The notes beneath the pieces were generated by a model, which had not been told where the DNA came from, did not search any database, and worked only from the letters and a program-made list of their open reading frames with translations. From Paraburkholderia phytofirmans PsJN (lineage in GTDB: Bacteria; Pseudomonadota; Gammaproteobacteria; Burkholderiales; Burkholderiaceae), in the NCBI RefSeq assembly GCF_000020125.1, contig NC_010679.1:1-64000 (forward strand): DNA of 64,000 nucleotides, written 5' to 3'. The first letter of the stretch is position 1, and every line of letters starts with the position of its first letter. Both the position numbers and the translations under genes were made by a program. Below, piece by piece: positions 1-64,000 of this stretch.

Positions 1-5
1 AGAAT

Positions 6-48
6 GATATCATTTTTACGAAGATATCATTTTAAAACTGATATCATT
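6..48. repeat. Three direct repeats of GATATCATT upstream of pilus operon
   Basis: GATATCATT occurs at 6-14, 23-31 and 40-48, a strict 17-bp period; the first copy sits in the palindrome AATGATATCATT. The array lies about 60 bp before the first pilus gene and is AT-rich in a GC-rich context. It is probably a regulator array for the pilus operon; iterons are an alternative, but no rep gene is visible. Confidence 0.5.
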
Positions 49-106
49 CGCCTGTAGTCGGAGGCGGGCCGTCCCGTGCTCAAACGTCAACTCAAAAAGG
101 GATGCA

Positions 107-592
107 ATGAGGAAGCTACTTTTCGCGCTTTTGCTGGCACCGCTCGCCTGTAATGCCGAACTCGTCATCGAGGGCGGTGCGCCCACGCCAGCACAACCAG
201 TTGCGGCGTCCACCGCCGCCGCAGCGCCGGCAGTTCCCCCAGCATCGCCGTCGCTGGCCGCCGTCGCTTCCCCGTCCATCCCCGCCGCTGCTGCGCCGGC
301 CGTGCCGCACCTGGACATCAAGCCTGTGTGGCGTGTTGAGCTGGCCGACAGCACGTTCCAACGGTTGTTTGCCCGCTGGTCGACGCTGGCCGGTTGGACA
401 CTCGTATGGGATGTGCCGCAGGACATCCCCGTGATCGGCCAATACTCTTTCTCGGGCTCGTTCACCGATGCCGTGCTAACCGTCACGGACTCAACGGACG
501 GAACCGACATGCCGGTTCATCCGTGCTTCTACAGCAATAGCCTCGTGCGGATCGTTCCAGTAAGTGTCGTCTGCAATCCTGACAATAACTAA
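107..592 (+). CDS. TcpQ-domain pilus protein (PilL C-terminal-like)
   Basis: A 161-aa exported protein. Residues 1-17 form a signal peptide ending near ACNA, followed by a Pro/Ala-rich linker (about 25-75) and a C-terminal domain with the TcpQ/PilL look (WRVELADSTFQRLFARWS, later AGWTLVWD). TcpQ-family proteins assist the outer-membrane secretin of type IVb pili, and the gene directly precedes pilN. The start is supported by an AAAAAGGGA ribosome site. A second protein of this family is encoded at 30229-31143. In R64 this domain is the end of PilL; here it stands alone. Confidence 0.7.
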   Translation: MRKLLFALLLAPLACNAELVIEGGAPTPAQPVAASTAAAAPAVPPASPSLAAVASPSIPAAAAPAVPHLDIKPVWRVELADSTFQRLFARWSTLAGWTLVWDVPQDIPVIGQYSFSGSFTDAVLTVTDSTDGTDMPVHPCFYSNSLVRIVPVSVVCNPDNN

Positions 593-604
593 CCAAGGCC
601 GGTC

Positions 605-2401
605 ATGAAAGCTATCCGTCTTGCCCTGATTCCCGCCCTCGCAGCGGCTTCCCTCACCGGCTGTATCGACCCGCAACTTTCGAAAGGCATTCCAAAGGCC
701 GCGAATGAACAGACCGACGCGGCCAAACAGTTGTCCGATCGCGTAGTCCAGCAAATCGACAACGCGCGTGAAGTGCGCCGCCGTAACGCGTTCGTGGATC
801 ATCCCTATCTCGCGGGAAAAAGCGTTGCACTATCGCCCACCGCGAACCTTCCGCTGGCTCTGCGCAAGGACGTGAAAACCGCCCTGATGTTTCCGGGCAA
901 GCGCGTCAAGCTCGCCGTCGCGGCCGAACAGATCAATCTCGCGACCGGCATTAACGTCGTGATTTCGCCCGACGTCTATCTGCCGCAAGCAGCCCTGCTC
1001 CCGCGCGCGCAAAAGCTCGATGACGCAGGTAGCAGCGGTGCCGCCGCGCCGGGCGCAATCCCGTCTGCCGCTCCGGTCGGAGGCGGTCGCATTGCGGCCG
1101 GCCCTCTGCCCCCGCTCGATAGTGCTGTCGGCAGTGGTGGTGGTCTGGTCTCGGCCAGCTATACCGCTACGCCGTCCCTCGATACACCCGACGACGTGGA
1201 TATCCAGCGGGACGAAATGCCGCTCTCTCAATCGCTCGACCTGATTTCAAGCCGGCTCGGCGTCAACTGGTCCTACGACTCGAAGAAGGGCGTCATCCGT
1301 ATTTACCGGATGCAGACAAAAACCTGGGCATTGCCGGTCAAGCCGGGCTCTATGTCGTACAACACGCAGTTCGACACCAGTACGGCGCAGTCCAACAACC
1401 CGAACGCCCTGAACGGCGTCAACGAAAAGAACGCGAACAAGTCGGAAGCAACCAACGTCAACGAAATGACAGCGATGCTCAACGATATCCAGACGGTCAT
1501 GACCCGCTCCGGCTCCGTGTCGGGCAACGTCGCGGATGGCACTATCACGCTCACCGACACCAAAGACGCTGTTGACCGCGCAGAGGGAATCATCAATTTC
1601 CATCGCGCACTGCTGAACAAGCTCGTTTCCTACCATATCCGCGTCGTGCAAATCACGCGCAGCAATGCAGGGCAGCTCGGCGTCGACTGGCAAGCGCTGC
1701 TGACGAAAGCACTAAACAACGTGCCGGGCTTCATCATTTCGAGCACGTCTCCCCTGACGTTGACCACGGCCGCCGCCGGTTCACTTACCACGAAAATCAC
1801 TTCCGGCCAGTTCAGCGGAACGCAGGCTGTTGTCAATGCCATCGCGCAGCTTGGCTACACCGTGAGCACGGATGACATTCCGATGCAGGTACAGAATCGC
1901 CACTCCGGCTATTACGACAACGTAAACCAGTTCTCCTATGTTTCGCAGACGACGCCGGCCGCGTCCACTGTCGGCGGAACTGGCGGCACGCCGGGCATTA
2001 CGACCTCGATGGACTCCGTTGGTCTGAAGTTCCTGATCTACGGAACCGTGACGGACGACAACAACATTTCGATTAGCGTCTCGATGGACAACTCGGCGCT
2101 GAACGGCCCTATCCAGACTTTCACATCGGGGCAAGGCGCGAATCAGCAGTCCGTTCAGGAAGTCGACAAGAACAAGTACGGTGCGTCGACCGATGGCATC
2201 GTGCGCAACGGCGGCATCATCGTTCTTGCCGCTCACGACCGCACTCAATTGCAGTCGCAGCGTAGCGCGCTCGGGTACAAGATTCCGATGCTTGCGGGGG
2301 GCTCCGTCAACGATAGCGACTCGCGTACCACTACGCTTTTCGTCATCAGCGCGTCGATCCGCGACATGGGTGCCGGCCAGTCCGATAACCGGGGACTCTG
2401 A
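605..2401 (+). CDS. pilN: Type IVb pilus secretin PilN
   Basis: A 598-aa outer-membrane secretin lipoprotein forming the exit channel of the thin pilus. The first 20 residues end in the lipobox LTGC. A Gly/Ala/Pro-rich linker lies around 145-195, followed by N-domain-like sequence and a C-terminal secretin region from about 400 with the typical 'VGLKFLIYGTV' and 'NGGIIVLAAHDRT' stretches. It lies 12 bp after the TcpQ-domain gene and 2 bp before pilO, so they are co-transcribed. Length and gene order match the PilN/BfpB family. Confidence 0.88.
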   Translation: MKAIRLALIPALAAASLTGCIDPQLSKGIPKAANEQTDAAKQLSDRVVQQIDNAREVRRRNAFVDHPYLAGKSVALSPTANLPLALRKDVKTALMFPGKRVKLAVAAEQINLATGINVVISPDVYLPQAALLPRAQKLDDAGSSGAAAPGAIPSAAPVGGGRIAAGPLPPLDSAVGSGGGLVSASYTATPSLDTPDDVDIQRDEMPLSQSLDLISSRLGVNWSYDSKKGVIRIYRMQTKTWALPVKPGSMSYNTQFDTSTAQSNNPNALNGVNEKNANKSEATNVNEMTAMLNDIQTVMTRSGSVSGNVADGTITLTDTKDAVDRAEGIINFHRALLNKLVSYHIRVVQITRSNAGQLGVDWQALLTKALNNVPGFIISSTSPLTLTTAAAGSLTTKITSGQFSGTQAVVNAIAQLGYTVSTDDIPMQVQNRHSGYYDNVNQFSYVSQTTPAASTVGGTGGTPGITTSMDSVGLKFLIYGTVTDDNNISISVSMDNSALNGPIQTFTSGQGANQQSVQEVDKNKYGASTDGIVRNGGIIVLAAHDRTQLQSQRSALGYKIPMLAGGSVNDSDSRTTTLFVISASIRDMGAGQSDNRGL

Positions 2402-2403
2402 TC

Positions 2404-3792
2404 GTGAAGATTGTCGAGAAAAACGGCAAAAAACTGGTTTTCGGGCTTGAGTGGCGATTGCTGGTCAACAGCAATTCGCCGTCGTCGGCCGCGACCCAGC
2501 AGGCGCTCACGGCCAAGGCTCCCCTCATGTGGCACGACGGGAAAAGTCCGTTCGCCGGCTTGATGCCACCCGCAACAGGTAGTCGAACTCCAGGAAACGG
2601 AGCGGCCGTGTACGCGGCAGCAATCGCTTTCAAGCGCCTGCCTGGGCTTCCGTCAAACGCGCTGCTTGTACTGAAGACGCCGGACGACAGTTTCGCAATG
2701 GTCGGTATCAGCGGCGGCCGGCCGCGCCGGGGTTTCGATCATGACAAGCTCAGTGCCGATGAGGTTCGCCAATATTACGAGCAGTTCGGCAACCTCTGCG
2801 GCGACGAAGGTTTCGCCCTTGTAGGCGACGCTGACCTTCCGTTCACCGAGCGCATTACGGCCTTCACGCTCGATGAGTTGGCGACGCTTGCCGACTCGTC
2901 TTGCGTCCTGAAAGTACCTAGCAGGAAGGGTCTTTACAAAGCGCTCGCATACGTCGCAGTGACCGGCGTAGTCGCTGCTGTGTTTGTGCCGTGGTGGTTG
3001 CACGCTTTCTTTCCGAAGCCCGCTCAGGAGCAACAGAAAGACCCGGCCCAGCAATACCAGGAGTTCATCCAGAGCCGCGTCAACGATCCTATCGTCCCGG
3101 CACAGGATTACGTCAATTGGTATGGCTGGGTTCGGTCGCTGTCTCCGTCCTATGGCGGCTGGACGTTCCAGGCAGTCGATTGCTTGTTCCACAACAAGCA
3201 ATCGATACCTACCGCCTCGTACATCCCGTGGGACGGCAAGACGCAATGCAAGCTCACCTATGCGCGCACCGCGCGCGCGGTCGCCACGAACGAATCTTTC
3301 ATGAAAAGCATACCGGCCGACTGGCGTAGCAGGGCCGTCTATGACCCGACGAAAGATACGTATGTCGTTTCTCTTGAGCCGACGCTTTTCCGACCAATGC
3401 TGCTACGAACAATGCTGCACGACGCGGGGCTTGCTTCGGATCGGGACGTGCATTTCATGTCGCAGCTTCAGCGGGCCGGCGCACTGACCACGCCGACCGG
3501 GAACGGAGCCGGCGGGAACGTGACTATGGGAGCGCCTGCGGCCTTTCTGACGGCTCCGGGCATGGTCGGGGTAGTGCCATGCGGGCAACAGACATGGACT
3601 TGGGCAAGCTGGCACATCGCATCACAACTGCGCTACGCCGAGCTGCTTTCGACCTTCCCCGCGTACACGACCATCACTGCGGCTGCCGTGACTGTCGATC
3701 AATCGCCTGCGCCGGGCGAGACGCCGTTCAAGGTAGACCTGACCGGTGAAGTCATCACCCGTAATCAAGTTGTTGCTTGCCTTAAAAAGTGA
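2404..3792 (+). CDS. pilO: Type IVb pilus protein PilO
   Basis: A 462-aa inner-membrane protein with a GTG start directly after the pilN stop. It has a cytoplasmic N-half (1-180), a single membrane segment around 181-203 (VAVTGVVAAVFVPWWL) and a periplasmic C-half. This topology and its place between pilN and pilP fit PilO2, an assembly-platform scaffold linking PilN, PilP and the ATPase. Confidence 0.82.
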   Translation: MKIVEKNGKKLVFGLEWRLLVNSNSPSSAATQQALTAKAPLMWHDGKSPFAGLMPPATGSRTPGNGAAVYAAAIAFKRLPGLPSNALLVLKTPDDSFAMVGISGGRPRRGFDHDKLSADEVRQYYEQFGNLCGDEGFALVGDADLPFTERITAFTLDELATLADSSCVLKVPSRKGLYKALAYVAVTGVVAAVFVPWWLHAFFPKPAQEQQKDPAQQYQEFIQSRVNDPIVPAQDYVNWYGWVRSLSPSYGGWTFQAVDCLFHNKQSIPTASYIPWDGKTQCKLTYARTARAVATNESFMKSIPADWRSRAVYDPTKDTYVVSLEPTLFRPMLLRTMLHDAGLASDRDVHFMSQLQRAGALTTPTGNGAGGNVTMGAPAAFLTAPGMVGVVPCGQQTWTWASWHIASQLRYAELLSTFPAYTTITAAAVTVDQSPAPGETPFKVDLTGEVITRNQVVACLKK

Positions 3793-3800
3793 GACGCGTA

Positions 3801-4601
3801 ATGAAAACCCATTCCTTTGTGACTGCCACGCTGATTCTGTTCGGGACGCTGCCCGCCGTGCGCGCGGCAACACCGTCCTCTCCCCCCGGTCTCATGTCGC
3901 CCTCGCTCACGACGCCCGTCACGACGCCCGCCACGACTCCCGTCACTGCGCCTACTCCCGCAGCTCCGCGTGCGCAAGTCGACGTGCCGCACGTTACCAG
4001 CGTCAGTCAGGCGGCGTCGGTGCCAGCCGCCACCACAGCCACTAAAGCCACTGCGGCCACCGCATTGATGCCGCGTATCGCTACGGATGGACGGCCCACG
4101 CTCGGCGATTGGGAAGACCTCGCAAACCGACAGGCGTTCAAGGACCAGTCCGCCAAGCTCAACGGCGATAACGGTCAACAGACCCAGCAGCCGCTGCAAG
4201 CTGCCCTGCCGCCCCCGCCGCGCATGCAACAGTCGCAGGAAGCTGACGCGCCGAAGAAGCCCCGCCGCGCAAGTGATTCTTGCGGCGATGGCGATGCTGC
4301 CTGCTTCTATGCCGTGTATGGCATGCACGTCGACGGCGGCCCGGACAACTATCACGGCCTGTTGGCTATCGACGGGCTCGTGCAGGCTGTCTACAAGGGT
4401 AAGCGGTTCGTCACGTCGCACGGCCGCTACACCGTCAAAGAAATTTCGACGCACGAGCTTTCGTACATCGACCCGCACGGTCGCGTCCGCACTGTCCCCT
4501 TCTCCGGTGAGGCTGACGTACAGGCTGACCCGACCGAACTGAAGGCCGAGCAAAAGCCGGGGCTGGGCCAGCCGCCATTCTTCGGTTTCCAGCAAAGGTA
4601 A
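3801..4601 (+). CDS. pilP: Type IV pilus biogenesis protein PilP
   Basis: A 266-aa exported protein with a signal peptide ending near VRA, then a long Pro/Thr/Ala-rich linker and a C-terminal PilP domain around 160-245 (CFYAVYGMHVDGG, 'YTVKEIS', 'RVRTVPF'). PilP links the inner-membrane platform to the secretin. An in-frame GTG at 3789 is an alternative start; the ATG at 3801 places the signal peptide correctly. Confidence 0.8.
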   Translation: MKTHSFVTATLILFGTLPAVRAATPSSPPGLMSPSLTTPVTTPATTPVTAPTPAAPRAQVDVPHVTSVSQAASVPAATTATKATAATALMPRIATDGRPTLGDWEDLANRQAFKDQSAKLNGDNGQQTQQPLQAALPPPPRMQQSQEADAPKKPRRASDSCGDGDAACFYAVYGMHVDGGPDNYHGLLAIDGLVQAVYKGKRFVTSHGRYTVKEISTHELSYIDPHGRVRTVPFSGEADVQADPTELKAEQKPGLGQPPFFGFQQR

Positions 4602-4607
4602 GTCGCC

Positions 4608-6626
4608 ATGAAGCAACTGATCCAACGTTTGAAGCACCGCTTCGGCCAGCTTGGCCGCAAGGTTCCCGGTGCGCAACAGCCGGCACAGGTAGCGCCGATC
4701 ACACTGCCGCAAAAGCAGTTTGATCGCGTCGTCGTGCGTTCATCTGACGTGCGTGAGGGCGAAATCTTCAATGGTGTTGTTGTTGCTCAAAGCGAAGTCA
4801 TCGCCGTTAGCGACCTGCCCAAGTTCACGCGGACTCTTCAGAAAGAATTCGTGCTGCCAGAACACCTTGACCACATCTGTCCAATCCAGATAGCCGGCGA
4901 AGCCACGGACGGCAAGCGAACGTTCGCTGTCGTGGTCGTTGAGCACATGTTGAAGTCGGACATGATGGAGGCGGTCATCCAGGCACTCTCGCGCGAGTAC
5001 CGGGCGGCGTCCCCTTGCGTGTATGTTGCGACGCAGAACGTCCTTTCGGAGCTGGCCCTTCGCTCGCGCGACCCGCAAGGCGTCAAGACGAACGAAACCG
5101 AGCGCGAGAGCACGCTCTGGAATCACTTCGTCAACTTCGTTATGTTCGCCGTCGAAAACGAAGTGTCCGACTTCCATATCCGCCTTCGAACTAGCCAGGA
5201 ATATTCGCAAGTCAGCTTCCGTATGGACGGTAGCGTTGCGAGGCCACGACGTTTTCGTGTATTGACATCGCAGCTCTCGAACATCATGGGCTATCTGTAC
5301 AGCTTCCACGGTAATTCGAATACGGCCAACTACTTTAGTCTGTCCTTGCCGCTTGAGTGTCAGCTTGAAGAGACTATAGCCGGGATGCGTATGTCCTTTC
5401 GCTGGGGGCAGTTGCCGGTCAGTGACGGACTGAAAATCGTGCTGCGGATGCAGCGGCTCGATGCGGAAGCAGCGTTCACGTCGCTCGGTCGCGAGAAAGG
5501 CGGTGCAGGTTTCACCGCACACCAGGTTCCCATTTGGGAGCGGAACCTGTACTCCGCAGGCGGCGCTATTGTCATGTCCGGCGTGGTCAACTCAGGTAAG
5601 AGTAAGACCGTCTACACGCTGGTTAGCATGCTGCCCGACGACGTGGAAATCAATACGGCTGAAGACCCTGTTGAAAATCCACTTCGTCACCCCGGCGCTA
5701 ATCAGCACTCTACGGCGAGTCGTCTTGGCGAAGATTCCAACAAGGATACGTTCACTGCGTTCAAGCTCATGAACAAGCGGATGGACCCGGACGTGACGTG
5801 GATCGGCGAATTGCGTGACCGCAATACGGCGAGCGCCTTCCGCGATTCTGTGCTGTCCGGTCAGCGTGTCCTCACGACAATCCACGCTCCCAACGCCCTC
5901 ATGATTCCCGAACGCCTGGTATCCGAGGAATTCGGGCTCACGCGTGAGCTTATATCGCTGCCGGAATTCCTGAAGCTGCTCGTCTATCAGGCGCTCGTGC
6001 CGAAGAACTGTGCGAAGTGCTCGCTCGATCCTACTGCACCAGAGACGGTGAAACTGCTGGACGACATCCTCTCTGCCGGAGCTGTGCATGACCCCGTAGT
6101 GACGCGGCTCGCTCGCAAGGCGAGGCGCATCGCCGACCCTGCAATGCTCCATCGCGTCGAACGCCTGTTCCACTTCGACGTGAAGAGCATGCGTGTGCGC
6201 AATCCTCTCGGTTGCCCCCATTGCGCTCGCGAAGGCGTGCCGGACCTCAACGGCCTGCGTGGTCGCCAACTCGTCGCGCAAATGGTTGAGCCGAACTACG
6301 ACATGCTCGACACCATTCGCGCCGCAGACAACATCGGCCTTTACCGGCTCTATCGGAGCATGCGAATCGCTGGCTTCGATAGCGATAACTCGGACGGAAA
6401 GACCCCGATGGAAATCGCTATGTTCAACGTCACACAGGGCGAACTCTGCTTCTCAGAAGTCGAACGCCGCTTCCAGACAATCGACGCTTACGAACACCAG
6501 CTCAAGCAGATGGTGTCGCAGGCCGAACGATTCTCCGCTCCGCGCCACGTCAACGGTAGCAGTAACGGAGCAGCGGAAATACGCATGCCTTCTGCCGTTG
6601 AAGAAACGGCCGCAGCCATCCAGTGA
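4608..6626 (+). CDS. pilQ: Pilus assembly ATPase PilQ (T2SE family)
   Basis: A 672-aa cytoplasmic ATPase powering pilus extension. The Walker A motif is an unusual GVVNSGKS near residue 325, with the acidic Walker B/Asp box 'DPDVTWIGELRD' near 393. Two Cys pairs, CAKC (~468) and CPHC (~535), form the zinc-binding element typical of T2SE ATPases. It is longer than the roughly 500 aa usual for R64 PilQ because of an extended N-domain and a C-terminal tail. It lies between pilP and pilR. Confidence 0.88.
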   Translation: MKQLIQRLKHRFGQLGRKVPGAQQPAQVAPITLPQKQFDRVVVRSSDVREGEIFNGVVVAQSEVIAVSDLPKFTRTLQKEFVLPEHLDHICPIQIAGEATDGKRTFAVVVVEHMLKSDMMEAVIQALSREYRAASPCVYVATQNVLSELALRSRDPQGVKTNETERESTLWNHFVNFVMFAVENEVSDFHIRLRTSQEYSQVSFRMDGSVARPRRFRVLTSQLSNIMGYLYSFHGNSNTANYFSLSLPLECQLEETIAGMRMSFRWGQLPVSDGLKIVLRMQRLDAEAAFTSLGREKGGAGFTAHQVPIWERNLYSAGGAIVMSGVVNSGKSKTVYTLVSMLPDDVEINTAEDPVENPLRHPGANQHSTASRLGEDSNKDTFTAFKLMNKRMDPDVTWIGELRDRNTASAFRDSVLSGQRVLTTIHAPNALMIPERLVSEEFGLTRELISLPEFLKLLVYQALVPKNCAKCSLDPTAPETVKLLDDILSAGAVHDPVVTRLARKARRIADPAMLHRVERLFHFDVKSMRVRNPLGCPHCAREGVPDLNGLRGRQLVAQMVEPNYDMLDTIRAADNIGLYRLYRSMRIAGFDSDNSDGKTPMEIAMFNVTQGELCFSEVERRFQTIDAYEHQLKQMVSQAERFSAPRHVNGSSNGAAEIRMPSAVEETAAAIQ

Positions 6627-6649
6627 CCCATTGACGCGAGCAAGTCCAT

Positions 6650-7768
6650 ATGTTCAGCCTGATACCCCGCCTTATAGCCCCGTTCACCGATCCGCTGCAT
6701 CGGCAAAAACGTGCTTTCAAGAAGGAGCGTGCGACTTTCTACAACGACTTGGCCGAGAGCATGCAGGCCGAGCCTGGCACGCGGATCACAACGTTCATCA
6801 CTCGCTATGCAGAACGCTATCCGAAAGAGCCCGTTGGGAAGCTCGCCGGGCACTGGCTTAACGCTTTCCGCGAGGAAGGATCGTTTGCGGAAGCCGTGCG
6901 CGGCACCGTGCCGGACGACGATATCGGCACTATCGCCATTTCCGAGAAGGCGGGCGATTTGAAGGCCGGACTGTTCGCGCTCTCGGAAGTCATTGCCGGC
7001 CTCGACAAGACGAAAGAAGCCATGATGACCGTGTTCGCGTCCAGCATTCTCGTGTTCATAGTGTTGCAGTTCTACGTCGGCTTCTACTCGTTCTCGATCA
7101 TTCCAAAAATCGAATCCGGCCTTCCTCACGATATGTCGATCTACGACGTAGGACCGGTCGCATCCTTCATGCACACACTCAGCTACAGCGTCCGTACTTT
7201 CTGGCCGCTATGGTTCGCCTCGATCTTTCTCTTCATCGGCCTTTCCATATGGGCCGTACCGAATTACATCGGCCCGTTTCGGCCGTGGCTGGATAGGCAC
7301 ATCCTGCACTTCCAGCTCTATCGGGAGTTTCGTGCGGCACAGTTCCTCACTTCGCTGTCGACCATCACACAGAACATCAACAACACTGTTCTGCCGGTTC
7401 CGCAGGCGTTGCAGCGCATGGAGGTTGAGGCTACGCCGTGGGTGCGTTGGCACATCAACCGCATTCTCGCCAACATGGAAAACAACACCGAGGGTAAGGG
7501 CGAGAACTTCGCGACCGGTATGGTCAGCAAGAAGATGGAGTACCGAATGATCGACATCGCGCAGTACGCCGACATGTCGGACATGCTTGACCAGGTGGGC
7601 AAGACGATCCTGAAACGAACTCCGAAGGAGATGGAGCAACGCGCACAAAGAATCCAGTTTATCTCTCGCGTCATCATGGTCGGAATCGTGTTCGCGATTT
7701 CCGCCGGTTTTTACTACCTGTCCTTTGAGTTTCAGGACGCCGTTACCCTCAATGCTTACATGCGCTAA
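6650..7768 (+). CDS. pilR: Inner-membrane platform protein PilR (T2SF family)
   Basis: A 372-aa polytopic protein with a cytoplasmic domain repeated on either side of membrane segments near 124-150 and 185-210, and a final one near 345-365. It fits the GspF/PilC-type platform that couples the PilQ ATPase to pilin insertion. It starts 23 bp after pilQ and is followed after 13 bp by pilS. Confidence 0.82.
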   Translation: MFSLIPRLIAPFTDPLHRQKRAFKKERATFYNDLAESMQAEPGTRITTFITRYAERYPKEPVGKLAGHWLNAFREEGSFAEAVRGTVPDDDIGTIAISEKAGDLKAGLFALSEVIAGLDKTKEAMMTVFASSILVFIVLQFYVGFYSFSIIPKIESGLPHDMSIYDVGPVASFMHTLSYSVRTFWPLWFASIFLFIGLSIWAVPNYIGPFRPWLDRHILHFQLYREFRAAQFLTSLSTITQNINNTVLPVPQALQRMEVEATPWVRWHINRILANMENNTEGKGENFATGMVSKKMEYRMIDIAQYADMSDMLDQVGKTILKRTPKEMEQRAQRIQFISRVIMVGIVFAISAGFYYLSFEFQDAVTLNAYMR

Positions 7769-7781
7769 GGAGAATTACGCC

Positions 7782-8426
7782 ATGCAACACCGCATCAACG
7801 AAGCACAAACAGTCAACCACGAAGACATCGCTGCGAATGGTCAATCGCTCAGTCCCGCGCTGCGGCCGGCGAGTGCCTTTGATCGCAGTCTTTCGATCAA
7901 CCATCCTTTGAAGCGCCGGCAGGCCGGCGCAACGACCGGCGAATATCTGTTCTGGTCGCTGCTGGCCGCCGCGGTTCTGATTATCTCTGTCGCAGCGTAT
8001 CTGCGCGGTAACAGTCAGGGCAACGCACAAGCGCTTATCAAGGATTTCACGTCGATGTCGGCCGATGCCGGGCAGACGTTTCAGGGTAATTGGGCCAGCT
8101 TCACGACCGCCAACGCCGACCAGGCAGGTATCTTCAAGAACTACACGTCCTGGACGGACGGCGGCGGCGGCAACATCACGCTCGCAACTGGCGGCACTAT
8201 GACCGTCGCGCCCGGCACGCTCGTTAGCGCCAACGACTCGGGGCAATACACGTTGACCGGCCAGGATCAGGCGACGTGCAAGAACTTTGTGACGGCTGTC
8301 CAGAAGGCGGCCGGGGCCGTCACCGTAAACGGCACGACCGTCAAAGCATACGGCGGCACGTTCAGCCCGCAACAAATGCAATGCACCGACACGAATAACA
8401 CCATCGTCGTCACCCGTTCGTCGTAA
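7782..8426 (+). CDS. pilS: Major prepilin PilS
   Basis: A 214-aa type IVb prepilin. Its long leader (about 49 residues) ends RRQAG, followed by ATTGE: cleavage after Gly49 puts the conserved Glu at mature position 5. Hydrophobic helix YLFWSLLAAAVLIISVAAYL follows. Two Cys in the C-terminal part (CKNF, MQCTD) can form the usual disulfide loop. A strong AAGGAG site precedes the ATG. No prepilin peptidase (pilU) follows, so maturation needs an enzyme encoded elsewhere. Confidence 0.87.
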   Translation: MQHRINEAQTVNHEDIAANGQSLSPALRPASAFDRSLSINHPLKRRQAGATTGEYLFWSLLAAAVLIISVAAYLRGNSQGNAQALIKDFTSMSADAGQTFQGNWASFTTANADQAGIFKNYTSWTDGGGGNITLATGGTMTVAPGTLVSANDSGQYTLTGQDQATCKNFVTAVQKAAGAVTVNGTTVKAYGGTFSPQQMQCTDTNNTIVVTRSS

Positions 8427-8445
8427 ACTGCGAACACCGGGGTAT

Positions 8446-8476
8446 GGCAGGCATCGGTCCTCGATGCCTGCCTTTT
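8446..8476 (+). terminator. Attenuator hairpin between pilS and pilV
   Basis: Perfect 10-bp stem (GGCAGGCATC / GATGCCTGCC) with a 7-nt loop followed by TTTT. It sits between major and minor pilin genes and would lower pilV relative to pilS. Confidence 0.7.
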
Positions 8477-8498
8477 GCTTTCACGAGGAGGGCCAATA

Positions 8499-9779
8499 AT
8501 GTCGTTGATTATCGACGCAACGCTTGCGATGGCTATCGGAGCTATCGCGATTTCCCAGGCCGACATGCAGGCGGTTCGCACGGCGCAGGTCAACAACGCT
8601 GTTCAGACCGGCCAATATATGTACGGCCTTCAGCAAGCGGTCAACAAGTACGTCGCTGTGAATGGTGATGTCATTTCTGGCCGTACCACCGGTTCGCTGA
8701 CCAATCCGACTGGCACTGCGATTACCATCGCGAATCCGACAGCGCCGACGCTCGCGGAATTGCAGACGAACGGCTTCCTGCCGGCAGGTTACACGACTAC
8801 GAACCCGTCTCAACTGTCCTTTGCGGTCAATATCACGCCGACTAACTGCCCAGGCGTTGGTTGCCAGCTTCCGGCAACAATCACATCCAGTCAGTACAAG
8901 GTCAACGGCGCGGTTCGGAATGATCTTCTTTCATACGCAGTCACCGCAGCGGGACTCGACGGCGGCCAATCGCTCGCAGGTAGTCCGGGACAGTACACGT
9001 CCTACGGGCGCACCTGGACGATGCCGAATTCAACCAACGCAGCCGGACAACTGATGATGCGAGCCGGCATGCTCACAACTGGTTACGTCGACACCCTGCC
9101 CTACTACAAACTCGATGGGTCACGGGCGCTCACCGGGCAGATGAACGCCAATGGGCAAAATATCGCTAACGTCGGCACCATGACCGCTAACCTCGCACAA
9201 GCGAACACGGTCAACGCCGGCACGGCGAACGTGAGCGGCACTGCGACCATCAACGGCAATGCGAACGTCGGCGGCACGGTGTCAGCCAATCAGGTTGTCG
9301 CCAACTACGCGCAGTCCAACGGCAATGCCTACGTTGCCGGCACGACGACAACCGGTGCGGTGAATACCAACTCCGCGACGGTCAACGGCGACGAGTATGT
9401 GGCGGGAAACCACACGGTCAACGGCGTTCTTACAGCGCACAACCTCGTGCAGCTTCCGGCGCTCGCCTGGGCCGGCTACGGCTGTAGTGGCAACGGCGTT
9501 ACGACCGATCCGAACGGCCAACTACTTTCTTGCCAATCCGGTGTGTGGACAGCGGCCGGATCAGTCAGCACTATCGCTGTCGATTCAGGTGGATGGCAGT
9601 CGTCGGCGATTGCAGCCTGTCCTGCCCCGTATACGCTGACGGGGGGAAGTTGTGACATGTATCGCGGCAGTGATGGTCGGGAAATTAGCCCCCGTACGTG
9701 CGCGCCGTCCGGCAACGCCTATTACTGCAATGAAGGGAACGGCGGCTCGTGCATCGCGCATGCCATTTGCGCGCAATAG
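8499..9779 (+). CDS. pilV: Minor pilin/adhesin PilV with currently expressed shufflon segment A
   Basis: A 426-aa tip adhesin of the thin pilus. The N-terminus is prepilin-like and hydrophobic (IIDATLAMAIGAIAI); the middle has an Asn/Thr/Ala/Gly-rich repetitive stretch (about 225-310) suggesting a fibrous beta structure. About 344 residues are constant; the sfx1 site at 9530 encodes CQSGVW, after which the C-terminus is exchangeable. The PilV C-terminus selects recipient cells in R64 mating. Start at ATG 8499 is chosen for the GAGGAGG site; a TTG at 8475 lies inside the attenuator tail. Confidence 0.85.
   Translation: MSLIIDATLAMAIGAIAISQADMQAVRTAQVNNAVQTGQYMYGLQQAVNKYVAVNGDVISGRTTGSLTNPTGTAITIANPTAPTLAELQTNGFLPAGYTTTNPSQLSFAVNITPTNCPGVGCQLPATITSSQYKVNGAVRNDLLSYAVTAAGLDGGQSLAGSPGQYTSYGRTWTMPNSTNAAGQLMMRAGMLTTGYVDTLPYYKLDGSRALTGQMNANGQNIANVGTMTANLAQANTVNAGTANVSGTATINGNANVGGTVSANQVVANYAQSNGNAYVAGTTTTGAVNTNSATVNGDEYVAGNHTVNGVLTAHNLVQLPALAWAGYGCSGNGVTTDPNGQLLSCQSGVWTAAGSVSTIAVDSGGWQSSAIAACPAPYTLTGGSCDMYRGSDGREISPRTCAPSGNAYYCNEGNGGSCIAHAICAQ
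9530..9549 (+). repeat. Shufflon site sfx1
   Basis: TTGCCAATCCGGTGTGTGGA at the end of constant pilV; the same core recurs at five further sites and resembles the R64 sfx repeat as I recall it. Confidence 0.85.
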
Positions 9780-9805
9780 TGCCCGTTAGAGACTGGAGCG
9801 TCGGT

Positions 9806-9825
9806 TTGCCAATCCGGTGTGTGGA
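9806..9825 (+). repeat. Shufflon site sfx2
   Basis: Core identical to sfx1 over 20 bp, direct orientation. Confidence 0.85.
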
Positions 9826-10037
9826 AAGCGCCTGGAAACTACGGTGGTCAGTACGTGATTCGCCACTACTTGGGCAGTGCGACCGTGGTGGCCGGTTCAA
9901 CAGGCTGTCAGTCGAACCCACTCACTGGAAATTGCTCCTGCCCGAGCGGATTTGGTGACTACGCGTACGATACGGGACAGTCCTACGCCAATAACGCGTG
10001 GGACTCGATGTACACCACGCATTTTTGCCTGCCATAG
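9806..10037 (+). CDS. Silent PilV C-terminal segment B
   Basis: An open frame begins in sfx2 (9806-9825) and encodes CQSGVWKAP... to ...THFCLP, about 75 residues with several Cys and no start codon of its own. It becomes expressed only when Rci joins it to the constant part of pilV. Confidence 0.8.
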
Positions 10038-10050
10038 CTGGGCGTCGCCC

Positions 10051-10070
10051 TTGCCAATCCGGTGTGTGGA
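10051..10070 (+). repeat. Shufflon site sfx3
   Basis: Core identical to sfx1; direct orientation. Its inverted partner (sfx4) is the site split by the 16.4-kb insertion. Confidence 0.85.
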
Positions 10071-10261
10071 CGGCAGCGGGGCAAACGTCCGCCGGCACGA
10101 TGTGCGGGATGTCGGATTTTGGAGCGGGAAATGGTGTCGAGCAAAATTCGACTTTGTGCCAGGGATTCGATCCCTATTACAACGGGTGCCCGGCCGGATA
10201 CTGGCGCGCGAACGTCGGCGCAATCTCTACGCACTGGCTGTACTCGTGCATCAAGTCGTAG
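10051..10261 (+). CDS. Silent PilV C-terminal segment C
   Basis: An open frame runs from sfx3 (CQSGVWTAAGQTS...) to a stop at 10261, about 70 residues, without its own start. It converges on segment D across a hairpin, the classical R64 two-ORF segment bounded by inverted sfx sites. Confidence 0.8.
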
Positions 10262-10272
10262 GTCACTGGACC

Positions 10273-10311
10273 CCTGCTGGACTCGAACTGATGATCGCTG
10301 AGTCCAGCAGG
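10273..10311. terminator. Hairpin between convergent shufflon segments C and D
   Basis: Perfect 12-bp inverted repeat (CCTGCTGGACTC / GAGTCCAGCAGG) with a 15-nt loop between two convergent C-terminal cassettes. There is no long T-run; a bidirectional terminator is likely. Confidence 0.55.
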
Positions 10312-10321
10312 ATCGGATAGA

Positions 10322-10555
10322 CTAAATCTTCATGCAGGCGGCCCAAACCTGTACTGATCCGCCGTTACATCGAGCGTACCAGCCGCCATCATTTCCCCAA
10401 AAGCTCGATTCCAAATTGCCGCCTTGGCAAGCACCACCGCCCGCTACGACTTGCTGACCGGCGGGGCAGTATGCCTCTGCGCTATTCGACGCTCCCAGCA
10501 CGGTTGTGCCGCCAACGGTGATGGTTGGGGTAGGTGATTTCCACAGACCGGATTG
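10322..10555 (-). CDS. Silent PilV C-terminal segment D
   Basis: On the minus strand an open frame begins in the sfx4 remnant (CQSGLWKSPT...) and ends ...VWAACMKI at a TAG (10322-10324); too short and start-less for ordinary gene finding. It encodes about 77 residues with the same Cys-rich style as segments A-C, E and F. Confidence 0.75.
   Translation of the reverse strand, partial: QSGLWKSPTPTITVGGTTVLGASNSAEAYCPAGQQVVAGGGACQGGNLESSFWGNDGGWYARCNGGSVQVWAACMKI
10540..10555 (-). repeat. Left half of split shufflon site sfx4
   Basis: The arm TCCACAGACCGGA and first core bases TTG of an inverted sfx are present, then the sequence switches to histidine-kinase code (ACGAAGCGATC). The remaining core (GCAA) is found 16.4 kb away at 26945. 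Confidence 0.85.
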
Positions 10556-10998
10556 ACGAAGCGATCGCCGTCATCAGGCGCGATATTGAGCGCCAGAGTG
10601 GCGCGCTGACACGTCGTCTTGCCAGGAACCTGCCGCTGATACTGGGCGACCGTGTGCAGCTCCAGCAGGTACTCATCAACTTTATCATCAACGCTTTGCA
10701 GTCGATGGCGAGCGTCGACGGCAGGCGCGAACTCACTGTCCAGTCCCGCATGGACCCGGATGGCAACGTTGTAGTAGCAGTCAGGGACACGGGCACCGGC
10801 ATCCAGGAAGCCAATCTTCCACAACTCTTCGAACCATTCTTTACGACACGCAGTTCCGGCATGGGAATGGGGCTGGCCATTTCCAGTTCTATTGTCGAGG
10901 CCCATCGTGGCGAAATCTGGGCCTCCAACAACCCTGAAGGTGGGGCGACGTTCTCGTTCAGCCTCCCGCCAGCGGTAAAGGAGGAGGTGGGGATGTGA
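10556..10998 (+). pseudogene. 3' part of split PAS histidine kinase (HATPase domain)
   Basis: Encodes the end of the dimerisation region and the ATP-binding domain: N-box VLINFIINALQSM, G1 'VRDTGTGI', then GMGMGLAISSSIVEAHRGEI and a C-terminal GATFSFSLP. The start codon and phospho-acceptor half are at 25549-26944. In this arrangement it has no normal start (an in-frame ATT at 10534 lies in shufflon DNA). Confidence 0.85.
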
Positions 10999-11033
10999 CG
11001 CGCGGCGACAGCGTGCGCATGGTTAGGTTCACC

Positions 11034-11047
11034 TATACATTCGTACG
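11034..11047. promoter_or_regulatory. TATAC-N4-GTATA box 1
   Basis: TATACATTCGTACG, 68 bp before the receiver gene at 11115; one of six such boxes, all inside the inserted block. Confidence 0.5.
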
Positions 11048-11114
11048 ATGTCACCGAACGCCGTTGTGAAGTAATCTGCGAATCAGAAGAGACAGGCGGC
11101 ATCGACCACACGTC

Positions 11115-11516
11115 ATGCCGGGAGAGAATAGTCGAGGGGGCATTTTGCAAATTACGCCAATCGTTTCCATTGTCGACGACGATTCAGCCGTCCGTGTCGC
11201 GTTAGGCAGCCTTATCCGGTCGCTTGGCTGGCAGGTACGCATGTATGAATCGGCAGAGGCATTTCTTGCATCCGGACAGGTCGCCCAGACCTCCTGCCTG
11301 ATTTCCGACATCCGCATGCCCGGAATGTCGGGTATTGAAATGCATGAGCGCCTTCGTGCCCAGGGACATGCCCCGGTCACCATCTTTATCAGTGCCTACC
11401 CGACGCCGGCATTGCAGGCAAAAGCCGCGAGTAACGGCGCACTTGTGCTGCTGCAGAAGCCTTACCAGGCCACGGCAATGACTCACTGGCTCTCGGTCGC
11501 TCTGGGCAATCCCTAG
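11115..11516 (+). CDS. Single-domain response regulator (FixJ-type receiver)
   Basis: A 133-aa receiver domain without output domain: acidic pocket VDDDSA near 20, phospho-acceptor Asp in SDIRMPGMSG near 60, Lys in LLQKPY near 115. It follows the kinase 3' half by 117 bp, so in the ancestral circle it was the kinase's downstream partner. It is clearly paralogous to 22799-23239 (same SCLISDIRMPG.SGIEMH core). It probably passes or drains phosphate within the local FixJ-type network. A TTG at 11143 is an alternative start. Confidence 0.8.
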   Translation: MPGENSRGGILQITPIVSIVDDDSAVRVALGSLIRSLGWQVRMYESAEAFLASGQVAQTSCLISDIRMPGMSGIEMHERLRAQGHAPVTIFISAYPTPALQAKAASNGALVLLQKPYQATAMTHWLSVALGNP

Positions 11517-11725
11517 CGAATCAGCGAGGCCGTGCAGGCACCCTGCTCGTCGGCCGCTCGCCGCGCATCTTCAATGCCGCGGAGAAATAAAGCTTCAAAG
11601 ACGACAGACGGTAAAAAGTTATACCCATCGAAATAGATGCACTGCGCGGTCTCGGGACAGGTCCAATCTGGATAAAAACTATGGGTCGGAAATCGGTGGA
11701 TTTTAACAGTCCGACATTCACCCAC
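11513..11725 (-). CDS. Hypothetical 70-aa protein
   Basis: Frame on the minus strand with a GTG start, overlapping the end of the receiver gene by 4 bp. The sequence has a globular look (SFYPDWTCPETAQCIYFDGYNFLPSVVFEAL). It is vaguely reminiscent of DUF1488 proteins, which I cannot confirm. The rest of 11726-12037 holds no convincing gene, only the upstream region of the MarR gene. Confidence 0.35.
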   Translation of the reverse strand: MGECRTVKIHRFPTHSFYPDWTCPETAQCIYFDGYNFLPSVVFEALFLRGIEDARRAADEQGACTASLIR

Positions 11726-12012
11726 AGCTCGACCTGATGATTAACGGTTCAATCGCAATTGCTTTTGCGGCAAGAAGCACGGATACTCGTTGTCGAGCTT
11801 GGCTAAGTGGCCCTGCTGGAACACGAATCCTTTGCTGAGAGCGCAAACTGCGGCACGGAGATAGAATGCGTGAACCGAAGTGGGCGAAGCACACGTCCCG
11901 TTTCCCGACGAAAGAATGGCAGAATCGCATCATCGTAGACACGCTGACTTGCTTTGTTTAGGGTAGTCTTGAAACAATCATATTATTAATCCATTCAGAC
12001 CTAAGACCGGTT

Positions 12013-12036
12013 TGTTGAAAAATATTCAATCAATCC
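12013..12036. promoter_or_regulatory. Possible MarR operator
   Basis: TTGTTGAAAAATATTCAATC contains the inverted repeat TTGAA-N5-TTCAA immediately before the marR-like ATG at 12038; MarR proteins often repress from such AT-rich palindromes. Confidence 0.35.
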
Positions 12037-12037
12037 A

Positions 12038-12550
12038 ATGAAGAGCGAAGACGAAAATTTACCGCATAGCGAATTTCGACTGAAAGATTGGCGCAACGCA
12101 AGATTCGTTTTTTTGGGAAATAAGCTGACCCTGGCACTCGCGGAGATGTACGAAGCAGAATTTGATCTCTCACAAACAGAGTGGAGAATTATTGCTGCCG
12201 TGGCTGAGCATGCCCCCATGTCCGCCAAGGATCTTGCTGAATTTATTGTTATTGATATTTTTTCGATTACTCGGGCCACATCCGCTTTGGTAAAAAGAGG
12301 GCTTTTGACCCGGCGGGTAAACCAGCAAGATCGGCGAAAGATTGAGTTAAGGCTTTCCGCACGAGGGCGCAAAGTTTATGACCAGATAGTGCCCGTAGCG
12401 CTCGCAGTTGAGCGGGCTGTGTTCAGTGTCTTGTCGAAGAACGAATCAAATCAACTCGACCATATTCTTTTAAAACTAGAGGAGCATATCGGCCAGTTGC
12501 TCACACCTGATCGCTCATGGAAGTCGTTTGTGGCTGATCCGAAGTCTTAA
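12038..12550 (+). CDS. MarR-family transcriptional regulator
   Basis: A 170-aa winged-helix regulator. The recognition region is 'MSAKDLAEFIVIDIFSITRATSALVKRGLLTRR' (split here: MSAKDLAEF..., then SITRATSALVKRGLL), followed by the wing 'QDRRKIELRLSARGRK', both typical of MarR. It lies convergent to the oxygenase/reductase/transporter genes and is the best candidate for their substrate-responsive repressor. AT-rich relative to its surroundings. Confidence 0.8.
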   Translation: MKSEDENLPHSEFRLKDWRNARFVFLGNKLTLALAEMYEAEFDLSQTEWRIIAAVAEHAPMSAKDLAEFIVIDIFSITRATSALVKRGLLTRRVNQQDRRKIELRLSARGRKVYDQIVPVALAVERAVFSVLSKNESNQLDHILLKLEEHIGQLLTPDRSWKSFVADPKS

Positions 12551-12753
12551 CGGACACAGCGTGCCGATATTTTCAGTAACGGTGACTATTGGCATATATG
12601 TCCCCGAATCAGGCTACTGATGATATCAAGATGATTGCATTCAGCCCTATCTTTGGGATAGGGCATGCAGACCGCAGCGCTACATATCAAGTAAGTTGGC
12701 CCCCGCCGAGCCCATGAGGTGTTGCTGCGGCCTGCTGGTTTTCTGGCTTGCGA

Positions 12754-13758
12754 CTACATGTCTAAAGTAATTTCTTCAGATGCACTCCAGGAGACGCATG
12801 TACACATGTATTTTTGTGACTTCTTTTCCTCTTCCGATAAAAACATGTCGCGATGAAGCGGCGCGCCACTCATAACCGACACTGCACATATGCCACACTC
12901 GCCACGCTTGCACCCGTAAAGCGGATCGAGCCCATTGCGCACCATTGCATCGACTATAGTTTCTGGCTGCTCTACCACAATGGTCTTATTTCTCTTTGCA
13001 AAATGTACGGTCAACTTTGGGTTGGGAGCGCCTCGAATACCACCAAAGTTTTCAGATCGCACTGTGCCGCGATTCCATTGCTGCCGCTCACAGATTCGGG
13101 AAATAGCCCGGATGAAGGGCTCCGGACCGCACACGTAAATACGTTGCGCGTCCACCGGGTCGCGTAGCAGATTCTCGAAATCGTAATAGCGCTGCATCTG
13201 TCCGTTATCCGCGTGACACTCGACCTCGGCGAAGGCACTTTGCTTCAACCGCTCGAGAAGCGGAGCATCTTCCATATCGCGTACACAATAAATAACACGA
13301 TGCCTGATTTTCAATCTGGACAGTTGCGACGACAGCGAGTAAATCGGAGTAATGCCGATCCCGCCTGCTATGAGCAGGTGGCTGGTAGCGCTTGCGTCCA
13401 GTGAGAAACCGTTGACTGGCCTGCGCGCCTCCAATATTCCCCCCTCGGATACCGCGTCATGCAAATAGCGCGACCCGCCCCGCCCTGTCTCTTCCCGCTT
13501 GATCGCAATCTCAAACACCGAACGATCAGCTGGATTTCCAATCAGTGAATAGGCATTCCAGGCTTGCCGGCCATCGGGGAGTGTGACTTTGACCTCAATG
13601 TGTGCGCCCGCTTCATGCCGCGGAAGAATTCGACCATCCGTACTGCGCAGCCGCAATAGCTTCGTGTTGCAAGTCAACGAGACAACTTCGCTAACCGTAA
13701 GGTGCATCGTATCCGCGTCGACCTTGCTTTCGAATCCATTCATTGTTGATAGTGACAT
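12754..13758 (-). CDS. Phthalate dioxygenase reductase-like oxidoreductase
   Basis: A 334-aa electron-transfer partner for the upstream Rieske oxygenase: N-terminal FMN/FAD domain (NAYSLIGNP), NAD-binding domain (HLLIAGGIGITPIYSL), and a C-terminal plant-type [2Fe-2S] domain with Cys ligands in CKRGECGICAVS and a last Cys in YMCTC. This FMN-NAD-2Fe2S order is that of the phthalate dioxygenase reductase/VanB family. Start at ATG 13758 is chosen for the AGAGGAAAG site; the longer frame to 13902 overlaps the oxygenase gene. Confidence 0.82.
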   Translation of the reverse strand: MSLSTMNGFESKVDADTMHLTVSEVVSLTCNTKLLRLRSTDGRILPRHEAGAHIEVKVTLPDGRQAWNAYSLIGNPADRSVFEIAIKREETGRGGSRYLHDAVSEGGILEARRPVNGFSLDASATSHLLIAGGIGITPIYSLSSQLSRLKIRHRVIYCVRDMEDAPLLERLKQSAFAEVECHADNGQMQRYYDFENLLRDPVDAQRIYVCGPEPFIRAISRICERQQWNRGTVRSENFGGIRGAPNPKLTVHFAKRNKTIVVEQPETIVDAMVRNGLDPLYGCKRGECGICAVSVMSGAPLHRDMFLSEEEKKSQKYMCTCVSWSASEEITLDM

Positions 13759-13771
13759 GTTCTTTCCTCTT

Positions 13772-15064
13772 TCAACTTGCCTGTTTTTCAGTTCTCGTTT
13801 GAATACCGATGGTCTCGAGTACCCCAGGAACATGGTCAAAATCTGTCGGATCTTCATGCAAGCCCGAATAGCTCTGCACCTTATATATATCGCCGCCCGC
13901 ACTCGTGCGCGGCAACACGCCGTTCACCACTTCCCTGGCGGCGCGAAGCATGAGATTACGCATTGCCACAATCGAGGTGTCACTGGAGGCCAGGTGTTCG
14001 CGCGACCGATCCACAATAGGACCGCAACTTTCAGTTACCACCGCATCTTGCCCACGGACACCATGAATGCCTGTGAACGAAACCTCACGCTGGACGTTGC
14101 GGTCCAGCAGATAATCATTGCTCTTGTTCTCTACCGGTGTGGTCGTTCCTGGAATGACGCTACGATGGGCAACAACACCGTCTTTCCATAGGCCAAGTTC
14201 AGCGGCATCAGGTGGCCCATCTTTACGGTAGGTCACACATATCGACCAAAGGCTTTCATTGTCACGTGGAATCCACACGCGCCACACCCGTGAATTCTGA
14301 TCGTCACTGGGTGCGATCATGGTGTAAAAAGGCATCAAGAACAGATCTACACGCCAGAAAAATGGTTGGTCATTCTTTACGTGACGGCGTGCCCCGCAAG
14401 CAAGGCCAAAGTCGGTTTCCAGAATTTTCCAGCGCGGCGCCTGGCCCTCCTGGAAATATGAGCCGAACAGAGATTCCTTCGGTACTTGAGGATTGTCCAG
14501 GCGACGATGCAAAAAGGCGACGTGCGCTTCGTCGACTTCTCCCTCAAGCGCTTGCAGGAAGTTGCAGTCTTGCTGCCAACGCGACATATGTCGATGCGAT
14601 GCCGGATATTCCATCCACTCGAATCGCGGCAATTCAGGGGCAGGTGTTTCGCTGCCCATATATACCCACGCCAGGCCTGCAAATTCGCGTACTGGATAAG
14701 ACTTGATCTTCATGCATTCCCGGATAGTGCTTGAGGCCGGCTCAGACGGCATATCCACACAACTTCCATTGACGTCAAATTTCCAGCCGTGATAGATGCA
14801 CCGTATGCCATTTTCCTCATTGCGACCGTAAAACAGACTCGCGGCCCGATGCGGACAGAACTCGTCAATCATGCCCAGCTTGCCGTTACTGTCTCTGAAC
14901 ACAATCAAGTCTTCTCCCAGCAACTTGATACGCTGCGGTGGAGCGTCAGCCGCGGGGAGTTCGTGTTCGCAGAGAAATGGAATCCAATGGCTTCTGATCA
15001 TCTCTCCCATCGGACTATCCGCGTCCGTATTCGTAAGCAATGCATTCTCTTGTTGTGTAATCAC
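13772..15064 (-). CDS. Rieske aromatic ring-hydroxylating oxygenase, phthalate 4,5-dioxygenase-like
   Basis: A 430-aa oxygenase subunit. The Rieske [2Fe-2S] ligands are visible as CPHR (~70) and CIYHGW (~89). The mononuclear iron motif is DEAHVAFLH (~178), with a further acidic residue expected downstream. Overall layout (PMGEMIRSHWIPFL, LLGEDLIVFRD, 'DMPSEP') is the phthalate 4,5-dioxygenase type rather than the vanillate demethylase type. It is co-oriented with the reductase (13 bp) and the transporter (5 bp), forming an uptake-plus-oxidation operon. Exact substrate not inferable. Confidence 0.82.
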   Translation of the reverse strand: MITQQENALLTNTDADSPMGEMIRSHWIPFLCEHELPAADAPPQRIKLLGEDLIVFRDSNGKLGMIDEFCPHRAASLFYGRNEENGIRCIYHGWKFDVNGSCVDMPSEPASSTIRECMKIKSYPVREFAGLAWVYMGSETPAPELPRFEWMEYPASHRHMSRWQQDCNFLQALEGEVDEAHVAFLHRRLDNPQVPKESLFGSYFQEGQAPRWKILETDFGLACGARRHVKNDQPFFWRVDLFLMPFYTMIAPSDDQNSRVWRVWIPRDNESLWSICVTYRKDGPPDAAELGLWKDGVVAHRSVIPGTTTPVENKSNDYLLDRNVQREVSFTGIHGVRGQDAVVTESCGPIVDRSREHLASSDTSIVAMRNLMLRAAREVVNGVLPRTSAGGDIYKVQSYSGLHEDPTDFDHVPGVLETIGIQTRTEKQAS

Positions 15065-15069
15065 GGGAG

Positions 15070-16416
15070 TTACTCCTTACCTTGTTTGATGAGCCCACCA
15101 TCGTGGGAGATCGGATTTGATATTCCGGCGTCGGCAGACCGCCGGGACTCGTTCGTTTGAATCAGTCGGGAGAACTTCATCCTCGATTTCTCCGGGTTGA
15201 CCAGATAGAGGCCAATCAGTCCGGATAACACGAGCAGCGCTCCCAATAGCTCAAATCCATGCTCGAAACCCTTGGCAGGGTTGAGCGTGTCATTGATAAC
15301 GAAACCCATTACTGCGGGGGCCACCAGGCCGGCCACGGTGCCGATCGAGTTGTGTATCCCGAGCAGCGCCCCGCGTTGTCGCACGGATACGATCTCGCCC
15401 AGCATCAGCGGACCCAGCCACCCAATGAACTGAATCATCGCGCTGCCAGCAGCAAGGCACGCGACCTTCGCTCCCGGGCTCGCGATTGAGCCAATACCCC
15501 AGAAGATTGCCCCAGCCATGACAATCGCACCGCTAGCCAGTGCGCCTCTTGCCATCCTGGATGACATACCATTGGCCAGCAGCTTTTCGGAAACCCACGA
15601 CAGCGCAATCGCGACCGGAATCTGCGCCACCATGATCATCGAAAACAACCATCCCGCAGATGTCGCCGAATAGCCCAGGCCCATGCGCAGATAGGCTGGA
15701 ATCCACGTGAAGCAAAGCGCCACCACAGCGAATGCAGCGAACCACAAAATGAAATTGCCGATGACCGTGGGGTCGGTCAACAGCGTTCCGTAAGGCACGA
15801 CCTCTCGATCGTCCTGCTCCTGTGTTGCTCCCTTGACGTCGACCGTTCCTTCAGCACCCAGAAGCAACCACAGCACGACCCAGACGATGCCTATCACCCC
15901 AAGCGCGAGGAATGCCGAATGCCAACCGTAACGCACGATGAAGTACGTCAAGATCGGTCCGGCCAGCATCATGCCGGTAAAGGGTCCTTGAGCAATGATC
16001 GCGTTCGGAACACTACGCTCATGGTTATCGAACCATTTGTAGCAGGCATGTAACGCAACCGGATAGGCCGGCCCCTCCCCCACGCCAAGCAAGATCCGGC
16101 ACGCAATCAACATGGGCAGGCTTACGTTGCCGATCATGGGAAATTGCACGATGGCCCACGTAGTGGCCAGAAAGGCCAGGATCCAGCGTGTCTTCACGCG
16201 ATTGGCGACGAATCCGAATACGATCCCGGAAACGGAATACAACAGGAAGAAACTGCTGCCGATCAACCCAAACTGCCTGGGCGTCAGTGACATATCGTGC
16301 ATGAGGGACACGGCAACTAATCCGATGACTGCTTTGTCGGCATAGTTAATGACCATGAACAGGAACAACAGGGCCACGACGATCCAGGCCCGCCATTTAC
16401 CGTGAAATGAAAACAT
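15070..16416 (-). CDS. MFS transporter (anion:cation symporter-like)
   Basis: A 448-aa 12-helix major facilitator. Helix 1 ends MVINYADKAVIGL, as in the ACS (organic anion) family, and the helix 4-5 region has 'RILLGVGEGPAYPVALHA', typical of phthalate/galactonate transporters. As first gene of the operon it likely imports the aromatic acid oxidised by the downstream oxygenase. Confidence 0.8.
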   Translation of the reverse strand: MFSFHGKWRAWIVVALLFLFMVINYADKAVIGLVAVSLMHDMSLTPRQFGLIGSSFFLLYSVSGIVFGFVANRVKTRWILAFLATTWAIVQFPMIGNVSLPMLIACRILLGVGEGPAYPVALHACYKWFDNHERSVPNAIIAQGPFTGMMLAGPILTYFIVRYGWHSAFLALGVIGIVWVVLWLLLGAEGTVDVKGATQEQDDREVVPYGTLLTDPTVIGNFILWFAAFAVVALCFTWIPAYLRMGLGYSATSAGWLFSMIMVAQIPVAIALSWVSEKLLANGMSSRMARGALASGAIVMAGAIFWGIGSIASPGAKVACLAAGSAMIQFIGWLGPLMLGEIVSVRQRGALLGIHNSIGTVAGLVAPAVMGFVINDTLNPAKGFEHGFELLGALLVLSGLIGLYLVNPEKSRMKFSRLIQTNESRRSADAGISNPISHDGGLIKQGKE

Positions 16417-17006
16417 GTCTCCGCCTATTATTTATATGAATACGACAATTCAATCGCTCGAAATCACGTAGCTTTTTTATTATTTAGACCAATAGCCCAA
16501 GCGGTACGCTCTACCTCGTCAGGCTGCATTGCTAATAAAGCGAAATGCCAATTCCGTCGAACACCGACAGGCCACGGCGCGGCCCACGTATGGACCAAAC
16601 TCACAAGCCATCAGACAAAATTTCGTTCTCTGAAAAGTTCCATCCCGTCTCGTTCCCAGCGCGAGCAACGAGCCGATTGATCAGCACCCGTCTCCAGGGC
16701 ACGTGATCACCATCATATGAGCAAATTTCAATTATTGCAAATTGCAAATTGCAATTAATTGACGTCGATGGCGCGCTCGCGACATGGAGGCGACCCGCAG
16801 CACGGGCGTGGCGCCGCGCCGCCTGATCAGACCGGGTGCATCAATGAATAAGGAGGGAGGGCGCTACGCGCCCGACATGACGTATTCGCAAGCCTTTGCC
16901 GGACGCCCCTCGGGGTTAGGGGACAACTTTCCAGATAGAAGTTTGCGCTTGAAAAACCGGGCAGATCTGCACGGGTTGTGCCACTGAAAGTGATCGACCT
17001 ACGCGC
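16417..17006. promoter_or_regulatory. Operon upstream region with TTGCAA repeats; no gene seen
   Basis: About 590 bp between the MFS start and the broken LysR gene. At 16733-16758 ATTGCAA is repeated three times in tandem followed by TTAATTGA; such repeats suit a MarR or LysR operator. The 67-codon frame at 16784-16987 has no recognisable features and is not called. Confidence 0.4.
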
Positions 17007-17494
17007 TCAATACCCGGTTCGCCGGAGTAATCGAATCAGGTTCAGGAAACCCGGCAGACTCGAATTTTGCTCATTCTTCCGGTACACGCAGTACACGCTG
17101 CTAGTGGGCTTCGGCTTGAGTGCTTTCACGAAGGCGACCCCCGGTAGATGAATACTCATAGCCGAAATTGGTACGAGTGCCAGACCAATCCCGGCGGAGA
17201 CAAGGGTCAGACAGGCCATCAAATCTTCGGTTTCCTTGACAACATTGGGGGTAAAGCCTGCCTCTTCGCAAAACCGTAGCACCTCGTCTGCGAAGCTCGG
17301 TCGTGACATACCAGGGAAAACCACCATGGGTTCATCGCGCAATGCAGCGATTGGCAAGCTGCTTCGTCTGGCAAGCGGATGCGATGACGCAACGGCGAGG
17401 ACGACCGGTTCGCGAACCACTTCTTCGCACTCGATGTCCGGTTCGTTGCGGTATTGCCTGGCGAAACCAATGTCGAGCCACCCGTCACGGAGTG
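17007..17494 (-). pseudogene. LysR-type regulator, C-terminal fragment cut by IS
   Basis: About 160 residues of a LysR substrate-binding domain ('LRDGWLDIGFARQY', 'VLAVASSHPLARR', 'DLMACLTLVSAGIGLALVP'). The N-terminal HTH part is missing: the frame runs straight into the IS end at 17495, and the other IS flank is a different gene. It was presumably a regulator of the aromatic operon before the rearrangement. Confidence 0.8.
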
Positions 17495-17589
17495 TGAGCG
17501 TGAGCACGTAAATCGATGGGGCAATGAGCAACATAAATGATGTTCGAGGGACGAAGTAAAACGGGAGCGATGAAGCTCCCGTTGTCGTT

Positions 17590-17805
17590 TCAGAATGGCT
17601 CGTCAATGCTCTGGTGTGGCGGCTGTGTCGGACCGCGGTACCAGGGCTCGCGATAGCGGCGGATCTGGGTGGCGTAGGCGCGGCTGAACCACAGATAGAG
17701 GTCTTCGATGAAGAACTGCATCATGTAGGCTGCCTCGTCGGAGAGCTCGGGCAATGGCAAGCTCCGGGAGGCGTTGGGTTTGTGAGGTGATGCTTTACGG
17801 GACAT
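17590..17805 (-). CDS. Small IS accessory protein
   Basis: A 71-aa protein beginning MSRKASPHK, starting just beyond the ATPase stop and preceded by GGAG. The middle (EAAYMMQFFIEDLYLWFSRAYATQIRRY) is helical. Role in transposition unknown; it is co-directional with the rest of the IS. Confidence 0.5.
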   Translation of the reverse strand: MSRKASPHKPNASRSLPLPELSDEAAYMMQFFIEDLYLWFSRAYATQIRRYREPWYRGPTQPPHQSIDEPF

Positions 17806-17806
17806 G

Positions 17807-18664
17807 TCATCGGGCTCCGTTGGGTTGACGCGCTGGCGTGCGGCGCGAGGACTGTGTTGATGGTGCAAAGACCTCGAAGTACAGCTTCTCGTCGAGTTCG
17901 GACAGTTCCCGCTGCGCGGCGGTGGTGAGCAGTTCGTTGGCGAGCGTGGTGAGCACGCGGTAGTTGCCCAGCGCGTGTTCGCACAGCGTGTGGCGCAGCG
18001 GCGGTGTCATCAGCTGCGGGGCGCCGGCGCTGGCGAGCAGATGTTCGAGGCAGGCCAGCAGGTCGTCGGCCGAAGCCTTCTCGGTCCCCAGGCGGGAACG
18101 GATACGGCTGCCCAGTGGCAGCAGTTCGTCGCGCCGCAGCTTGTCGGTCAGGCGCGTGTCGCCGGCGAGCACCACGCACAGCAGGGGCTGCGAATCGAAG
18201 CGGGCGCTGGCCATGAGCCGCAGTTCGTTGAGCACGCCGGGACTCATTTCCTGCGCTTCGTCGATCAGCAGGATTGGGCGCCGGCGCGTGCTTTGCAGGT
18301 GCGACATCCACCGGTCGCGCAGCGACCTGAAGCCGCCCCAGCGGTTGTGCGGCCGGAGTTCCAGACCGAAGATGTCGCCCATCTCGCGATAGAAGTCGGC
18401 AAGGTTGCTCTGCGGATGATTGATCGAGACGACTGTCAGATCGGTCAGTCGCTCGAGCTTCTCGGCCAGCACGCGCATGACCACGCTCTTGCCGGTCCCC
18501 GGCTCGCCGTGGATCATCGCGAAGCCGCCTTCGCGCACGAGCGCGTTCTCGATGCGCCAGCAGAAGTTCTCGACGCGCGGCGGCACGTACAGCGCTTCGA
18601 GGGGAAGCTCCGGCGAGAACGGGTTCCACTTCAGGCCGTAGAGGGCTTGCAGACGCTGGCTCAT
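17807..18664 (-). CDS. IS AAA ATPase (TniB/ExeA-like)
   Basis: A 285-aa ATPase with Walker A GEPGTGKS near 54, Walker B '[11 protein letters not shown]' near 133 and a sensor region [19 protein letters not shown]. It belongs to the TniB/MuB/ExeA group that selects targets for DDE transposases. Its ATG overlaps the transposase stop (ATGA), so the two are translationally coupled. Confidence 0.85.
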
Positions 18665-20097
18665 GCCTCCTCCTGCCAGTTGGCGGGAATCCAGGCTGGC
18701 GGCAACCCGGTTGCGGCGTGGTCGGCCAGCATCTGGCGTAGCAGCGGCGCGATGCCGGGCGCACTGGCCGGTGGCGGCTCGACATTGACGGCATCGAGTC
18801 GCCTGCGCTGGCCATCAGCATTGGCGGCCTTGTCCAGCGGCCGCAGCGGGCACAGCACGGCGCCGCTGCCGGCGTCGACGAGATCGACGCCGCTCAGGTC
18901 CCAGCGCGCATAGCGCAGGTGCACGCGCTGCAGGTGCCGGTAGGCCGAGGGAATCTCGAAGCGCGTGCCGGCCAGACTCACGGTGCCATCCGAGCGCCGC
19001 TGGGCGCGCGTCACGTCGATACGGAATGCGGCGCGCAGCGCGTCACTCGACGGGCATTCGCGGCCCACATCGGGGCCGGCCAGATAGCGTTTGAGCGGCG
19101 TGCCACCGATCTCAGAATGATGCGCGTGGTGGTACTCGCGCTCGATCCACGCGTGGGTGGCCTGATTGAGCAGTTCGAGCGTGAGATTGGGCTCGCCTTC
19201 GAGCATGGCCATCACGCGCCCTTCGATGCGGGCCCAGAACGTTTCCTGCTTCGCGTTCTGGTACGGCGAATATGGCAAGGTCGTCTGGTGCAGCACGCCG
19301 AGCGCGAGCAAGCCGGCGGTCGTCTCCTCGGCAAGCATTGCTGCGCCGTTGTCGGTCATCAGTGCGCGAGGCCGGCCACGACGCTGGAGCGCCTGGGTGA
19401 GCCCATGGATCAGACTACGTGCGGTCTCATCGAGAAACCATTGCGCGTGACAGACGACGCGCGAACGGTCATCGAGCACGCACAGCAGCATCGGCGTGAT
19501 CCACTGGCCATCATGCGTGAGCAGCTTGCGCGAGCCGTGATGGAAATCGAGATGCCAGAGCGCGTTGACGTGCTCGACCTCGAAGCTGCGGACCTCGAGC
19601 TTCTCGAGGCGATCGCGTGCGAGCATCGCGCCGGCGCTGGTATGACGCGGCTTGCGTTCACGGGACAGGCCCTGCGCACGCAGATAACGACGCACCGTCG
19701 TGTACGACGGCAGGTTCGCCGGGCCGAGCGTGACCTTGAGATTGTCGACGTGCAACTGGCAGGTCCAGCCGGGATGTTCCCGGTACTGCGCGCGAATCGC
19801 CTGTACCGCCTGAGGCGACAGGCTTGCGCCGGCGCCGCTGGGGCGCTTGCGGTCGCGCAGGCTCGCCACCGGATCGTGGGCCGCCTTGCGGGCCCGGTAG
19901 AACCACCGCTCAACGGTGGAGCGGCCGAACTGGACATCGTCGCCAGTGACGGGATGACGCCAGCGTTTGGCGGCCAGCGCGGTGATGAGTTCGCGCACCT
20001 GCCCGGGTTCAGGCGGTGCTGCCAGCAAGGGGCCCACAACCGCAAAGCGCAGGCGCGCCCAACGATCCCGCAGGGGTAAATCGTGAAGTTCAGTCAT
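18661..20097 (-). CDS. DDE transposase of the Mu/Tn7-like ATPase-assisted type
   Basis: A 478-aa rve-type transposase. An N-terminal HTH region (to ~150) is followed by the catalytic core: first Asp in [11 protein letters not shown], second in [11 protein letters not shown], and Glu in [17 protein letters not shown], with a C-terminal beta-barrel (Mu C-like). Start at 20097 is taken for the GGAGAG site; an upstream in-frame ATG at 20121 is possible. Confidence 0.85.
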
Positions 20098-20195
20098 GCT
20101 CTCTCCAGGGATGCGGCGCACCGCGCCGCGATTCGGGGGAGAGGCGAGACTACCGGCGCAGTCCGAGGGGGGCGAGCGACAAGTTCTGCGGGCGG

Positions 20196-20774
20196 TTACC
20201 GTCCCTCACGCAGGGTGCTCACGGCGCTGCCGCTGGTGAGCGGTGAGAGCCAGCGCAGCAGGCATGGCAATGGCTCGGCAGGCTGCGTGGTAGCGAAGCG
20301 CTCGAGCAGGCTTGCCGGCACCTGTGCGGTCTCGACGGGCGGCACGAACGCCGCCCGTCCGAGCGCCCAGAACGGTGTGCCGACAAACCCGGTCATCCAC
20401 CAGTGCCGCCATCGCGCGATCGTCGAGGGTGGCACGCCCAGCGCATCGAGCTGGCGCATTGCCGCGGCCGTACCGGCGCTCGCACGCGTGGCGCTGACGA
20501 CAATCATGATTGCGGCGGTGTAGACGCGCCGGCCGAGAAAGCGCACCGAGAATGGCGTGGTACGACGGCGACAGTCGGCGCAGCAGAAGCTGTAGCGGAA
20601 CTCGCAGTGGCAGCGGGCTTCGTATGAAATTCCGCGCGGCTTGCGCGGGTAGCGGGCGCTATGGAGTACGCCACCGCAGCGACAACGCTGCGCGCGGGTC
20701 TGTTCGGCGAAGTCCTGATCGATACGTAACAGCAGGTGATAGAAGTTGGGATCGCGGGCACTCACGTGGCACAC
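20196..20774 (-). CDS. IS-encoded zinc-ribbon protein
   Basis: A 192-aa protein with paired Cys motifs CRCGG, 'CHCEF' and CCADCRRR, then an HTH-like segment (LDALGVPPSTIARWRHWW). It is the first gene of the IS operon. The pattern suggests a DNA-binding accessory factor; I do not recognise a named family. Confidence 0.6.
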   Translation of the reverse strand: MCHVSARDPNFYHLLLRIDQDFAEQTRAQRCRCGGVLHSARYPRKPRGISYEARCHCEFRYSFCCADCRRRTTPFSVRFLGRRVYTAAIMIVVSATRASAGTAAAMRQLDALGVPPSTIARWRHWWMTGFVGTPFWALGRAAFVPPVETAQVPASLLERFATTQPAEPLPCLLRWLSPLTSGSAVSTLREGR

Positions 20775-20917
20775 TCTGGAAGTCTCGGTTCTTGGCAGAC
20801 ACGAGACTCTCCCTTGGGCGTCGTTTGTGCAAGATGCCTGAGGGAGACCCCCACCGCTACATCACGCAAGCTGCTCAAAACGCCCCGAATTCCCATCGAT
20901 TTACGTGCTCACGCTCA

Positions 20918-21293
20918 GAATATGCACTTGCGTGATCAAGCCGAGCCCGGACTCACGCTGCCCGCCGACCGATGAGAGCGCCGCAATCCGCGCCGGCTGT
21001 GCCCGGGTCAGTGCCTCTTTCAACACCGCTACCGCAGCGTGCGCATTCGGATAACCCGGGGACGGCGCGAAGTTCGGCGCCACCATGACAAAGACACCCG
21101 CCGTACCGCTGAACGCTGCGGCAAGGGCGTCCGCGTCGTCGAACGACGCGATCGCCACTTCGGCGCCCCGCTTCGTCCATTCCGCCGCCTTGCTTTCGTC
21201 GCGTAAAACAGCGCGCACGGCATGCCCGGCTTTCAATAATGCGCGTGCCGCCGCGCCACCCACCTGCCCTGTCACACCGGTAATTGCATACAT
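20918..21293 (-). pseudogene. NmrA-like NAD(P)-binding protein, N-terminal fragment
   Basis: The frame starts MYAITGVTGQVGGAAARAL, a Rossmann GxxGxxG motif of atypical SDR/NmrA proteins, and runs 125 codons to GLGLITQVHIL, where the IS end cuts it. The rest of the gene is absent from the other IS flank. Confidence 0.8.
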
Positions 21294-21419
21294 GCTGGTT
21301 GCTCCGAGAATACGGCCATCGCCGCGTTAAGCGACATTCTCGGCGCGGCGAAGTAATTTCACGAGAGCATGGATGTCATTAAATTAATGACCTTTAAGCA
21401 TTTATAATTTTGACACGTT

Positions 21420-21433
21420 TATACCTCCGTATA
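21420..21433. promoter_or_regulatory. TATAC-N4-GTATA box 2
   Basis: Perfect TATACCTCCGTATA, about 165 bp before the gene at 21599, followed by a ~100-bp leader that is duplicated after box 5. Confidence 0.55.
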
Positions 21434-21598
21434 AGCCGCTTACGCTAACGCGGCATCGGTATATCCCACCGTAGAGTAGATTCGCGCTTCGGCAAAACCT
21501 ACTCTTGTCTCATTCCGGCAGAAGCAGCGAGCAGGTTGTTGCCCGGAACAAAGCGAGACCCGGCTATCGCGCAAACCCGGTTGCGGCAGGAGAACCCC

Positions 21599-22021
21599 AT
21601 GACCCTCGAATTTCTAAGCCAGCAAGTCATTTTTGACAAGGCGGCCCAGCATCTTTTCCGGCAGCTCGGGGCATCGCTCCTGCCGCGCGGTGGCGGCGCA
21701 TATCGCGGTTACTGCGGCGGGTGCCCTGTCGGCAATTTCATCAAGCCACGTGACTACCTGAGCGCAATGGAAGGGGTTCCCATTCGCTATATCAGCAAGC
21801 AGACGAATGAAGTGCCGGCCTATATGGATGTGGGTGTCGCCGCGCTGAGAAGAGCGCTATTGCGTGCGAAGATCAACGTCTACGACCCGCAGACGGTCAA
21901 TCTGCTGAGCTGCCTGCAAAATGTACACGACGTCTTCGGCGTCGCGGAATGGGGCGACAGGCTGCAATCGATTGCGCGCGAATTCGGCCTCAACGCCGAC
22001 ATCCTGACGGAAACTGCATGA
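21599..22021 (+). CDS. Hypothetical 140-aa protein under box 2
   Basis: Starts at the ATG after GCAGGAGAACCCC. The sequence has a Gly/Cys cluster (GAYRGYCGGCPVGNF), no signal peptide and no membrane segment. The C-terminal part (NLLSCLQNVHDVFGVAEWGDRL) is helical. Its promoter region shares the TATAC box with the neighbouring two-component genes, so it is likely one of their targets. Confidence 0.6.
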   Translation: MTLEFLSQQVIFDKAAQHLFRQLGASLLPRGGGAYRGYCGGCPVGNFIKPRDYLSAMEGVPIRYISKQTNEVPAYMDVGVAALRRALLRAKINVYDPQTVNLLSCLQNVHDVFGVAEWGDRLQSIAREFGLNADILTETA

Positions 22022-22169
22022 GGCGGCTATACCGATGAGGTCGGCGAGCGCCAGCGCTGGCGGATAAAGGCGACCTGCTGCGGGTCTCCTGCAGCGGTCA
22101 ATCGGATAGAGCGACAACAGTCTGAAACCGGTTGATAAGTTCAGGCCTGGTTCACACCATTCACACTCG

Positions 22170-22385
22170 TTAGTGGTTCAGACAGAAGCACGCGCTCACC
22201 GCTTCGGCAGGCGACAAGCCTGTGTGGAAGTAAGCCTCCAATCGCCGGACAATCGCATCGTCGGGTTCCCAGGGTACATGAATGAGGCCATCTCCTACGG
22301 CTTTTTCATACACGGCATTTGCCCACGTACACAGGTCGAGTTCGCACGAAGACGACAGTGCTATCGAATCGGACTGGATGAACAT
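22170..22385 (-). CDS. Hypothetical 71-aa protein
   Basis: Starts at ATG 22385 behind a good TGGAGG site; soluble, acidic, with an amphipathic middle (NAVYEKAVGDGLIHVPWEPDDAIVRRLEAYF written here in part: NAVYEKAVGD, DDAIVRRLEAYF). Second in a minus-strand pair with the mini membrane protein at 22567. Function unknown. Confidence 0.5.
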   Translation of the reverse strand: MFIQSDSIALSSSCELDLCTWANAVYEKAVGDGLIHVPWEPDDAIVRRLEAYFHTGLSPAEAVSACFCLNH

Positions 22386-22471
22386 GACAACCTCCACAAC
22401 ATCGAAAATGTACGTGGTCACATCACGCGGATGCGGATAACGGTCGCAGACAGATACGGTATGTCTTCGTT

Positions 22472-22567
22472 TTAACGATCGGGACAGGCTGTGGTCTTGT
22501 TCATCGCGACAAGCAGTGTCGCCACGACGGCAAGAAAGCCGGACATGTAGATAAGCACGATGGTCAT
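22472..22567 (-). CDS. Mini membrane protein, 31 aa
   Basis: ATG at 22567 follows AAGGAGA; the product is a single hydrophobic helix (IVLIYMSGFLAVVATLLVAM) with a short polar tail ending CPDR. Box 3 lies about 190 bp upstream. Likely a stress-type small membrane protein. Confidence 0.45.
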   Translation of the reverse strand: MTIVLIYMSGFLAVVATLLVAMNKTTACPDR

Positions 22568-22758
22568 CGGCTGCTCTCCTTCGGAAATGCCGCAATGGCA
22601 CTGGCCACCACCGGCTGACAGTAAGGACCGCAATTGCAGGCACGGTCCTGTCAGGCGCATTGCGTTTGCGCATTGGCCTTGAAAACACTGTACAGATTCG
22701 GGGGACGAGAAACCATTCTACGAACGGTTCGAGCGCCAGCGCATTGGGATAGGGACGT

Positions 22759-22772
22759 TATACCCGCGTATA
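22759..22772. promoter_or_regulatory. TATAC-N4-GTATA box 3
   Basis: Perfect TATACCCGCGTATA, upstream of the small minus-strand genes ending at 22170. Confidence 0.55.
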
Positions 22773-22798
22773 ACTCGCGCCGGCGAACCGGCCGCGCG

Positions 22799-23239
22799 CT
22801 ATGGCCCATCCAGCGCGAGATCGAGCAGGCGCTCGACAGTCCTGGCATCAACAGGCTTCTTGAGGAAAGGGGGGGCACCTCTGGCCCGGATTTGGGCCTC
22901 GAGGGCAGCAGTCGGGAATCCCGTGGTGAAAATGATCGGAATCGCGTACCCGAGAGCCAGCAGGCGGTCGTGCATTTCGATTCCCGACAGGCCCGGCATC
23001 CGTATATCCGAAATCAGACATGACGTCGCCTCGATTAAACCTGACTCCAGAAATTCCTCCGCCGAGGAAAACACGCGTACCTGCCTCCCCAGCGAACGAA
23101 CCAGACTTGCGGTCGCCACCCGGACACCCTCATCGTCATCGACGATGGAAATGAATTGAGAAGACACAAGCGACGGGCCTCGGCAGACTGGAAGCGAAGC
23201 GTGCCAGACAGATCCGTATGGCATGCCACTCGAATTCAT
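22799..23239 (-). CDS. Single-domain response regulator (FixJ-type receiver)
   Basis: A 146-aa receiver: ISIVDDDEGV, phospho-acceptor Asp in ISDIRMPGLSG, Lys in FLKKPV. No output domain. It is a close paralog of the receiver at 11115-11516. Box 4 lies about 30 bp upstream. The start is uncertain: the AAGGAG lies 16 nt from ATG 23239, and ATG 23224 is an alternative. Confidence 0.78.
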   Translation of the reverse strand: MNSSGMPYGSVWHASLPVCRGPSLVSSQFISIVDDDEGVRVATASLVRSLGRQVRVFSSAEEFLESGLIEATSCLISDIRMPGLSGIEMHDRLLALGYAIPIIFTTGFPTAALEAQIRARGAPPFLKKPVDARTVERLLDLALDGP

Positions 23240-23267
23240 CGTAGATGGGAAATCTCCTTACGGAAAT

Positions 23268-23281
23268 GATACGAATGTATA
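23268..23281. promoter_or_regulatory. TATAC-N4-GTATA box 4
   Basis: GATACGAATGTATA, i.e. TATACATTCGTATC on the minus strand, just before the receiver gene read leftward. Confidence 0.5.
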
Positions 23282-23628
23282 AGCGTTTCATGAGCGGCTT
23301 ACCTTTCTGCAGGCACAATCGCTGAGCCTTCGACGAAGCACCTGTCCGCGAAGATTCATTCAATGATCTGACAATTCGCTCGAATGTTGCGTCACCTGCA
23401 CGTTGCATTCCCCTGTTGAATGGAGCCCCAGCCGCATGAAGCGGGGCTCAATTAAAGTAACGCGTGATGATTCGCAAAGATTTACAATTAGATTACGCGA
23501 CTGCCAAATGAAGTGCGGAACATCGGCAAATTGATGAACGCAAGACAAGGCGACATTGGGAGGCGGCAATCGCCGGGATTCGCCGGAATTCGCGAGATGT
23601 CCAGTTGACTACTAGACCGACCCGCCAA

Positions 23629-24282
23629 ATGATGAACGAGTCCAAAGCAAGCGAAGGTTCCGTCGTCTACGTTGTCGACGACGACGATGGCGTCCGGCGG
23701 GCCCTTGACCTGCTTTTGCGTTCCGTAGGCCTGCGCGTCGAGACGTTCGGGTCCCCGGACGAATTTCTCCAGTCCCCTCACTCCGCTGGCCCAAGCTGCC
23801 TCATCCTCGACGTGCGGCTGCGTGGAAAAAGCGGCATGGCGTTTCATCAGGAAATCGTCAATAGTGGCATGCTCATTCCCGTCGTGTTCATGACCGGTCA
23901 TGGCGACATCGAGATGGGCGTGAAGGCAATGAAGGCAGGCGCGCTCGATTTCCTGGCGAAACCGTTCAAAGACCAGGACATGCTCGACGCAGTGGCTCAG
24001 GCATTAGCGCAGGACAGCGGGCGGCTCGCCGCAGAAGCGGCTTTGACCGGTCTGCGCGCTTCATACGAGTGCCTTTCGCCGCGCGAGAAAGAGGTGATGG
24101 GCTTTGTCCTGTCCGGCCTGCTGAACAAGCAGATTGCCTCTGCGATGAACCTGAGTGAGATCACAGTCAAGGTCCACCGTGCACAGGTGATGCGAAAAAT
24201 GAACGCACGCTCGATGCCGGACCTGGTCCGCAAGGCCGAGTCGCTGGGTATCAAACCCTGCATTCCCGACGGCCGTCATTGA
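23629..24282 (+). CDS. FixJ/NarL-type response regulator with HTH output
   Basis: A 217-aa regulator: receiver domain with VDDDDGVRR, Asp in LILDVRLRGKSG and Lys in FLAKPFKDQD, then a LuxR/FixJ HTH (LSPREKEVMGFVLSGLLNKQ, 'SEITVKVHRAQVMRKM'). It is the only DNA-binding regulator among the local two-component proteins, so it is the best candidate to bind the TATAC-N4-GTATA boxes. Start ambiguous: ATG 23629 or 23632, or TTG 23605. Confidence 0.85.
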   Translation: MMNESKASEGSVVYVVDDDDGVRRALDLLLRSVGLRVETFGSPDEFLQSPHSAGPSCLILDVRLRGKSGMAFHQEIVNSGMLIPVVFMTGHGDIEMGVKAMKAGALDFLAKPFKDQDMLDAVAQALAQDSGRLAAEAALTGLRASYECLSPREKEVMGFVLSGLLNKQIASAMNLSEITVKVHRAQVMRKMNARSMPDLVRKAESLGIKPCIPDGRH

Positions 24283-24338
24283 CGAGTACCGATCTTCCAG
24301 AAGCGTCATGGCGCTTGCCGCTCTGGTTGCCTCGTGCT

Positions 24339-24352
24339 TATACATTCGTATA
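24339..24352. promoter_or_regulatory. TATAC-N4-GTATA box 5 with duplicated leader
   Basis: Perfect TATACATTCGTATA. The following ~100 bp matches that after box 2 (TACGCTAA, GCGGCAT, ATATCC and AGAGTAGA in the same order and spacing). No convincing gene follows in 24353-24689; three overlapping frames there have no recognisable features. Confidence 0.55.
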
Positions 24353-24689
24353 GGCCGGGTACGCTAATGCGGCATTCGCATATCCAGACGCAGAGTAGAC
24401 TCGCCCGCCCGCTAATCCTACCCTTCTCTTATCGCGACACGCTCGCGATCAATACGGTGCAAAGCTCGCGGTTTGGCCCGACCACATGGCACTTCCGGAT
24501 GGCTGTCCGACCGGTTCGTTTCTCAACGTGTCCAAGGATCATCGTGTCACATGTTCTACGCAACTGGATTCACATCGGAAGCAATGCCTATACCGAGTAC
24601 ACGTTCGTGCCGTGGCTTGGCAGGAGTATCTATCGCCGCACGGTGGACTTCGCCACCATCTGCATGCAATAGCTGAGAGACGGAAACCG

Positions 24690-24830
24690 TCAACCAAAAC
24701 GGCTGACGGAATGGAAAGTACCATATCGGCAGATTGCAATCGCTTCTGCGTCAAACTGCGAAGCGGCCAGTGCGAACCCAATCGACCAACGGCCGAAGAC
24801 ATCGCGATAACGAATCGAATAGGTAAACAT
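24690..24830 (-). CDS. Hypothetical 46-aa protein
   Basis: ATG at 24830 after GAGAGAGG. Short aromatic-rich sequence (MFTYSIRYRDVFGRWSIGF) with a compact end; unknown function, probably part of the stress-type regulon with the neighbouring zinc-ribbon gene. Confidence 0.4.
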   Translation of the reverse strand: MFTYSIRYRDVFGRWSIGFALAASQFDAEAIAICRYGTFHSVSRFG

Positions 24831-24936
24831 GGCAACCTCTCTCTTCCTGAGTAGCGGGTCCATTCGCCATTGACAGCGACCGCGGCGCCCTTCGTCATGG
24901 ACGTCAAAACGGTCATCTCTCTCCGGCCATTGCTGG

Positions 24937-25128
24937 CTACTCGCAGACTGCAAATCCCTTGCATTCCGTGGTCTTTTCGGTGAAGCACATCGCACAGCAG
25001 ACAGCGGTAATATTCGGCCAAAGGCTCACGCGCTTCTGAACGTCCTCCTTCAACTCACCGCATTCATCGCAGCGATCCAATACACGGACCTGCAACGATC
25101 GTTTATGCCATTTCTCCAATGCGCTCAT
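24937..25128 (-). CDS. Small Cys-rich (zinc-ribbon-like) protein, 63 aa
   Basis: ATG at 25128 after CGGAGTC. Contains CDECGE near the middle and CCAMC plus a later Cys, a likely zinc-binding knuckle. Box 6 lies about 195 bp upstream and is shared with the divergent kinase gene. Confidence 0.5.
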   Translation of the reverse strand: MSALEKWHKRSLQVRVLDRCDECGELKEDVQKRVSLWPNITAVCCAMCFTEKTTECKGFAVCE

Positions 25129-25326
25129 GTCATGACTCCGTGAGTTGATCTGCAACGGTGAACTCGTCGTACGCGTTGCTACCCGATAGGAACCCGGTTA
25201 TGCAGCACGTTTGATATCGCGAACATCAAAATGAAAATGCCAGTCCATGAACTCAGGATAGGCTCGCGATTCCAGGAAAACTATCCTACGAATGGTCGCT
25301 GCAGTTCTACGTGAACATAATCCACT

Positions 25327-25340
25327 TATACATTCGGATA
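25327..25340. promoter_or_regulatory. TATAC-N4-GTATA box 6
   Basis: TATACATTCGGATA between the divergent zinc-ribbon gene and the kinase 5' part. Confidence 0.45.
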
Positions 25341-25548
25341 CCTCGAATCATCCTGAACGCCAGTGTTCAAGTCCTGGCGAGAGCCGAAGACTAGCTGGCG
25401 CATTTCCCCGAACAGTCTGGAAACGAGCGTGATTAAAGCCACCAAGGGACTAGAATGAAAACTGGATAGAAAAAGAAGCCGGAAACATCCACTATTGTCG
25501 CGAGACCGCTGCAAGCGGCTACGCGGCGGCGCCAAAGGGAGATATTCT

Positions 25549-26944
25549 GTGCGCGCGACAGTTTCTTCACATGAAAGCAAGAGCTGGCGGTACCTCGCGA
25601 CATTGTGGACTGGAGGCTGCATCGCGCTCGGAGCCGTTACCGCAGCCTGTGTCCTGTGGGACCAGGAACTGGGCACTGCCGGCTTCTGTCTTCTCGTTGT
25701 CGTTGTTCTTCTGTCGCTGCTGGACAACTTCATTTCATCCGCGCTTTTCTCGGTCATTGGCGCGATGCTCCTCGGGTATTTTTTCACGGAACCGGTCCAT
25801 AGCATCCACGTTAGCAAACCCCGGGATTTATTCTCCCTGCTTGCCTTTCTCGTCACGTCGATCGCAATTACTACCTTTGTCAGGCGAATTCGTCGCGTGG
25901 AGAAAACGCAGCGCGCTCAGGCGCAGTTGCTGGAACTGACTCACGACATCATCATCGTACGCGATAAGGACGACGTGATTACGTACTGGAATCAGGCGGC
26001 GGAAATACTCTATGGATGGACCAAGGAAGAGGCGATTGGCGAGTTCATCGACGAACTTCTGAGTTCGGTGTTCCCCCTGCCCCGTGACCAGCTCCAGCGG
26101 ATTTTTCATCGCGACGGTCAGTGGGAGGGCGAGCTGATTCACACGAGGCGGGATGGCACCAAAATAATCGTGACGAGCCGTTGGGCACTACAGCGCGACA
26201 GCGCGGGCAATCCCTTAGCCACACTTGAGACCAATAATGACATCACGCAGCGCAGGCACGCCGAGGACCTGCTGCGAAAGAGTCAGGCGCAATATTTCGC
26301 CGAAGCGCAGAAACTGAGCAGGACCGGAAGCTTTGGATGGAACATTTCGAGCGGCGAACTCTTCTGGTCCGACGAGACTTTTTCCATCTTCGAATACGAC
26401 TTGGCCGTCGCGCCCAACATCGAGTTGGTCCGGCAGCGCGTATATCCAGACGATCTCCCCCTGTTCGACGAGAAGATTGCAAGGGCGCGTGGTTTCACTG
26501 TCGACTTTGACATCGAGCATCGTCTGCTTTTTCCTGATGGACGCATCAAGCACCTCCATGTGGTGGGCAGGTCAGCGAGCGGTCAGCCGGATAACCGGGC
26601 GTTCATCGGAGCGGTAATGGACGTGACCGGCGCGAAACAAACGGAGGAGCAGTTACGGCATACGCAAAGCGAACTTGAACGCGTAAGCCGGATAACGGCG
26701 CTGGGCGAGCTGAGTGCGTCAATTGCTCACGAAGTAGGACAGCCCCTCGCCGCCATCGTCACGAGCGGTGAAGCATGTCTGCGCTGGCTGCATCGCCAGC
26801 CACCGAACATGGAAGAAATAGAGGGTTGCGTGAGTCACATGACAGACCAGGGCAATCGCGCCGCAGCGATCGTGCAACGTGTGCGGGCACTCATGAAGGG
26901 GGCGCCGCCGGACCGGGCACCAATCGCAATCAACGACGTGATTG
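25549..26944 (+). pseudogene. 5' part of split PAS histidine kinase
   Basis: Starts at GTG after AAGGGAG. Four membrane helices (DUF4118-like) to about residue 110, then two PAS domains (~125-245 and ~255-370), a coiled linker and the HisKA H-box SIAHEVGQPLAAI. At 26944 the frame leaves kinase sequence (…AINDVI, then shufflon code) and reaches a foreign stop at 27171. The ATP-binding half is at 10556-10998. Without it the product cannot autophosphorylate. Confidence 0.87.
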
Positions 26945-26948
26945 GCAA
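26942..26948 (-). repeat. Right half of split shufflon site sfx4
   Basis: TTGGCAA core of the inverted sfx, with the arm replaced by kinase sequence (AACGACGTGA). It joins the 10540-10555 half when the insert is removed. Confidence 0.8.
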
Positions 26949-26953
26949 GGCGA

Positions 26954-27215
26954 TCAATTCACACACGTCACCCAAAAATCAACGTCGGCATTACCGTTCC
27001 AAATCTGGCTCGTGGCATTCCAATCGTACTGCCCGTTTCCATTCGGGCCAGCAGCGGGCCATACGTGATTTATGCCGCCCTCCGGGTATCCAGAAGATCC
27101 CGCCACGAAGCAGAACGAGTGCCATCCCAAATCCGGCGATGTCGATTGGGACACGTCATACAAGGCGCTGATGCTCATCGGGGAACCGGCCGCCTTCCAG
27201 ACACCGGATTGGCAA
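26954..27215 (-). CDS. Silent PilV C-terminal segment E
   Basis: Minus-strand frame from sfx5 (CQSGVWKAAGSPM...) to ...WVTCVN and a TGA at 26954. About 88 residues, no start codon of its own, same style as the other cassettes. Confidence 0.8.
27196..27215 (-). repeat. Shufflon site sfx5
   Basis: Inverted sfx, TTGCCAATCCGGTGTCTGGA on the minus strand. Confidence 0.85.
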
Positions 27216-27459
27216 CTAGAAGCACGCATAGACTATTTGGCCTCCGCTCTTGGAGTTGTATGCCTGGAAGTAGCGGTTCCCCGGCCCATTATCGGCGACA
27301 AGATTGACGCCCCATGTGCCATAGGCACTCGTTTCGCCGATAGTCGTATCCATCGGGAAACACCAGTTATACGGCCCTATGGTCCCGCTGTTACCGTTGG
27401 CTGTCGCGTAGACCTTCGGGTTGAACTGCGCCATCCCCGTCCACACACCGGATTGGCAA
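27216..27459 (-). CDS. Silent PilV C-terminal segment F
   Basis: Minus-strand frame from sfx6 (CQSGVWTGMAQFNPK...) to ...GGQIVYACF. An internal ATG exists but the segment only makes sense fused to PilV. Nearest cassette to the recombinase gene. Confidence 0.8.
27440..27459 (-). repeat. Shufflon site sfx6
   Basis: Inverted sfx with the 20-bp core identical to sfx1-3, 8 bp from the rci stop codon. Confidence 0.85.
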
Positions 27460-27467
27460 GGCGAACC

Positions 27468-28610
27468 CTACAAAGGGTCTATCAACAGTACATGCGTGCT
27501 GTCGCAATATTCGAGCGGTGGCGTTGGCAGCGGTGCCCTCTTCGATCCTTTCATGATGTTCACCAGCTCGCGCAACAGTACGTCACGCGCACGAGCGGCA
27601 ACCTCGTCGGCATCACGCCCTTGCAGGCGCAGGTGCTCAAAGTCCATGAACTGAAGAACAAAGCCGTCTTCGGTTTTCGAGACGGCCGCCGGGTAAGGGA
27701 CTACCGTTTGCGAAATGACGCGTCGCCCTTTGTTCAGCACTTTCTTGCCGTCTAGCTTCGCAACTAGGTTCGACGCTTTGAGGTGCGTATATCGCTTGAG
27801 CATCTGCATCGACTTATGACCGCTGATCGTCGCAACTTCCATCATGTCTAGCGTGCCTAGTTCGAAAAGCCGCGATATCGCCTCGTGCCGGAGGTCGTGG
27901 AAATGCAGGTCCATCATGCCGATACGTTGGAGCAGTGTTCGCCACGCGGACTTGAAGCCGGCCGACGTGTAGTTAAACACCGGGCCTTCTGTCTTGACGC
28001 CTAACCGGGTCAGCGCGTCGACGGCCCGCAAAGATAGGGGCACGTCGCGCTTCGTTCCATTCTTTGTCGCCGGCAGATGGGCTATCCGAACGCGCAGGTC
28101 GATGTTTTCCCACGTCAGGCCAAGGATTTCGCCCTGCCGCATCGCCGTCTCGATGGCGAGCACGACAACCGAGTAGAACTGTTCGTTGCGATGTTGCGAT
28201 GCACCGCGAAGGATTCGCCTCTCTTCACCCCAGGTCAAACGCCGTTCCCGGCCGGGCGGAATCTTTGGCTTGCGAACTCGCATAACGGGGTTGTCGACGG
28301 CAACACCCCACTCGATACGAGCGATGTTGAACAGGTCACTCAACAGGGCAAGTTCGAGGCGAACTGTATTTGGTGAGACCGGCCGGTTAGTCGTTCTCGA
28401 TATGGTCGCAAGCCTGATATCTCGGTAGTTCGCAATGTCTACTGTAGTGGCTTGGCTGATTGGGACTTTCCCAAGAAATGTCTTGCAGATGGTCGAGGCG
28501 CGGTATTTCTCCTGCTTGCAGCCTTTTTTGTTGACCGAAATGCGTTCGTTGTACTTCTTCAGCGCCTGACGGATGCTTAGTGATCCGCCCTCTTCATTCG
28601 AGTCTGTCAA
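27468..28610 (-). CDS. rci: Shufflon tyrosine recombinase Rci
   Basis: A 380-aa tyrosine recombinase, close to the length of R64 Rci. The catalytic set is visible: Arg in ETAMRQGEILGL, His/Arg in HDLRHEAISRL, His in ISGHKSMQML and the Tyr nucleophile in KRYTHLK. It has the extra C-terminal tail known for Rci. The only in-frame start is TTG at 28610. Position directly beside the terminal sfx is diagnostic. It is the natural suspect for the 16.4-kb integration into sfx4. Confidence 0.88.
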   Translation of the reverse strand: MTDSNEEGGSLSIRQALKKYNERISVNKKGCKQEKYRASTICKTFLGKVPISQATTVDIANYRDIRLATISRTTNRPVSPNTVRLELALLSDLFNIARIEWGVAVDNPVMRVRKPKIPPGRERRLTWGEERRILRGASQHRNEQFYSVVVLAIETAMRQGEILGLTWENIDLRVRIAHLPATKNGTKRDVPLSLRAVDALTRLGVKTEGPVFNYTSAGFKSAWRTLLQRIGMMDLHFHDLRHEAISRLFELGTLDMMEVATISGHKSMQMLKRYTHLKASNLVAKLDGKKVLNKGRRVISQTVVPYPAAVSKTEDGFVLQFMDFEHLRLQGRDADEVAARARDVLLRELVNIMKGSKRAPLPTPPLEYCDSTHVLLIDPL

Positions 28611-28640
28611 TTTTGAGCCACAACGTTGACGCCCAACTGG

Positions 28641-28880
28641 TTACTTCTTGGCACTCAGAAACGACTCAACGACGAAGATCATTTCTCCGATAGAGACGTT
28701 CAGTGCTTGGGCGAGTGAACACATTGTTTCGAGCGTGGGAGAGCGGTGCCCGCGTTCGAGCAGCGAGATATAGCTTCGGTCGAGGTTAGCCTCGTTAGCC
28801 AGGCTGTATTGCGACATGCCCCGTCTAGCTCGTAGGGAACGGAGCGCCTTTCCGAAGGCGTAGTTAGCTGGGCTGTTCAA
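28641..28880 (-). CDS. Small XRE/Cro-type regulator (controller-protein-like)
   Basis: A 79-aa single HTH protein (GMSQYSLANEANLDRSYISL, 'LERGHRSPTLETM'), TTG start. Size and sequence resemble restriction-modification controller proteins. Two GACTATAGTC-like palindromes lie about 40 and 60 bp upstream, suggesting autoregulation. No restriction enzyme gene is adjacent. Confidence 0.75.
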   Translation of the reverse strand: MNSPANYAFGKALRSLRARRGMSQYSLANEANLDRSYISLLERGHRSPTLETMCSLAQALNVSIGEMIFVVESFLSAKK

Positions 28881-28920
28881 ATTCTCGGCCTATCTATATG
28901 GCCGGAATTTTCGCCTTGTT

Positions 28921-28947
28921 GACTATAGTCCGCAGCAGACTATTGTC
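28921..28947. promoter_or_regulatory. Tandem C-box-like palindromes
   Basis: GACTATAGTC (28921-28930) and GACTATTGTC (28938-28947), 17 bp apart centre to centre, upstream of the XRE gene; they have the GACT...AGTC form known for controller-protein operators. Confidence 0.55.
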
Positions 28948-28990
28948 CGAATATCTTAACAAAGGTGTGAATGCGCTCCACAAACAAGAA

Positions 28991-29010
28991 GGCCCGGACT
29001 TCTCCGGGCC
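28991..29010 (-). terminator. Terminator of the lipoprotein gene
   Basis: GGCCCGGA-N4-TCCGGGCC hairpin followed on the minus strand by a T-rich stretch, 35 bp after the lipoprotein stop. Confidence 0.65.
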
Positions 29011-29045
29011 ATTCTCACTACTTGGGCGGCAACTGCCGAGGTTTA

Positions 29046-30161
29046 TCAGCCTTGGAATTTGCCCCGGTTATTGGTCGTGATCTTCGCTTTGATCGTGTTC
29101 ATGTTGGACGTATAGGTGGCGCACGTCGACGTATCCAGATAGTCCGATTGCCCGGTCGCGAGGGGGAACCGCGCGTAGAAGCTCGCGTGATCGCCGCTGT
29201 TGCACGCCACAACCGCATCCATCTGCTGCACGATGCTGGTTACGCCATCCTGCACCGAGATACCGCCGGTCATCGTTGCGACCGTAGGAGCCTGAGTCTC
29301 GTCAAACGTTCCCGCCGACCACTGTCCCACGTTGACAGGTTGGCCGTTCTGGTCCGTCACGTTGTCCTGCCCAGCGAGCGTTGTGGCAACCAGAATCCGC
29401 AGTGTCGTATGCGACGGCAGATCGTATTTCACGCCGTAGTATTCGAGGCCCGTCAGTGCATCCGAGTACGAATTCAGCGTGTCTTGCGTCGAGCCCGGCA
29501 CGATGGACAGGTAATCGACACCCCCATGCGTCCGGTTGGTCGAATCGATCACGTCCGTTCCCGTCACGAGCTGAAGCGCGGCCGACGAAGCGGTTGCATA
29601 TGCCTGCAAAAGCGTTTTGCCTTGCGAGGCGAGATACGAGATTCGCTGCGACGCATAGTGTGTGAGCGGAGTAATCACGAACGAATTGAGCGTCGTCGTG
29701 ACATACGGCGCAACCAGTTCCATCGAAACGTTTTTCTGCGTCGAGCTGTCCGCTTCCGACGTGAACGTGCCGCCCGTAGCGACGAGCCGAATCATTCCCG
29801 TGGGGGCTTGCGTCAGCGTCATGGTGAACGCACCGCTCGCATCCGTCACGGCCGAGCCGATAGCAGTGCCGTTCGTGCCGTCCGCGTTGAGCGCGTAAGC
29901 CATGACCGTTGCCCCGGTCGTGGGGCCGCTCACCACTTGTCCAGAGATTTGCGCCGTGGCCGTTCCAGTGGCCGGCGAACCCGTGTACGGATCGGTAGCG
30001 TTCGCAGGCGTCACAGGGGTCGACGTGCCGCCGCTCCCCGTACCCGATTGCGTCTGCGAACTGCCGCCACCACCACCGCCGCCGCAGCCGGTCAAGATGG
30101 CCGCTGCCAGCGTAGCGGCCGTCAGCATGGACGCCGCCGAAATCAAGTTCCTCTTTTGCAC
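29046..30161 (-). CDS. Exported lipoprotein of unknown function
   Basis: A 371-aa product from a GTG start behind GGGAGAAC; signal sequence ending in the lipobox ILTGC, then a Gly-run (7 Gly) and Ser/Thr/Gly-rich spacer. Residues ~70-140 look like a carboxypeptidase-regulatory/transthyretin-like beta fold (GQVVSGPTTGATVMAYAL, 'TDASGAFTMTL'). The remainder is unrecognised. It has its own consensus promoter (30191-30219) overlapped by the plasmid operator sequence. Probably surface-exposed. Confidence 0.7.
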   Translation of the reverse strand: MQKRNLISAASMLTAATLAAAILTGCGGGGGGGSSQTQSGTGSGGTSTPVTPANATDPYTGSPATGTATAQISGQVVSGPTTGATVMAYALNADGTNGTAIGSAVTDASGAFTMTLTQAPTGMIRLVATGGTFTSEADSSTQKNVSMELVAPYVTTTLNSFVITPLTHYASQRISYLASQGKTLLQAYATASSAALQLVTGTDVIDSTNRTHGGVDYLSIVPGSTQDTLNSYSDALTGLEYYGVKYDLPSHTTLRILVATTLAGQDNVTDQNGQPVNVGQWSAGTFDETQAPTVATMTGGISVQDGVTSIVQQMDAVVACNSGDHASFYARFPLATGQSDYLDTSTCATYTSNMNTIKAKITTNNRGKFQG

Positions 30162-30190
30162 TACGTTCTCCCGTGGTTTGTGATGACTCA

Positions 30191-30219
30191 ACTATAGACG
30201 GTGTGAAATACGCTGTCAA
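30191..30219 (-). promoter_or_regulatory. Sigma70 promoter of the lipoprotein gene with plasmid operator
   Basis: On the minus strand TTGACA (30219-30214), 17-bp spacer, TATAGT (30196-30191). The plus strand carries ATAGAC-N5-GAAATAC across the -10, matching the operator found at the leading-region promoters. Confidence 0.65.
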
Positions 30220-30228
30220 TCACAATGT

Positions 30229-31143
30229 CTATATTCCTTTGTGATCGACAATTTTTAGTGTCCGCTTCGTCATCGACACGTTTATGTCGAGACCCGGTTC
30301 GGCCGTCGCGATGGCTTTGACGGCATCGAGGAACGTCCCGGTAATCGGCTGGGTGCTCATGATGGTGTACGGCTGCGACGCCTGCCAAGCCGGCGTTTCC
30401 CAGCCCGCTTGTCGTGCCCATGAAATCAACGTCTCCTGTAACGATCCGCTCGCAGCAAAAGCCCACGTTTGCGGCACAGGAGCCGGCGGCGCACTCGGCG
30501 TCGATGGCGTTGACGCAACGATGGGCGCTGCCGCGCTCGCTACCGTTGTTGTCGCGGAAGACGCGGCAAGCGCCGCGCTGGCCGGCCCGCCCACGGCGGC
30601 CGTTTTGACTTTCGGTGCGGACACCGCTGCGGTTTTCACGCCCGCCGCACCTGCCCCGCCTTCGGCGGCATTACCGACAGGCGTCTTCGGTTGCACAAGG
30701 TGATGCTCGCTGTCCCACACGAGCCCGTCCCCTTGCGTCGCAATGATGTCGAAGACTGCGTTCAGTCTCGCGTTAGTTTGCCGATTGTTGGAATAGTGCT
30801 TGTACGGAACCGATGCTGACGCCGCTAGCGGGGCCGCCGCAGATTCGAATGCCGACGTTCCGCCGGATGTCTGCCCGTCTACAACTGGTTTCATCGGCGT
30901 ATCGTCTTGCCCGTCATCCCATGACGCCTGTTGCGCGACCGCCGGCCCTGCTACGCAGAGCAGCCCCGTCACCATGCCCGCAGCACAACACACCGCCATC
31001 GCGAGCCGCGAAACTTTCAATCCCATACCCTTCCCCATCAACGACGCCGGCCAGGTTCGGCCGGGCATGAATCGACTGCGCGGCACGCATGCCGCACGCC
31101 CCGCCTTTACCTGGCATTCGCTCGTTCCTGATTGTTTGTGCAT
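30229..31143 (-). CDS. Second TcpQ-domain exported protein (PilL-like)
   Basis: A 304-aa product with a signal peptide ending VAGPAVAQQ, preceded by an unusually long N-region; a long Ala/Val/Pro-rich linker (about 130-215); and a C-terminal TcpQ domain (QTWAFAASGSLQETLISWAR, 'PITGTFLDAVKAI'). It resembles the first gene of the pilus operon, so it probably belongs to the same pilus. ATG 31143 has a GGGGGCG site; ATG 31038 or 31026 would give a normal-length signal peptide. Confidence 0.65.
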   Translation of the reverse strand: MHKQSGTSECQVKAGRAACVPRSRFMPGRTWPASLMGKGMGLKVSRLAMAVCCAAGMVTGLLCVAGPAVAQQASWDDGQDDTPMKPVVDGQTSGGTSAFESAAAPLAASASVPYKHYSNNRQTNARLNAVFDIIATQGDGLVWDSEHHLVQPKTPVGNAAEGGAGAAGVKTAAVSAPKVKTAAVGGPASAALAASSATTTVASAAAPIVASTPSTPSAPPAPVPQTWAFAASGSLQETLISWARQAGWETPAWQASQPYTIMSTQPITGTFLDAVKAIATAEPGLDINVSMTKRTLKIVDHKGI

Positions 31144-31234
31144 CACAGACGCGCCCCCTTTAGCGGCATAGCCGTAAGGGCTGTATTTTACCGCACGGAT
31201 GCAGCATTTGCCGCGCCCATGCAACATTTTGGCG

Positions 31235-31435
31235 CTAGATTGATTGCTTGACGGTCAGGCCACGGTAGGCATCAGCTTCGCGTGGAGGAACGGGGCATCC
31301 CGTTCTCTCATAACGGCCGATTTGCGAGCGACTTAACCCCCAGCGTTCGGATAATTGTTGCTGGGTAAGTCCGGCCTTCTTGCGGAGTGCGGCGGCCTCT
31401 TCGCCGTACAGGACCGGATTTTCTTGTGTCGCCAT
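31235..31435 (-). CDS. Small XRE-type HTH protein, 66 aa
   Basis: Helix-turn-helix ALRKKAGLTQQQLSERWGLS followed by RSQIGRYERTG. Another candidate for the repressor of the repeated plasmid promoters. No partner gene recognised. Confidence 0.65.
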   Translation of the reverse strand: MATQENPVLYGEEAAALRKKAGLTQQQLSERWGLSRSQIGRYERTGCPVPPREADAYRGLTVKQSI

Positions 31436-31520
31436 TGCGCGTGCGGGGCACTAGATTGGGGGAAGCCAGATTGTACCGGTCCCAAACCGCGCCCGTCGAT
31501 TGCCTACTCGTTCCGCGCTA

Positions 31521-31730
31521 TTAGCTCTTCCGCGAGCCCCATTTCCAATGGAACACGCGCCCTTGAACTTCCGCGTCAGCCGGCAACACCAGGCATTCCA
31601 GAGTTCGGCCATTTACGGTAATGATCTGGTAGCGCCGACCGGTTCCGGTGCGTAGTTCGTCACCGCCCTCGGGTGCGGGACCAACCCATCCGGTCACTCT
31701 AAGCCTGACGCGATCCCACGCGGATTTCAT
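31521..31730 (-). CDS. Hypothetical 69-aa protein
   Basis: Soluble beta-rich sequence (RVRLRVTGWVGPAPEGG, 'RYQIITVNGRTLECLVL') of the kind seen on plasmids and prophages. First of a run of small minus-strand genes to 34.6 kb. Function unknown. Confidence 0.55.
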   Translation of the reverse strand: MKSAWDRVRLRVTGWVGPAPEGGDELRTGTGRRYQIITVNGRTLECLVLPADAEVQGRVFHWKWGSRKS

Positions 31731-31777
31731 GTCTCCCCGTCCTATCGTTGCCGTTGGTCATGGACGTTTTCCGTGGG

Positions 31778-31987
31778 CTACCTGCCATTGCGTCGACGGA
31801 AGGCCGTCACCATACACAGCGAAGCCGTCAAGCCGCCCCAACGGACGCCGAACCACATCGCCGCATCCGAACCCTTCGCGAGCAACGCGACAATCAGGAT
31901 CGTCAGACCGACGACCGCAAAAACCAAACAGTCTTTCCAGCGCGGTAGACGTTCCATGCTCGGAGCAACCTTCATCGCCTTATCCAT
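31778..31987 (-). CDS. Small membrane protein, 69 aa
   Basis: Two hydrophobic segments (CLVFAVVGLTILIVALLA and a second around WGGLTASLCMVTAF) with positive ends. Unknown. Confidence 0.45.
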   Translation of the reverse strand: MDKAMKVAPSMERLPRWKDCLVFAVVGLTILIVALLAKGSDAAMWFGVRWGGLTASLCMVTAFRRRNGR

Positions 31988-32051
31988 GTTTTCCGTCCCG
32001 TTCAGTGAGATTCATCGTTTCCGCCCCTTTTCCTCGGTTTCATGCTGTGTT

Positions 32052-32171
32052 TTAGAGCACGGCGAATGGCATCGGCGGCAAAGAGTGCTCGAGCATGAAC
32101 AAACTGCCAAACACGAGAACCACGTACACGATTTTAAATGTCAAGCGCCAGTTGGCCTTGATTGCTTGCAT
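32052..32171 (-). CDS. Mini membrane protein, 39 aa
   Basis: ATG 32171 behind GGGAGA; one helix FKIVYVVLVFGSLFML. Similar in length and layout to the 39-aa product at 61984. Confidence 0.5.
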   Translation of the reverse strand: MQAIKANWRLTFKIVYVVLVFGSLFMLEHSLPPMPFAVL

Positions 32172-32184
32172 AACGTGTCTCCCG

Positions 32185-32631
32185 TTACGTCGTGATCTTG
32201 CGCAATGCTGCCGAAAGCCAGAACGGTGACATCGCAGACAGGAAGAAAACAAGGCCGAGAAGCGGCGAGCGATGTGCAGCCAACATAGTGATTGACAAGC
32301 CCAAGAACAGGAGAGCGCAATAGCTCACATACGAGACCAGCGAAAGCGCTTTGTCGCGTTTTGCGTCGGCACACTTGCGTAGCGCTTCGATCTCTTCTTT
32401 CGCTACGTATAGGCTCAAAAACAGCGGTATCCCTACGCATGCAAACCACAGGGAAAATCGCAATGGCGTGTCAAGTGGACCGGAAATACCTGTAAGAGCT
32501 AACACGATCAACATACAGAAACCGGCCGAGCCGAGTGCGTGTTTTTCGATCAACGCTCCGGCCGTGCTTCGCTGCGCGTTTGCGCTCGCTGACATTTCCA
32601 GTTCTGTCGCACGAGAGGCTTGAGTATCCAT
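32185..32631 (-). CDS. Membrane protein, 148 aa
   Basis: Starts MDTQASRATELEMSAS; four predicted membrane segments (GFCMLIVLALTGISG, 'FSLWFACVGIPLFLSLYVA', 'LVSYVSYCALLFLGLSI', 'PLLGLVFFLSAMSPFWL') with a charged cytoplasmic loop in the middle. No family recognised. Confidence 0.55.
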   Translation of the reverse strand: MDTQASRATELEMSASANAQRSTAGALIEKHALGSAGFCMLIVLALTGISGPLDTPLRFSLWFACVGIPLFLSLYVAKEEIEALRKCADAKRDKALSLVSYVSYCALLFLGLSITMLAAHRSPLLGLVFFLSAMSPFWLSAALRKITT

Positions 32632-32660
32632 CGCTGTTTTCCGTTGTTGCTTCGCTTCGA

Positions 32661-32903
32661 TCAAAAGAGACTCAGAATACCGAGCTTGACCCCGTGCGCC
32701 GCCAGCGCCCCGGCTGATTCGCGTCCCAGCACGCTCGTTGCAGCGAAGATCACAAGCATTCCAATCGGAATCAAAACGGCAAGGGCCAGAAGGCACAGCA
32801 TCTGCCCGAGTATATTTTGGCCGCGCGTATATCGCGACTTGGCACCATTCGGAAGAGTTTCACCTTCAGAGAGCCACACTGCAAGACTCGATTTTAAGGT
32901 CAT
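32661..32903 (-). CDS. Membrane protein, 80 aa
   Basis: N-terminal polar part and one or two helices (LGQMLCLLALAVLIPIGMLV). Lies between other small membrane genes on the same strand. Confidence 0.5.
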   Translation of the reverse strand: MTLKSSLAVWLSEGETLPNGAKSRYTRGQNILGQMLCLLALAVLIPIGMLVIFAATSVLGRESAGALAAHGVKLGILSLF

Positions 32904-32913
32904 CTTTCTCGCC

Positions 32914-33042
32914 TCAGACGAAATGACTGGCTATCACCACCACGACGGTAAAGATGCTGGCGTAGATGAGAGCGTTGACGAATGCAGCCGCCATTGCCTT
33001 CAGATGACCAGCGGAACCGTCTTTCCACTTATTAAGAACCAT
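32914..33042 (-). CDS. Mini membrane protein, 42 aa
   Basis: MVLNKWKDGSAGHLKAMAAA followed by a helix ALIYASIFTVVVVIASHF; ends in TGA at 32914. Same strand and tight spacing as its neighbours. Confidence 0.45.
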   Translation of the reverse strand: MVLNKWKDGSAGHLKAMAAAFVNALIYASIFTVVVVIASHFV

Positions 33043-33054
33043 CTTGTTTCCGAT

Positions 33055-33375
33055 TCAGATATTGTTCTCGCACGTCCCGACAGCGGGGACCGGGGAGGCC
33101 AGCGTTGCTATGAGCGTGTAGCCTGGATACTGTTGACCCACCGTGCGCGCAAAGCTCGCAACCGCTGCACTGTTGTTGTCGGCGGTGACGATGGCGTGGA
33201 TCGGCTTAATAACGTCCGTCGTGCCGTCCTGCCGCAATACGCCCGAGACGATAAAGCGCGTCGGCTGGTGAACCTTCCACCCAATTTGCAAGCCCCGCAA
33301 GTTTGGCGCTGCCGAGACGGCAGTGCATAAGCTCGCCACGGATACAGCCGCAGCAACTAAGAGCGCCTTAATCAT
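33055..33375 (-). CDS. Exported protein, 106 aa
   Basis: Signal peptide MIKALLVAAAVSVASLC... ending AVSAA, then a small mature domain with one Cys near the end (GTCENNI). Periplasmic. Function unknown; next to the run of small membrane proteins. Confidence 0.55.
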   Translation of the reverse strand: MIKALLVAAAVSVASLCTAVSAAPNLRGLQIGWKVHQPTRFIVSGVLRQDGTTDVIKPIHAIVTADNNSAAVASFARTVGQQYPGYTLIATLASPVPAVGTCENNI

Positions 33376-33438
33376 GAGTCTTTTCCGTCAAAAATCATTG
33401 AGCCAATATTAGGTTATCGGCATCGTATCCGTCGATCT

Positions 33439-33981
33439 TCAGTCTGCCTTTTTCCCATTGTCCGATTCGACCTTTCGCAGCGGGGTACGGAGAGCCGCGA
33501 GGACGGCCTGTTCCAAGGCAACAAGACCCGCCTTGTCGTACCGGCGGCGCAGCGACTCATAGAGCTGCCTTGCCGGTACAAGCGCTTTTTCCAGATCGCT
33601 CACCCGGCCCTCTTCTGTTTCCATTGCTCGGGTTCGCCGCTCGGCCTCCGCTGCGTCATGCACGCTTAACCAGTGAATCCGCATTGCCTCGTCGGGCCAC
33701 CGGCCGGAATAGCGAAGGTGGTTTTTGTCGAGTCCGCGCGCTCCTGACTTCGAAAACTGCGCGCCGCGATAGATACCGCCCACATTTAGATCACGCGAGC
33801 GGCTGTACTGAAAAAGCATTTCGTCGCCCAGCTCGCCCACGTCCAGTACAACGCGGACTGAAACGAATCGCTCGCCCTTCGCATTCAGCCGGAGACCGGC
33901 ATACACGAAGTCCATCGGGCTATATTCCTCGCTCGATCCAGCCGAAGTCTCGCCTGCGGACGGCTTCTGTTCTTCACTCAT
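33439..33981 (-). CDS. Hypothetical 180-aa protein
   Basis: Starts MSEEQKPSAGE, overlapping the end of the upstream gene by 8 bp. Folded N-half (FVYAGLRLNAKGERFVSVRV, 'DEMLFQYSRSRDLNVGGIY') and a helical C-half. Not recognised. Confidence 0.55.
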   Translation of the reverse strand: MSEEQKPSAGETSAGSSEEYSPMDFVYAGLRLNAKGERFVSVRVVLDVGELGDEMLFQYSRSRDLNVGGIYRGAQFSKSGARGLDKNHLRYSGRWPDEAMRIHWLSVHDAAEAERRTRAMETEEGRVSDLEKALVPARQLYESLRRRYDKAGLVALEQAVLAALRTPLRKVESDNGKKAD

Positions 33982-34252
33982 CAACACTTTCCTCCCAGCT
34001 CGCCTTTAACTCCGTCAGCACGGTAGGCTGAGCCGCGCAATAGGCGCAAATCCACCCGTACCGAGTGCGCTTCCAACCACTTTTACGCGCCTCGTTGCCA
34101 AGGCACCGCAGTGCATCCAGCACGCCGTCGTTTGTCTCTCGTGCCATCTCCATAGGCCCGTTGTTCTCGTGCGATTCGCATCGACCGCGCGATGGTCCCG
34201 CAGCAGACGGGTTGCTCCGGTTTTCGCAACGAAACTCAATCCAGACGCCCAT
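33974..34252 (-). CDS. Hypothetical Cys-containing protein, 92 aa
   Basis: Starts MGVWIEFRCENRSNPSAAG; further Cys in GRCESH and a C-terminal WICAYCAAQ knuckle, suggesting zinc binding. The opening is a pattern I associate with phage and plasmid proteins; function unknown. Confidence 0.6.
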   Translation of the reverse strand: MGVWIEFRCENRSNPSAAGPSRGRCESHENNGPMEMARETNDGVLDALRCLGNEARKSGWKRTRYGWICAYCAAQPTVLTELKASWEESVDE

Positions 34253-34289
34253 GCCAGTCCCCGTTGGTTGATATGCCGTACTCGGCGTT

Positions 34290-34607
34290 TCATCGAGCCT
34301 TCTGGCTGGGTGTGCTTTCCTTACCCTGTTGATCGAAGTAGGACACAGCATTTCCCGTGTCGTTTCCCTTGTCCTGCTTCAACCGCTCTACCATTGCATC
34401 GGGGATCGTGATGCCAAACTGCTTTGCTTTGTCGAGAAAATATTGAAGGTCGGCATCCACCGAGCCGTCATCGTCCAGATTGCTGTAGAGCGGGTCGTTT
34501 CCGCCTTGCTCGATCACCATGAAGTGATACTGAAGCGGGCGATCCCAGCCCATCAGGACTGTAGTTTCGATGCCTTCGAGTTCCGTGACTAGCGTGCGTT
34601 GACTCAT
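34290..34607 (-). CDS. Hypothetical 105-aa protein
   Basis: ATG 34607 follows CCGGGAGCAAAT. Sequence MSQRTLVTELEGIETTVLMG with an acidic middle (SNLDDDGSVDADLQYFLDKA); soluble. Divergent from 34722. Unknown. Confidence 0.55.
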   Translation of the reverse strand: MSQRTLVTELEGIETTVLMGWDRPLQYHFMVIEQGGNDPLYSNLDDDGSVDADLQYFLDKAKQFGITIPDAMVERLKQDKGNDTGNAVSYFDQQGKESTPSQKAR

Positions 34608-34642
34608 ATTTGCTCCCGGTTGGTTTTGCTTCCCGTTGAATA

Positions 34643-34671
34643 TAGACATGATGATATACGGCTGCTATCAT
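34643..34671 (+). promoter_or_regulatory. Repeated-type promoter before 34722
   Basis: TAGACA, 17-bp spacer, TATCAT; the operator half ATAGAC-N5-GATATAC is partly conserved. No inverted partner 40 bp upstream. Confidence 0.55.
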
Positions 34672-34721
34672 TGTGTCAATGCCGGTGTTTCCCCGGCATA
34701 AAAACCACAACGGAGCAGAGA

Positions 34722-35090
34722 ATGTCACTTATACAGACCATGACGGACGCCCTCAACGGGGCAATTGCCGCGCTCGCGGTTGAGCGCACGAAAGCATCCG
34801 GGCAAGACGAAAAACAGATCGGAACTGCAATCGACATCGCCCGTCACGCTGTCTTGCAAGCAGAGGATGCCGAACTGATTAGAAGGGTGAGTATTCAGCG
34901 GCGTTCAGGTCCACGGGGAAACTACTTTGTGGTCGAGGTCAGAACGCACGACCTTATTCTGACGTGCGATCTTGTGAACGAACGGCAACTGCGTCTCGCT
35001 CGTCGTCTAGCTAAAGATAACTGCGTCGAACTGGACTTCTGTGTAGACCTGTCCGAGCTTCCGCTTGCAACCGTGAGAGCCAGCGCATGA
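34722..35090 (+). CDS. Hypothetical 122-aa protein
   Basis: ATG after GGAGCAGAGA. Helical first half (MTDALNGAIAALAVERTKAS), beta-rich second half (NYFVVEVRTHDLILTCDLV). Its stop overlaps the next start (ATGA). Unknown. Confidence 0.55.
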   Translation: MSLIQTMTDALNGAIAALAVERTKASGQDEKQIGTAIDIARHAVLQAEDAELIRRVSIQRRSGPRGNYFVVEVRTHDLILTCDLVNERQLRLARRLAKDNCVELDFCVDLSELPLATVRASA

Positions 35091-35560
35091 GAAAGCATCC
35101 TCACAAGGCCAGCCATCGCCAGCGCAGCTCGTCCGCGCTGATGCGGCTGGTCCTTAATCGGGCAGCGCCGTTGCCCGCGACCAACGCAACGACGGTCGGC
35201 ATCGCCTGCTACCTTGCACTTGATGCGTTGAAGGACGGCCACGGCAACAACTCCAACATGAACCAACTGGCCTACTCGATCAACCTCGCTGCAGCTCTGG
35301 CCGAGCTGGGTGTTTGCACCGATGGTCATGACAGGATCGCTGCTGCGCAGGACGCACTGGTAGCTTCAAACGCAATCAGCCTCGACGCCGGCCGCTGGAT
35401 CATATCCGACGACTGCTACCGCATGATCCGCGATGCGCTCGCGATCCATGACCGGCAAATGGAAATCGCCTCGCAGGGCGAAATCCAAGCGGCCCACAGA
35501 ATGATTCAGGAACGGGTCAAAGCGGGGGACGTGACCCACGTTGACGTGCAGGCGCGATAA
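35087..35560 (+). CDS. Hypothetical 157-aa protein
   Basis: Translationally coupled to the preceding gene by a 4-bp overlap. Basic N-terminus (MRKHPHKASHRQRSSS), then a helical domain (NQLAYSINLAAALAELGV...). Not recognised. Confidence 0.55.
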   Translation: MRKHPHKASHRQRSSSALMRLVLNRAAPLPATNATTVGIACYLALDALKDGHGNNSNMNQLAYSINLAAALAELGVCTDGHDRIAAAQDALVASNAISLDAGRWIISDDCYRMIRDALAIHDRQMEIASQGEIQAAHRMIQERVKAGDVTHVDVQAR

Positions 35561-35569
35561 CGCCGACAG

Positions 35570-35591
35570 GCGGGCGCAGGATGCACCCGCC
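35570..35591. terminator. Hairpin between convergent genes
   Basis: GGCGGG...CCCGCC stem between 35087-35560 (+) and 35605-36024 (-). Confidence 0.4.
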
Positions 35592-35604
35592 GACCCTCTA
35601 CACG

Positions 35605-36024
35605 TCACATCGGCCGCTGGCCCTTGAGCGCCGCCATAACCGCCAACGCGCTAGTCGATTTTCCGCTGCTGACCGGCCCCACGGTCATCGTATGCCCGGT
35701 CACGTTGCCAAGGTTCACGGCGAACGGGCGGGCCTCTGTCACCACCCAAGCCGGCTGTCCGGCCGCCACACACTCGGCCATCGTCGCGTACTGCCGTGCC
35801 GTCTTCACCGCCACGAAAGACAGGTCCGCCGGGAACTGCCAGGCGGTATTTTCGGTGTCATGGACTCGCGCGATAAATCGCTTTGCGTCGATCACGTCGG
35901 CAAAGGTTTCGGCTTCGCAATACAACACGCTGGCCTGCCGCGAGAAAACCAAGCCGCCGAAACAGGTGTCAAGAAACACGCCTCGCGATGCCGACACAAT
36001 CAACGTTCTCACTGTTTGCCCCAT
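35605..36024 (-). CDS. Hypothetical protein with C-terminal P-loop-like motif
   Basis: A 139-aa product. Near the end 'GHTMTVGPVSSGKSTSALAV' looks like the Walker A region of VirB4/TrbE-type ATPases, but the frame stops 14 residues later, so Walker B is missing. It may be a remnant or a small GTPase-like decoy. Starts 3 bp after the zeta-like toxin stop, so co-transcribed with it. Confidence 0.45.
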   Translation of the reverse strand: MGQTVRTLIVSASRGVFLDTCFGGLVFSRQASVLYCEAETFADVIDAKRFIARVHDTENTAWQFPADLSFVAVKTARQYATMAECVAAGQPAWVVTEARPFAVNLGNVTGHTMTVGPVSSGKSTSALAVMAALKGQRPM

Positions 36025-36027
36025 TCG

Positions 36028-36657
36028 TTAGATTCTCATTGCGCGCCGCTGGCTCGCTTCTTTCTGCAACGACGCCGGGATCGCGCTCTTCGCCCACTCT
36101 GGCAGGTTCCGCGAACCGTACTTCAGTTGCCCGTTTTCCACCGAAAGCAAGAGCTGCCGTTTAAGCCCGCTGTTGTCGAGCACCAAGGCTCGGTCCACGA
36201 GCGGTAACGCTTCGCCAAGGTGAGCAAGACTAACGCTGAAGCGCCGAAATATATCCTCGGCAGGAACCGCATGTCCCCCTACCGCGACGCGCTGCGCGAC
36301 CCGAGACGCCGATAGCTGGACATCATGCACACCGACGAACAGGAGATTGACCTTGTAACCCAGCGCAGAGGCGTGCTGCATCAGCTTCAGTTCCCGCTTT
36401 CCCGTCAGCGTCGTTTCGACAACAAAGCTCTTTCCTTTCGCAAGCAACGCCTGCTGTTCTGCGATTGCGATTCGTCCAGCTCGCAACATCGTCGCGCGCG
36501 ATCCTTGATGGTTGGGATTGATCCGGTTGGCAATGTCGTCAGGGTTCACAACGGGGACGCGGCCGGCAAAGTGCTTGCCTGTTAGTGTTGTCTTGCCCGC
36601 GCCATTGGGGCCGGCGACGATCCAAAGCTGCGGCCTCTGCGCGTGTTCTGCCGTCAC
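36028..36657 (-). CDS. Zeta-toxin-like P-loop kinase
   Basis: A 209-aa P-loop protein: Walker A VAGPNGAGKTTL near the N-terminus, then NPDDIANRIN (the conserved Asp of zeta toxins) and 'GKSFVVETTLTG'. Zeta toxins phosphorylate UDP-N-acetylglucosamine. The GTG start overlaps the stop of the small upstream gene (GTGA), the coupling expected for a toxin-antitoxin pair. Confidence 0.7.
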   Translation of the reverse strand: MTAEHAQRPQLWIVAGPNGAGKTTLTGKHFAGRVPVVNPDDIANRINPNHQGSRATMLRAGRIAIAEQQALLAKGKSFVVETTLTGKRELKLMQHASALGYKVNLLFVGVHDVQLSASRVAQRVAVGGHAVPAEDIFRRFSVSLAHLGEALPLVDRALVLDNSGLKRQLLLSVENGQLKYGSRNLPEWAKSAIPASLQKEASQRRAMRI

Positions 36658-36911
36658 GATGCTCGCGCCTCGGAGACCACATGTTCGCCGTCGCGCTCCC
36701 ACTTCACGTACTGACGCCGACCGTCAGGAAAGCGCTTTTCAATCAATCCTTCGGGCGTGTCCGGCATCCGGCAATACACCGGGTTCCCGGCGGCAAAATG
36801 TTGCTTCACCGCCGAGCCATCGTCGCGGGCGACATCGCCGGAAAAAACGGTCCAGAAATCCCGTTCCTGCTCAGGGGTCATCGTTTCGACGTTTTCGACG
36901 CCAAGTTTCAT
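36654..36911 (-). CDS. Small partner of zeta-like toxin (putative antitoxin)
   Basis: An 85-aa protein from ATG 36911 (AGGTGAGGT site): MKLGVENVETMTPEQERDFW, then VYCRMPDTPEGLIEKRFPDG and 'RQYVKWERDGEHVV'. Upstream of and overlapping the kinase; antitoxin role is inferred from context only. Confidence 0.5.
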   Translation of the reverse strand: MKLGVENVETMTPEQERDFWTVFSGDVARDDGSAVKQHFAAGNPVYCRMPDTPEGLIEKRFPDGRRQYVKWERDGEHVVSEARAS

Positions 36912-36931
36912 GTCTGTTACCTCACCTTTCG

Positions 36932-37393
36932 CTATGCAACCTTTTGACGACGCGCAATCGAGTACAGTACGCGCCGTTCCGCTTCTGCATTCGACGCATG
37001 CTGGAATTTGGCCCAATCACCGGCCTGCACCCCGTACTGCGGCCACAAATTGCCTGTAGGCCGTATCACGTCCACTACGCGCTTGCCATCGGCATACAGC
37101 AGCCCCCAGCCGCTCGGCAGGTCTTCCGCTTGGATGGCGCCCGCCGGGCACAGGTAGAAGCGGTAGACACCAAGCCCGCCGGCCACCCTATGCGGCTTGC
37201 GATGATCGACAAGAAAATCCGCCCGCGAAGCCTTCGCTTCGATCAGAGCCGAACAGTTCGAGCGGAACCCGATCACGTCAGCCTGCTCAGTAATCCCCGC
37301 CGCAACCAGTTCTGTCGCGACTACGCCGAACCCTTGCTGTTTCAGCCATCGCGCGCCAAGCGCGACCAGCATGTTATGGATGTCCCCAGCCAT
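36932..37393 (-). CDS. PD-(D/E)XK nuclease-like protein
   Basis: A 153-aa protein with an EAK-type core (SALIEAKASRADFLVDHRK) after an acidic residue in EQADVIGFRSN, the arrangement of small restriction-fold nucleases such as the MmcB group. Further conserved-looking block GGLGVYRFYLCPAG. Nuclease activity not demonstrated. Confidence 0.5.
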   Translation of the reverse strand: MAGDIHNMLVALGARWLKQQGFGVVATELVAAGITEQADVIGFRSNCSALIEAKASRADFLVDHRKPHRVAGGLGVYRFYLCPAGAIQAEDLPSGWGLLYADGKRVVDVIRPTGNLWPQYGVQAGDWAKFQHASNAEAERRVLYSIARRQKVA

Positions 37394-37401
37394 ACTTTGC
37401 C

Positions 37402-37695
37402 TTAGCTAACAAGCTCCGGCCGCCACGCTCGAACGATATGTTCAAACTGGTTTTTGTAGCCGAGTGTATCCGGGTATGAGTTGCACCGGACGGCGAGCCC
37501 GAAGACAGTCACCACGTCCGCCGCGATTTCTTCATCGAGTCCCCAAGCGGTCGTGATGTCGAACCCGCCGCAGTTCGACGGGTTCCACCACGCCAGCAGA
37601 AAGTCTGCAACGCGGCGTGCCTGACCTGTCTCGCGCTGCGCATGGCCGATCAATCGTTCCAGTGCGGCCCGCTCACCCACCGTTATCTTTTCCAT
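37402..37695 (-). CDS. DUF7673-like protein
   Basis: A 97-aa protein: ALERLIGHAQRETGQARRVA, 'FLLAWWNPSNCGGFDIT', which I recognise as a small family common on proteobacterial plasmids and islands. Function unknown. Confidence 0.6.
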   Translation of the reverse strand: MEKITVGERAALERLIGHAQRETGQARRVADFLLAWWNPSNCGGFDITTAWGLDEEIAADVVTVFGLAVRCNSYPDTLGYKNQFEHIVRAWRPELVS

Positions 37696-37704
37696 ATTTG
37701 ACTC

Positions 37705-38094
37705 CTATTTCCAGTACACCAGCGTGTCAGGCTTTACGAGCGCGTCGCCGCGCGAAAGATGAATCCAGCAGAGCCCCGTTCGGGCCTCTATCGCCTCAAT
37801 CCTGCGGTCGTAGATCGGTATCGTCAGATACTCGCCCTGGTTGAACACGCCAGCGACGAGCAGATACGGCTCGTTTCCGGCGTCAATCTGGTCAGCGGCC
37901 ACCTTTGCATCCGTGCAGTAGTCCAGTACGGTCGTCACGCGCGAGCTGATACGCGTGAGCCGTTCCTGTTTCACGTCGGCCATCCGTATCGCACCAGTGC
38001 GCGACGCGACAGACAGTGCCGTGTTGCGCCTTTCGATTCCCGAGCCGGCGTAGTTCCGCTTGCCCGATTCAACCCGCTGTCTTTGCGTCGGCAT
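37705..38094 (-). CDS. Hypothetical 129-aa protein
   Basis: Soluble; basic N-terminus and a beta-rich C-half (YLLVAGVFNQGEYLTIPIYD). Co-directional with neighbours. Unknown. Confidence 0.5.
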   Translation of the reverse strand: MPTQRQRVESGKRNYAGSGIERRNTALSVASRTGAIRMADVKQERLTRISSRVTTVLDYCTDAKVAADQIDAGNEPYLLVAGVFNQGEYLTIPIYDRRIEAIEARTGLCWIHLSRGDALVKPDTLVYWK

Positions 38095-38101
38095 CGTATC
38101 C

Positions 38102-38296
38102 TCAGTTTCCTATCCGTTTTTGATCCGGCGAGAGACGCAGCGCAATTTCAAGCGTCGCTTCAAGGCGGATCACTCGTTCCGTCAGGTTTTCAATTTTTGT
38201 CTGCTGTTCCTTGACCGTTCCTGCGAGCGACACCACTTTGTCGTTCATCTTGATAACAGTCGTCAGAGCATCCCAAACCTTGTCCGTTACACCCAT
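38102..38296 (-). CDS. Small coiled-coil protein, 64 aa
   Basis: MGVTDKVWDALTTVIKMNDK followed by heptads (VKEQQTKIENLTERVIRLEA). Start overlaps the RHH gene stop (TGATG). Perhaps an accessory of the RHH protein. Confidence 0.5.
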   Translation of the reverse strand: MGVTDKVWDALTTVIKMNDKVVSLAGTVKEQQTKIENLTERVIRLEATLEIALRLSPDQKRIGN

Positions 38297-38571
38297 CAAC
38301 GAGCCCCTTGGTTCATCGCGGCGATCCGCTTGTTCGATTCTTCGATGAACGAGAGCGCGTCATCGAGCGCCGCGTTAGCTTCCTGCGTTGAAGCGTTGAC
38401 CCGCTCCACGAGTGCGAGAACCTCGCTGTCCTCGTCCGGGGGCGTGAACCGCTGCGCCGCTTCCCGCATCAGCTCGCTCACGTTCATGCCCAGCCGCCTC
38501 GCCCGGCTCCCGATTGCCTTCTTTTCCTGCGTCGTTACCTGCACGACGATTCGTGCCGTTGCTGTCGCCAT
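38296..38571 (-). CDS. Ribbon-helix-helix regulator
   Basis: A 91-aa protein: beta strand TATARIVVQVTTQEKKAIGS and helices RRLGMNVSELMREAAQRF form an RHH DNA-binding domain; the C-half is a helical tail. A TGTACA-N5-TGTACA operator lies in its 5' region, so it is probably autoregulated. Confidence 0.68.
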   Translation of the reverse strand: MATATARIVVQVTTQEKKAIGSRARRLGMNVSELMREAAQRFTPPDEDSEVLALVERVNASTQEANAALDDALSFIEESNKRIAAMNQGAR

Positions 38572-38588
38572 TTTGCCACCCATTGACA

Positions 38589-38605
38589 TGTACATGGTAT
38601 GTACA
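38589..38605. promoter_or_regulatory. TGTACA-N5-TGTACA operator
   Basis: Perfect inverted repeat just upstream of the RHH gene. Confidence 0.5.
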
Positions 38606-38701
38606 TTGTAGTCCAGTTTCGGGATACGTCAAACCGCTAATGGTTTCGGACCGGCCCCGCAGAATGCGGAAGCGCCCGGCCCGCAAGAGGCAGGGGCGCG
38701 G

Positions 38702-38746
38702 TGCTGTTATCCACGGGCCGCCGCAGGCGGGCGGTGGATAACAGCA
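38702..38746. repeat. Inverted DnaA-box-like hairpin, copy 1
   Basis: 13-bp perfect stem TGCTGTTATCCAC / GTGGATAACAGCA. It lies in the opposite orientation to four related copies further on. At the pair where other copies have G-C or A-T it has T-A, keeping the stem. Confidence 0.75.
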
Positions 38747-38805
38747 TCCTCATTCCACCGCAGAAACCACACACACATCCGCCGGTCATTGGTGTCATTC
38801 TAATA

Positions 38806-38834
38806 TAGACGTTGCGAGCTACACAAGCTATCAT
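38806..38834 (+). promoter_or_regulatory. Repeated-type promoter before the methyltransferase
   Basis: TAGACG, 17-bp spacer, TATCAT; operator ATAGAC-N5-GAGCTAC. The inverted partner site is absent. Confidence 0.65.
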
Positions 38835-38865
38835 AGTTTCACCAACAAAAAAGGAGCAGAGAGCT

Positions 38866-40512
38866 ATGACAGAAGTTTTCGATGCCGGCGAATCAAACCA
38901 GTTTTTCGCGCCTGTTACATCGGACGTGTTTGATTCCCTTCTTGGGCAATACAACGCCACGCGGGCAAGGATCATCGAACTTGCGGAATTTGCAACCGGC
39001 AATCAGTACCGAAGTGCGATGAGCTGCTTTATCGAAGGCAACGCGGGGGACGAGCGGTTTCATCGTTCGTTGTACGTGGATAAGCTGTTTGGGGTCGATG
39101 GAGCGATTGCGGCCCTCAATGCAACGTACTGGTCCAAGGCACTCGCGCTGACCGACGTTCGCGAAATGATGCCGCAGGCCCGGCGCAATGAATGGGACAA
39201 ATCCATCCGTGAGCGGACCACGCCGGATTTCACTGAAGACGCCGTGCGCCCCACCCTCATCGGTCTTTTGAACTCGCGACAGCAGTTCCTCGCCGAAAAG
39301 GTTGATGGAATCTTTCGTGGGCTGTCCGGCGAGCATGTAACGAACGCGCCGGAAGGCTTCGGCAAGCGAATGATTATCGCGCGCATACGCGATTGCTATG
39401 GCTACGTTACCGAAAGCCGGGCCGGTCTTATCCATGACCTACGGTGCGTGATTGCCCGGTTCATGGGTCGCGACGAGCCGCGCCGTTCAGTCACGTCCGA
39501 ATTGCTGGACGAGTGCAACTACCAGACAGGAAAATGGGTCAGCGCAGACGGAGGCGCATTGCGAGTGCGGACGTACAAGAACGGCAACGGCCATATGGAG
39601 GTTCACCCTGATATGGCGTGGCGACTGAATATGATTCTTGCGCATCTTTACCCGGCCGCCATCCCGACCGAGTTTCGTCAAAAGCCTGCGCGACGCCCGA
39701 AGGAGTTTCCGGCCATCGTGCGCCCTCTGCCATTCGCCGTACTTGAAATCCTGTCGCGCTGCCTCTATCGTCGTCGGCACGCCAAAGGTAACGAGGTTTC
39801 GTTCGAAGCTGAAGACCTGAAGAGCCCGCATTTTGCGGAGACACGTCAGGCGCTCGAATCAGTGGGCGGGACGATGCGTGATGGAAATCGGTACTTCATG
39901 GACTTCGACTACCCGCCTGGACTCGTGCTGCGGGAAATCGTCGCTACGGGCTGTCTGCCGGATCGCGTGTCGTTCCAGTTTCACCAGACATCGGAAGCGC
40001 TCGCCAGCGACGCCGTAGATTGGGCGGATATTGCCGACACCGATTCCGTGCTGGAACCGAGTGCGGGTCAGGGCGCGATTGCTGCGCTGCTGCCGGCTAA
40101 CCGGCTGCAATGCGTAGAGCTGTCGGCTCTGCACTGCGCTGTCCTGAAGGCGCGCGGGCTGAAGGTCGACCAGGCCGACTTCATCCAGTGGGCGACTGAC
40201 GCCGCTGCTGCCGACCGCACGTTTAACGTGGTCGTGATGAACCCGCCATTCGCTGACGGGCGCGCACAACTGCACGTCGAGCACGCTTTCCGGTTACTCG
40301 CTCCTGGAGGCCGACTTGTCGCGGTCCTGCCCGCCTCGATGCGCAGCAAACAGTTCCTTCCGGGAGTGTCGGTTGAGTGGTCCCGTGTCTACAGTCAGGA
40401 GTTCAAAACCACCGATGTTTCTGTAACGCTGATGTATGTCAAACGGCCGGCCGCGAGTGCGGCGGTCACTGATATGCAGATCGAAAGTGCGGAACTCGTT
40501 TCTGTGCTCTGA
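38866..40512 (+). CDS. DUF4942-type N6-adenine DNA methyltransferase
   Basis: A 548-aa protein. The N-terminal ~360 residues match the DUF4942 layout; the C-terminal domain is a class I SAM methyltransferase with motif I LEPSAGQGAIAALL and catalytic motif IV NPPF (VVMNPPFADG), the adenine-N6 type, then LAPGGRLVAVLP. ATG 38866 follows AAGGAG. Such enzymes protect incoming plasmid DNA from restriction, which fits its place at the edge of the likely leading region. Confidence 0.83.
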   Translation: MTEVFDAGESNQFFAPVTSDVFDSLLGQYNATRARIIELAEFATGNQYRSAMSCFIEGNAGDERFHRSLYVDKLFGVDGAIAALNATYWSKALALTDVREMMPQARRNEWDKSIRERTTPDFTEDAVRPTLIGLLNSRQQFLAEKVDGIFRGLSGEHVTNAPEGFGKRMIIARIRDCYGYVTESRAGLIHDLRCVIARFMGRDEPRRSVTSELLDECNYQTGKWVSADGGALRVRTYKNGNGHMEVHPDMAWRLNMILAHLYPAAIPTEFRQKPARRPKEFPAIVRPLPFAVLEILSRCLYRRRHAKGNEVSFEAEDLKSPHFAETRQALESVGGTMRDGNRYFMDFDYPPGLVLREIVATGCLPDRVSFQFHQTSEALASDAVDWADIADTDSVLEPSAGQGAIAALLPANRLQCVELSALHCAVLKARGLKVDQADFIQWATDAAAADRTFNVVVMNPPFADGRAQLHVEHAFRLLAPGGRLVAVLPASMRSKQFLPGVSVEWSRVYSQEFKTTDVSVTLMYVKRPAASAAVTDMQIESAELVSVL

Positions 40513-40522
40513 CGGGCGGGTA

Positions 40523-40562
40523 TGCGCCGTGCCCCCGCGAAGTGCGGCGGGGCCACGGCGCA
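40523..40562. terminator. Bidirectional terminator
   Basis: Long hairpin (TGCGCCGTG...CACGGCGCA with an inner CCCCGC/GCGGGG) between convergent genes. Confidence 0.65.
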
Positions 40563-40567
40563 CCGTA

Positions 40568-40915
40568 TCAGGTGCGTCCCTTCCCTGCCGGCAACGCGAT
40601 TACCGCTTTGAGTTTCGCCCGTTCGCTTTGAGCAGTGTCTTCGCTGCCCGCCATCACCAAGCCGCCCGCATCGGTCAATGCGGCGTTAAACAACGGAATG
40701 TATTGCCACCGGCTTATTTTGCCGCTGCCCGAGTCCATCGCGCTCGCGATAGCGCTCCGCGTCGGCTGCTGAAGATGCGGCCACGCTTCCCGCAATGTCG
40801 CATAGCTGGCCGGCTCGATTTCTGTTGAGGCATGGTAGCCGGCATACGCCGCCGTCAGCAACGGCATGCCAAGTGGCACTAGCAAGTAGTCGATAACGAA
40901 GCGGCCAACCTTCAT
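40568..40915 (-). CDS. Hypothetical exported or membrane-anchored protein, 115 aa
   Basis: MKVGRFVIDYLLVPLGMPLL forms an N-terminal hydrophobic segment, followed by a polar domain ending PAGKGRT. Its ATG overlaps the stop of the upstream membrane gene (ATGA). Unknown. Confidence 0.55.
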   Translation of the reverse strand: MKVGRFVIDYLLVPLGMPLLTAAYAGYHASTEIEPASYATLREAWPHLQQPTRSAIASAMDSGSGKISRWQYIPLFNAALTDAGGLVMAGSEDTAQSERAKLKAVIALPAGKGRT

Positions 40916-41403
40916 TTCCTGATCCCCCCGAACTTGTCGCCATACGGATTCGTGTCGCTGATAAACGTGTGTCCACCGACCCACGAGAAGCCGCAACGAA
41001 TTACCCACAGCCCATCCTTTTTTCCATAGATTTCCATCAGCTCGCCCTTGCACTGGTTTCGGTGCAGCTTGTCCAGCGTGGCCGTATCCGCCGCGCCTAC
41101 GTCGCGAGCGAGCAGGCGTGGATAGCTTTGACCGTTGACGAGATACAACCGCTCTGCCGTGTTCATCAGCGAACCCACAAACAGTAGCGCACAACACGCT
41201 ATCAACGCGTTCCCGGCGATTTGCCACGGCCGGCGGCCGGATCGCCGCGCATCGCTCGCGAGACCGAGCGCAACGAAAAACAGCCCGATATAAAACGGCG
41301 TGAGAAATCCGCTCCACGACCGGGACTCGATACCCGCCATCACGGCCAGCGAAAACCACAGACCAATGCCAATTTGAAAAATTGGTCCCTTCATTCCCTT
41401 CAT
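40912..41403 (-). CDS. Membrane protein, 163 aa
   Basis: Three predicted helices (FQIGIGLWFSLAVMAG, 'FLTPFYIGLFFVALGLA', 'GNALIACCALLFVGSLM') and a C-terminal periplasmic-like domain with two Cys (NQCKGEL, VIRCGFS). No family recognised. Confidence 0.6.
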   Translation of the reverse strand: MKGMKGPIFQIGIGLWFSLAVMAGIESRSWSGFLTPFYIGLFFVALGLASDARRSGRRPWQIAGNALIACCALLFVGSLMNTAERLYLVNGQSYPRLLARDVGAADTATLDKLHRNQCKGELMEIYGKKDGLWVIRCGFSWVGGHTFISDTNPYGDKFGGIRK

Positions 41404-41486
41404 GTGCTCTCCCCAATATGCGCCGTTCCCCGGTCAAAGGCGCATTATGCCTTCCCGCAATGGCAACTCCAATGCGCCTGCGCGCC

Positions 41487-41713
41487 GGCAGTGGTGTGCC
41501 TGGGCCCGTGGCCGTCGATGTCCTGATCCGGGATACGGGGGTCTCGCCCGCTAAGGCGGCCGAGAGGTCTACCGACCCGGCCCCCTACCGGATCACCCGG
41601 CAGTCCCCTGGACTGCCGGGCAGGGGACATCATCGACGGGTTCGAGACCTGTCTTACATCGACGGCCCCGTTTGGCTTTGCAGAAAGGAGGTCGGCCGGC
41701 CGCGCCGATACTG
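41487..41713 (+). ncRNA. Structured T-arm element, copy 1
   Basis: 227 bp. A 12-bp outer stem (GGCCGTCGATGT at 41510, ACATCGACGGCC at 41656) encloses helix TGATCCGG/CCGGATCA, an 11-bp hairpin CCCGGCAGTCC/GGACTGCCGGG, and a tRNA-like T-arm ACGGG-TTCGAGA-CCTGT (41636-41652). The only change here versus other full copies near the 11-bp hairpin is in its loop (CCT for CCC). Whether it acts as RNA or as folded single-stranded DNA is not known. Confidence 0.6.
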
Positions 41714-41771
41714 TAATTCATATAGTCTATCACGCGCCCTACCCTATCTAAACAATCAATCGCCTAATGTA

Positions 41772-41800
41772 TAGACCGCTCGAATTACATCGCGTAGAAT
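41772..41800 (+). promoter_or_regulatory. Repeated promoter with paired operators
   Basis: TAGACC, 17 bp, TAGAAT. Operator ATAGAC-N5-GAATTAC at 41771-41788; inverted partner GTAATTC-N5-GTCTAT at 41713-41730, 40 bp between them. Confidence 0.7.
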
Positions 41801-41831
41801 GACTCTAACAGTTAGGCATGAGGCGGCGGAC

Positions 41832-42038
41832 ATGAAAGGCATTGCGGTAGAGGGCTGGCATATCAAGGTGGAAGGCGCGGTCCAGCGCGCACAATCGCAC
41901 GCCGATTCGTTCGGCCTGCCGCAAACCGTGTATCGCAACGAGGACACATGCGGATGGTCGAATACCAACCCGTTCGCGCCCGTGTTGAATCGAAGCGAGG
42001 TTCTTGTGACCGTGCTTCCCCTTCGTTACTTTTCGTAG
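41832..42038 (+). CDS. Hypothetical 68-aa protein
   Basis: MKGIAVEGWHIKVEGAVQRA... The upstream in-frame ATG at 41799 overlaps the -10 box, so 41832 is taken. Contains a central QSHADSFGLPQTVYRNED. Unknown. Confidence 0.5.
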   Translation: MKGIAVEGWHIKVEGAVQRAQSHADSFGLPQTVYRNEDTCGWSNTNPFAPVLNRSEVLVTVLPLRYFS

Positions 42039-42057
42039 ATTGGCGAGAGAGGAAACC

Positions 42058-42396
42058 ATGCCGGCAGGACGCGCGCGCAAGGGTGGAGAGGTTGGACGAA
42101 ACGGTGAGTTCTACAAGGGCGGTTCGTTCCTGCCGAGTACGCAGCTTCCCAAGCGCGGCTCACGCGGGAAAGGAAACGTGGTTAAGCGGGTTCTCATCCG
42201 CCCCGGTGTTCTCGACGTGATTCCTGAGGGCACTACCGCCGTCTTCCCGAGAATCAGGGAGTTCGTGCAGATCGAAGACGGGCGAGCTGCGCAGCGTTTT
42301 CCCGATGAGCACGTTGCGATTCAGCATCACTTCGACAGTCCCGCCGAACTGCATCGCCTGATCGACCTGTACAACGCCGGAACCCTATTCGAGTGA
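42058..42396 (+). CDS. Hypothetical 112-aa protein
   Basis: ATG after GAGAGGAAACC. Gly/Lys/Arg-rich N-terminus, then RVLIRPGVLDVIPEGTTAVF and a helical end. Unknown; second gene of its operon. Confidence 0.55.
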   Translation: MPAGRARKGGEVGRNGEFYKGGSFLPSTQLPKRGSRGKGNVVKRVLIRPGVLDVIPEGTTAVFPRIREFVQIEDGRAAQRFPDEHVAIQHHFDSPAELHRLIDLYNAGTLFE

Positions 42397-42410
42397 TATG
42401 GAGGCGGGAA

Positions 42411-42680
42411 ATGCGTAGAGAAAATTTAACGATTATCGGCTGTAACGTCTTCCTTTCGGCCGGAGGTGAGCACGTCGGCCGTTTCAGCTCGCATAGCGCC
42501 GCCTACCACGCCACCCGCATGTGCGACGATCCGGGCTGGACGCCTCTCGGCGGCGTACCAATGGCGGCAGAGGACGCCCGCGAGTTCGAGCGGATGAAGA
42601 CGCGGATTGAGATTGAGCCGGTATTCAAAGGGCATGACGCGGACGGTATGGCCGTCTACCAGCTCCGGCACGGCCTCTAA
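42411..42680 (+). CDS. Hypothetical 89-aa protein
   Basis: ATG after GGAGGCGGGAA (MRRENLTIIGCNVFLSAGG). Soluble, with acidic helices in the middle. Unknown. Confidence 0.55.
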   Translation: MRRENLTIIGCNVFLSAGGEHVGRFSSHSAAYHATRMCDDPGWTPLGGVPMAAEDAREFERMKTRIEIEPVFKGHDADGMAVYQLRHGL

Positions 42681-42824
42681 CTGGTTTTGGGTCGCTCTCC
42701 CCGAGAGGCTTTCTCTGGAAGGCATAGAATCTCGATGCAGGGCGCGGCCGAGCAGTGCTCACAGCCCGGTTATGCCGGCGCAAACAACAATCGCCGATAT
42801 TTCGGCCCAACGTGGAGTCAAGAA

Positions 42825-43067
42825 ATGCCATTCATCGGAAGCGAGTACCGTCATCCCGACGAGGTAGGGACGGCGCAAGTCCAGCAAGAGACGCCGGGCG
42901 TGTGGGCGGTGGATTTCAGTGTCAACGAAACGGATGTTGAACTCTCTGTTTCCGGGATCAAGGCCGTTGACGCGGAGCATGCTGAACGCCTGGCCCGCGA
43001 GGTTCTGAATCCGCAGTTCACGTATCGCTGCACCGGCCTGGATCGGAAGCGCGACGACCGCGACTGA
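42825..43067 (+). CDS. Hypothetical 80-aa protein
   Basis: MPFIGSEYRHPDEVGTAQVQ after TGGAG; 'VWAVDFSVNETDVELSVSG' suggests a beta-sandwich-like small domain. The frame extends upstream to 42687 without better starts. Unknown. Confidence 0.5.
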   Translation: MPFIGSEYRHPDEVGTAQVQQETPGVWAVDFSVNETDVELSVSGIKAVDAEHAERLAREVLNPQFTYRCTGLDRKRDDRD

Positions 43068-43149
43068 GCGGCAAGCCCACGGCGGCCGCATTAGAGAGGC
43101 TTTTGGTATGACATTCGACTATGCGCAGTCCGCCCGCCACGGAGGGGAA

Positions 43150-43332
43150 ATGTTCAAGATTCAAAGTCGTCAAGTGAACGCGGCAGGCACGCGCCGCGAG
43201 TGGAAAGACTTGCGGCAAGCCACGCCGTTCCAAACCGAAGCCGCTGCGCAGGCGTACATTGAGCGTGTGTTTCTGGACGACCCACAGAGCGACTTGGACG
43301 CTGCGGACTTCCGTATTAGATCGACCGATTAA
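43150..43332 (+). CDS. Hypothetical 60-aa protein
   Basis: ATG directly after GGAGGGGAA: MFKIQSRQVNAAGTRREWKD. An in-frame ATG at 43108 is possible. Last gene before a terminator. Confidence 0.5.
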   Translation: MFKIQSRQVNAAGTRREWKDLRQATPFQTEAAAQAYIERVFLDDPQSDLDAADFRIRSTD

Positions 43333-43355
43333 CTGGTTTGTGCCGCCGCCCTCAA

Positions 43356-43387
43356 ACGCCCCAGCAGCTCGCCGCGCTGGGGCGTTT
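43356..43387 (+). terminator. Repeated GC terminator
   Basis: CGCCCCAGC / GCTGGGGCG stem followed by TTTT, the same hairpin as after most operons here. Confidence 0.8.
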
Positions 43388-43429
43388 TGCTATGTGCCGC
43401 CCGAGCTGGGCGACAACCGCATTCGCGCC

Positions 43430-43654
43430 GGCAGTGGTGTGCCTGGGCCCGTGGCCGTCGATGTCCTGATCCGGGATACGGGGGTCTCGCCCGCTAAGGC
43501 GGTCGAGAGGTCTACCGACCCGGCCCCTACCGGATCACCCGGCAGTCCCCCGGACTGCCGGGCAGGGGACATCATCGACGGGTTCGAGACCTGTCTTTCA
43601 TCGACGGCCCCGTATGGCTTTGCAGAAAGGAGGTCGGCCGGCCGCGCCGATACT
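43430..43654 (+). ncRNA. Structured T-arm element, copy 2 (variant)
   Basis: Same layout as copy 1. Differences: GGTCGAGA for GGCCGAGA, one C fewer in the CCCCC strand, and TCATCGACGGCC in the outer stem (11 of 12 pairs). The 11-bp hairpin and T-arm are unchanged. Confidence 0.6.
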
Positions 43655-43713
43655 GTAATTCATATCGTCTATCACGCGCCCTACCTTATCTAAACAATCA
43701 ATCACCCATAATA

Positions 43714-43742
43714 TAGACGTTACGAGCTACGTAATGTAGAAT
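43714..43742 (+). promoter_or_regulatory. Repeated promoter with paired operators
   Basis: TAGACG, 17 bp, TAGAAT. Operator ATAGAC-N5-GAGCTAC at 43713; inverted partner at 43655-43672, 40 bp apart. Confidence 0.7.
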
Positions 43743-43766
43743 GGTTTTCACGATAAGCGCACGGGA

Positions 43767-44009
43767 ATGCTGAAAATGTCACGCAACACCGCTTACTTTG
43801 CACCGCTGGTTTGCCTTCCGACCGTCATTGTCGAGCCTGGCAACTACATCACCCGCTGCGGTGAAATTGTGTCGGTCAGCGTTGTGTCGTCGCGTCACGA
43901 TTTCGGCTGCAAAGGCACGTATTCGAACGAGGTCCGCGAATCGTGGCACCGCACAGGCCGCCTCTTCGGCTCGCGCGAGACCGCAAACGACATCGTGCGA
44001 ACCGCCTGA
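43767..44009 (+). CDS. Hypothetical 80-aa protein
   Basis: MLKMSRNTAYFAPLVCLPTV...; second Met at 43776 could be the start. Contains a beta-hairpin-like 'GNYITRCGEIVSVSVVS'. Unknown. Confidence 0.5.
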   Translation: MLKMSRNTAYFAPLVCLPTVIVEPGNYITRCGEIVSVSVVSSRHDFGCKGTYSNEVRESWHRTGRLFGSRETANDIVRTA

Positions 44010-44052
44010 CCCACCGCGTCAGGCTTGACATCCAATGACGAAGAGAGCAGCG

Positions 44053-44211
44053 ATGAAATGGCAAATCGTTTTAACAGAGCTTGACTCGTGGACTCGCACA
44101 GTGACCTGCACTTACGACGACGAGGCAACAGCTTTGCGTGTTGCAGCAATGGCGAATGGCGGTGCGGCCCAAAGCGGGCAACGTCACTACTACGTCGTCG
44201 TTCCGGCGTAA
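44053..44211 (+). CDS. Hypothetical 52-aa protein
   Basis: ATG after AGAGAGCAGCG: MKWQIVLTELDSWTRTVTCT, ending YYVVVPA. Strand-rich small protein, very short intergenic spacing. Unknown. Confidence 0.5.
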   Translation: MKWQIVLTELDSWTRTVTCTYDDEATALRVAAMANGGAAQSGQRHYYVVVPA

Positions 44212-44253
44212 CTACCACGCCGCTACAGCGGTTAATCCCGACGGAGAACGACG

Positions 44254-44436
44254 ATGGACATCTACCAAATCAGCAAAGCCGTAGCAGAGTTCCGCATCAA
44301 TGTGGAAAACAGCATCACAATGGAAGAGCGCAAGCAATCGGTGCAATGGCTTGCAAACAAGATCGGTGTAGAAGCTGCAAACACGATTGCGGTGGAAGAG
44401 TTTGGCTTGAAGTCGGACTACTACCGCGCAGCCTAA
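44254..44436 (+). CDS. Hypothetical 60-aa helical protein
   Basis: ATG after GGAGAACGACG: MDIYQISKAVAEFRINVENS; helical throughout. Unknown. Confidence 0.5.
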   Translation: MDIYQISKAVAEFRINVENSITMEERKQSVQWLANKIGVEAANTIAVEEFGLKSDYYRAA

Positions 44437-44480
44437 CAACACAGGCCCGCTACGGCGTGCGATGGCAAAGGGGAACGTTG

Positions 44481-44810
44481 ATGGACAAAACTGAAAGCAG
44501 AATCGCTCGCCGCGTCGTGTCGGCGTTGCTGGCCGCAGGCTACGGTATCAGCATCGACGACGGCGAGGCCGAGACGCCTGTTCTTCACGAAGAACGCAAG
44601 ATCATTCGCGAAATGAGCGCGACCTGTTCCGACCGCATCTATGTGTGGACTCGCGATAGCGTTGCGGATGCCGAGACTCGTCGCAATGGTTGGGTTCTGA
44701 TGGTGTACGGCAACGGCATCGACGTGCTGACGGACTACACAACAAATCTCGAAGCGACGTTGAAGCCTGTCAACGACTGGATATACAGCGAGCTTGCGAA
44801 GTCAAAATAA
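44481..44810 (+). CDS. Hypothetical 109-aa protein
   Basis: ATG after AGGGGAAC: MDKTESRIARRVVSALLAAG, 'DDGEAETPVLHEER', ending WIYSELAKSK. A nucleic-acid-mimic-like acidic middle, but no family recognised. Confidence 0.55.
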   Translation: MDKTESRIARRVVSALLAAGYGISIDDGEAETPVLHEERKIIREMSATCSDRIYVWTRDSVADAETRRNGWVLMVYGNGIDVLTDYTTNLEATLKPVNDWIYSELAKSK

Positions 44811-44852
44811 CCACCGCTCGCTATGGGCGGGCAATCACGAAAAGGAGGGACG

Positions 44853-44996
44853 ATGAAGACTTGCTATTGGCGCGGCGACCTCGCGCGTTACACGGGCAAG
44901 ACGATGACCCTACACGGCGGCCTGTTCTACGAAATCGAATTGCTCGAAGGCCACTTGAAAGGACAGATCAAGGTCACGCAGCGCGCGCCGACTTAA
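44853..44996 (+). CDS. Hypothetical 47-aa protein
   Basis: ATG after the strong AAAGGAGGG: MKTCYWRGDLARYTGKTMTL, ending QRAPT. Last gene of the operon. Confidence 0.5.
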   Translation: MKTCYWRGDLARYTGKTMTLHGGLFYEIELLEGHLKGQIKVTQRAPT

Positions 44997-45017
44997 CCAC
45001 AATACCAACCTCGTCAG

Positions 45018-45050
45018 ACGCCCCAGTAGCTCGCCGCGCTGGGGCGTTTT
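45018..45050 (+). terminator. Repeated GC terminator
   Basis: CGCCCCAG / CTGGGGCG stem then TTTT. Confidence 0.8.
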
Positions 45051-45103
45051 GCTTTCCGGCACGCGCGAGCTGGGCACGTCGGCCGGCGCGGCGCTCGCGC
45101 GCC

Positions 45104-45330
45104 GGCAGTGGTGTGCCTGGGCCCGTGGCCGTCGATGTCCTGATCCGGGATACGGGGGTCTCGCCCGCTAAGGCGGCCGAGAGGTCTACCGACCCGGCCC
45201 CCTACCGGATCACCCGGCAGTCCCCCGGACTGCCGGGCAGGGGACATCATCGACGGGTTCGAGACCTGTCTTACATCGACGGCCCCGTTTGGCTTTGCAG
45301 AAAGGAGGTCGGCCGGCCGCGCCGATACTG
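45104..45330 (+). ncRNA. Structured T-arm element, copy 3
   Basis: Full copy; outer stem strands at 45127-45138 and 45273-45284; matches copies 4-6 in the structured core. Confidence 0.6.
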
Positions 45331-45388
45331 TAATTCATATCGTCTATCACGCGCCCTACCCTATCTAAACAATCAATCGCCTAACGTA

Positions 45389-45417
45389 TAGACGCGATGA
45401 ACTACTAGGAGTAGAAT
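45389..45417 (+). promoter_or_regulatory. Repeated promoter with paired operators
   Basis: TAGACG, 17 bp, TAGAAT. Operators at 45330-45347 and 45388-45405, 40 bp apart. Confidence 0.7.
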
Positions 45418-45445
45418 GGTTTTCATGGTGAACGGAGACGGGATC

Positions 45446-45631
45446 ATGTCGGAATACAACGATGCCTACTATCCGAGTTGGCCGCGTTTCGTTAGCAAGG
45501 ACGAGGCGGTGCGGTACGCAGAGAAGAATCACAAGCGGTTTGTGTACGAAGTTACCGCACCGTTGAGCACGTTCTATTTTGCTTGGAACGATCCGTCGTA
45601 TGACCTCGATGTGGTTTATCAGGGCTGGTGA
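45446..45631 (+). CDS. Hypothetical 61-aa protein
   Basis: ATG after GGAGACGGGATC: MSEYNDAYYPSWPRFVSKDE. Aromatic-rich. The upstream ATG at 45416 overlaps the -10. Unknown. Confidence 0.5.
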   Translation: MSEYNDAYYPSWPRFVSKDEAVRYAEKNHKRFVYEVTAPLSTFYFAWNDPSYDLDVVYQGW

Positions 45632-45704
45632 GGGATCAAGGCGCAGCATCAACGAAGCCGACCTTTCGGCCGCGTTGCAATCACATTTTTTGACGGAGGT
45701 TTCG

Positions 45705-46664
45705 ATGAGTGCAATTTCGCTGAAGCAAATGGCAGAGGACAAGGAAAATCCTGCGGTCTCAAAGCTCACGGGTTTCTATGTGGACCCGCGCATTCTGGAG
45801 TTCGAGGAAGGTTTCAATCTCCGCATCGAGACGAAAGCGCTGCAAGCGTCGATTGATGCGCTCGAAATCGCCTACATCAATGGCGCGGTTTTCCCTCCCA
45901 TTGACGTTAAGGTGGTGGACGGTCGTGTGATCCTGCGAGACGGCCATCGCAGAACGCGAGCGGTTTTGCAAGCCATCGCGAAGGGACACGATGCCCGCCG
46001 TATGGAGGCGCGCGAGTTCAAGGGCAACGATGCGGACAGCGTCCGTCACATGATGGGAACGGCGGACAGCCGGCAGCTTTCCACGCTGGAAAAAGGCATC
46101 GGCTATAAGCGTCTGCTGCGCATGGGCTGGACGAAGCAAGAAGTTTGCGCCGACCGGAACGTGTCGATTACTCACCTCGAACAAGCGCTGACGCTCGCGA
46201 ACGCCAATTCGGACGTGCAGATACTCCTGGCGGATGAGCTGGTGTCGGTGAGCGCTGCGCTGGACGCGTTGCGCGAACACGGTGAAGACGCCGGCAAGGT
46301 GTTGCAGACGATGGTTGAGGATGCGCCTACGGAAGTCGCCGAAGACGGGCAGGAACGCCGCAAGAAGGTCACGAGGCGGGAGACCAACGCGGCCCGCAAG
46401 CCGGTAGTCAGTCGCGCACTTCCGCGCAAGCTGACCGACCGCTATGTAAGCAGTGTCGGCACACTGTTCGGCTCGATGACGGACGATTTCCGCGCCCGCA
46501 TTGTGACGGCCACGGACGATGCGATGATTCCGGTCTCAGCTCGGCACCTGAAGGAGCTGCTTGCCGCTCACGCGGAGACCGTGGAGATTCGCGGTTCGGA
46601 CACCAATGAAGGCGATCCGGTTCCCGATCCGCGTCAAGGCAACCTTTTGACCGCTTCGGCATGA
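45705..46664 (+). CDS. ParB/RepB-like N-domain protein
   Basis: A 319-aa protein. Residues ~35-100 match the ParB/Srx-type N-domain ('FPPIDVKVVDGRVILRDGHRR', with the GHRR signature). An HTH-like middle follows (KRLLRMGWTKQEVCADRNVS) and a variable helical C-half. ParB-like proteins of this size are typical of plasmid leading regions and phages. It could bind the repeated 18-bp operators, which is untested. Confidence 0.75.
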   Translation: MSAISLKQMAEDKENPAVSKLTGFYVDPRILEFEEGFNLRIETKALQASIDALEIAYINGAVFPPIDVKVVDGRVILRDGHRRTRAVLQAIAKGHDARRMEAREFKGNDADSVRHMMGTADSRQLSTLEKGIGYKRLLRMGWTKQEVCADRNVSITHLEQALTLANANSDVQILLADELVSVSAALDALREHGEDAGKVLQTMVEDAPTEVAEDGQERRKKVTRRETNAARKPVVSRALPRKLTDRYVSSVGTLFGSMTDDFRARIVTATDDAMIPVSARHLKELLAAHAETVEIRGSDTNEGDPVPDPRQGNLLTASA

Positions 46665-46723
46665 CGCCCTATTGCGCCGGCCGAAAGGTGTGACCGGCGC
46701 TCCCTTCAGCCTACGAGGGCTCT

Positions 46724-46978
46724 ATGGTTCAGTTTGCAGAAATCATTCGCGCTGCGCGCCATCGCTATCTGGAAACGGGCGAAACGGCGGGCTATCAGGC
46801 TATCGGAGTCGGCATGTGCGAGGATGCTGCGCTCGATATTCTTGTGGGACTTGCGCCGGCCGACGAAGACGCGCAGACATGCCGCGACGATGATCCGTCA
46901 TGGCTTGCCGGCCTATCCTTCGATTATGAACCGTTCGACAGTGATGCCTTGCTGTTTGGCGGCCCACGACTAAACTGA
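46724..46978 (+). CDS. Hypothetical 84-aa acidic protein
   Basis: MVQFAEIIRAARHRYLETGE, rich in Asp/Glu toward the end (PADEDAQTCRDDDPSW). Could be a DNA-mimic type protein. Unknown. Confidence 0.5.
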   Translation: MVQFAEIIRAARHRYLETGETAGYQAIGVGMCEDAALDILVGLAPADEDAQTCRDDDPSWLAGLSFDYEPFDSDALLFGGPRLN

Positions 46979-47015
46979 CCGCATCATCCAGTCAAGCGAA
47001 CAATCAAGGTGCAGC

Positions 47016-47308
47016 ATGTCTTTATATCGGTGTGAGTCTTGCGGGTGCGTCGAGAATACGGCCACGGGCTTTTTTACGGCCGCGAAGACGAACGTTGGCC
47101 GGCCGACATACGCGGCAAGGCGTTGTGCTCTGCCTGCGGCCCTAGCACGGCACCGGATGGCACTGAAACTGGATATGGTAAGTGGCACGGCCTGTTTCCT
47201 CGTCGCAGCGCGAGCGGAATGCTGGTCGATCAAAACGGATGCCTCTGGCGGAAGGAAAGCAGTCTGCCAGCGTATGTGAGGATCGTTAGAACGGTGGAAG
47301 AGGATTGA
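47016..47308 (+). pseudogene. Zn-ribbon-like protein with a frameshift at a T6 run
   Basis: Frame 1 begins MSLYRCESCGCVENTATGFF; a -1 shift at CTTTTTTA (47070-47077) continues as YGREDERWPADIRGKALC, 'SACGPSTAPDGTE', GKWHGLF to a stop at 47308. The two parts together give one plausible protein of about 97 residues with two Cys pairs. Indel in the homopolymer, slippage or sequencing error are all possible. Confidence 0.6.
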
Positions 47309-47328
47309 CATGAAACAACGCCGCGCAG

Positions 47329-47363
47329 CGCCCCGCAGCTAATCAGCTCCGGGGCTTTTTTAT
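47329..47363 (+). terminator. Terminator, variant
   Basis: GCCCCG...CGGGGC hairpin with inner AGCT/AGCT, followed by TTTTTT. Confidence 0.75.
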
Positions 47364-47428
47364 TTCCGCGTAATTCATACAGTCTATCGAAAGGCCGGGT
47401 AAATTAGAACGTTCAATCGCTACGATAT

Positions 47429-47457
47429 AGACGCCGCGAATTACATCGGGTAAAATG
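47429..47457 (+). promoter_or_regulatory. Repeated promoter with paired operators, no T-arm element
   Basis: TAGACG, 17 bp, TAAAAT. Operators at 47370-47387 and 47428-47445, again exactly 40 bp apart. The structured element is absent here, showing the operator pair is separable from it. Confidence 0.7.
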
Positions 47458-47492
47458 TCTTTCATGATGATTTGAAACGAGGGCAGTACATC

Positions 47493-47726
47493 ATGGAAAA
47501 AAAGAACTATCAGGTTGGCATCGACGTGAGCGTATATGACCCGGAAACGCTTTTTGTCGCCGCTCTTGACCACGCAATGCGGATCGACGGTCTCAGCAAA
47601 ACCGCTGCGCTGGAAGAGCTGAAGCCGGGAGGCGAAATCGACCCGCGCGCCTGCCTCATTATGATCCTTGATCCGGGCTCTGTGCCTGGCTGCGGAATCA
47701 ACGAATCGACCGCCCAGGAATACTGA
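47493..47726 (+). CDS. Hypothetical 77-aa protein
   Basis: ATG after CGAGGGCAG: MEKKNYQVGIDVSVYDPETL, 'GLSKTAALEELKPGGEI'. Soluble, unknown; followed after 5 bp by the next gene. Confidence 0.5.
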   Translation: MEKKNYQVGIDVSVYDPETLFVAALDHAMRIDGLSKTAALEELKPGGEIDPRACLIMILDPGSVPGCGINESTAQEY

Positions 47727-47731
47727 CTGCC

Positions 47732-47947
47732 ATGAACGCCCCTACCCGCCCTCTCCCGCTGTCGTCGTTGTTGAATTTTATTCATCAGCACTTCACCGAA
47801 GCAGTCGCGCTGCCAAACGGCAAAATTCTTGCCCGTGAGGACTTCGCCGCACCCGCCGGCCTGCTCGAAGAGCAAGGCCATTACGGTCCCTACTGGACTG
47901 TGATCGAGCCCGAGCTTTCGGCCGTCCGCGACTGGCTCAACTACTGA
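47732..47947 (+). CDS. Hypothetical 71-aa protein
   Basis: MNAPTRPLPLSSLLNFIHQH..., ending AVRDWLNY. Unknown. Confidence 0.45.
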   Translation: MNAPTRPLPLSSLLNFIHQHFTEAVALPNGKILAREDFAAPAGLLEEQGHYGPYWTVIEPELSAVRDWLNY

Positions 47948-47962
47948 CTAGAGTCACCCAGC

Positions 47963-48004
47963 AACCAGTTTGGATTACACGATCCAGACTGGTTTATGTA
48001 ATCC
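47963..48004 (+). promoter_or_regulatory. Interleaved inverted repeats: potential H-type pseudoknot
   Basis: AACCAGT (47963) pairs with ACTGGTT (47988), and GGATTAC (47972) with GTAATCC (47998), in interleaved order, 22 nt before the next start codon. Confidence 0.5.
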
Positions 48005-48025
48005 ATAATCGTTCAGGGACATAGC

Positions 48026-48514
48026 ATGCTGCAAGATCAACCGCTTCGCTTCAGAACGACAGCCTGGGAGCGCGCGAGGCGCACACGCTCGCCCAGCCGG
48101 CCGGATTTCGCTCGCTACCTTCGTCGGATCGCACGCCCAATGCAGATTTGCTATCAGCAACTCATGCAGGCGTACAACGGCGAGCCCGTTGGTGTCGAAT
48201 GCCGAATGTTGGAGCGCGACGCTTGGGCCTTTGTTGTGCCTGAAATGTCGGGCTCGGAGCCGTGGCGAATCCAGCGATTTGATCTGGATGGGTTCGTTGG
48301 GCACGGGGCTTATGGCACTCTTGCCGAGGCAGTAGAGGGAATGTTGCAGGAGGGGTATCAAATCACCGATCCCGGCGCGCTCGACAGGGTAGCGGCATCA
48401 ATCCGCTGGGCGGATGGCGTCAGGCGTGCGGCAATCATGCAGAAGCATCAGGAAGGGCTCATTACCTACGCTCAGATGATTGAGGAAATGACATCCGCCT
48501 CTTCGACCCTTTAG
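48026..48514 (+). CDS. Hypothetical 162-aa protein
   Basis: MLQDQPLRFRTTAWERARRT then a folded part with ICYQQLMQAYNGEPVGVECR and a helical end. An internal Met at 48140 is an alternative start. Not recognised. Confidence 0.55.
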   Translation: MLQDQPLRFRTTAWERARRTRSPSRPDFARYLRRIARPMQICYQQLMQAYNGEPVGVECRMLERDAWAFVVPEMSGSEPWRIQRFDLDGFVGHGAYGTLAEAVEGMLQEGYQITDPGALDRVAASIRWADGVRRAAIMQKHQEGLITYAQMIEEMTSASSTL

Positions 48515-48553
48515 TCGGCACACGTTGCACGGACAACCGTTTGCTTTCTTCCA

Positions 48554-48585
48554 CGCCCCAGCAGCTCGCCGCGACGGGGCGTTTT
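48554..48585 (+). terminator. Repeated GC terminator, shorter stem
   Basis: CGCCCC / GGGGCG stem then TTTT. Confidence 0.7.
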
Positions 48586-48627
48586 GCTATGGGCCGCGCG
48601 AGCTTGGGCCGCAACCGCTTGCACACG

Positions 48628-48707
48628 GCATCGCCGGGTTCGAGACCTGTCTTTCATCGACGGCCCCGTTTGGCTTTGCAGAAAAGAGGCCGGCCGCGCC
48701 GATACGG
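48628..48707 (+). repeat. Truncated T-arm element
   Basis: Only the 3' third remains: T-arm loop (GGGTTCGAGACC), TCATCGACGGCC and the flank to GATACGG. The 5' stem partners are deleted, so it cannot form the outer stem. Confidence 0.65.
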
Positions 48708-48765
48708 TAATTCATATCGTCTATTGCGCGCCCTACCCGATCTAAACAATCAATCACCTAACGTA

Positions 48766-48794
48766 TAGACGGCACGAACTACGGCGCGTAGAAT
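48766..48794 (+). promoter_or_regulatory. Repeated promoter with paired operators
   Basis: TAGACG, 17 bp, TAGAAT. Operators at 48707-48724 and 48765-48782. Confidence 0.7.
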
Positions 48795-48824
48795 AGATGT
48801 CATGATGATCGAAAGGAGAAGCCG

Positions 48825-49037
48825 ATGAAGACATCTACTGGTATGGCCCGAGCGCAGTTGCGGGAGTTGTTCAAGTCACGTCGCGTCATGGCGGCAGATC
48901 GGAAGAACCGTAACAATCCCCTTGGGCTCAGGGTGGCCGCGCTGAATGCTCAATACGAGTGCGACCAACGCATCAAGTGTGAGCTGGCTGCGGGTGCGCG
49001 GCATCGGGTTTCGTGCGAGGGGGTGCGAAGTGCATGA
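48825..49037 (+). CDS. Hypothetical 70-aa basic protein
   Basis: ATG after AAAGGAGAAGCCG: MKTSTGMARAQLRELFKSRR. Overlaps the next gene by 8 bp. Unknown. Confidence 0.5.
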   Translation: MKTSTGMARAQLRELFKSRRVMAADRKNRNNPLGLRVAALNAQYECDQRIKCELAAGARHRVSCEGVRSA

Positions 49038-49224
49038 GTGGGATGAAGTAGCCGAGGCTATGTTGCCGAACTTCCTGCGCTGGATCGGCGAGCGCGGGAA
49101 GCTCCGCACGCCGGCCGCTGCGAGCGAATACGTGCGTGAGCAAATGCCAGACGAGGGCATGGTGCTGCGCGACAACGTTGCGGATTCGCTCTACCGGATT
49201 TCTGGCCGGATCAACCAGGACTAA
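49030..49224 (+). CDS. Hypothetical 64-aa protein
   Basis: GTG start after GAGGGGG: (M)HEWDEVAEAMLPNFLRWIG..., helical with acidic patches. Unknown. Confidence 0.5.
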   Translation: MHEWDEVAEAMLPNFLRWIGERGKLRTPAAASEYVREQMPDEGMVLRDNVADSLYRISGRINQD

Positions 49225-49261
49225 ACCAAGTGTTGCCGTGCGAGCATGGAAAGGGGTTGCA

Positions 49262-49411
49262 ATGAGTGAAGCAGCGTGGGCGCTACTCTGTGCCCGTATC
49301 GACTTGGCCGTGTCGAAAAATGATGGTCACGTAGAGCGGGCCAAGGCGGCGATGGAATACGCGAAGGCGCTTGCGTCCAGGCTGTTGTCGCCCTCGGCCT
49401 ACTCCTACTAA
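49262..49411 (+). CDS. Hypothetical 49-aa helical protein
   Basis: ATG after AAAGGGG: MSEAAWALLCARIDLAVSKN, helical, ends SPSAYSY. Confidence 0.45.
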   Translation: MSEAAWALLCARIDLAVSKNDGHVERAKAAMEYAKALASRLLSPSAYSY

Positions 49412-49532
49412 CTATCCGCCGCTCTGAGTTTGAACGCCCCAGCAGCTTGCCGCGCTGGGGCGTTTTGCTATGGGGCTCGCGCACGGGCGAGCGGGCCGGA
49501 TAGCCGGCGCGATGGCGTCACTTCGTGGCGGA

Positions 49533-49628
49533 GAAATGGGGATGCGGTTATCCACCGCCCGCCTGCGGCGGCCCGTGGATAACCGCACCGCGCCCCTGCC
49601 TCTTGCGGGCCGGGCGCTTCCCCATTTT
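49533..49628. repeat. Three-way element with inverted DnaA-box-like sequences, copy 2
   Basis: Outer stem AAATGGGGA/TCCCCATTT; hairpin 1 GCGGTTATCCAC/GTGGATAACCGC; hairpin 2 GCGCCC/GGGCGC. TTATCCAC is 8 of 9 bases of the DnaA box. Confidence 0.7.
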
Positions 49629-49734
49629 GCGGCGGCCGGCAATCCGGCAAGCCCAGCTCGCGCGGATGCGCGAGATACCGTCAGCGGCCGGTTCCCGGCC
49701 GGAATGTGGTTTTACGGGCCGACGCTTGCGCGCC

Positions 49735-49961
49735 GGCAGTGGTGTGCCTGGGCCCGTGGCCGTCGATGTCCTGATCCGGGATACGGGGGTCTCGCCCGCT
49801 AAGGCGGCCGAGAGGTCTACCGACCCGGCCCCCTACCGGATCACCCGGCAGTCCCCCGGACTGCCGGGCAGGGGACATCATCGACGGGTTCGAGACCTGT
49901 CTTACATCGACGGCCCCGTTTGGCTTTGCAGGAAGGAGGTCGGCCGGCCGCGCCGATACTG
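49735..49961 (+). ncRNA. Structured T-arm element, copy 4
   Basis: Full copy; outer stem strands 49758-49769 and 49904-49915. Confidence 0.6.
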
Positions 49962-50019
49962 TAATTCATATCGTCTATCACGCGCCCTACCCTATCTAAA
50001 CAATCAATCGCCTAACGTA

Positions 50020-50048
50020 TAGACAGAACGAATTACGAAGCGTACAAT
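50020..50048 (+). promoter_or_regulatory. Repeated promoter with paired operators
   Basis: TAGACA, 17 bp, TACAAT; the operator pair is conserved. Confidence 0.7.
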
Positions 50049-50076
50049 GGTTTTCATGGTGATCGGGAGTTGAGCG

Positions 50077-50421
50077 ATGAAAAAGACGGGGCGTTTTCTG
50101 GTTGTAGGCGTGGACGATTCGCAGAATTTCTGCCAATGCTGCGGCCGAACCGGCCTGAAACGTGTCGCATGGATTCGCGATACGGAGACCGATGAAGTCA
50201 AGCACTTCGGCATGAATTGCGCAACGGCTCCCGCCAAGGCGTTCGGGGTCGCGCACGAAATTCGGCTGGCCCTTCGTGCGTTCGAGAACGCCCAGGCGAT
50301 TCGTGCAGCTCGCGCGAGCCGCACCTACCGCGCAGCCGGCGGCGAATACACGAAGGTCGGCCCGACTCAATGGCAGGTTGCAGACCGCAACCTTTGGGCA
50401 AAGTGCTTTGCCGCCGCGTAA
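50077..50421 (+). CDS. Hypothetical zinc-finger-like protein, 114 aa
   Basis: MKKTGRFLVVGVDDSQNFCQ with CQCCGRTGLKR and later HFGMNCATA: a Cys/His knuckle resembling small ssDNA- or host-protein-binding factors. The C-half is basic and helical. Not assigned. Confidence 0.55.
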   Translation: MKKTGRFLVVGVDDSQNFCQCCGRTGLKRVAWIRDTETDEVKHFGMNCATAPAKAFGVAHEIRLALRAFENAQAIRAARASRTYRAAGGEYTKVGPTQWQVADRNLWAKCFAAA

Positions 50422-50439
50422 CGGAAAAGGAGAACGACA

Positions 50440-50697
50440 GTGAACATCGTTGCTCGTGCTATGCAGCTCGATCTGTTGATTGAGACCAACGAGGTAATCA
50501 TCACGGCTGAAGCGGGGGACGGAATCCGCCTCACGACCTACCGTGGCAAACACAACCGTAGTGCGATTCTGTCGTTTCTCGAATTCGCAGGAAGGAAGGC
50601 GCGCGCCATCGTCTATAGCCACGAAGAGAAGGCCGGCCCTGTCGGCATTGACATTGCATCGGGCGAATCGCTCGCATGGCTCGCCGCCGACAAGTGA
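50440..50697 (+). CDS. Hypothetical 85-aa protein
   Basis: GTG start after AAAGGAGAACGAC. Beta-rich (LIETNEVIITAEAGDGIRLT). Unknown. Confidence 0.5.
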   Translation: MNIVARAMQLDLLIETNEVIITAEAGDGIRLTTYRGKHNRSAILSFLEFAGRKARAIVYSHEEKAGPVGIDIASGESLAWLAADK

Positions 50698-50731
50698 CAG
50701 GTATCAACATTATCAACCGATGGGAGGCGAA

Positions 50732-51109
50732 GTGAAAAACGTTTCGTTCAAAGTGGTTTCGAGACTGGCATCTTTTCCGGTCCACTACGCTGTAATGTAC
50801 ACCGCTTTTTTCGGCGCACTCGTGGGTTTCGTTGGCTGCGGATACGAAGCGTATATGCGTAACGAGCTTCTGATGTCGGGTGGTCCGGCCGCGCTTGATG
50901 CATACCTGAACGCACCCGTGAATGTTCAGGATAGCTTGCTCGCATTCATGTTTGCGTCAGTTTCAGGTCAGGTGCCTGCGTTTAACGCCGTCTGGATCGG
51001 CGTGTGTGCATGGATCATGTTTGCACTGGCACCGGCAGTCGGATTTGCGATTCTTGGTGCGCGGCTCGTGGTCGCTCGCTCGTTCTTCCTCGTTCGTGCT
51101 GAAGGGTGA
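50732..51109 (+). CDS. Membrane protein, 125 aa
   Basis: GTG after GGGAGGCGAA. Two helices: HYAVMYTAFFGALVGFVGCG and IGVCAWIMFALAPAVGFAIL, with an extracytoplasmic loop between. Might be an entry-exclusion type product; no motif proves this. Confidence 0.55.
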   Translation: MKNVSFKVVSRLASFPVHYAVMYTAFFGALVGFVGCGYEAYMRNELLMSGGPAALDAYLNAPVNVQDSLLAFMFASVSGQVPAFNAVWIGVCAWIMFALAPAVGFAILGARLVVARSFFLVRAEG

Positions 51110-51113
51110 CGCT

Positions 51114-51710
51114 ATGTGCAGCCGTACTCATGCTCTCAATGCCCGCGTGCAGTGGGCTCTTTACACAGTCGCGCTAGTTGCGGGCGATCAACTGGCGGCA
51201 GAATGCCGGCGCGTTGAGGCGAACTGGCACGCACAAAACAGCGGCGACGCATCGGCGCGAGCGAACGACAATTCGCTTCCCTGCCTGCTATCGGACGTGC
51301 CTGCGTTGGCCGAGGTCTGGCAACACGCGTATGCAGAGAAGATGGAGCAGATTTGCAGGCTTCGCACGCCGGACGGAATCCGGCAGTGGATCGCGGAAAT
51401 CGCTGATGCCGCGAACAAGGGATGCGGTTTGGTGTACGAGCTTTTCGCGTCCAATTTTTCTGCGGCAGTGGACCGGAACATCGGGACCATCGAGCCGGAA
51501 TATCGCGAACAGGCGATGCAGATTGCCCGTGAGCACGGTTACATGACGCCGGAAGAATCAGACGCAATGTGGGCCGAAATGCGATCCGATGGCTATTGCA
51601 GTCATGGCTTGGACGCGCAGACATGCCCGTGCGGTTGCTTTGAGCACGATGACGGCTACTATGACGAACCGATGCAGGACCTGGCGGAATTGGGTTACGG
51701 CGACGAATGA
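51114..51710 (+). CDS. Hypothetical 198-aa protein with C-terminal Cys cluster
   Basis: ATG after GAAGGG. Helical body and C-terminal CSHGLDAQTCPCGCFEHDDG, a probable metal site, ending very acidic. Unknown. Confidence 0.55.
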   Translation: MCSRTHALNARVQWALYTVALVAGDQLAAECRRVEANWHAQNSGDASARANDNSLPCLLSDVPALAEVWQHAYAEKMEQICRLRTPDGIRQWIAEIADAANKGCGLVYELFASNFSAAVDRNIGTIEPEYREQAMQIAREHGYMTPEESDAMWAEMRSDGYCSHGLDAQTCPCGCFEHDDGYYDEPMQDLAELGYGDE

Positions 51711-51833
51711 TGCCGGATGACTGACGCCGGTCGAACGCCCCAGCAGCTTGCCGCGCTGGGGCGTTTTGCTATGGGGCTCGCGCACGGGCGAGCGGGCCGG
51801 ATAGCCGGCGCGATGGCGTCACTTCGTGGCGGG

Positions 51834-51929
51834 GAAATGGGGATGCGGTTATCCACCGCCCGCCTGCGGCGGCCCGTGGATAACCGCACCGCGCCCCTGC
51901 CTCTTGCGGGCCGGGCGCTTCCCCATTTT
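51834..51929. repeat. Three-way DnaA-box-like element, copy 3
   Basis: Same as copy 2. Confidence 0.7.
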
Positions 51930-52035
51930 GCGGCGGCCGGCAATCCGGCAAGCCCAGCTCGCGCGGATGCGCGAGATACCGTCAGCGGCCGGTTCCCGGC
52001 CGGAATGTGGTTTTACGGGCCGACGCTTGCGCGCC

Positions 52036-52262
52036 GGCAGTGGTGTGCCTGGGCCCGTGGCCGTCGATGTCCTGATCCGGGATACGGGGGTCTCGCCCGC
52101 TAAGGCGGCCGAGAGGTCTACCGACCCGGCCCCCTACCGGATCACCCGGCAGTCCCCCGGACTGCCGGGCAGGGGACATCATCGACGGGTTCGAGACCTG
52201 TCTTACATCGACGGCCCCGTTTGGCTTTGCAGGAAGGAGGTCGGCCGGCCGCGCCGATACTG
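52036..52262 (+). ncRNA. Structured T-arm element, copy 5
   Basis: Full copy; outer stem strands 52059-52070 and 52205-52216. Confidence 0.6.
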
Positions 52263-52320
52263 TAATTCATATCGTCTATCACGCGCCCTACCCTATCTAA
52301 ACAATCAATCGCCCAACGTA

Positions 52321-52349
52321 TAGACAGAACGAATTACGAAGCGTACAAT
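52321..52349 (+). promoter_or_regulatory. Repeated promoter before the split DUF932 gene
   Basis: TAGACA, 17 bp, TACAAT with operator pair. Confidence 0.7.
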
Positions 52350-52408
52350 GGTTTTCATGGTGATCGGAAACGACGCCATAGGCAAACAGACCCTCACGGA
52401 GATAGAAA

Positions 52409-52736
52409 ATGCGCCTTGCTTCCTCGTTCAGCCACACTGCCCCGGTTCTGCGTTCGAATACGCCCCTGTCTGACGACCAAATCATGGCCGTCGCACCGTC
52501 GATCTTCGCGACCGACAAGCACGAAAGCCGTTCGGATCGTTACACCTACATTCCGACGAGCACCGTCCTTAAAGGACTGCGCGAAAATGGTTTTCAGCCG
52601 TTCATGGTTGCGCAAACCCGCGTGCGTGACCAGGGCAAGAAGGAACACACAAAGCACCTGATTCGCCTGCGCCACGCGGATCAGGTTGTGGGCAAGACCG
52701 AAGCGAATGAAATTATTCTGCTGAACTCGCACGATG
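52409..52736 (+). pseudogene. DUF932 protein, 5' part
   Basis: Encodes MRLASSFSHTAPVLRSNTPL to EIILLNSHD, the N-terminal 40% of a DUF932 protein, then runs into the transposon. With 58525-59036 it restores a 279-aa protein in frame (GAT GGG TCG). DUF932 genes are frequent on plasmids and phages; role unproven. Confidence 0.85.
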
Positions 52737-52822
52737 TATGCGCAAGCCAAGAGCGATTTCCCGATACTCTCAGGTTGCTTTAAAACGGCCATCAACACGA
52801 ACACGGCACGAGGATCTCGGCG

Positions 52823-54271
52823 ATGACGGCAAGACGAACCACCATCCGGCAACTGGCACTGACCGAGGTCGCTAACCGCGACACTCCAGGTGCGGCGGCG
52901 ATCAGCATCACCATGCCCAAGGGCGGCACCATCTATCACACGGTCCCGCTCGCAGACCCCGACACCGGCAAGCGGCGCGACGCCCGTCCGCGGTGGATCG
53001 CAGGTAGCTTCCCTCTCTTTCCCGTTGTCCGGCTCGCGGACGGTGCGCCGTGGGCTGAGGCGAACCTCTGGCTCATCGATATGATGGAGTCGAAGTCCTC
53101 GCCCAACATGCTGACGTTCGCCAGCATCGCTGACGACCTGGTGGCATTCCGTCGTTACCTGGATGACGAAGGCGTCGACTGGCTGACGTTCCCCGCGAAC
53201 AAGCGGCAACGCCCAACCTACCGCTACAGCGCCTCGATCAGGCTGGCCGTGCAGGCTGGCGAACTTTCTCCGGGTGTTGCCAGGCGCCGTATGGGCGCCG
53301 TGGTGCGCTTCTATCGCTGGCTCATGGCAGAAGCGGGCTTCAAGCCTGCGAACGCGCCGTGGGTCGAATCTGGCCGTTTCATCGAGTTCAGGGACCAGAA
53401 GGGCTTCAGCAGCACGATCGAGGTCAAGACCACCGACCTGTCGATCAGTGGCCGGCGCGCAGATGACCCGTGGGACGATCACATCCAGGACGGCGGTCGC
53501 CTGCGCCCGCTCCCCTCATCCGAGCAGTCGGTGCTGCTCGAATCGTTAGCCACTCTCGGCAATTCCGAGATGACGCTCGTTCATCTGTTCGCGCTGTTGA
53601 CTGGCGCTCGCATCCAGACGGTACTGACCGTGCGTGCGAAACACGTAATGCGCAAGCCGGGCGAGTTTCACGGCGGCGACATACGTCTCGCCTGCGGGCC
53701 AGGTACAGGTATCGACACGAAGGGCGATGTCAAGGGCGTGTTGCACCTGCCGCGCGGTTTCTACGAGCGGCTCTACATCTATGTGCACAGCGATCGAGCT
53801 CGCAAGCGTCGCCAACTGGCAGACGGCGGCGATCACTTCGACCAGCCGCTCTTTCTAAGCCATCGCGGTGCGCCGCTCTACGAGGACCGCGGGTCGCGTG
53901 GCCCGCTCAGCACCGGCCCGCAGGTGCGCCGCCATGTCAAGACCGGGCAGGCCGTTCGCCAGTTCATCAGGGACGAACTGTTGCCCATGATGCGCGTGCA
54001 GCTCGGCAACCCCAGGTATGAGTTCAGCTACCACGACCTGCGAGCGACCTTTGGGCTCAATACGGTCGACGCGATGACAGCGAGCAAGACGAGCTACACG
54101 CGGGCGCTCGATCAGTTGCGACAGTTGATGTGGCACGTACAACCATCTACGACCGAGCGCTACCTCGCTTACCGCGAGAATCGTAAGCTGTTCGATGCTG
54201 TTCAGGATGGCTGGGGTGCGCACCTGTCGACGCTGGTCACACGCACCCTCGACACTGCGGTGACAGTATGA
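52823..54271 (+). CDS. Tyrosine recombinase A of the transposon
   Basis: A 482-aa integrase with catalytic Arg in LLTGARIQTVL, His/Arg in YHDLRATFG, then WHVQPSTTERYLAY with the Tyr. N-terminal ~280 residues form the core-binding part. Overlaps the next gene by 4 bp. Confidence 0.85.
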   Translation: MTARRTTIRQLALTEVANRDTPGAAAISITMPKGGTIYHTVPLADPDTGKRRDARPRWIAGSFPLFPVVRLADGAPWAEANLWLIDMMESKSSPNMLTFASIADDLVAFRRYLDDEGVDWLTFPANKRQRPTYRYSASIRLAVQAGELSPGVARRRMGAVVRFYRWLMAEAGFKPANAPWVESGRFIEFRDQKGFSSTIEVKTTDLSISGRRADDPWDDHIQDGGRLRPLPSSEQSVLLESLATLGNSEMTLVHLFALLTGARIQTVLTVRAKHVMRKPGEFHGGDIRLACGPGTGIDTKGDVKGVLHLPRGFYERLYIYVHSDRARKRRQLADGGDHFDQPLFLSHRGAPLYEDRGSRGPLSTGPQVRRHVKTGQAVRQFIRDELLPMMRVQLGNPRYEFSYHDLRATFGLNTVDAMTASKTSYTRALDQLRQLMWHVQPSTTERYLAYRENRKLFDAVQDGWGAHLSTLVTRTLDTAVTV

Positions 54272-56151
54272 ACCGCCTTTACGACGAAGTGCACATGCCG
54301 CTCGCGGAGGGCACAATGCTGCTGCACCCCGAGCGAGCGCTGCTCAAGTGGGAAGGCATGAGCAGCCGTTCCGATATCGGGCAGATCTGCTACCTGAGGC
54401 GTGACACGTCAAGCTCGCACCGCGCGCGACGAACTTTCGATATCCTGAGCTTCAGCATCGAACGCGTCAGGGTCGTACGCCTGCTGGTGACGCAGCTTTC
54501 CGGGCGTATGGCCCTTGGCGCGATGCGTCCGGCAACGATCTCGATAGCGCTGCGCGTCGTGCTTGATTTCGTCAATTGGGCCGACAGACAGGGCTTGCAT
54601 CAGGTGCTTTGTGACGAGAAGGCTACGGCGGAGGCAGTTCATCGCTACTTCCGCGAGAAACGCGAACAGGTTTCGCTGGGCAATCTGAACCGCAATTCCG
54701 TCGGCCACGATCAGCGTAATCTGTTGTCGATGCTCCGTGAGTTTTTCGGAAACGACGACTTCTGCACCGACGCGAGGGTGCTGCGCCGCCAACTGGATGC
54801 CTCTGTGCCGACTGCTGTGCCTGACACCGAGGCACAAGCCGCCCTGCTCGCGTGGGCTGACGCGCTCTTCACCGGCATCAGCACCCTGGTGCTCGACTTC
54901 AAGTCGTACCCGGTGCGCGTAAGCACGGCGCGTGGCGAGAGTCTTTGCCTAGTTCCGCACAGACACCACCGTCGTGAAGACGACAACTTGCACGGCCACC
55001 TGCTTGGCTGGAACCTGGAGACCGGGGAGCTGCGCACGCGGGAAGAAATCGCGACGCACATGGCTGCGGCAGGCGCTAAAGATCCTCGTGCGCGTGCGTG
55101 GATGATCGCCTCGTTTGCGGCTAAACATCTTAGGGCTGCGAACGAGGATGCGCAATCAGCGATCCGTCGCTCGCACGCTTCAATGGCGACCCTTTGCTTC
55201 GCCGCGCTGTTCCTGGCCGAAACGGGCGTCAACCTCGCGCAACTGCTGGCCATGAAGTGGAGCCCGGAGCTTGTCGCGAGCCTGCAGGATACGTCAGTTG
55301 TACGTCAGACGTTTCGCGAGATCAAGTACCGTGCAGGCGGGAAGGGGGTGACGTTCACCGTCTCGCTGGGCTTCATGCCGAAGCTCAAGACGTATCTGGC
55401 GTTGCGAGAGTATCTGGTGCAGAACGCGGACTGCGACGCGTTGTTCATTCTAGCCGGGCATTACGCAAAGCGACGACGGCCAATGGGTCTCCCAACTCAA
55501 TTTCTGGCTCAGCTTTACAGTCGACTCGATACGCTCGGGATCGTGCTACCGCGCATTACCGCACGTCAGTGGCGTGCGGCGAAGCAGGATTGGGCGGTGA
55601 GCAACCACGACCCTGTCGTCGCAGCCAGACTGATGGGCCACTCCTTGGCCACGGCGCTGCGCTCATACTCGAACGGCACAGACGCCGCGCACAAGGCCGA
55701 GATGGGCGCGTTCCTCGCTTCGGTCGAGAAGACCGTGCTGAAGCCCGGCAACGACCCGGCGGGCAGCATCAGGAGCGCGGTGGGCGTCTGCATCGAGTTC
55801 CACAAACCTGCGCCGATCGCAGCTTCAGTCACCGTACAGCCTGACTGCCGCTCGACCGAAGGATGTCTCTTCTGCGACCAGTACCGCGTGCACGCCGACG
55901 CCGCCGACATCCGCAAGCTGCTGGGCTGCCGTCACTGCGTCAGGCTCGTGAGCGGGCGTGCTGACTCGATCGAGCAGTACGACACATCGTTCGGCGCCGT
56001 GCTGCGGCGCGTTGACTTCCTGCTGGATGAGCTGCGCAAGCGCGACGCCGCGCTGGTCGATCAGATCGAGCACGACGTTGATATCGAAGGGAATCTGGAC
56101 GCGTTCTGGTCGGCCAAGCTCGACCAGCTTTACGAACTGGGAGTGGCATGA
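54268..56151 (+). CDS. Tyrosine recombinase B, degenerate catalytic site
   Basis: A 627-aa protein. The region equivalent to the first catalytic Arg reads AETGVNLAQLLAM, with Asn in place of Arg, while LMGHSLATALRSYSN keeps His and Tyr. A Cys cluster (CRSTEGCLFCDQY, 'CRHCVRLV') lies near the C-terminus, perhaps zinc-binding. Possibly a structural partner rather than an active recombinase. Overlaps its neighbours by 4 bp on both sides. Confidence 0.78.
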   Translation: MNRLYDEVHMPLAEGTMLLHPERALLKWEGMSSRSDIGQICYLRRDTSSSHRARRTFDILSFSIERVRVVRLLVTQLSGRMALGAMRPATISIALRVVLDFVNWADRQGLHQVLCDEKATAEAVHRYFREKREQVSLGNLNRNSVGHDQRNLLSMLREFFGNDDFCTDARVLRRQLDASVPTAVPDTEAQAALLAWADALFTGISTLVLDFKSYPVRVSTARGESLCLVPHRHHRREDDNLHGHLLGWNLETGELRTREEIATHMAAAGAKDPRARAWMIASFAAKHLRAANEDAQSAIRRSHASMATLCFAALFLAETGVNLAQLLAMKWSPELVASLQDTSVVRQTFREIKYRAGGKGVTFTVSLGFMPKLKTYLALREYLVQNADCDALFILAGHYAKRRRPMGLPTQFLAQLYSRLDTLGIVLPRITARQWRAAKQDWAVSNHDPVVAARLMGHSLATALRSYSNGTDAAHKAEMGAFLASVEKTVLKPGNDPAGSIRSAVGVCIEFHKPAPIAASVTVQPDCRSTEGCLFCDQYRVHADAADIRKLLGCRHCVRLVSGRADSIEQYDTSFGAVLRRVDFLLDELRKRDAALVDQIEHDVDIEGNLDAFWSAKLDQLYELGVA

Positions 56152-58031
56152 ACAACACGCTGATCACGCCGATCGCAGAGCGCCCCGACTGGTATCGGAT
56201 CGAGGATGATACGGTCGTCACGCGCGACAAGGCTGGGAATGCCGTTTCGCTGTTTGGTGACGACGCCTGGGACATCGGCGCATACGCGATTGGGCCGCGC
56301 AGCACCGGCCTCCATTTTAGGGGCCACCTGCCTGACGGCGTGACCCGTGCTCTTTCAGAGGCGACCACGCGTCAGTGGAAGCAGATCATGTACTTTCTGA
56401 TGCATGAAGCAACCGATATGGTACCGGCGTCCAGTACGCTTCAGGCTCGTTCGGTTTATCTGAGGGAATTCGCATTCTTTGCCGCCGAACGGCAGCTTAC
56501 GCTCTACGAGGGGCTGTCCAATGTCCCCATTGTTCTGGACTATGTGGCACAAGCGGGGATGGAAAGGAAGGCCCAACGCCTTCATTCAATTCTGGTGCAG
56601 CTTCACCGTCTGGGCGTCGGGACCACCGGACTGTGTGTGCCGCTGGCCCAACTACATAAGCCTCTGCTCGATCGCTTCGCGCAACGCGCTGAATACGCAC
56701 AATACCCTGTCATCCCGACGCGGATCTATCAGCACTTCCTGTCGACCTGTGAGCATGACCTCGGCGTCGCTGAGGACGTCGCTGACATCCTGTCGGATTA
56801 CCTCGCACGCGTGTACGCCGGCGAGAATCCAGACGTCTCTGCAGCGGTCGCAACGAATGCTGTGCACTTCGGGTGCAAAGACTCCCCTTACGTCGTGTCG
56901 TCGCTTGTGGCGTCGATCCGCGCGCTATGCCAGCTTGTCATCCTGGCATTCACCGGCATGCGCGCGAGGGAAGCGGAGAACCTGCCGTACGACTGCCTGA
57001 GCGAGACCCGTCTGGATGGCGTGACGCACTACACCATCGAGGGCGTCACAACCAAGCTGTCGGGTGGTCGTCCCAGGCGCGCGCGCTGGGTGACCAGCCC
57101 GCTCGCCGCTCGTGCCGTCCGGCTTGCGCAGCGGCTGTCGGGCGAGGCTCACCGTGCGCACGGCGCACCGAGCTACGCCGAATCAACGGACGGGTCACAC
57201 CTGCTGTTCTGCCGGATGGGTCTGCGTTATGGGTACGTGGCAAACCGTGGGGCGAGTACCCTGCATCTCGATGTCGAAGCGTTTCGTGAGCGCGTCTTCC
57301 CGACGATCACGGTCGAGGACATTGCCGAACTGAAGCGTGTCGACATGCACCGCGCGTGGGAAGACGAACCGAAGTACGCGCCCGGGCAGCAGTGGCCGTT
57401 CACGCGCCACCAGCTTCGCCGGACCCTGGCCCTCTACGCGCATCGGAGCGGACTCGTGACACTGCCGACGCTCAAGCGTCAGTTGCAGCACATCACGCAG
57501 GAAATGAGCATGTACTACGCCCGCGGCTCGGCGTTCGCGAAGGGCTTCATCGACATCGACAGGACCCACTTCGCGAAGGAATGGGTTGAGACACAGAGCC
57601 TGTCCGAATACCTTGCATACGCCCAGCAGGTGCTGTTCTCCGACGAGCGGCTGTTCGGCGGGCACGCAGCGTGGACGCAGAGCCGTGCCGTGCAGGCCTC
57701 GCCCGTGTCGGTTTATTCGCGCGACCAGACGGTGAGGATGTTCAGGAAGGGCGAGCTGGCGTACCGCGAGACGGTGCTGGGCGGCTGTGCCAGCATCGAA
57801 CCGTGCAAGTCGACACCGCTCGACTGGATGCGTCTGGATTGTCTTGAGTCGAACTGCCGTAACCTCGTGGTCGTGCCGTCGAAGCTTCAGCGCGTGATCA
57901 AGGCGCAGCAGGTTACGGTCGGGAAGCTGCGCGCTGTCGACGATGCGAGCGTCGAATATCGTATCGAGGTCCGGACGCTGCAACGACTGCTTGATGCGCA
58001 GGAGAGACTGATCAAACCGGAGGTAACATGA
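56148..58031 (+). CDS. Tyrosine recombinase C of the transposon
   Basis: A 627-aa recombinase with Arg in LAFTGMRAREAENL, His/Arg in TRHQLRRTLALYAH and HITQEMSMYYARG holding the Tyr. A Cys-containing tail (GGCASIEPCKS, 'DCLESNCRN') resembles TnpB of Tn554 in length and layout. Overlaps the preceding and following genes by 4 bp. Confidence 0.82.
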   Translation: MNNTLITPIAERPDWYRIEDDTVVTRDKAGNAVSLFGDDAWDIGAYAIGPRSTGLHFRGHLPDGVTRALSEATTRQWKQIMYFLMHEATDMVPASSTLQARSVYLREFAFFAAERQLTLYEGLSNVPIVLDYVAQAGMERKAQRLHSILVQLHRLGVGTTGLCVPLAQLHKPLLDRFAQRAEYAQYPVIPTRIYQHFLSTCEHDLGVAEDVADILSDYLARVYAGENPDVSAAVATNAVHFGCKDSPYVVSSLVASIRALCQLVILAFTGMRAREAENLPYDCLSETRLDGVTHYTIEGVTTKLSGGRPRRARWVTSPLAARAVRLAQRLSGEAHRAHGAPSYAESTDGSHLLFCRMGLRYGYVANRGASTLHLDVEAFRERVFPTITVEDIAELKRVDMHRAWEDEPKYAPGQQWPFTRHQLRRTLALYAHRSGLVTLPTLKRQLQHITQEMSMYYARGSAFAKGFIDIDRTHFAKEWVETQSLSEYLAYAQQVLFSDERLFGGHAAWTQSRAVQASPVSVYSRDQTVRMFRKGELAYRETVLGGCASIEPCKSTPLDWMRLDCLESNCRNLVVVPSKLQRVIKAQQVTVGKLRAVDDASVEYRIEVRTLQRLLDAQERLIKPEVT

Positions 58032-58390
58032 GCGAAACGATGGCCGACTACTACGCCGCCCTTGAGCGGCTGAAGAAGCGCAAGGGTGCGCGTATCAACA
58101 ACGACACTGTGGCGATCGAGGCTGGCCGCAAGAAGGGCTGCATCAAGAAGTCACGCCCGCAGTTCGCTGAACTGATCGAAGCGATCGACGCGGCCAACGC
58201 CGTAGCCGAGCGACCTAAGCTTGAACTGAACGATCGTCTGAACCGCGCGAAAGGCGACGCAAAGGATTTGCAGGCACAGCTTGACGAGTCGCTGGCCCGG
58301 GAGCTCGCACTACTGCGACAGGTATTCAGCCTGCGCAAAGAACTGGCCGCGCTGCGTGGCGGTAGCGTCCTGCCCTTGCATTCGAGCTAG
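58028..58390 (+). CDS. Small coiled-coil transposition accessory protein (TnpC-like)
   Basis: A 120-aa basic N-terminus and long coiled coil (LNDRLNRAKGDAKDLQAQLD); size and position match Tn554 TnpC. Coupled to recombinase C by a 4-bp overlap. Confidence 0.7.
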   Translation: MSETMADYYAALERLKKRKGARINNDTVAIEAGRKKGCIKKSRPQFAELIEAIDAANAVAERPKLELNDRLNRAKGDAKDLQAQLDESLARELALLRQVFSLRKELAALRGGSVLPLHSS

Positions 58391-58524
58391 ATTGAGATGG
58401 ACACTCCGACGGCCATTCTGTCCACTTTTACCATCCAATCAGATGGACACCTGGCCGACAGTTGACTCCGGTATTTTCAAGGCCACAGCGGATGTCCATT
58501 GTTTTTCTCTTGCGCGTAACGATG

Positions 58525-59036
58525 GGTCGAGCAGCTATCAGATGCTTGCGGGTCAGTTCCGCTTTATCTGCCTCAATGGCATGGTATGCGGCGACACCAT
58601 GAGCGAAATCCGCATCCCGCACAAGGGCAACATTGTTGATAACGTCCTGCAAGGTGCGTTCGACGTGCTGGACGGCTTCGACCTCATCCGCGACGTGACC
58701 GAGGAAATGAAGGGCACGACGATGCGCACGGAAGAACAGGAGATTTTGGCCCGCGCCGCGCTGCAACTGAAGTATGAGCCGACCGCCGAAAAGCCCGCGC
58801 CGGTAACGGAAACCGATGTTTTGCAGGCTCGCCGCTTCGAGGACCGCAAGGACGATCTTTGGACGACCTTTAACCGCTTGCAAGAAAACCTCGTGCAGCG
58901 TGGCGGCCTGCGTGCCCGCACTGCATCGGGCCGCACGACCCGCACGCGGCCGGTTGAAGGCATCGACCAGAATATCAAGCTCAACCGCGCACTCTGGACG
59001 CTTGCCGAAGGAATGATGGCACTCAAGAAGGGCTGA
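58525..59036 (+). pseudogene. DUF932 protein, 3' part
   Basis: Continues the DUF932 frame: SSSYQMLAGQFRFICLNGMV, 'CGDTMSEIRIPHKGNI', to RALWTLAEGMMALKKG. It has no start of its own; a frame opening upstream in the transposon end is fortuitous. Confidence 0.85.
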
Positions 59037-59087
59037 CAAGAGCGAGGTACGGGCCGGGAAACCGGCCCGGTCGGATCGGAGCTGGAA

Positions 59088-59288
59088 ATGACGGGACAAG
59101 AACAGAAGGTTATCGACTCTCTCAGGGCCAAGGGATTCGCGGTCGTGCTCTGGACGCCGACCGAGCTGCACGGCCTTGACCCCAAACGGATAGAAAATAT
59201 CGGTGTCGATTGCATGGGGCATGCGATCGCAGAGCTTGCGGACAACGTGACCGAGGACAATGCGCATGGATGCGAAGAACGCGCCTGA
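59088..59288 (+). CDS. Hypothetical 66-aa protein
   Basis: MTGQEQKVIDSLRAKGFAVV, 'WTPTELHGLDPKRIENIGVD'. Overlaps the next frame. Unknown small leading-region gene. Confidence 0.5.
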   Translation: MTGQEQKVIDSLRAKGFAVVLWTPTELHGLDPKRIENIGVDCMGHAIAELADNVTEDNAHGCEERA

Positions 59289-59538
59289 AGAAAGCGGCAG
59301 CGGCAGCGCATGGACGCCGAGCGGCGAATACTCATGGAACCATGCCGCCGGCTGGACGATTACGCGCTACAGCGTTCGTGGAGTGCGTACCTATCTGCTT
59401 TGGGACAAGGAAGGGAAGAAGTACGGCCCCTTCCTGAGTGCAAAAGATGCTCAGGCGGAATTTGATCGGCGGGCACCGGCCGCGACCATCGAGCCGGCCG
59501 CGAACGAAACCGCAAGCGAGGACAGCAATGACCAGTGA
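59260..59538 (+). CDS. Hypothetical 92-aa protein
   Basis: MRMDAKNAPEESGSGSAWTP, then a small beta domain (WTITRYSVRGVRTYLLWDKE) and an acidic tail. ATG 59266 is an alternative start. Confidence 0.5.
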   Translation: MRMDAKNAPEESGSGSAWTPSGEYSWNHAAGWTITRYSVRGVRTYLLWDKEGKKYGPFLSAKDAQAEFDRRAPAATIEPAANETASEDSNDQ

Positions 59539-59788
59539 AGCGCCGACCCCCGAAGCCGTCGACAGTTTCCGCTCAAAGCTTCGTGCGGGGGATATGGTCG
59601 GCGCATTCTGGACAATCAAGCAATTGCGACCGGAAGACGCGGCAATGATGATGCTGCGGGCCGGCTTTGGCGTCGCATACGATCACAAGCGCAACATCAA
59701 GCACTTTTGGACCCGCACACAGGCGGACATTGTGGAAGCCTGCCGGCGGAATACGGACGGTTACGGCCTGCGTGGAAAGGATGTGTGA
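59528..59788 (+). CDS. Hypothetical 86-aa protein
   Basis: MTSEAPTPEAVDSFRSKLRA..., ending DGYGLRGKDV; helical. Overlaps the preceding gene by 11 bp. Unknown. Confidence 0.5.
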   Translation: MTSEAPTPEAVDSFRSKLRAGDMVGAFWTIKQLRPEDAAMMMLRAGFGVAYDHKRNIKHFWTRTQADIVEACRRNTDGYGLRGKDV

Positions 59789-59912
59789 CGCGGACAACCG
59801 GCCGCCCAGGAGCAACGCCCCAGCAGCTCGCCGCGCCGGGGCGTTTGCTATGGGGCTCGCGCACGGGCGAGCGGGCCGGATAGCCGGCGCGATGGCGTCA
59901 CTTCGTGGCGGG

Positions 59913-60008
59913 GAAATGGGGATGCGGTTATCCACCGCCCGCCTGCGGCGGCCCGTGGATAACCGCACCGCGCCCCTGCCTCTTGCGGGCCGGGCGCTTC
60001 CCCATTTT
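59913..60008. repeat. Three-way DnaA-box-like element, copy 4
   Basis: Same as copy 2. Confidence 0.7.
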
Positions 60009-60114
60009 GCGGCGGCCGGCAATCCGGCAAGCCCAGCTCGCGCGGATGCGCGAGATACCGTCAGCGGCCGGTTCCCGGCCGGAATGTGGTTTTACGGGCC
60101 GACGCTTGCGCGCC

Positions 60115-60341
60115 GGCAGTGGTGTGCCTGGGCCCGTGGCCGTCGATGTCCTGATCCGGGATACGGGGGTCTCGCCCGCTAAGGCGGCCGAGAGGTCTAC
60201 CGACCCGGCCCCCTACCGGATCACCCGGCAGTCCCCCGGACTGCCGGGCAGGGGACATCATCGACGGGTTCGAGACCTGTCTTACATCGACGGCCCCGTT
60301 TGGCTTTGCAGGAAGGAGGTCGGCCGGCCGCGCCGATACTG
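60115..60341 (+). ncRNA. Structured T-arm element, copy 6
   Basis: Full copy; outer stem strands 60138-60149 and 60284-60295. Confidence 0.6.
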
Positions 60342-60399
60342 TAATTCATATCGTCTATCACGCGCCCTACCCTATCTAAACAATCAATCGCCTAACGTA

Positions 60400-60428
60400 T
60401 AGACAGAACGAATTACGAAGCGTACAAT
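60400..60428 (+). promoter_or_regulatory. Repeated promoter with paired operators
   Basis: TAGACA, 17 bp, TACAAT. Confidence 0.7.
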
Positions 60429-60479
60429 GGTTTTCATGGTGATCGAGATTGATCGCTGGGAAAATACCTGGAGCCAGAT

Positions 60480-60860
60480 ATGTCCGCTTACGTTGTTTCC
60501 GACCTGCACATCAACACTCTCGTTTCGTGGGCTGCGAAGCATGACGTTGTGCTGTACTCGCCCGAGCGTATCAGCATGAAGGCGGAACCCGAGCGCATCG
60601 CCGGGTTGCTTTACACGGCGAATGTTGAATCGGTCAACAGCCGTTATTCAGAGGATGAAATCTCCGATGACTTCCGGTTCGAGCGTGTGCGTACCTTGCC
60701 GGAACCGCTGACCATCATCAAGCTCTGTCACTGCATCGAATACCAGTCCAACGAGGTTTCCGACTACGAGAAGACCGTCGGCGCGGCCATCCTTCGGACA
60801 ATCGAAAACGCGGCTATTCGTGCGCTTCCCGGATACGATGACGCCCCCTGGGGTATCTGA
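60480..60860 (+). CDS. Hypothetical 126-aa acidic protein
   Basis: ATG after CTGGAG: MSAYVVSDLHINTLVSWAAK, 'NSRYSEDEISDDFRFERVR', 'LCHCIEYQSNE'. No family recognised; acidic, possibly a mimic or inhibitor type. Confidence 0.55.
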   Translation: MSAYVVSDLHINTLVSWAAKHDVVLYSPERISMKAEPERIAGLLYTANVESVNSRYSEDEISDDFRFERVRTLPEPLTIIKLCHCIEYQSNEVSDYEKTVGAAILRTIENAAIRALPGYDDAPWGI

Positions 60861-60908
60861 CGCAACGGGCCGTGATGAACGCGGCCCACTATCAAGCGAG
60901 GTGCAGCT

Positions 60909-61121
60909 ATGGCAACCATCAAGGTAGAAAGCATCGAGAGCGCTATTAATGTGTGGCGCGCGAAGTCGCCAGCGAGCGGCGACGAGCTTGCACTATGTCA
61001 CCAGGCGCGCACGCTCGCGGACATCTACGCTCTGATGATTATTCGCCGTCTTTCCGAGATTGACTCGGAGAGTCTTACCACAGAGCAACAGGCCGCATAC
61101 GACGCAGCATTTATCAGCTAA
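60909..61121 (+). CDS. DUF3717-like protein, 70 aa
   Basis: IESAINVWRAKSPASGDELA followed by YALMIIRR matches my recollection of DUF3717, a family common in Burkholderiales. Function unknown. Confidence 0.65.
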   Translation: MATIKVESIESAINVWRAKSPASGDELALCHQARTLADIYALMIIRRLSEIDSESLTTEQQAAYDAAFIS

Positions 61122-61139
61122 CGAATCGGAGAACGCAAC

Positions 61140-61418
61140 ATGCAAATCGCCTGCAATGTCATTCACCAGACGATCCGAAGCCAGGACCGCAAGGGACGCG
61201 CGTACACCATGAACCTGACTCATTACGTCGAGTGTGGGACCGGTCGAATCGTCAGGACGCGAAGCCACCAGATCACGCCCGAGCGCATCGCCATGCAACG
61301 GGTTAAGCGTGATCCCGTGCAGCGGGTGAAGCGGGAAGCGGCACAATCGGCCCAGCCTTCCATGCGCGGTTTTGTACGTCGTGCGCTGGGGCAGTTCTTC
61401 GACGTTCGCAGCCTTTGA
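61140..61418 (+). CDS. Hypothetical 92-aa basic protein
   Basis: MQIACNVIHQTIRSQDRKGR..., with a basic repeat RVKRDPVQRVKRE. Unknown. Confidence 0.5.
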   Translation: MQIACNVIHQTIRSQDRKGRAYTMNLTHYVECGTGRIVRTRSHQITPERIAMQRVKRDPVQRVKREAAQSAQPSMRGFVRRALGQFFDVRSL

Positions 61419-61511
61419 GTTTTCCTGAAATGAGTTAGGAATACATATAGACGTAATTAGCATTGTCTATCATGACAGGGTGACGTTTAGAACATTCAAT
61501 CACCTATTCTA

Positions 61512-61540
61512 TAGACCTAGCGAATTACGTTTGATATGAT
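61512..61540 (+). promoter_or_regulatory. Repeated promoter with paired operators, diverged
   Basis: TAGACC, 17 bp, TATGAT. Operators at 61453-61470 and 61511-61528 keep the 40-bp gap although the surrounding sequence has diverged. Confidence 0.7.
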
Positions 61541-61577
61541 GTAGGTGTGGTGATCGAGGGATAACCGGGGGCAAAAA

Positions 61578-61940
61578 ATGAGCAGCGCGAACGTTATCAG
61601 CATGGTTCAATACGCGAAAATCGGAGTCCCGTCGACGCGCGGCCAAGCCGCTTCGCCGGCCGCAGCTCAGGTTATTTCTCTCGCATCGCAAGCGCCCGCG
61701 TATGTTCAGGCCGGCTACAGCGAAGATGGCCCGGAGGACATCCAGTTCGTTCCCGGTAGTGAGCGCAGACCCGCGCATCTATCGCACGTTTTTCATCAGG
61801 CCGACCAGCTTCCGATGCTTGGCGCAACGCCGCTCGGCGATGCCGCATTGGAGGGGATTTACCGGCTGCTTTCCGGTCGCAAGACGAAGACCGCGCCGGC
61901 GCGGTCTATGGCCGACGTGTGGCGCGAGCAAGCCAAGTAA
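61578..61940 (+). CDS. Hypothetical 120-aa protein
   Basis: MSSANVISMVQYAKIGVPST, Ala/Gln-rich middle and helical C-half ending DVWREQAK. Unknown. Confidence 0.5.
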   Translation: MSSANVISMVQYAKIGVPSTRGQAASPAAAQVISLASQAPAYVQAGYSEDGPEDIQFVPGSERRPAHLSHVFHQADQLPMLGATPLGDAALEGIYRLLSGRKTKTAPARSMADVWREQAK

Positions 61941-61983
61941 AGAGCGGCCAGCAGGCGGCCAACGAAATTTGACGGGGGATCGA

Positions 61984-62103
61984 ATGAAAGCAGTTAAGAG
62001 CGCATTCGCATCGCGCTGGAACGATGTGTTTCTGTTTGCCGCCTATATCGGCTTTCTCGCATGGGTGAACAGTCTTCTACCGTTGCCATTCCGCGCGTGG
62101 TGA
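61984..62103 (+). CDS. Mini membrane protein, 39 aa
   Basis: MKAVKSAFASRWNDVFLFAA with one helix VFLFAAYIGFLAWVNSLL. Preceded by GGGGGATCGA. Confidence 0.5.
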   Translation: MKAVKSAFASRWNDVFLFAAYIGFLAWVNSLLPLPFRAW

Positions 62104-62108
62104 GGGCG

Positions 62109-62321
62109 ATGAGACTCAGACTGGCATATGCAGCCGACCGAGCCGAAATGGCGGTCGCGTTCGGGACCGAGGCGGACGCGCATTACCGAATTTTCGACCG
62201 GTCGCGAGCTGTCAATTTGAGGCGCTACGCGCGCGGGTATCTGGCTGGACTGTTGGCCCGGAGGATGGACAAGACGTTTATCGACAACCAGTTTTCGCCC
62301 GTGGGCAAGCCGCCTGCGTGA
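62109..62321 (+). CDS. Hypothetical 70-aa protein
   Basis: ATG after GTGAGGG: MRLRLAYAADRAEMAVAFGT; basic helical C-half (RRYARGYLAGLLARRMD). Last gene of the + strand block. Confidence 0.5.
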   Translation: MRLRLAYAADRAEMAVAFGTEADAHYRIFDRSRAVNLRRYARGYLAGLLARRMDKTFIDNQFSPVGKPPA

Positions 62322-62376
62322 AACAATTTACCGTGAGAGTCTGTTTTCGTTAATTCGCTGACAGATCAAGACCTTG

Positions 62377-62400
62377 GGGCCGATTATTCGGCCCTTTTTT
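62377..62400 (+). terminator. Strong terminator closing the + strand block
   Basis: GGGCCGA-TTAT-TCGGCCC followed by eight T. Confidence 0.85.
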
Positions 62401-62492
62401 TTGTTTGTTTCACGGCGTCGCAGTGCGGATCGCGGTCATTCAGTGCTGGCTGTACGTCGCCGATACTCTCGTGGGCAGTTTTGGCGCGACGG

Positions 62493-62506
62493 TGTATCAA
62501 ATGATA
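62493..62506. promoter_or_regulatory. GTATCA-N2-TGATAC palindrome
   Basis: Perfect 6-bp arms about 190 bp past the stability operon end; a possible centromere-like or operator site. The rest of 62401-62566 holds nothing recognisable. Confidence 0.3.
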
Positions 62507-62566
62507 CGTAATCTGTAATCGAGCGCCGGCCGGGTTCCCGGCGGGTGCGGGTTCACTTCGTGGACG

Positions 62567-62662
62567 GAAATGGGGATGCAGTTATCCACCGCCCGCCTGC
62601 GGCGGCCCGTGGATAACTGCACCGCGCCCCTGCCTCTTGCGGGCCGGGCGCTTCCCCATTTT
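62567..62662. repeat. Three-way DnaA-box-like element, copy 5
   Basis: Hairpin 1 reads GCAGTTATCCAC/GTGGATAACTGC: an A-T pair replaces the G-C of copies 2-4. Confidence 0.75.
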
Positions 62663-62683
62663 GCGCTGGCCGGGAACCCGGCC

Positions 62684-63091
62684 TCATTGGTGCGCGTTGG
62701 CGTTGATTGCAGCCTGGAGCTTGTCGCGTGTTTCCGTATCGAGCAAGGGAAACACGGCCTTGACGGCGCGGCCCACGCGAGCATCGTCCCGCGTCTGCTG
62801 CATCAGTACCGTGTTCACCGTCAACACCAGCCCGCCGCTCACCAGGCCGGCGATAAGCGCCGCACCAGCGAGCAGGCCGTAAGTGGTGCGACGCCTGCCC
62901 GGCTTTCCGGCCCCGTCCTTCGTTGGGGCCGGGATCGACGCCTTGACCTCATCGAGCTTGCGGGTCAGAGCGCGGACACTGCTCACCAGCGCATCAACCT
63001 GTTTGAACAGCTCGCTTACCTCGCCGAGAATGATGCGAAGGGCCGCTTCCCGGCGAGTATGCGGCCCCGCTTGCGGCCCCATGTCGCTCAT
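62684..63091 (-). CDS. StbC-like coiled-coil membrane protein
   Basis: A 135-aa protein with an N-terminal coiled coil (ELFKQVDALVSSVRALTRKL), a basic patch (GKPGRRRTTYG) and one membrane helix (LLAGAALIAGLVSGGLVLTV). Overlaps the StbB-like gene by 4 bp. The StbC name rests on size and position only. Confidence 0.5.
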   Translation of the reverse strand: MSDMGPQAGPHTRREAALRIILGEVSELFKQVDALVSSVRALTRKLDEVKASIPAPTKDGAGKPGRRRTTYGLLAGAALIAGLVSGGLVLTVNTVLMQQTRDDARVGRAVKAVFPLLDTETRDKLQAAINANAHQ

Positions 63092-63843
63092 TTTTTCGCC
63101 GCCTTGCCGAACAGAATGTCGCTCGCGCTCGCCAATGCCTCTTGAGCGGTAATCGCCAGATCGCGGTCGCCTTCCGCAATCACCGCTGCTTCGAGGGCGG
63201 CCACATCGCCAGCCTGTTTCGCTTCAGTCCGTTTCGCCTTCCAGTCCGTCCGGTCTTCGGCCAGCTCGCGAATGTTCTTATTCGTGACCAGATCGAAAAC
63301 TTCGTTGAACGGGATGACAATGGCCGGCTCGAATGTAGCCTTACCCTTGCCAGTTGAAGCCGCATAATCGTGAATGAGCTGATACACGTAGCTCGGCGGA
63401 AGTTGCGATTCGCCGCCATCGTACATATTGAAAACGACGCGGATTTTATCGTTACTGAATCCGAGTTTTGACAGCCACTCGACCGTTTTCACCGTGTCTT
63501 TCTGTTGCTTCTCAGCCGGCACAGTCGGAACCACGATCATATCCAACTCGCGAACCGCCGATTTATACCGCGACAGTTCTTCCATGAACGCGATCACGTT
63601 CGACGCGCCAACGTCGATAATGACCTCATCGCTCATGAGAAGTTCGTTGAAAATATCCCGGAATTGCGACGCGGAAAACTCTTGTGCCTGCGCGCTTGTG
63701 ATTTGCGTGGCAACGGACGCATTGTAATGCTCAACCGAAACCAGTTTTGCTTCCGGCCGACTAGCTTTCAGCCAGTTCGTCGCGAGCGTCGTTTTGCCAA
63801 CATTACCACTCAGATTGATTACGGCGATTTTTGCGTGCTTCAT
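63088..63843 (-). CDS. stbB: StbB-like ParA-family ATPase
   Basis: A 251-aa ATPase with a deviant Walker A, NLSGNVGKTTLA, as in StbB/MinD-type proteins, and an Asp-rich strand EVIIDVGASN. In R388 StbB acts with the DNA-binding StbA in plasmid positioning and transfer, next to oriT. A 3-bp gap separates it from the upstream gene. Confidence 0.75.
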   Translation of the reverse strand: MKHAKIAVINLSGNVGKTTLATNWLKASRPEAKLVSVEHYNASVATQITSAQAQEFSASQFRDIFNELLMSDEVIIDVGASNVIAFMEELSRYKSAVRELDMIVVPTVPAEKQQKDTVKTVEWLSKLGFSNDKIRVVFNMYDGGESQLPPSYVYQLIHDYAASTGKGKATFEPAIVIPFNEVFDLVTNKNIRELAEDRTDWKAKRTEAKQAGDVAALEAAVIAEGDRDLAITAQEALASASDILFGKAAKK

Positions 63844-63846
63844 GAA

Positions 63847-64000
63847 TTATCCTCTTTTAAAGCGGCCCCTAGCTCGACGCTGGGCCAATTCCTCGACAGC
63901 TTTGTCCGCATCCGCGAGGGCGTTTCTGACTCCGAACACGGGGTCCAAACCGCTCAACGGTTCCCCGCTTGGTTCCTGTAATCCAGTCTCTTTACCTTCC
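63847..64000 (-). CDS. 3' end of an upstream stability gene (StbA position)
   Basis: The last 51 codons run in from beyond the window: ...GLDPVFGVRNALADADKAVE, ending RARGRFKRG. Basic tail; by position a DNA-binding StbA-like protein. Confidence 0.45.
   Translation of the reverse strand, partial: EGKETGLQEPSGEPLSGLDPVFGVRNALADADKAVEELAQRRARGRFKRG

Follow-up and report, generated by a model that had tools for sequence, protein, structure and literature searches.

Probable capture of circular DNA at a shufflon site of a Paraburkholderia plasmid

Rci is one model for inversion-only tyrosine recombinases, and its supposed inability to excise or insert DNA has made it a synthetic-biology tool. 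In secondary-site integration, as carried out by lambda Int and at the quasi-sites of Cin/Hin, a recombinase pairs its own site with an imperfect one met by chance. An F-prime plasmid has taken up DNA that flanked a former insertion point on both sides, and recombination between IS copies has closed it. The R64/IncI shufflon combines a pil operon, pilV tips and asymmetric sfx repeats (7-bp core, 12-bp right arm), and the inversion-only behavior of R64 Rci is proposed to follow from this asymmetry of sfx (PMC11852207, in excerpt). For the dusA-associated integrases, Rci is named as the closest characterized relative, and their islands lie within a gene and excise as circles (PMC4482086, in excerpt). 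Among the literature matches listed, as far as their excerpts extend, none describes secondary-site integration by a shufflon recombinase.

We analyzed positions 1 to 64,000 of contig NC_010679.1 (121 kb) of Paraburkholderia phytofirmans PsJN, hereafter the window. This stretch of a Paraburkholderia plasmid holds a pilus-gene shufflon that equips PilV with six tips (Table 1). Like the R64/IncI shufflon, it has a pil operon, pilV tips, asymmetric sfx repeats of the same architecture and an adjoining Rci relative with whole-length similarity. Behind pilV, sfx repeats occur in both orientations; five sites are perfect and two are hybrids. With as many as 3 mismatches allowed, the sfx pattern has 7 matches in the window against 0.53 expected, a number reached in none of 100 shuffled sequences. 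Read from the sfx sites, the six tips begin CQSGVW or RQSGLW; a Pfam search of the pilV frame gave no match. The rci gene lies about 0.5 kb from the split site described below. By tblastn it matches 2670 plasmid records, and in 2205 the match covers 80% of the query or more; to a gene annotated rci in LC567064.1 the identity is 49.1% over 97%. The 380-aa product has the extended C-terminus of Rci, with matches to plasmid genes running to residue 379 or 380.

Table 1. Coordinates of shufflon, insert and cargo features in the 64,000-nucleotide window
Feature	Position	Strand	Evidence or remark
pilS	7782-8426		Just ahead of pilV; PF08805, E 8.5e-6
pilV constant part with tip A	8499..9779	+	Tips read from sfx sites
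sfx1	9530..9548	+	Perfect match, pattern search
sfx2	9806..9824	+	Perfect match, pattern search
sfx3	10051..10069	+	Perfect match, pattern search
Hybrid site J1	10541..10559	-	2 mismatches; sfx4 right arm, kinase core, kinase left arm
Putative captured insert	10556..26944	.	16,389 bp; kinase alignments and joint comparison
Histidine kinase, 3' part	10556..10998	+	HATPase_c; 443 nt
Response regulator	11115..11516	+	PF00072; adjoins kinase in relatives too
LysR gene without N-terminal part, IS-cut	17007..17494	-	LysR_substrate match from profile position 51 of 209
IS with 26-bp perfect terminal repeats	17495..20917	-	Without target duplication; likely closing joint
NmrA-like gene without C-terminal part, IS-cut	20918..21293	-	Adjoins IS end
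Histidine kinase, 5' part, GTG start	25549..26944	+	HisKA; 1396 nt
Hybrid site J2	26930..26948	-	3 mismatches; sfx4 left arm and core, kinase right arm
sfx5	27197..27215	-	Perfect match, pattern search
sfx6	27441..27459	-	Perfect match, pattern search
rci, shufflon tyrosine recombinase	27468..28610	-	PF00589, E 1.9e-24

The fourth sfx of the shufflon, sfx4, is split at 10555/26944, with 16,389 bp between its halves. A preliminary description of this DNA had placed a cut inside the core of an inverted sfx, and the two hybrid sites bear this out. It had also proposed that the two kinase parts, joined, make exactly 613 codons, a count that holds with the stop included. The insert begins with the 3' part of the kinase gene and ends with the 5' part, in the same orientation and permuted order. 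An intact kinase gene, which the description had suggested seeking in related genomes, is present: in alignments to eight relatives the two parts lie side by side within one continuous gene, so an origin of the halves in different genes is ruled out. Judged by alignment coordinates, the position of the break agrees to the base in seven of the eight; the alignments of G148 and G124 reach the break itself, and the coordinates of the other five were extended over roughly 90-120 unaligned bases. In the eighth, L025, a gapped alignment places the break off by 2. The same split outside any shufflon, which would speak against the proposal, was seen at none of the loci examined. No close second copy of either kinase part was found in the PsJN genome among the candidates scored (33 of 33 for the 3' part, 6 of 53 for the 5' part, and 2 of 38 in a further search). 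The uninterrupted counterpart of sfx4 also exists: in another Paraburkholderia (G105) the orthologous sfx is unbroken and stands beside the same pilus tip E, which is 78% identical to that of the window over 86 residues.

Letter comparison of the two joints shows that J1 unites the left arm and core of the kinase site with the right arm of sfx, and that J2 is the reciprocal product. The crossover falls within a CAATC common to both parents, at the edge between core and right arm of sfx. Both joints keep the register and polarity of a single site-specific crossover, with no base gained or lost. Reversing one integration restores both parents, and reversing one inversion restores neither. Inversion is the known reaction of Rci, and one could envision that inversions alone acted on kinase DNA already present on the plasmid. 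Had sfx4 and the kinase site undergone one inversion, the two kinase halves would now point in opposite directions; those observed share one orientation in permuted order, and serial inversions would need further exchange sites, of which we see no trace. We reject a history of inversions alone on the orientation of the halves and regard it as highly improbable.

Of 31 bases compared with sfx4, the kinase site shares 18, a score reached by one of 165 other CAATC places in the window with the shufflon masked, and by 19 of 124,418 places when all positions are considered. At the 16 fixed consensus positions of sfx it agrees at 11 (right arm 6/9, core 5/7), a score also reached at 17 of the insert's 32,742 places. 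Six of the 165 CAATC places also reach 11/16, and this weakness of the partner site is a counterpoint to capture by Rci. The preliminary description had reported that the kinase joint matches the sfx flank at 12 of 16 positions. The resemblance stands; the count does not, since GATTGACGAAGCGATC and GATTGGCAAGGCGATC share 13 of their 16 letters by manual count. Because other places also reach 18/31 or 11/16, the match as judged from these comparisons is modest, and the case rests on position, register and polarity.

Illegitimate or short-homology recombination could have joined two circles at the common GATTG without Rci. In favor of this, the identical run at the crossover is only five bases long and the remaining match to sfx is modest; yet such an event must by chance have struck, on a 121-kb contig with six sfx, the few bases where core and right arm meet in one of them, found a partner in the register and polarity of sfx, and lost no base. 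We consider this route unlikely. An assembly artefact is more doubtful still. Shufflons are hard to assemble, and their misassembly is known; in one case non-shufflon sequence took the place of a segment (PMC5430464, in excerpt). The contigs of two relatives start inside an sfx repeat. A run of five identical bases between the parents is nevertheless much too short for an assembler to have joined them, and a base-exact reciprocal split at a recombinase site is unlike a chimera.

The presence of GATTG at both joints would also fit a 16.4-kb transposon inserted in sfx4 with a 5-bp target duplication. GATTG is, however, the kinase's own sequence: G009 has GATTGACGAA at the same place, and in the relatives the kinase runs continuously across both ends of the insert. 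By eye there are no terminal repeats at 10556 and 26944, where the ends have only ACG as a common inverted repeat, and the sole recognized transposase is internal, within an element with terminal repeats of its own. This explanation has next to no probability. Nor does the insert resemble an integrative element with its own integrase: among the ORFs scanned, which are part of those in the insert, no recombinase other than the IS transposase was recognized.

The best explanation, and in our judgment a probable one, is that a circular DNA carrying the kinase gene was joined into sfx4 by Rci through one conservative crossover. The locus is best read as the product of secondary-site integration, carried out by an "inversion-only" recombinase. 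We infer that Rci was the enzyme behind the scar; if so, the joints at 10555/26944 look like the outcome of an integration. The preliminary description's proposal, that Rci integrated a circle or a later-trimmed replicon through a pseudo-sfx, gains support in this sense. The donor would have been either a circle of 16.4 kb or some larger replicon that was afterwards cut down to this size, and the crossover partners sfx4 and the sfx-like sequence inside the kinase gene. Rci on the real right arm of sfx4 may have tolerated the weak partner site. Such an event would be like those of lambda Int and the Cin/Hin quasi-sites in pairing an enzyme's own site with an imperfect chance site. It would differ from the R64/IncI shufflon, whose described Rci only inverts, in proceeding by integration through a non-sfx partner. 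That integration is the reverse of excision, which R64 Rci does not perform, is a point against capture by Rci. The dusA-associated integrases, unlike Rci here, have a dedicated target gene and a shorter C-terminus (PMC4482086, in excerpt), whereas the kinase gene would have offered a chance site.

The IS within the insert, which lacks a target duplication and truncates both neighboring genes, is likely the joint where the circle closed or a co-integrate was trimmed; the remainder of the LysR frame lies in the IS. The same features favor the earlier variant of a whole replicon trimmed by IS deletion. Recombination between two IS copies, now the single element at 17495-20917, may have sealed the circle or released an F-prime-like plasmid from a co-integrate, and a closing joint of this kind would presumably require both copies. 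Among six copies in the PsJN genome, three show a direct duplication by eye (C1:1348461; C3:111539, of 4 bp only; C3:145029); the three without one are the window copy and two without any tie to the insert. In relatives, a duplication flanks five of six distinct complete copies, and its absence from the window copy favors the proposed joint. No pair with matching reciprocal scars was found among the six own copies; this and the two unlinked copies without duplication are points against such a joint. The order of the kinase halves would suit an F-prime-like origin, next to the IS without duplication and the two truncated genes; a parental chromosome was not found. An F-prime enters by IS homology, and here entry would have been through sfx by Rci. 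The PsJN genome holds no close second copy of the LysR and NmrA remnants among 28 of 28 and 40 of 80 candidates scored, the latter search yielding two weak partial matches (65% and 85%). In 144 genomes of the genus, no contiguous source of the left cargo was found, the best among the matches listed being partial and 65-71% identical. For the right cargo (22171-24673), five relatives show collinearity, apart from about 6 kb.

The exact sfx pattern occurs in 7 of 399 genomes of the order, clustered only in PsJN itself; in the other six the matches are scattered and number 8, of which one genome (G352) has three. A reversed control pattern has no match in the same 399 genomes. The surroundings of these 8 matches, out to about 1.5 kb, contain no Rci match; a further site turns up there once at 3 mismatches and never at 2 or fewer. 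We also compared ten other loci that carry an Rci relative, of which three come from the genus and seven from the 2670 plasmid records. Eight have at least two sfx sites, L112 has one, and L160 has one with 2 mismatches; in L110, L111, L112 and L160 a contig or record end truncates the locus. A second clear split site was seen in none of the ten, which is a point against capture by Rci. The test is weak, since the plasmid stretches extend no further than 8 kb from rci and since 8 of the 10 loci contain places with 3 mismatches, the number found in J2.

Since sfx1-3 and sfx5-6 still face each other, the insert is predicted to be flippable now as part of a shufflon segment. J1 and J2 would recombine poorly, which is predicted to keep the insert in place. 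The shuffling enzyme, of which only the flipping of DNA has been described, likely also joined in outside DNA here, and we predict from this a route of gene capture. More tentatively, and with rather less confidence than doubt, shufflons may be gene-capture devices in general: Rci would join a conjugative pilus plasmid to a chromosomal pseudo-sfx, IS recombination would free an F-prime-like plasmid, and the captured genes would stay a flippable segment and spread by conjugation. A natural integration scar at sfx, if true, would mean that the inversion-only limit leaks in nature, and the split site and the kinase site form a defined pair with which the leak could be measured. It would also give shufflon plasmids one way to acquire chromosomal genes.

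We have uncovered a real, precise integration scar in the PilV shufflon of Paraburkholderia phytofirmans PsJN. The preliminary description held that the two kinase parts at the ends of the 16,389-bp insert are halves of one gene, and relatives bear this out. The parts match side by side in a single gene of eight relatives (G148, G124, G009, G099, P. xenovorans LB400, Caballeronia sp. dw_19, Paraburkholderia sp. UYCP14C and a Caballeronia MAG), and their lengths of 1396 and 443 bases do make 613 codons including the stop. By alignment coordinates, the two sides of the break (26944 and 10555) map to a single base in seven of the eight, with alignments running up to the break in G148 and G124 and coordinates extended over ~90-120 unaligned bases in the other five; in the MAG (L025), a gapped alignment puts the break off by two. 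This count takes in only alignments longer than 150 bases and leaves out seven loci with the 5' part only (L004-L007, L021, L026, L037) and three with the 3' part only (L036, L038, L039), most of which are short stretches. The sequence at the break is GATCGAGGAGGCGAT in G148 and GATTGACGAAGTGAT in G009, which indicates that the GATTG at the joints belongs to the kinase itself.

The insert ends had also been described as one split sfx, the fourth crossover site (sfx4). Its unbroken state is present in a relative, G105 (L110:233-250), as the counterpart of both halves, each read separately, but with another neighbouring tip on one side. Window positions 26945-27215 are 74% identical to G105 in an alignment that starts at the first base past the break. 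Tip E, one of the alternative PilV C-termini, shares 78% identity with its G105 counterpart over 86 residues, and tip D has no counterpart at this locus. Contigs of two relatives start within an sfx repeat (L110:1, L111:1); thus, draft assemblies can break there, and similar captures could be missed.

Features of the insert, the shufflon and other parts of the window
Feature	Position	Strand	Remarks
Perfect sfx (three of five)	9530, 9806, 10051	+	
Perfect sfx (two of five)	27197, 27441	-	
Hybrid sfx J1	10541 (joint 10541-10571)	-	
Hybrid sfx J2	26930 (joint 26930-26960)	-	
Kinase 3' part	10556-10998	+	
Kinase 5' part	25549-26944	+	
Left cargo			response regulator, MarR regulator, ferredoxin reductase, LigXa-like Rieske oxygenase, MFS transporter, LysR remnant
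IS	17495-20917		26-bp perfect terminal repeats; integrase-core protein and ATPase
Right cargo			NmrA remnant, two-component regulators
rci	27468-28610	-	PF00589 match; plasmid genes match over nearly whole length, one annotated rci
Two adjoining ORFs	54268-56151, 56148-58031		627 residues each; no Pfam match at E 0.01

The anatomy of sfx is 12-7-12 (PMC11852207). Read on the sfx strand, J1 joins the kinase left arm and core TCGTCAA to the sfx right arm, and J2 joins the sfx left arm and core TTGCCAA to the kinase right arm. The two differing core bases stayed with the left arms, which places the exchange within CAATC (core positions 5-7 and right-arm positions 1-2). Rci cuts at the core ends, and an exchange at the edge of core and right arm would be expected at this position. 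The sfx-like site in the kinase is identical to sfx4 at 18 of 31 bases, including GATCGC of the left arm, a score equalled by 1 of 165 other CAATC places. Against the sfx consensus alone it matches at 11 of 16, a modest likeness on which the argument does not rest.

Kinase continuity across the insert ends excludes transposition of the insert as a whole, and orientation excludes a single inversion. Judged from its sequence, the arrangement is that of one in-register crossover between two circles, an integration that, if undone, would yield both parents. With just five identical bases in a row, homologous recombination is implausible as the agent. The plasmid break lies at the edge of an sfx core, 524 bp from the gene of the enzyme that acts at sfx, and Rci likely made the scar.

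The window covers bases 1-64000 of the 121,122-bp contig C2, in an 8.2-Mb genome of three contigs. Pilus genes on C2, with T2SSE, T2SSF and PilS matches, are followed by pilV, the shufflon and rci. The Rci translation contains the motifs R (AMRQGE), HxxR (HDLR), H (SGHK) and Y (KRYTH), which we assign as putative catalytic residues. Among the six tips read from sfx sites, A, B, C, E and F start CQSGVW, and D, which lies at the hybrid site, starts RQSGLW. The conserved Cys is encoded by the sfx core, and its change to Arg in tip D comes through the kinase core at 10541-10559. In a Burkholderia contaminans plasmid (L165), related pilus genes occur in a stretch that has no annotated recombinase gene; the end of the pilV part there (position 7489) still bears an sfx-like sequence, at 2 mismatches.

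The cargo looks like chromosomal-type DNA for two-component regulation and aromatic metabolism. General scans of the insert ORFs recognised no resistance or virulence genes, nor was a replication gene recognised in the ORFs scanned. Compared with five relatives (G132, G110, G019, G104, G148), 22171-24673 lacks ~6 kb at 23296-23390, and in four of these relatives the absent DNA includes a short segment matching 26626-26789 of the kinase 5' part.

The IS integrase-core protein is nearest to IS481 models, below their cut-off, and the ATPase likewise falls below cut-off. By eye, direct duplications of 4-7 bp flank five of six distinct complete copies in relatives (L119, L120, L121, L129, L130; seven rows without an end or flank are left out), and the P. 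phymatum copy (L116/L122) lacks one. In the latter, the left end occurs twice, the second lying 111 bp further out (L116:2396 and 2507). In PsJN, three of six copies have a direct duplication, one of just 4 bp; the window copy and those at C1:2738403 and C1:2872379 on another contig have none. Such copies suggest that the IS drives deletions or rearrangements in its own genome. A LysR gene to the left of the window copy lacks its N-terminal part, and an NmrA-like gene to the right lacks its C-terminal part (the G151 homologue is an open frame of 319 residues). A missing duplication with a truncated gene on each side would be the mark of IS-IS recombination or IS-side deletion. IS recombination may have closed a 16.4-kb circle ahead of integration. 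Alternatively, a larger co-integrate may have been trimmed at the IS, or the plasmid, once inserted into a chromosome by Rci, could have been released in an F-prime-like manner. Full-length alignments of two chromosomal copies show 100% identity to the window copy. The IS has thus been active recently in this host, a point in favour of trimming within this lineage.

No clear split sfx was seen at ten further loci that have an Rci relative, a weak test given that the plasmid stretches extend at most 8 kb from rci, that four of the loci are truncated and that places with 3 mismatches are not included. Among 399 genomes of the order, an sfx cluster occurs in PsJN only; six other genomes hold eight scattered exact matches, none of them with an Rci match nearby (~1.5 kb). 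The integration scar is so far a single case. According to PMC11852207, asymmetry has been proposed to limit Rci to inversions, and excisions with artificially symmetric sites and deletions in eukaryotes are also described, so chemistry of this kind is possible. Among the matches listed from the open-licence literature, no title or abstract opening describes Rci joining sfx to a non-sfx partner. The event in PsJN is likely a new variant of secondary-site recombination.
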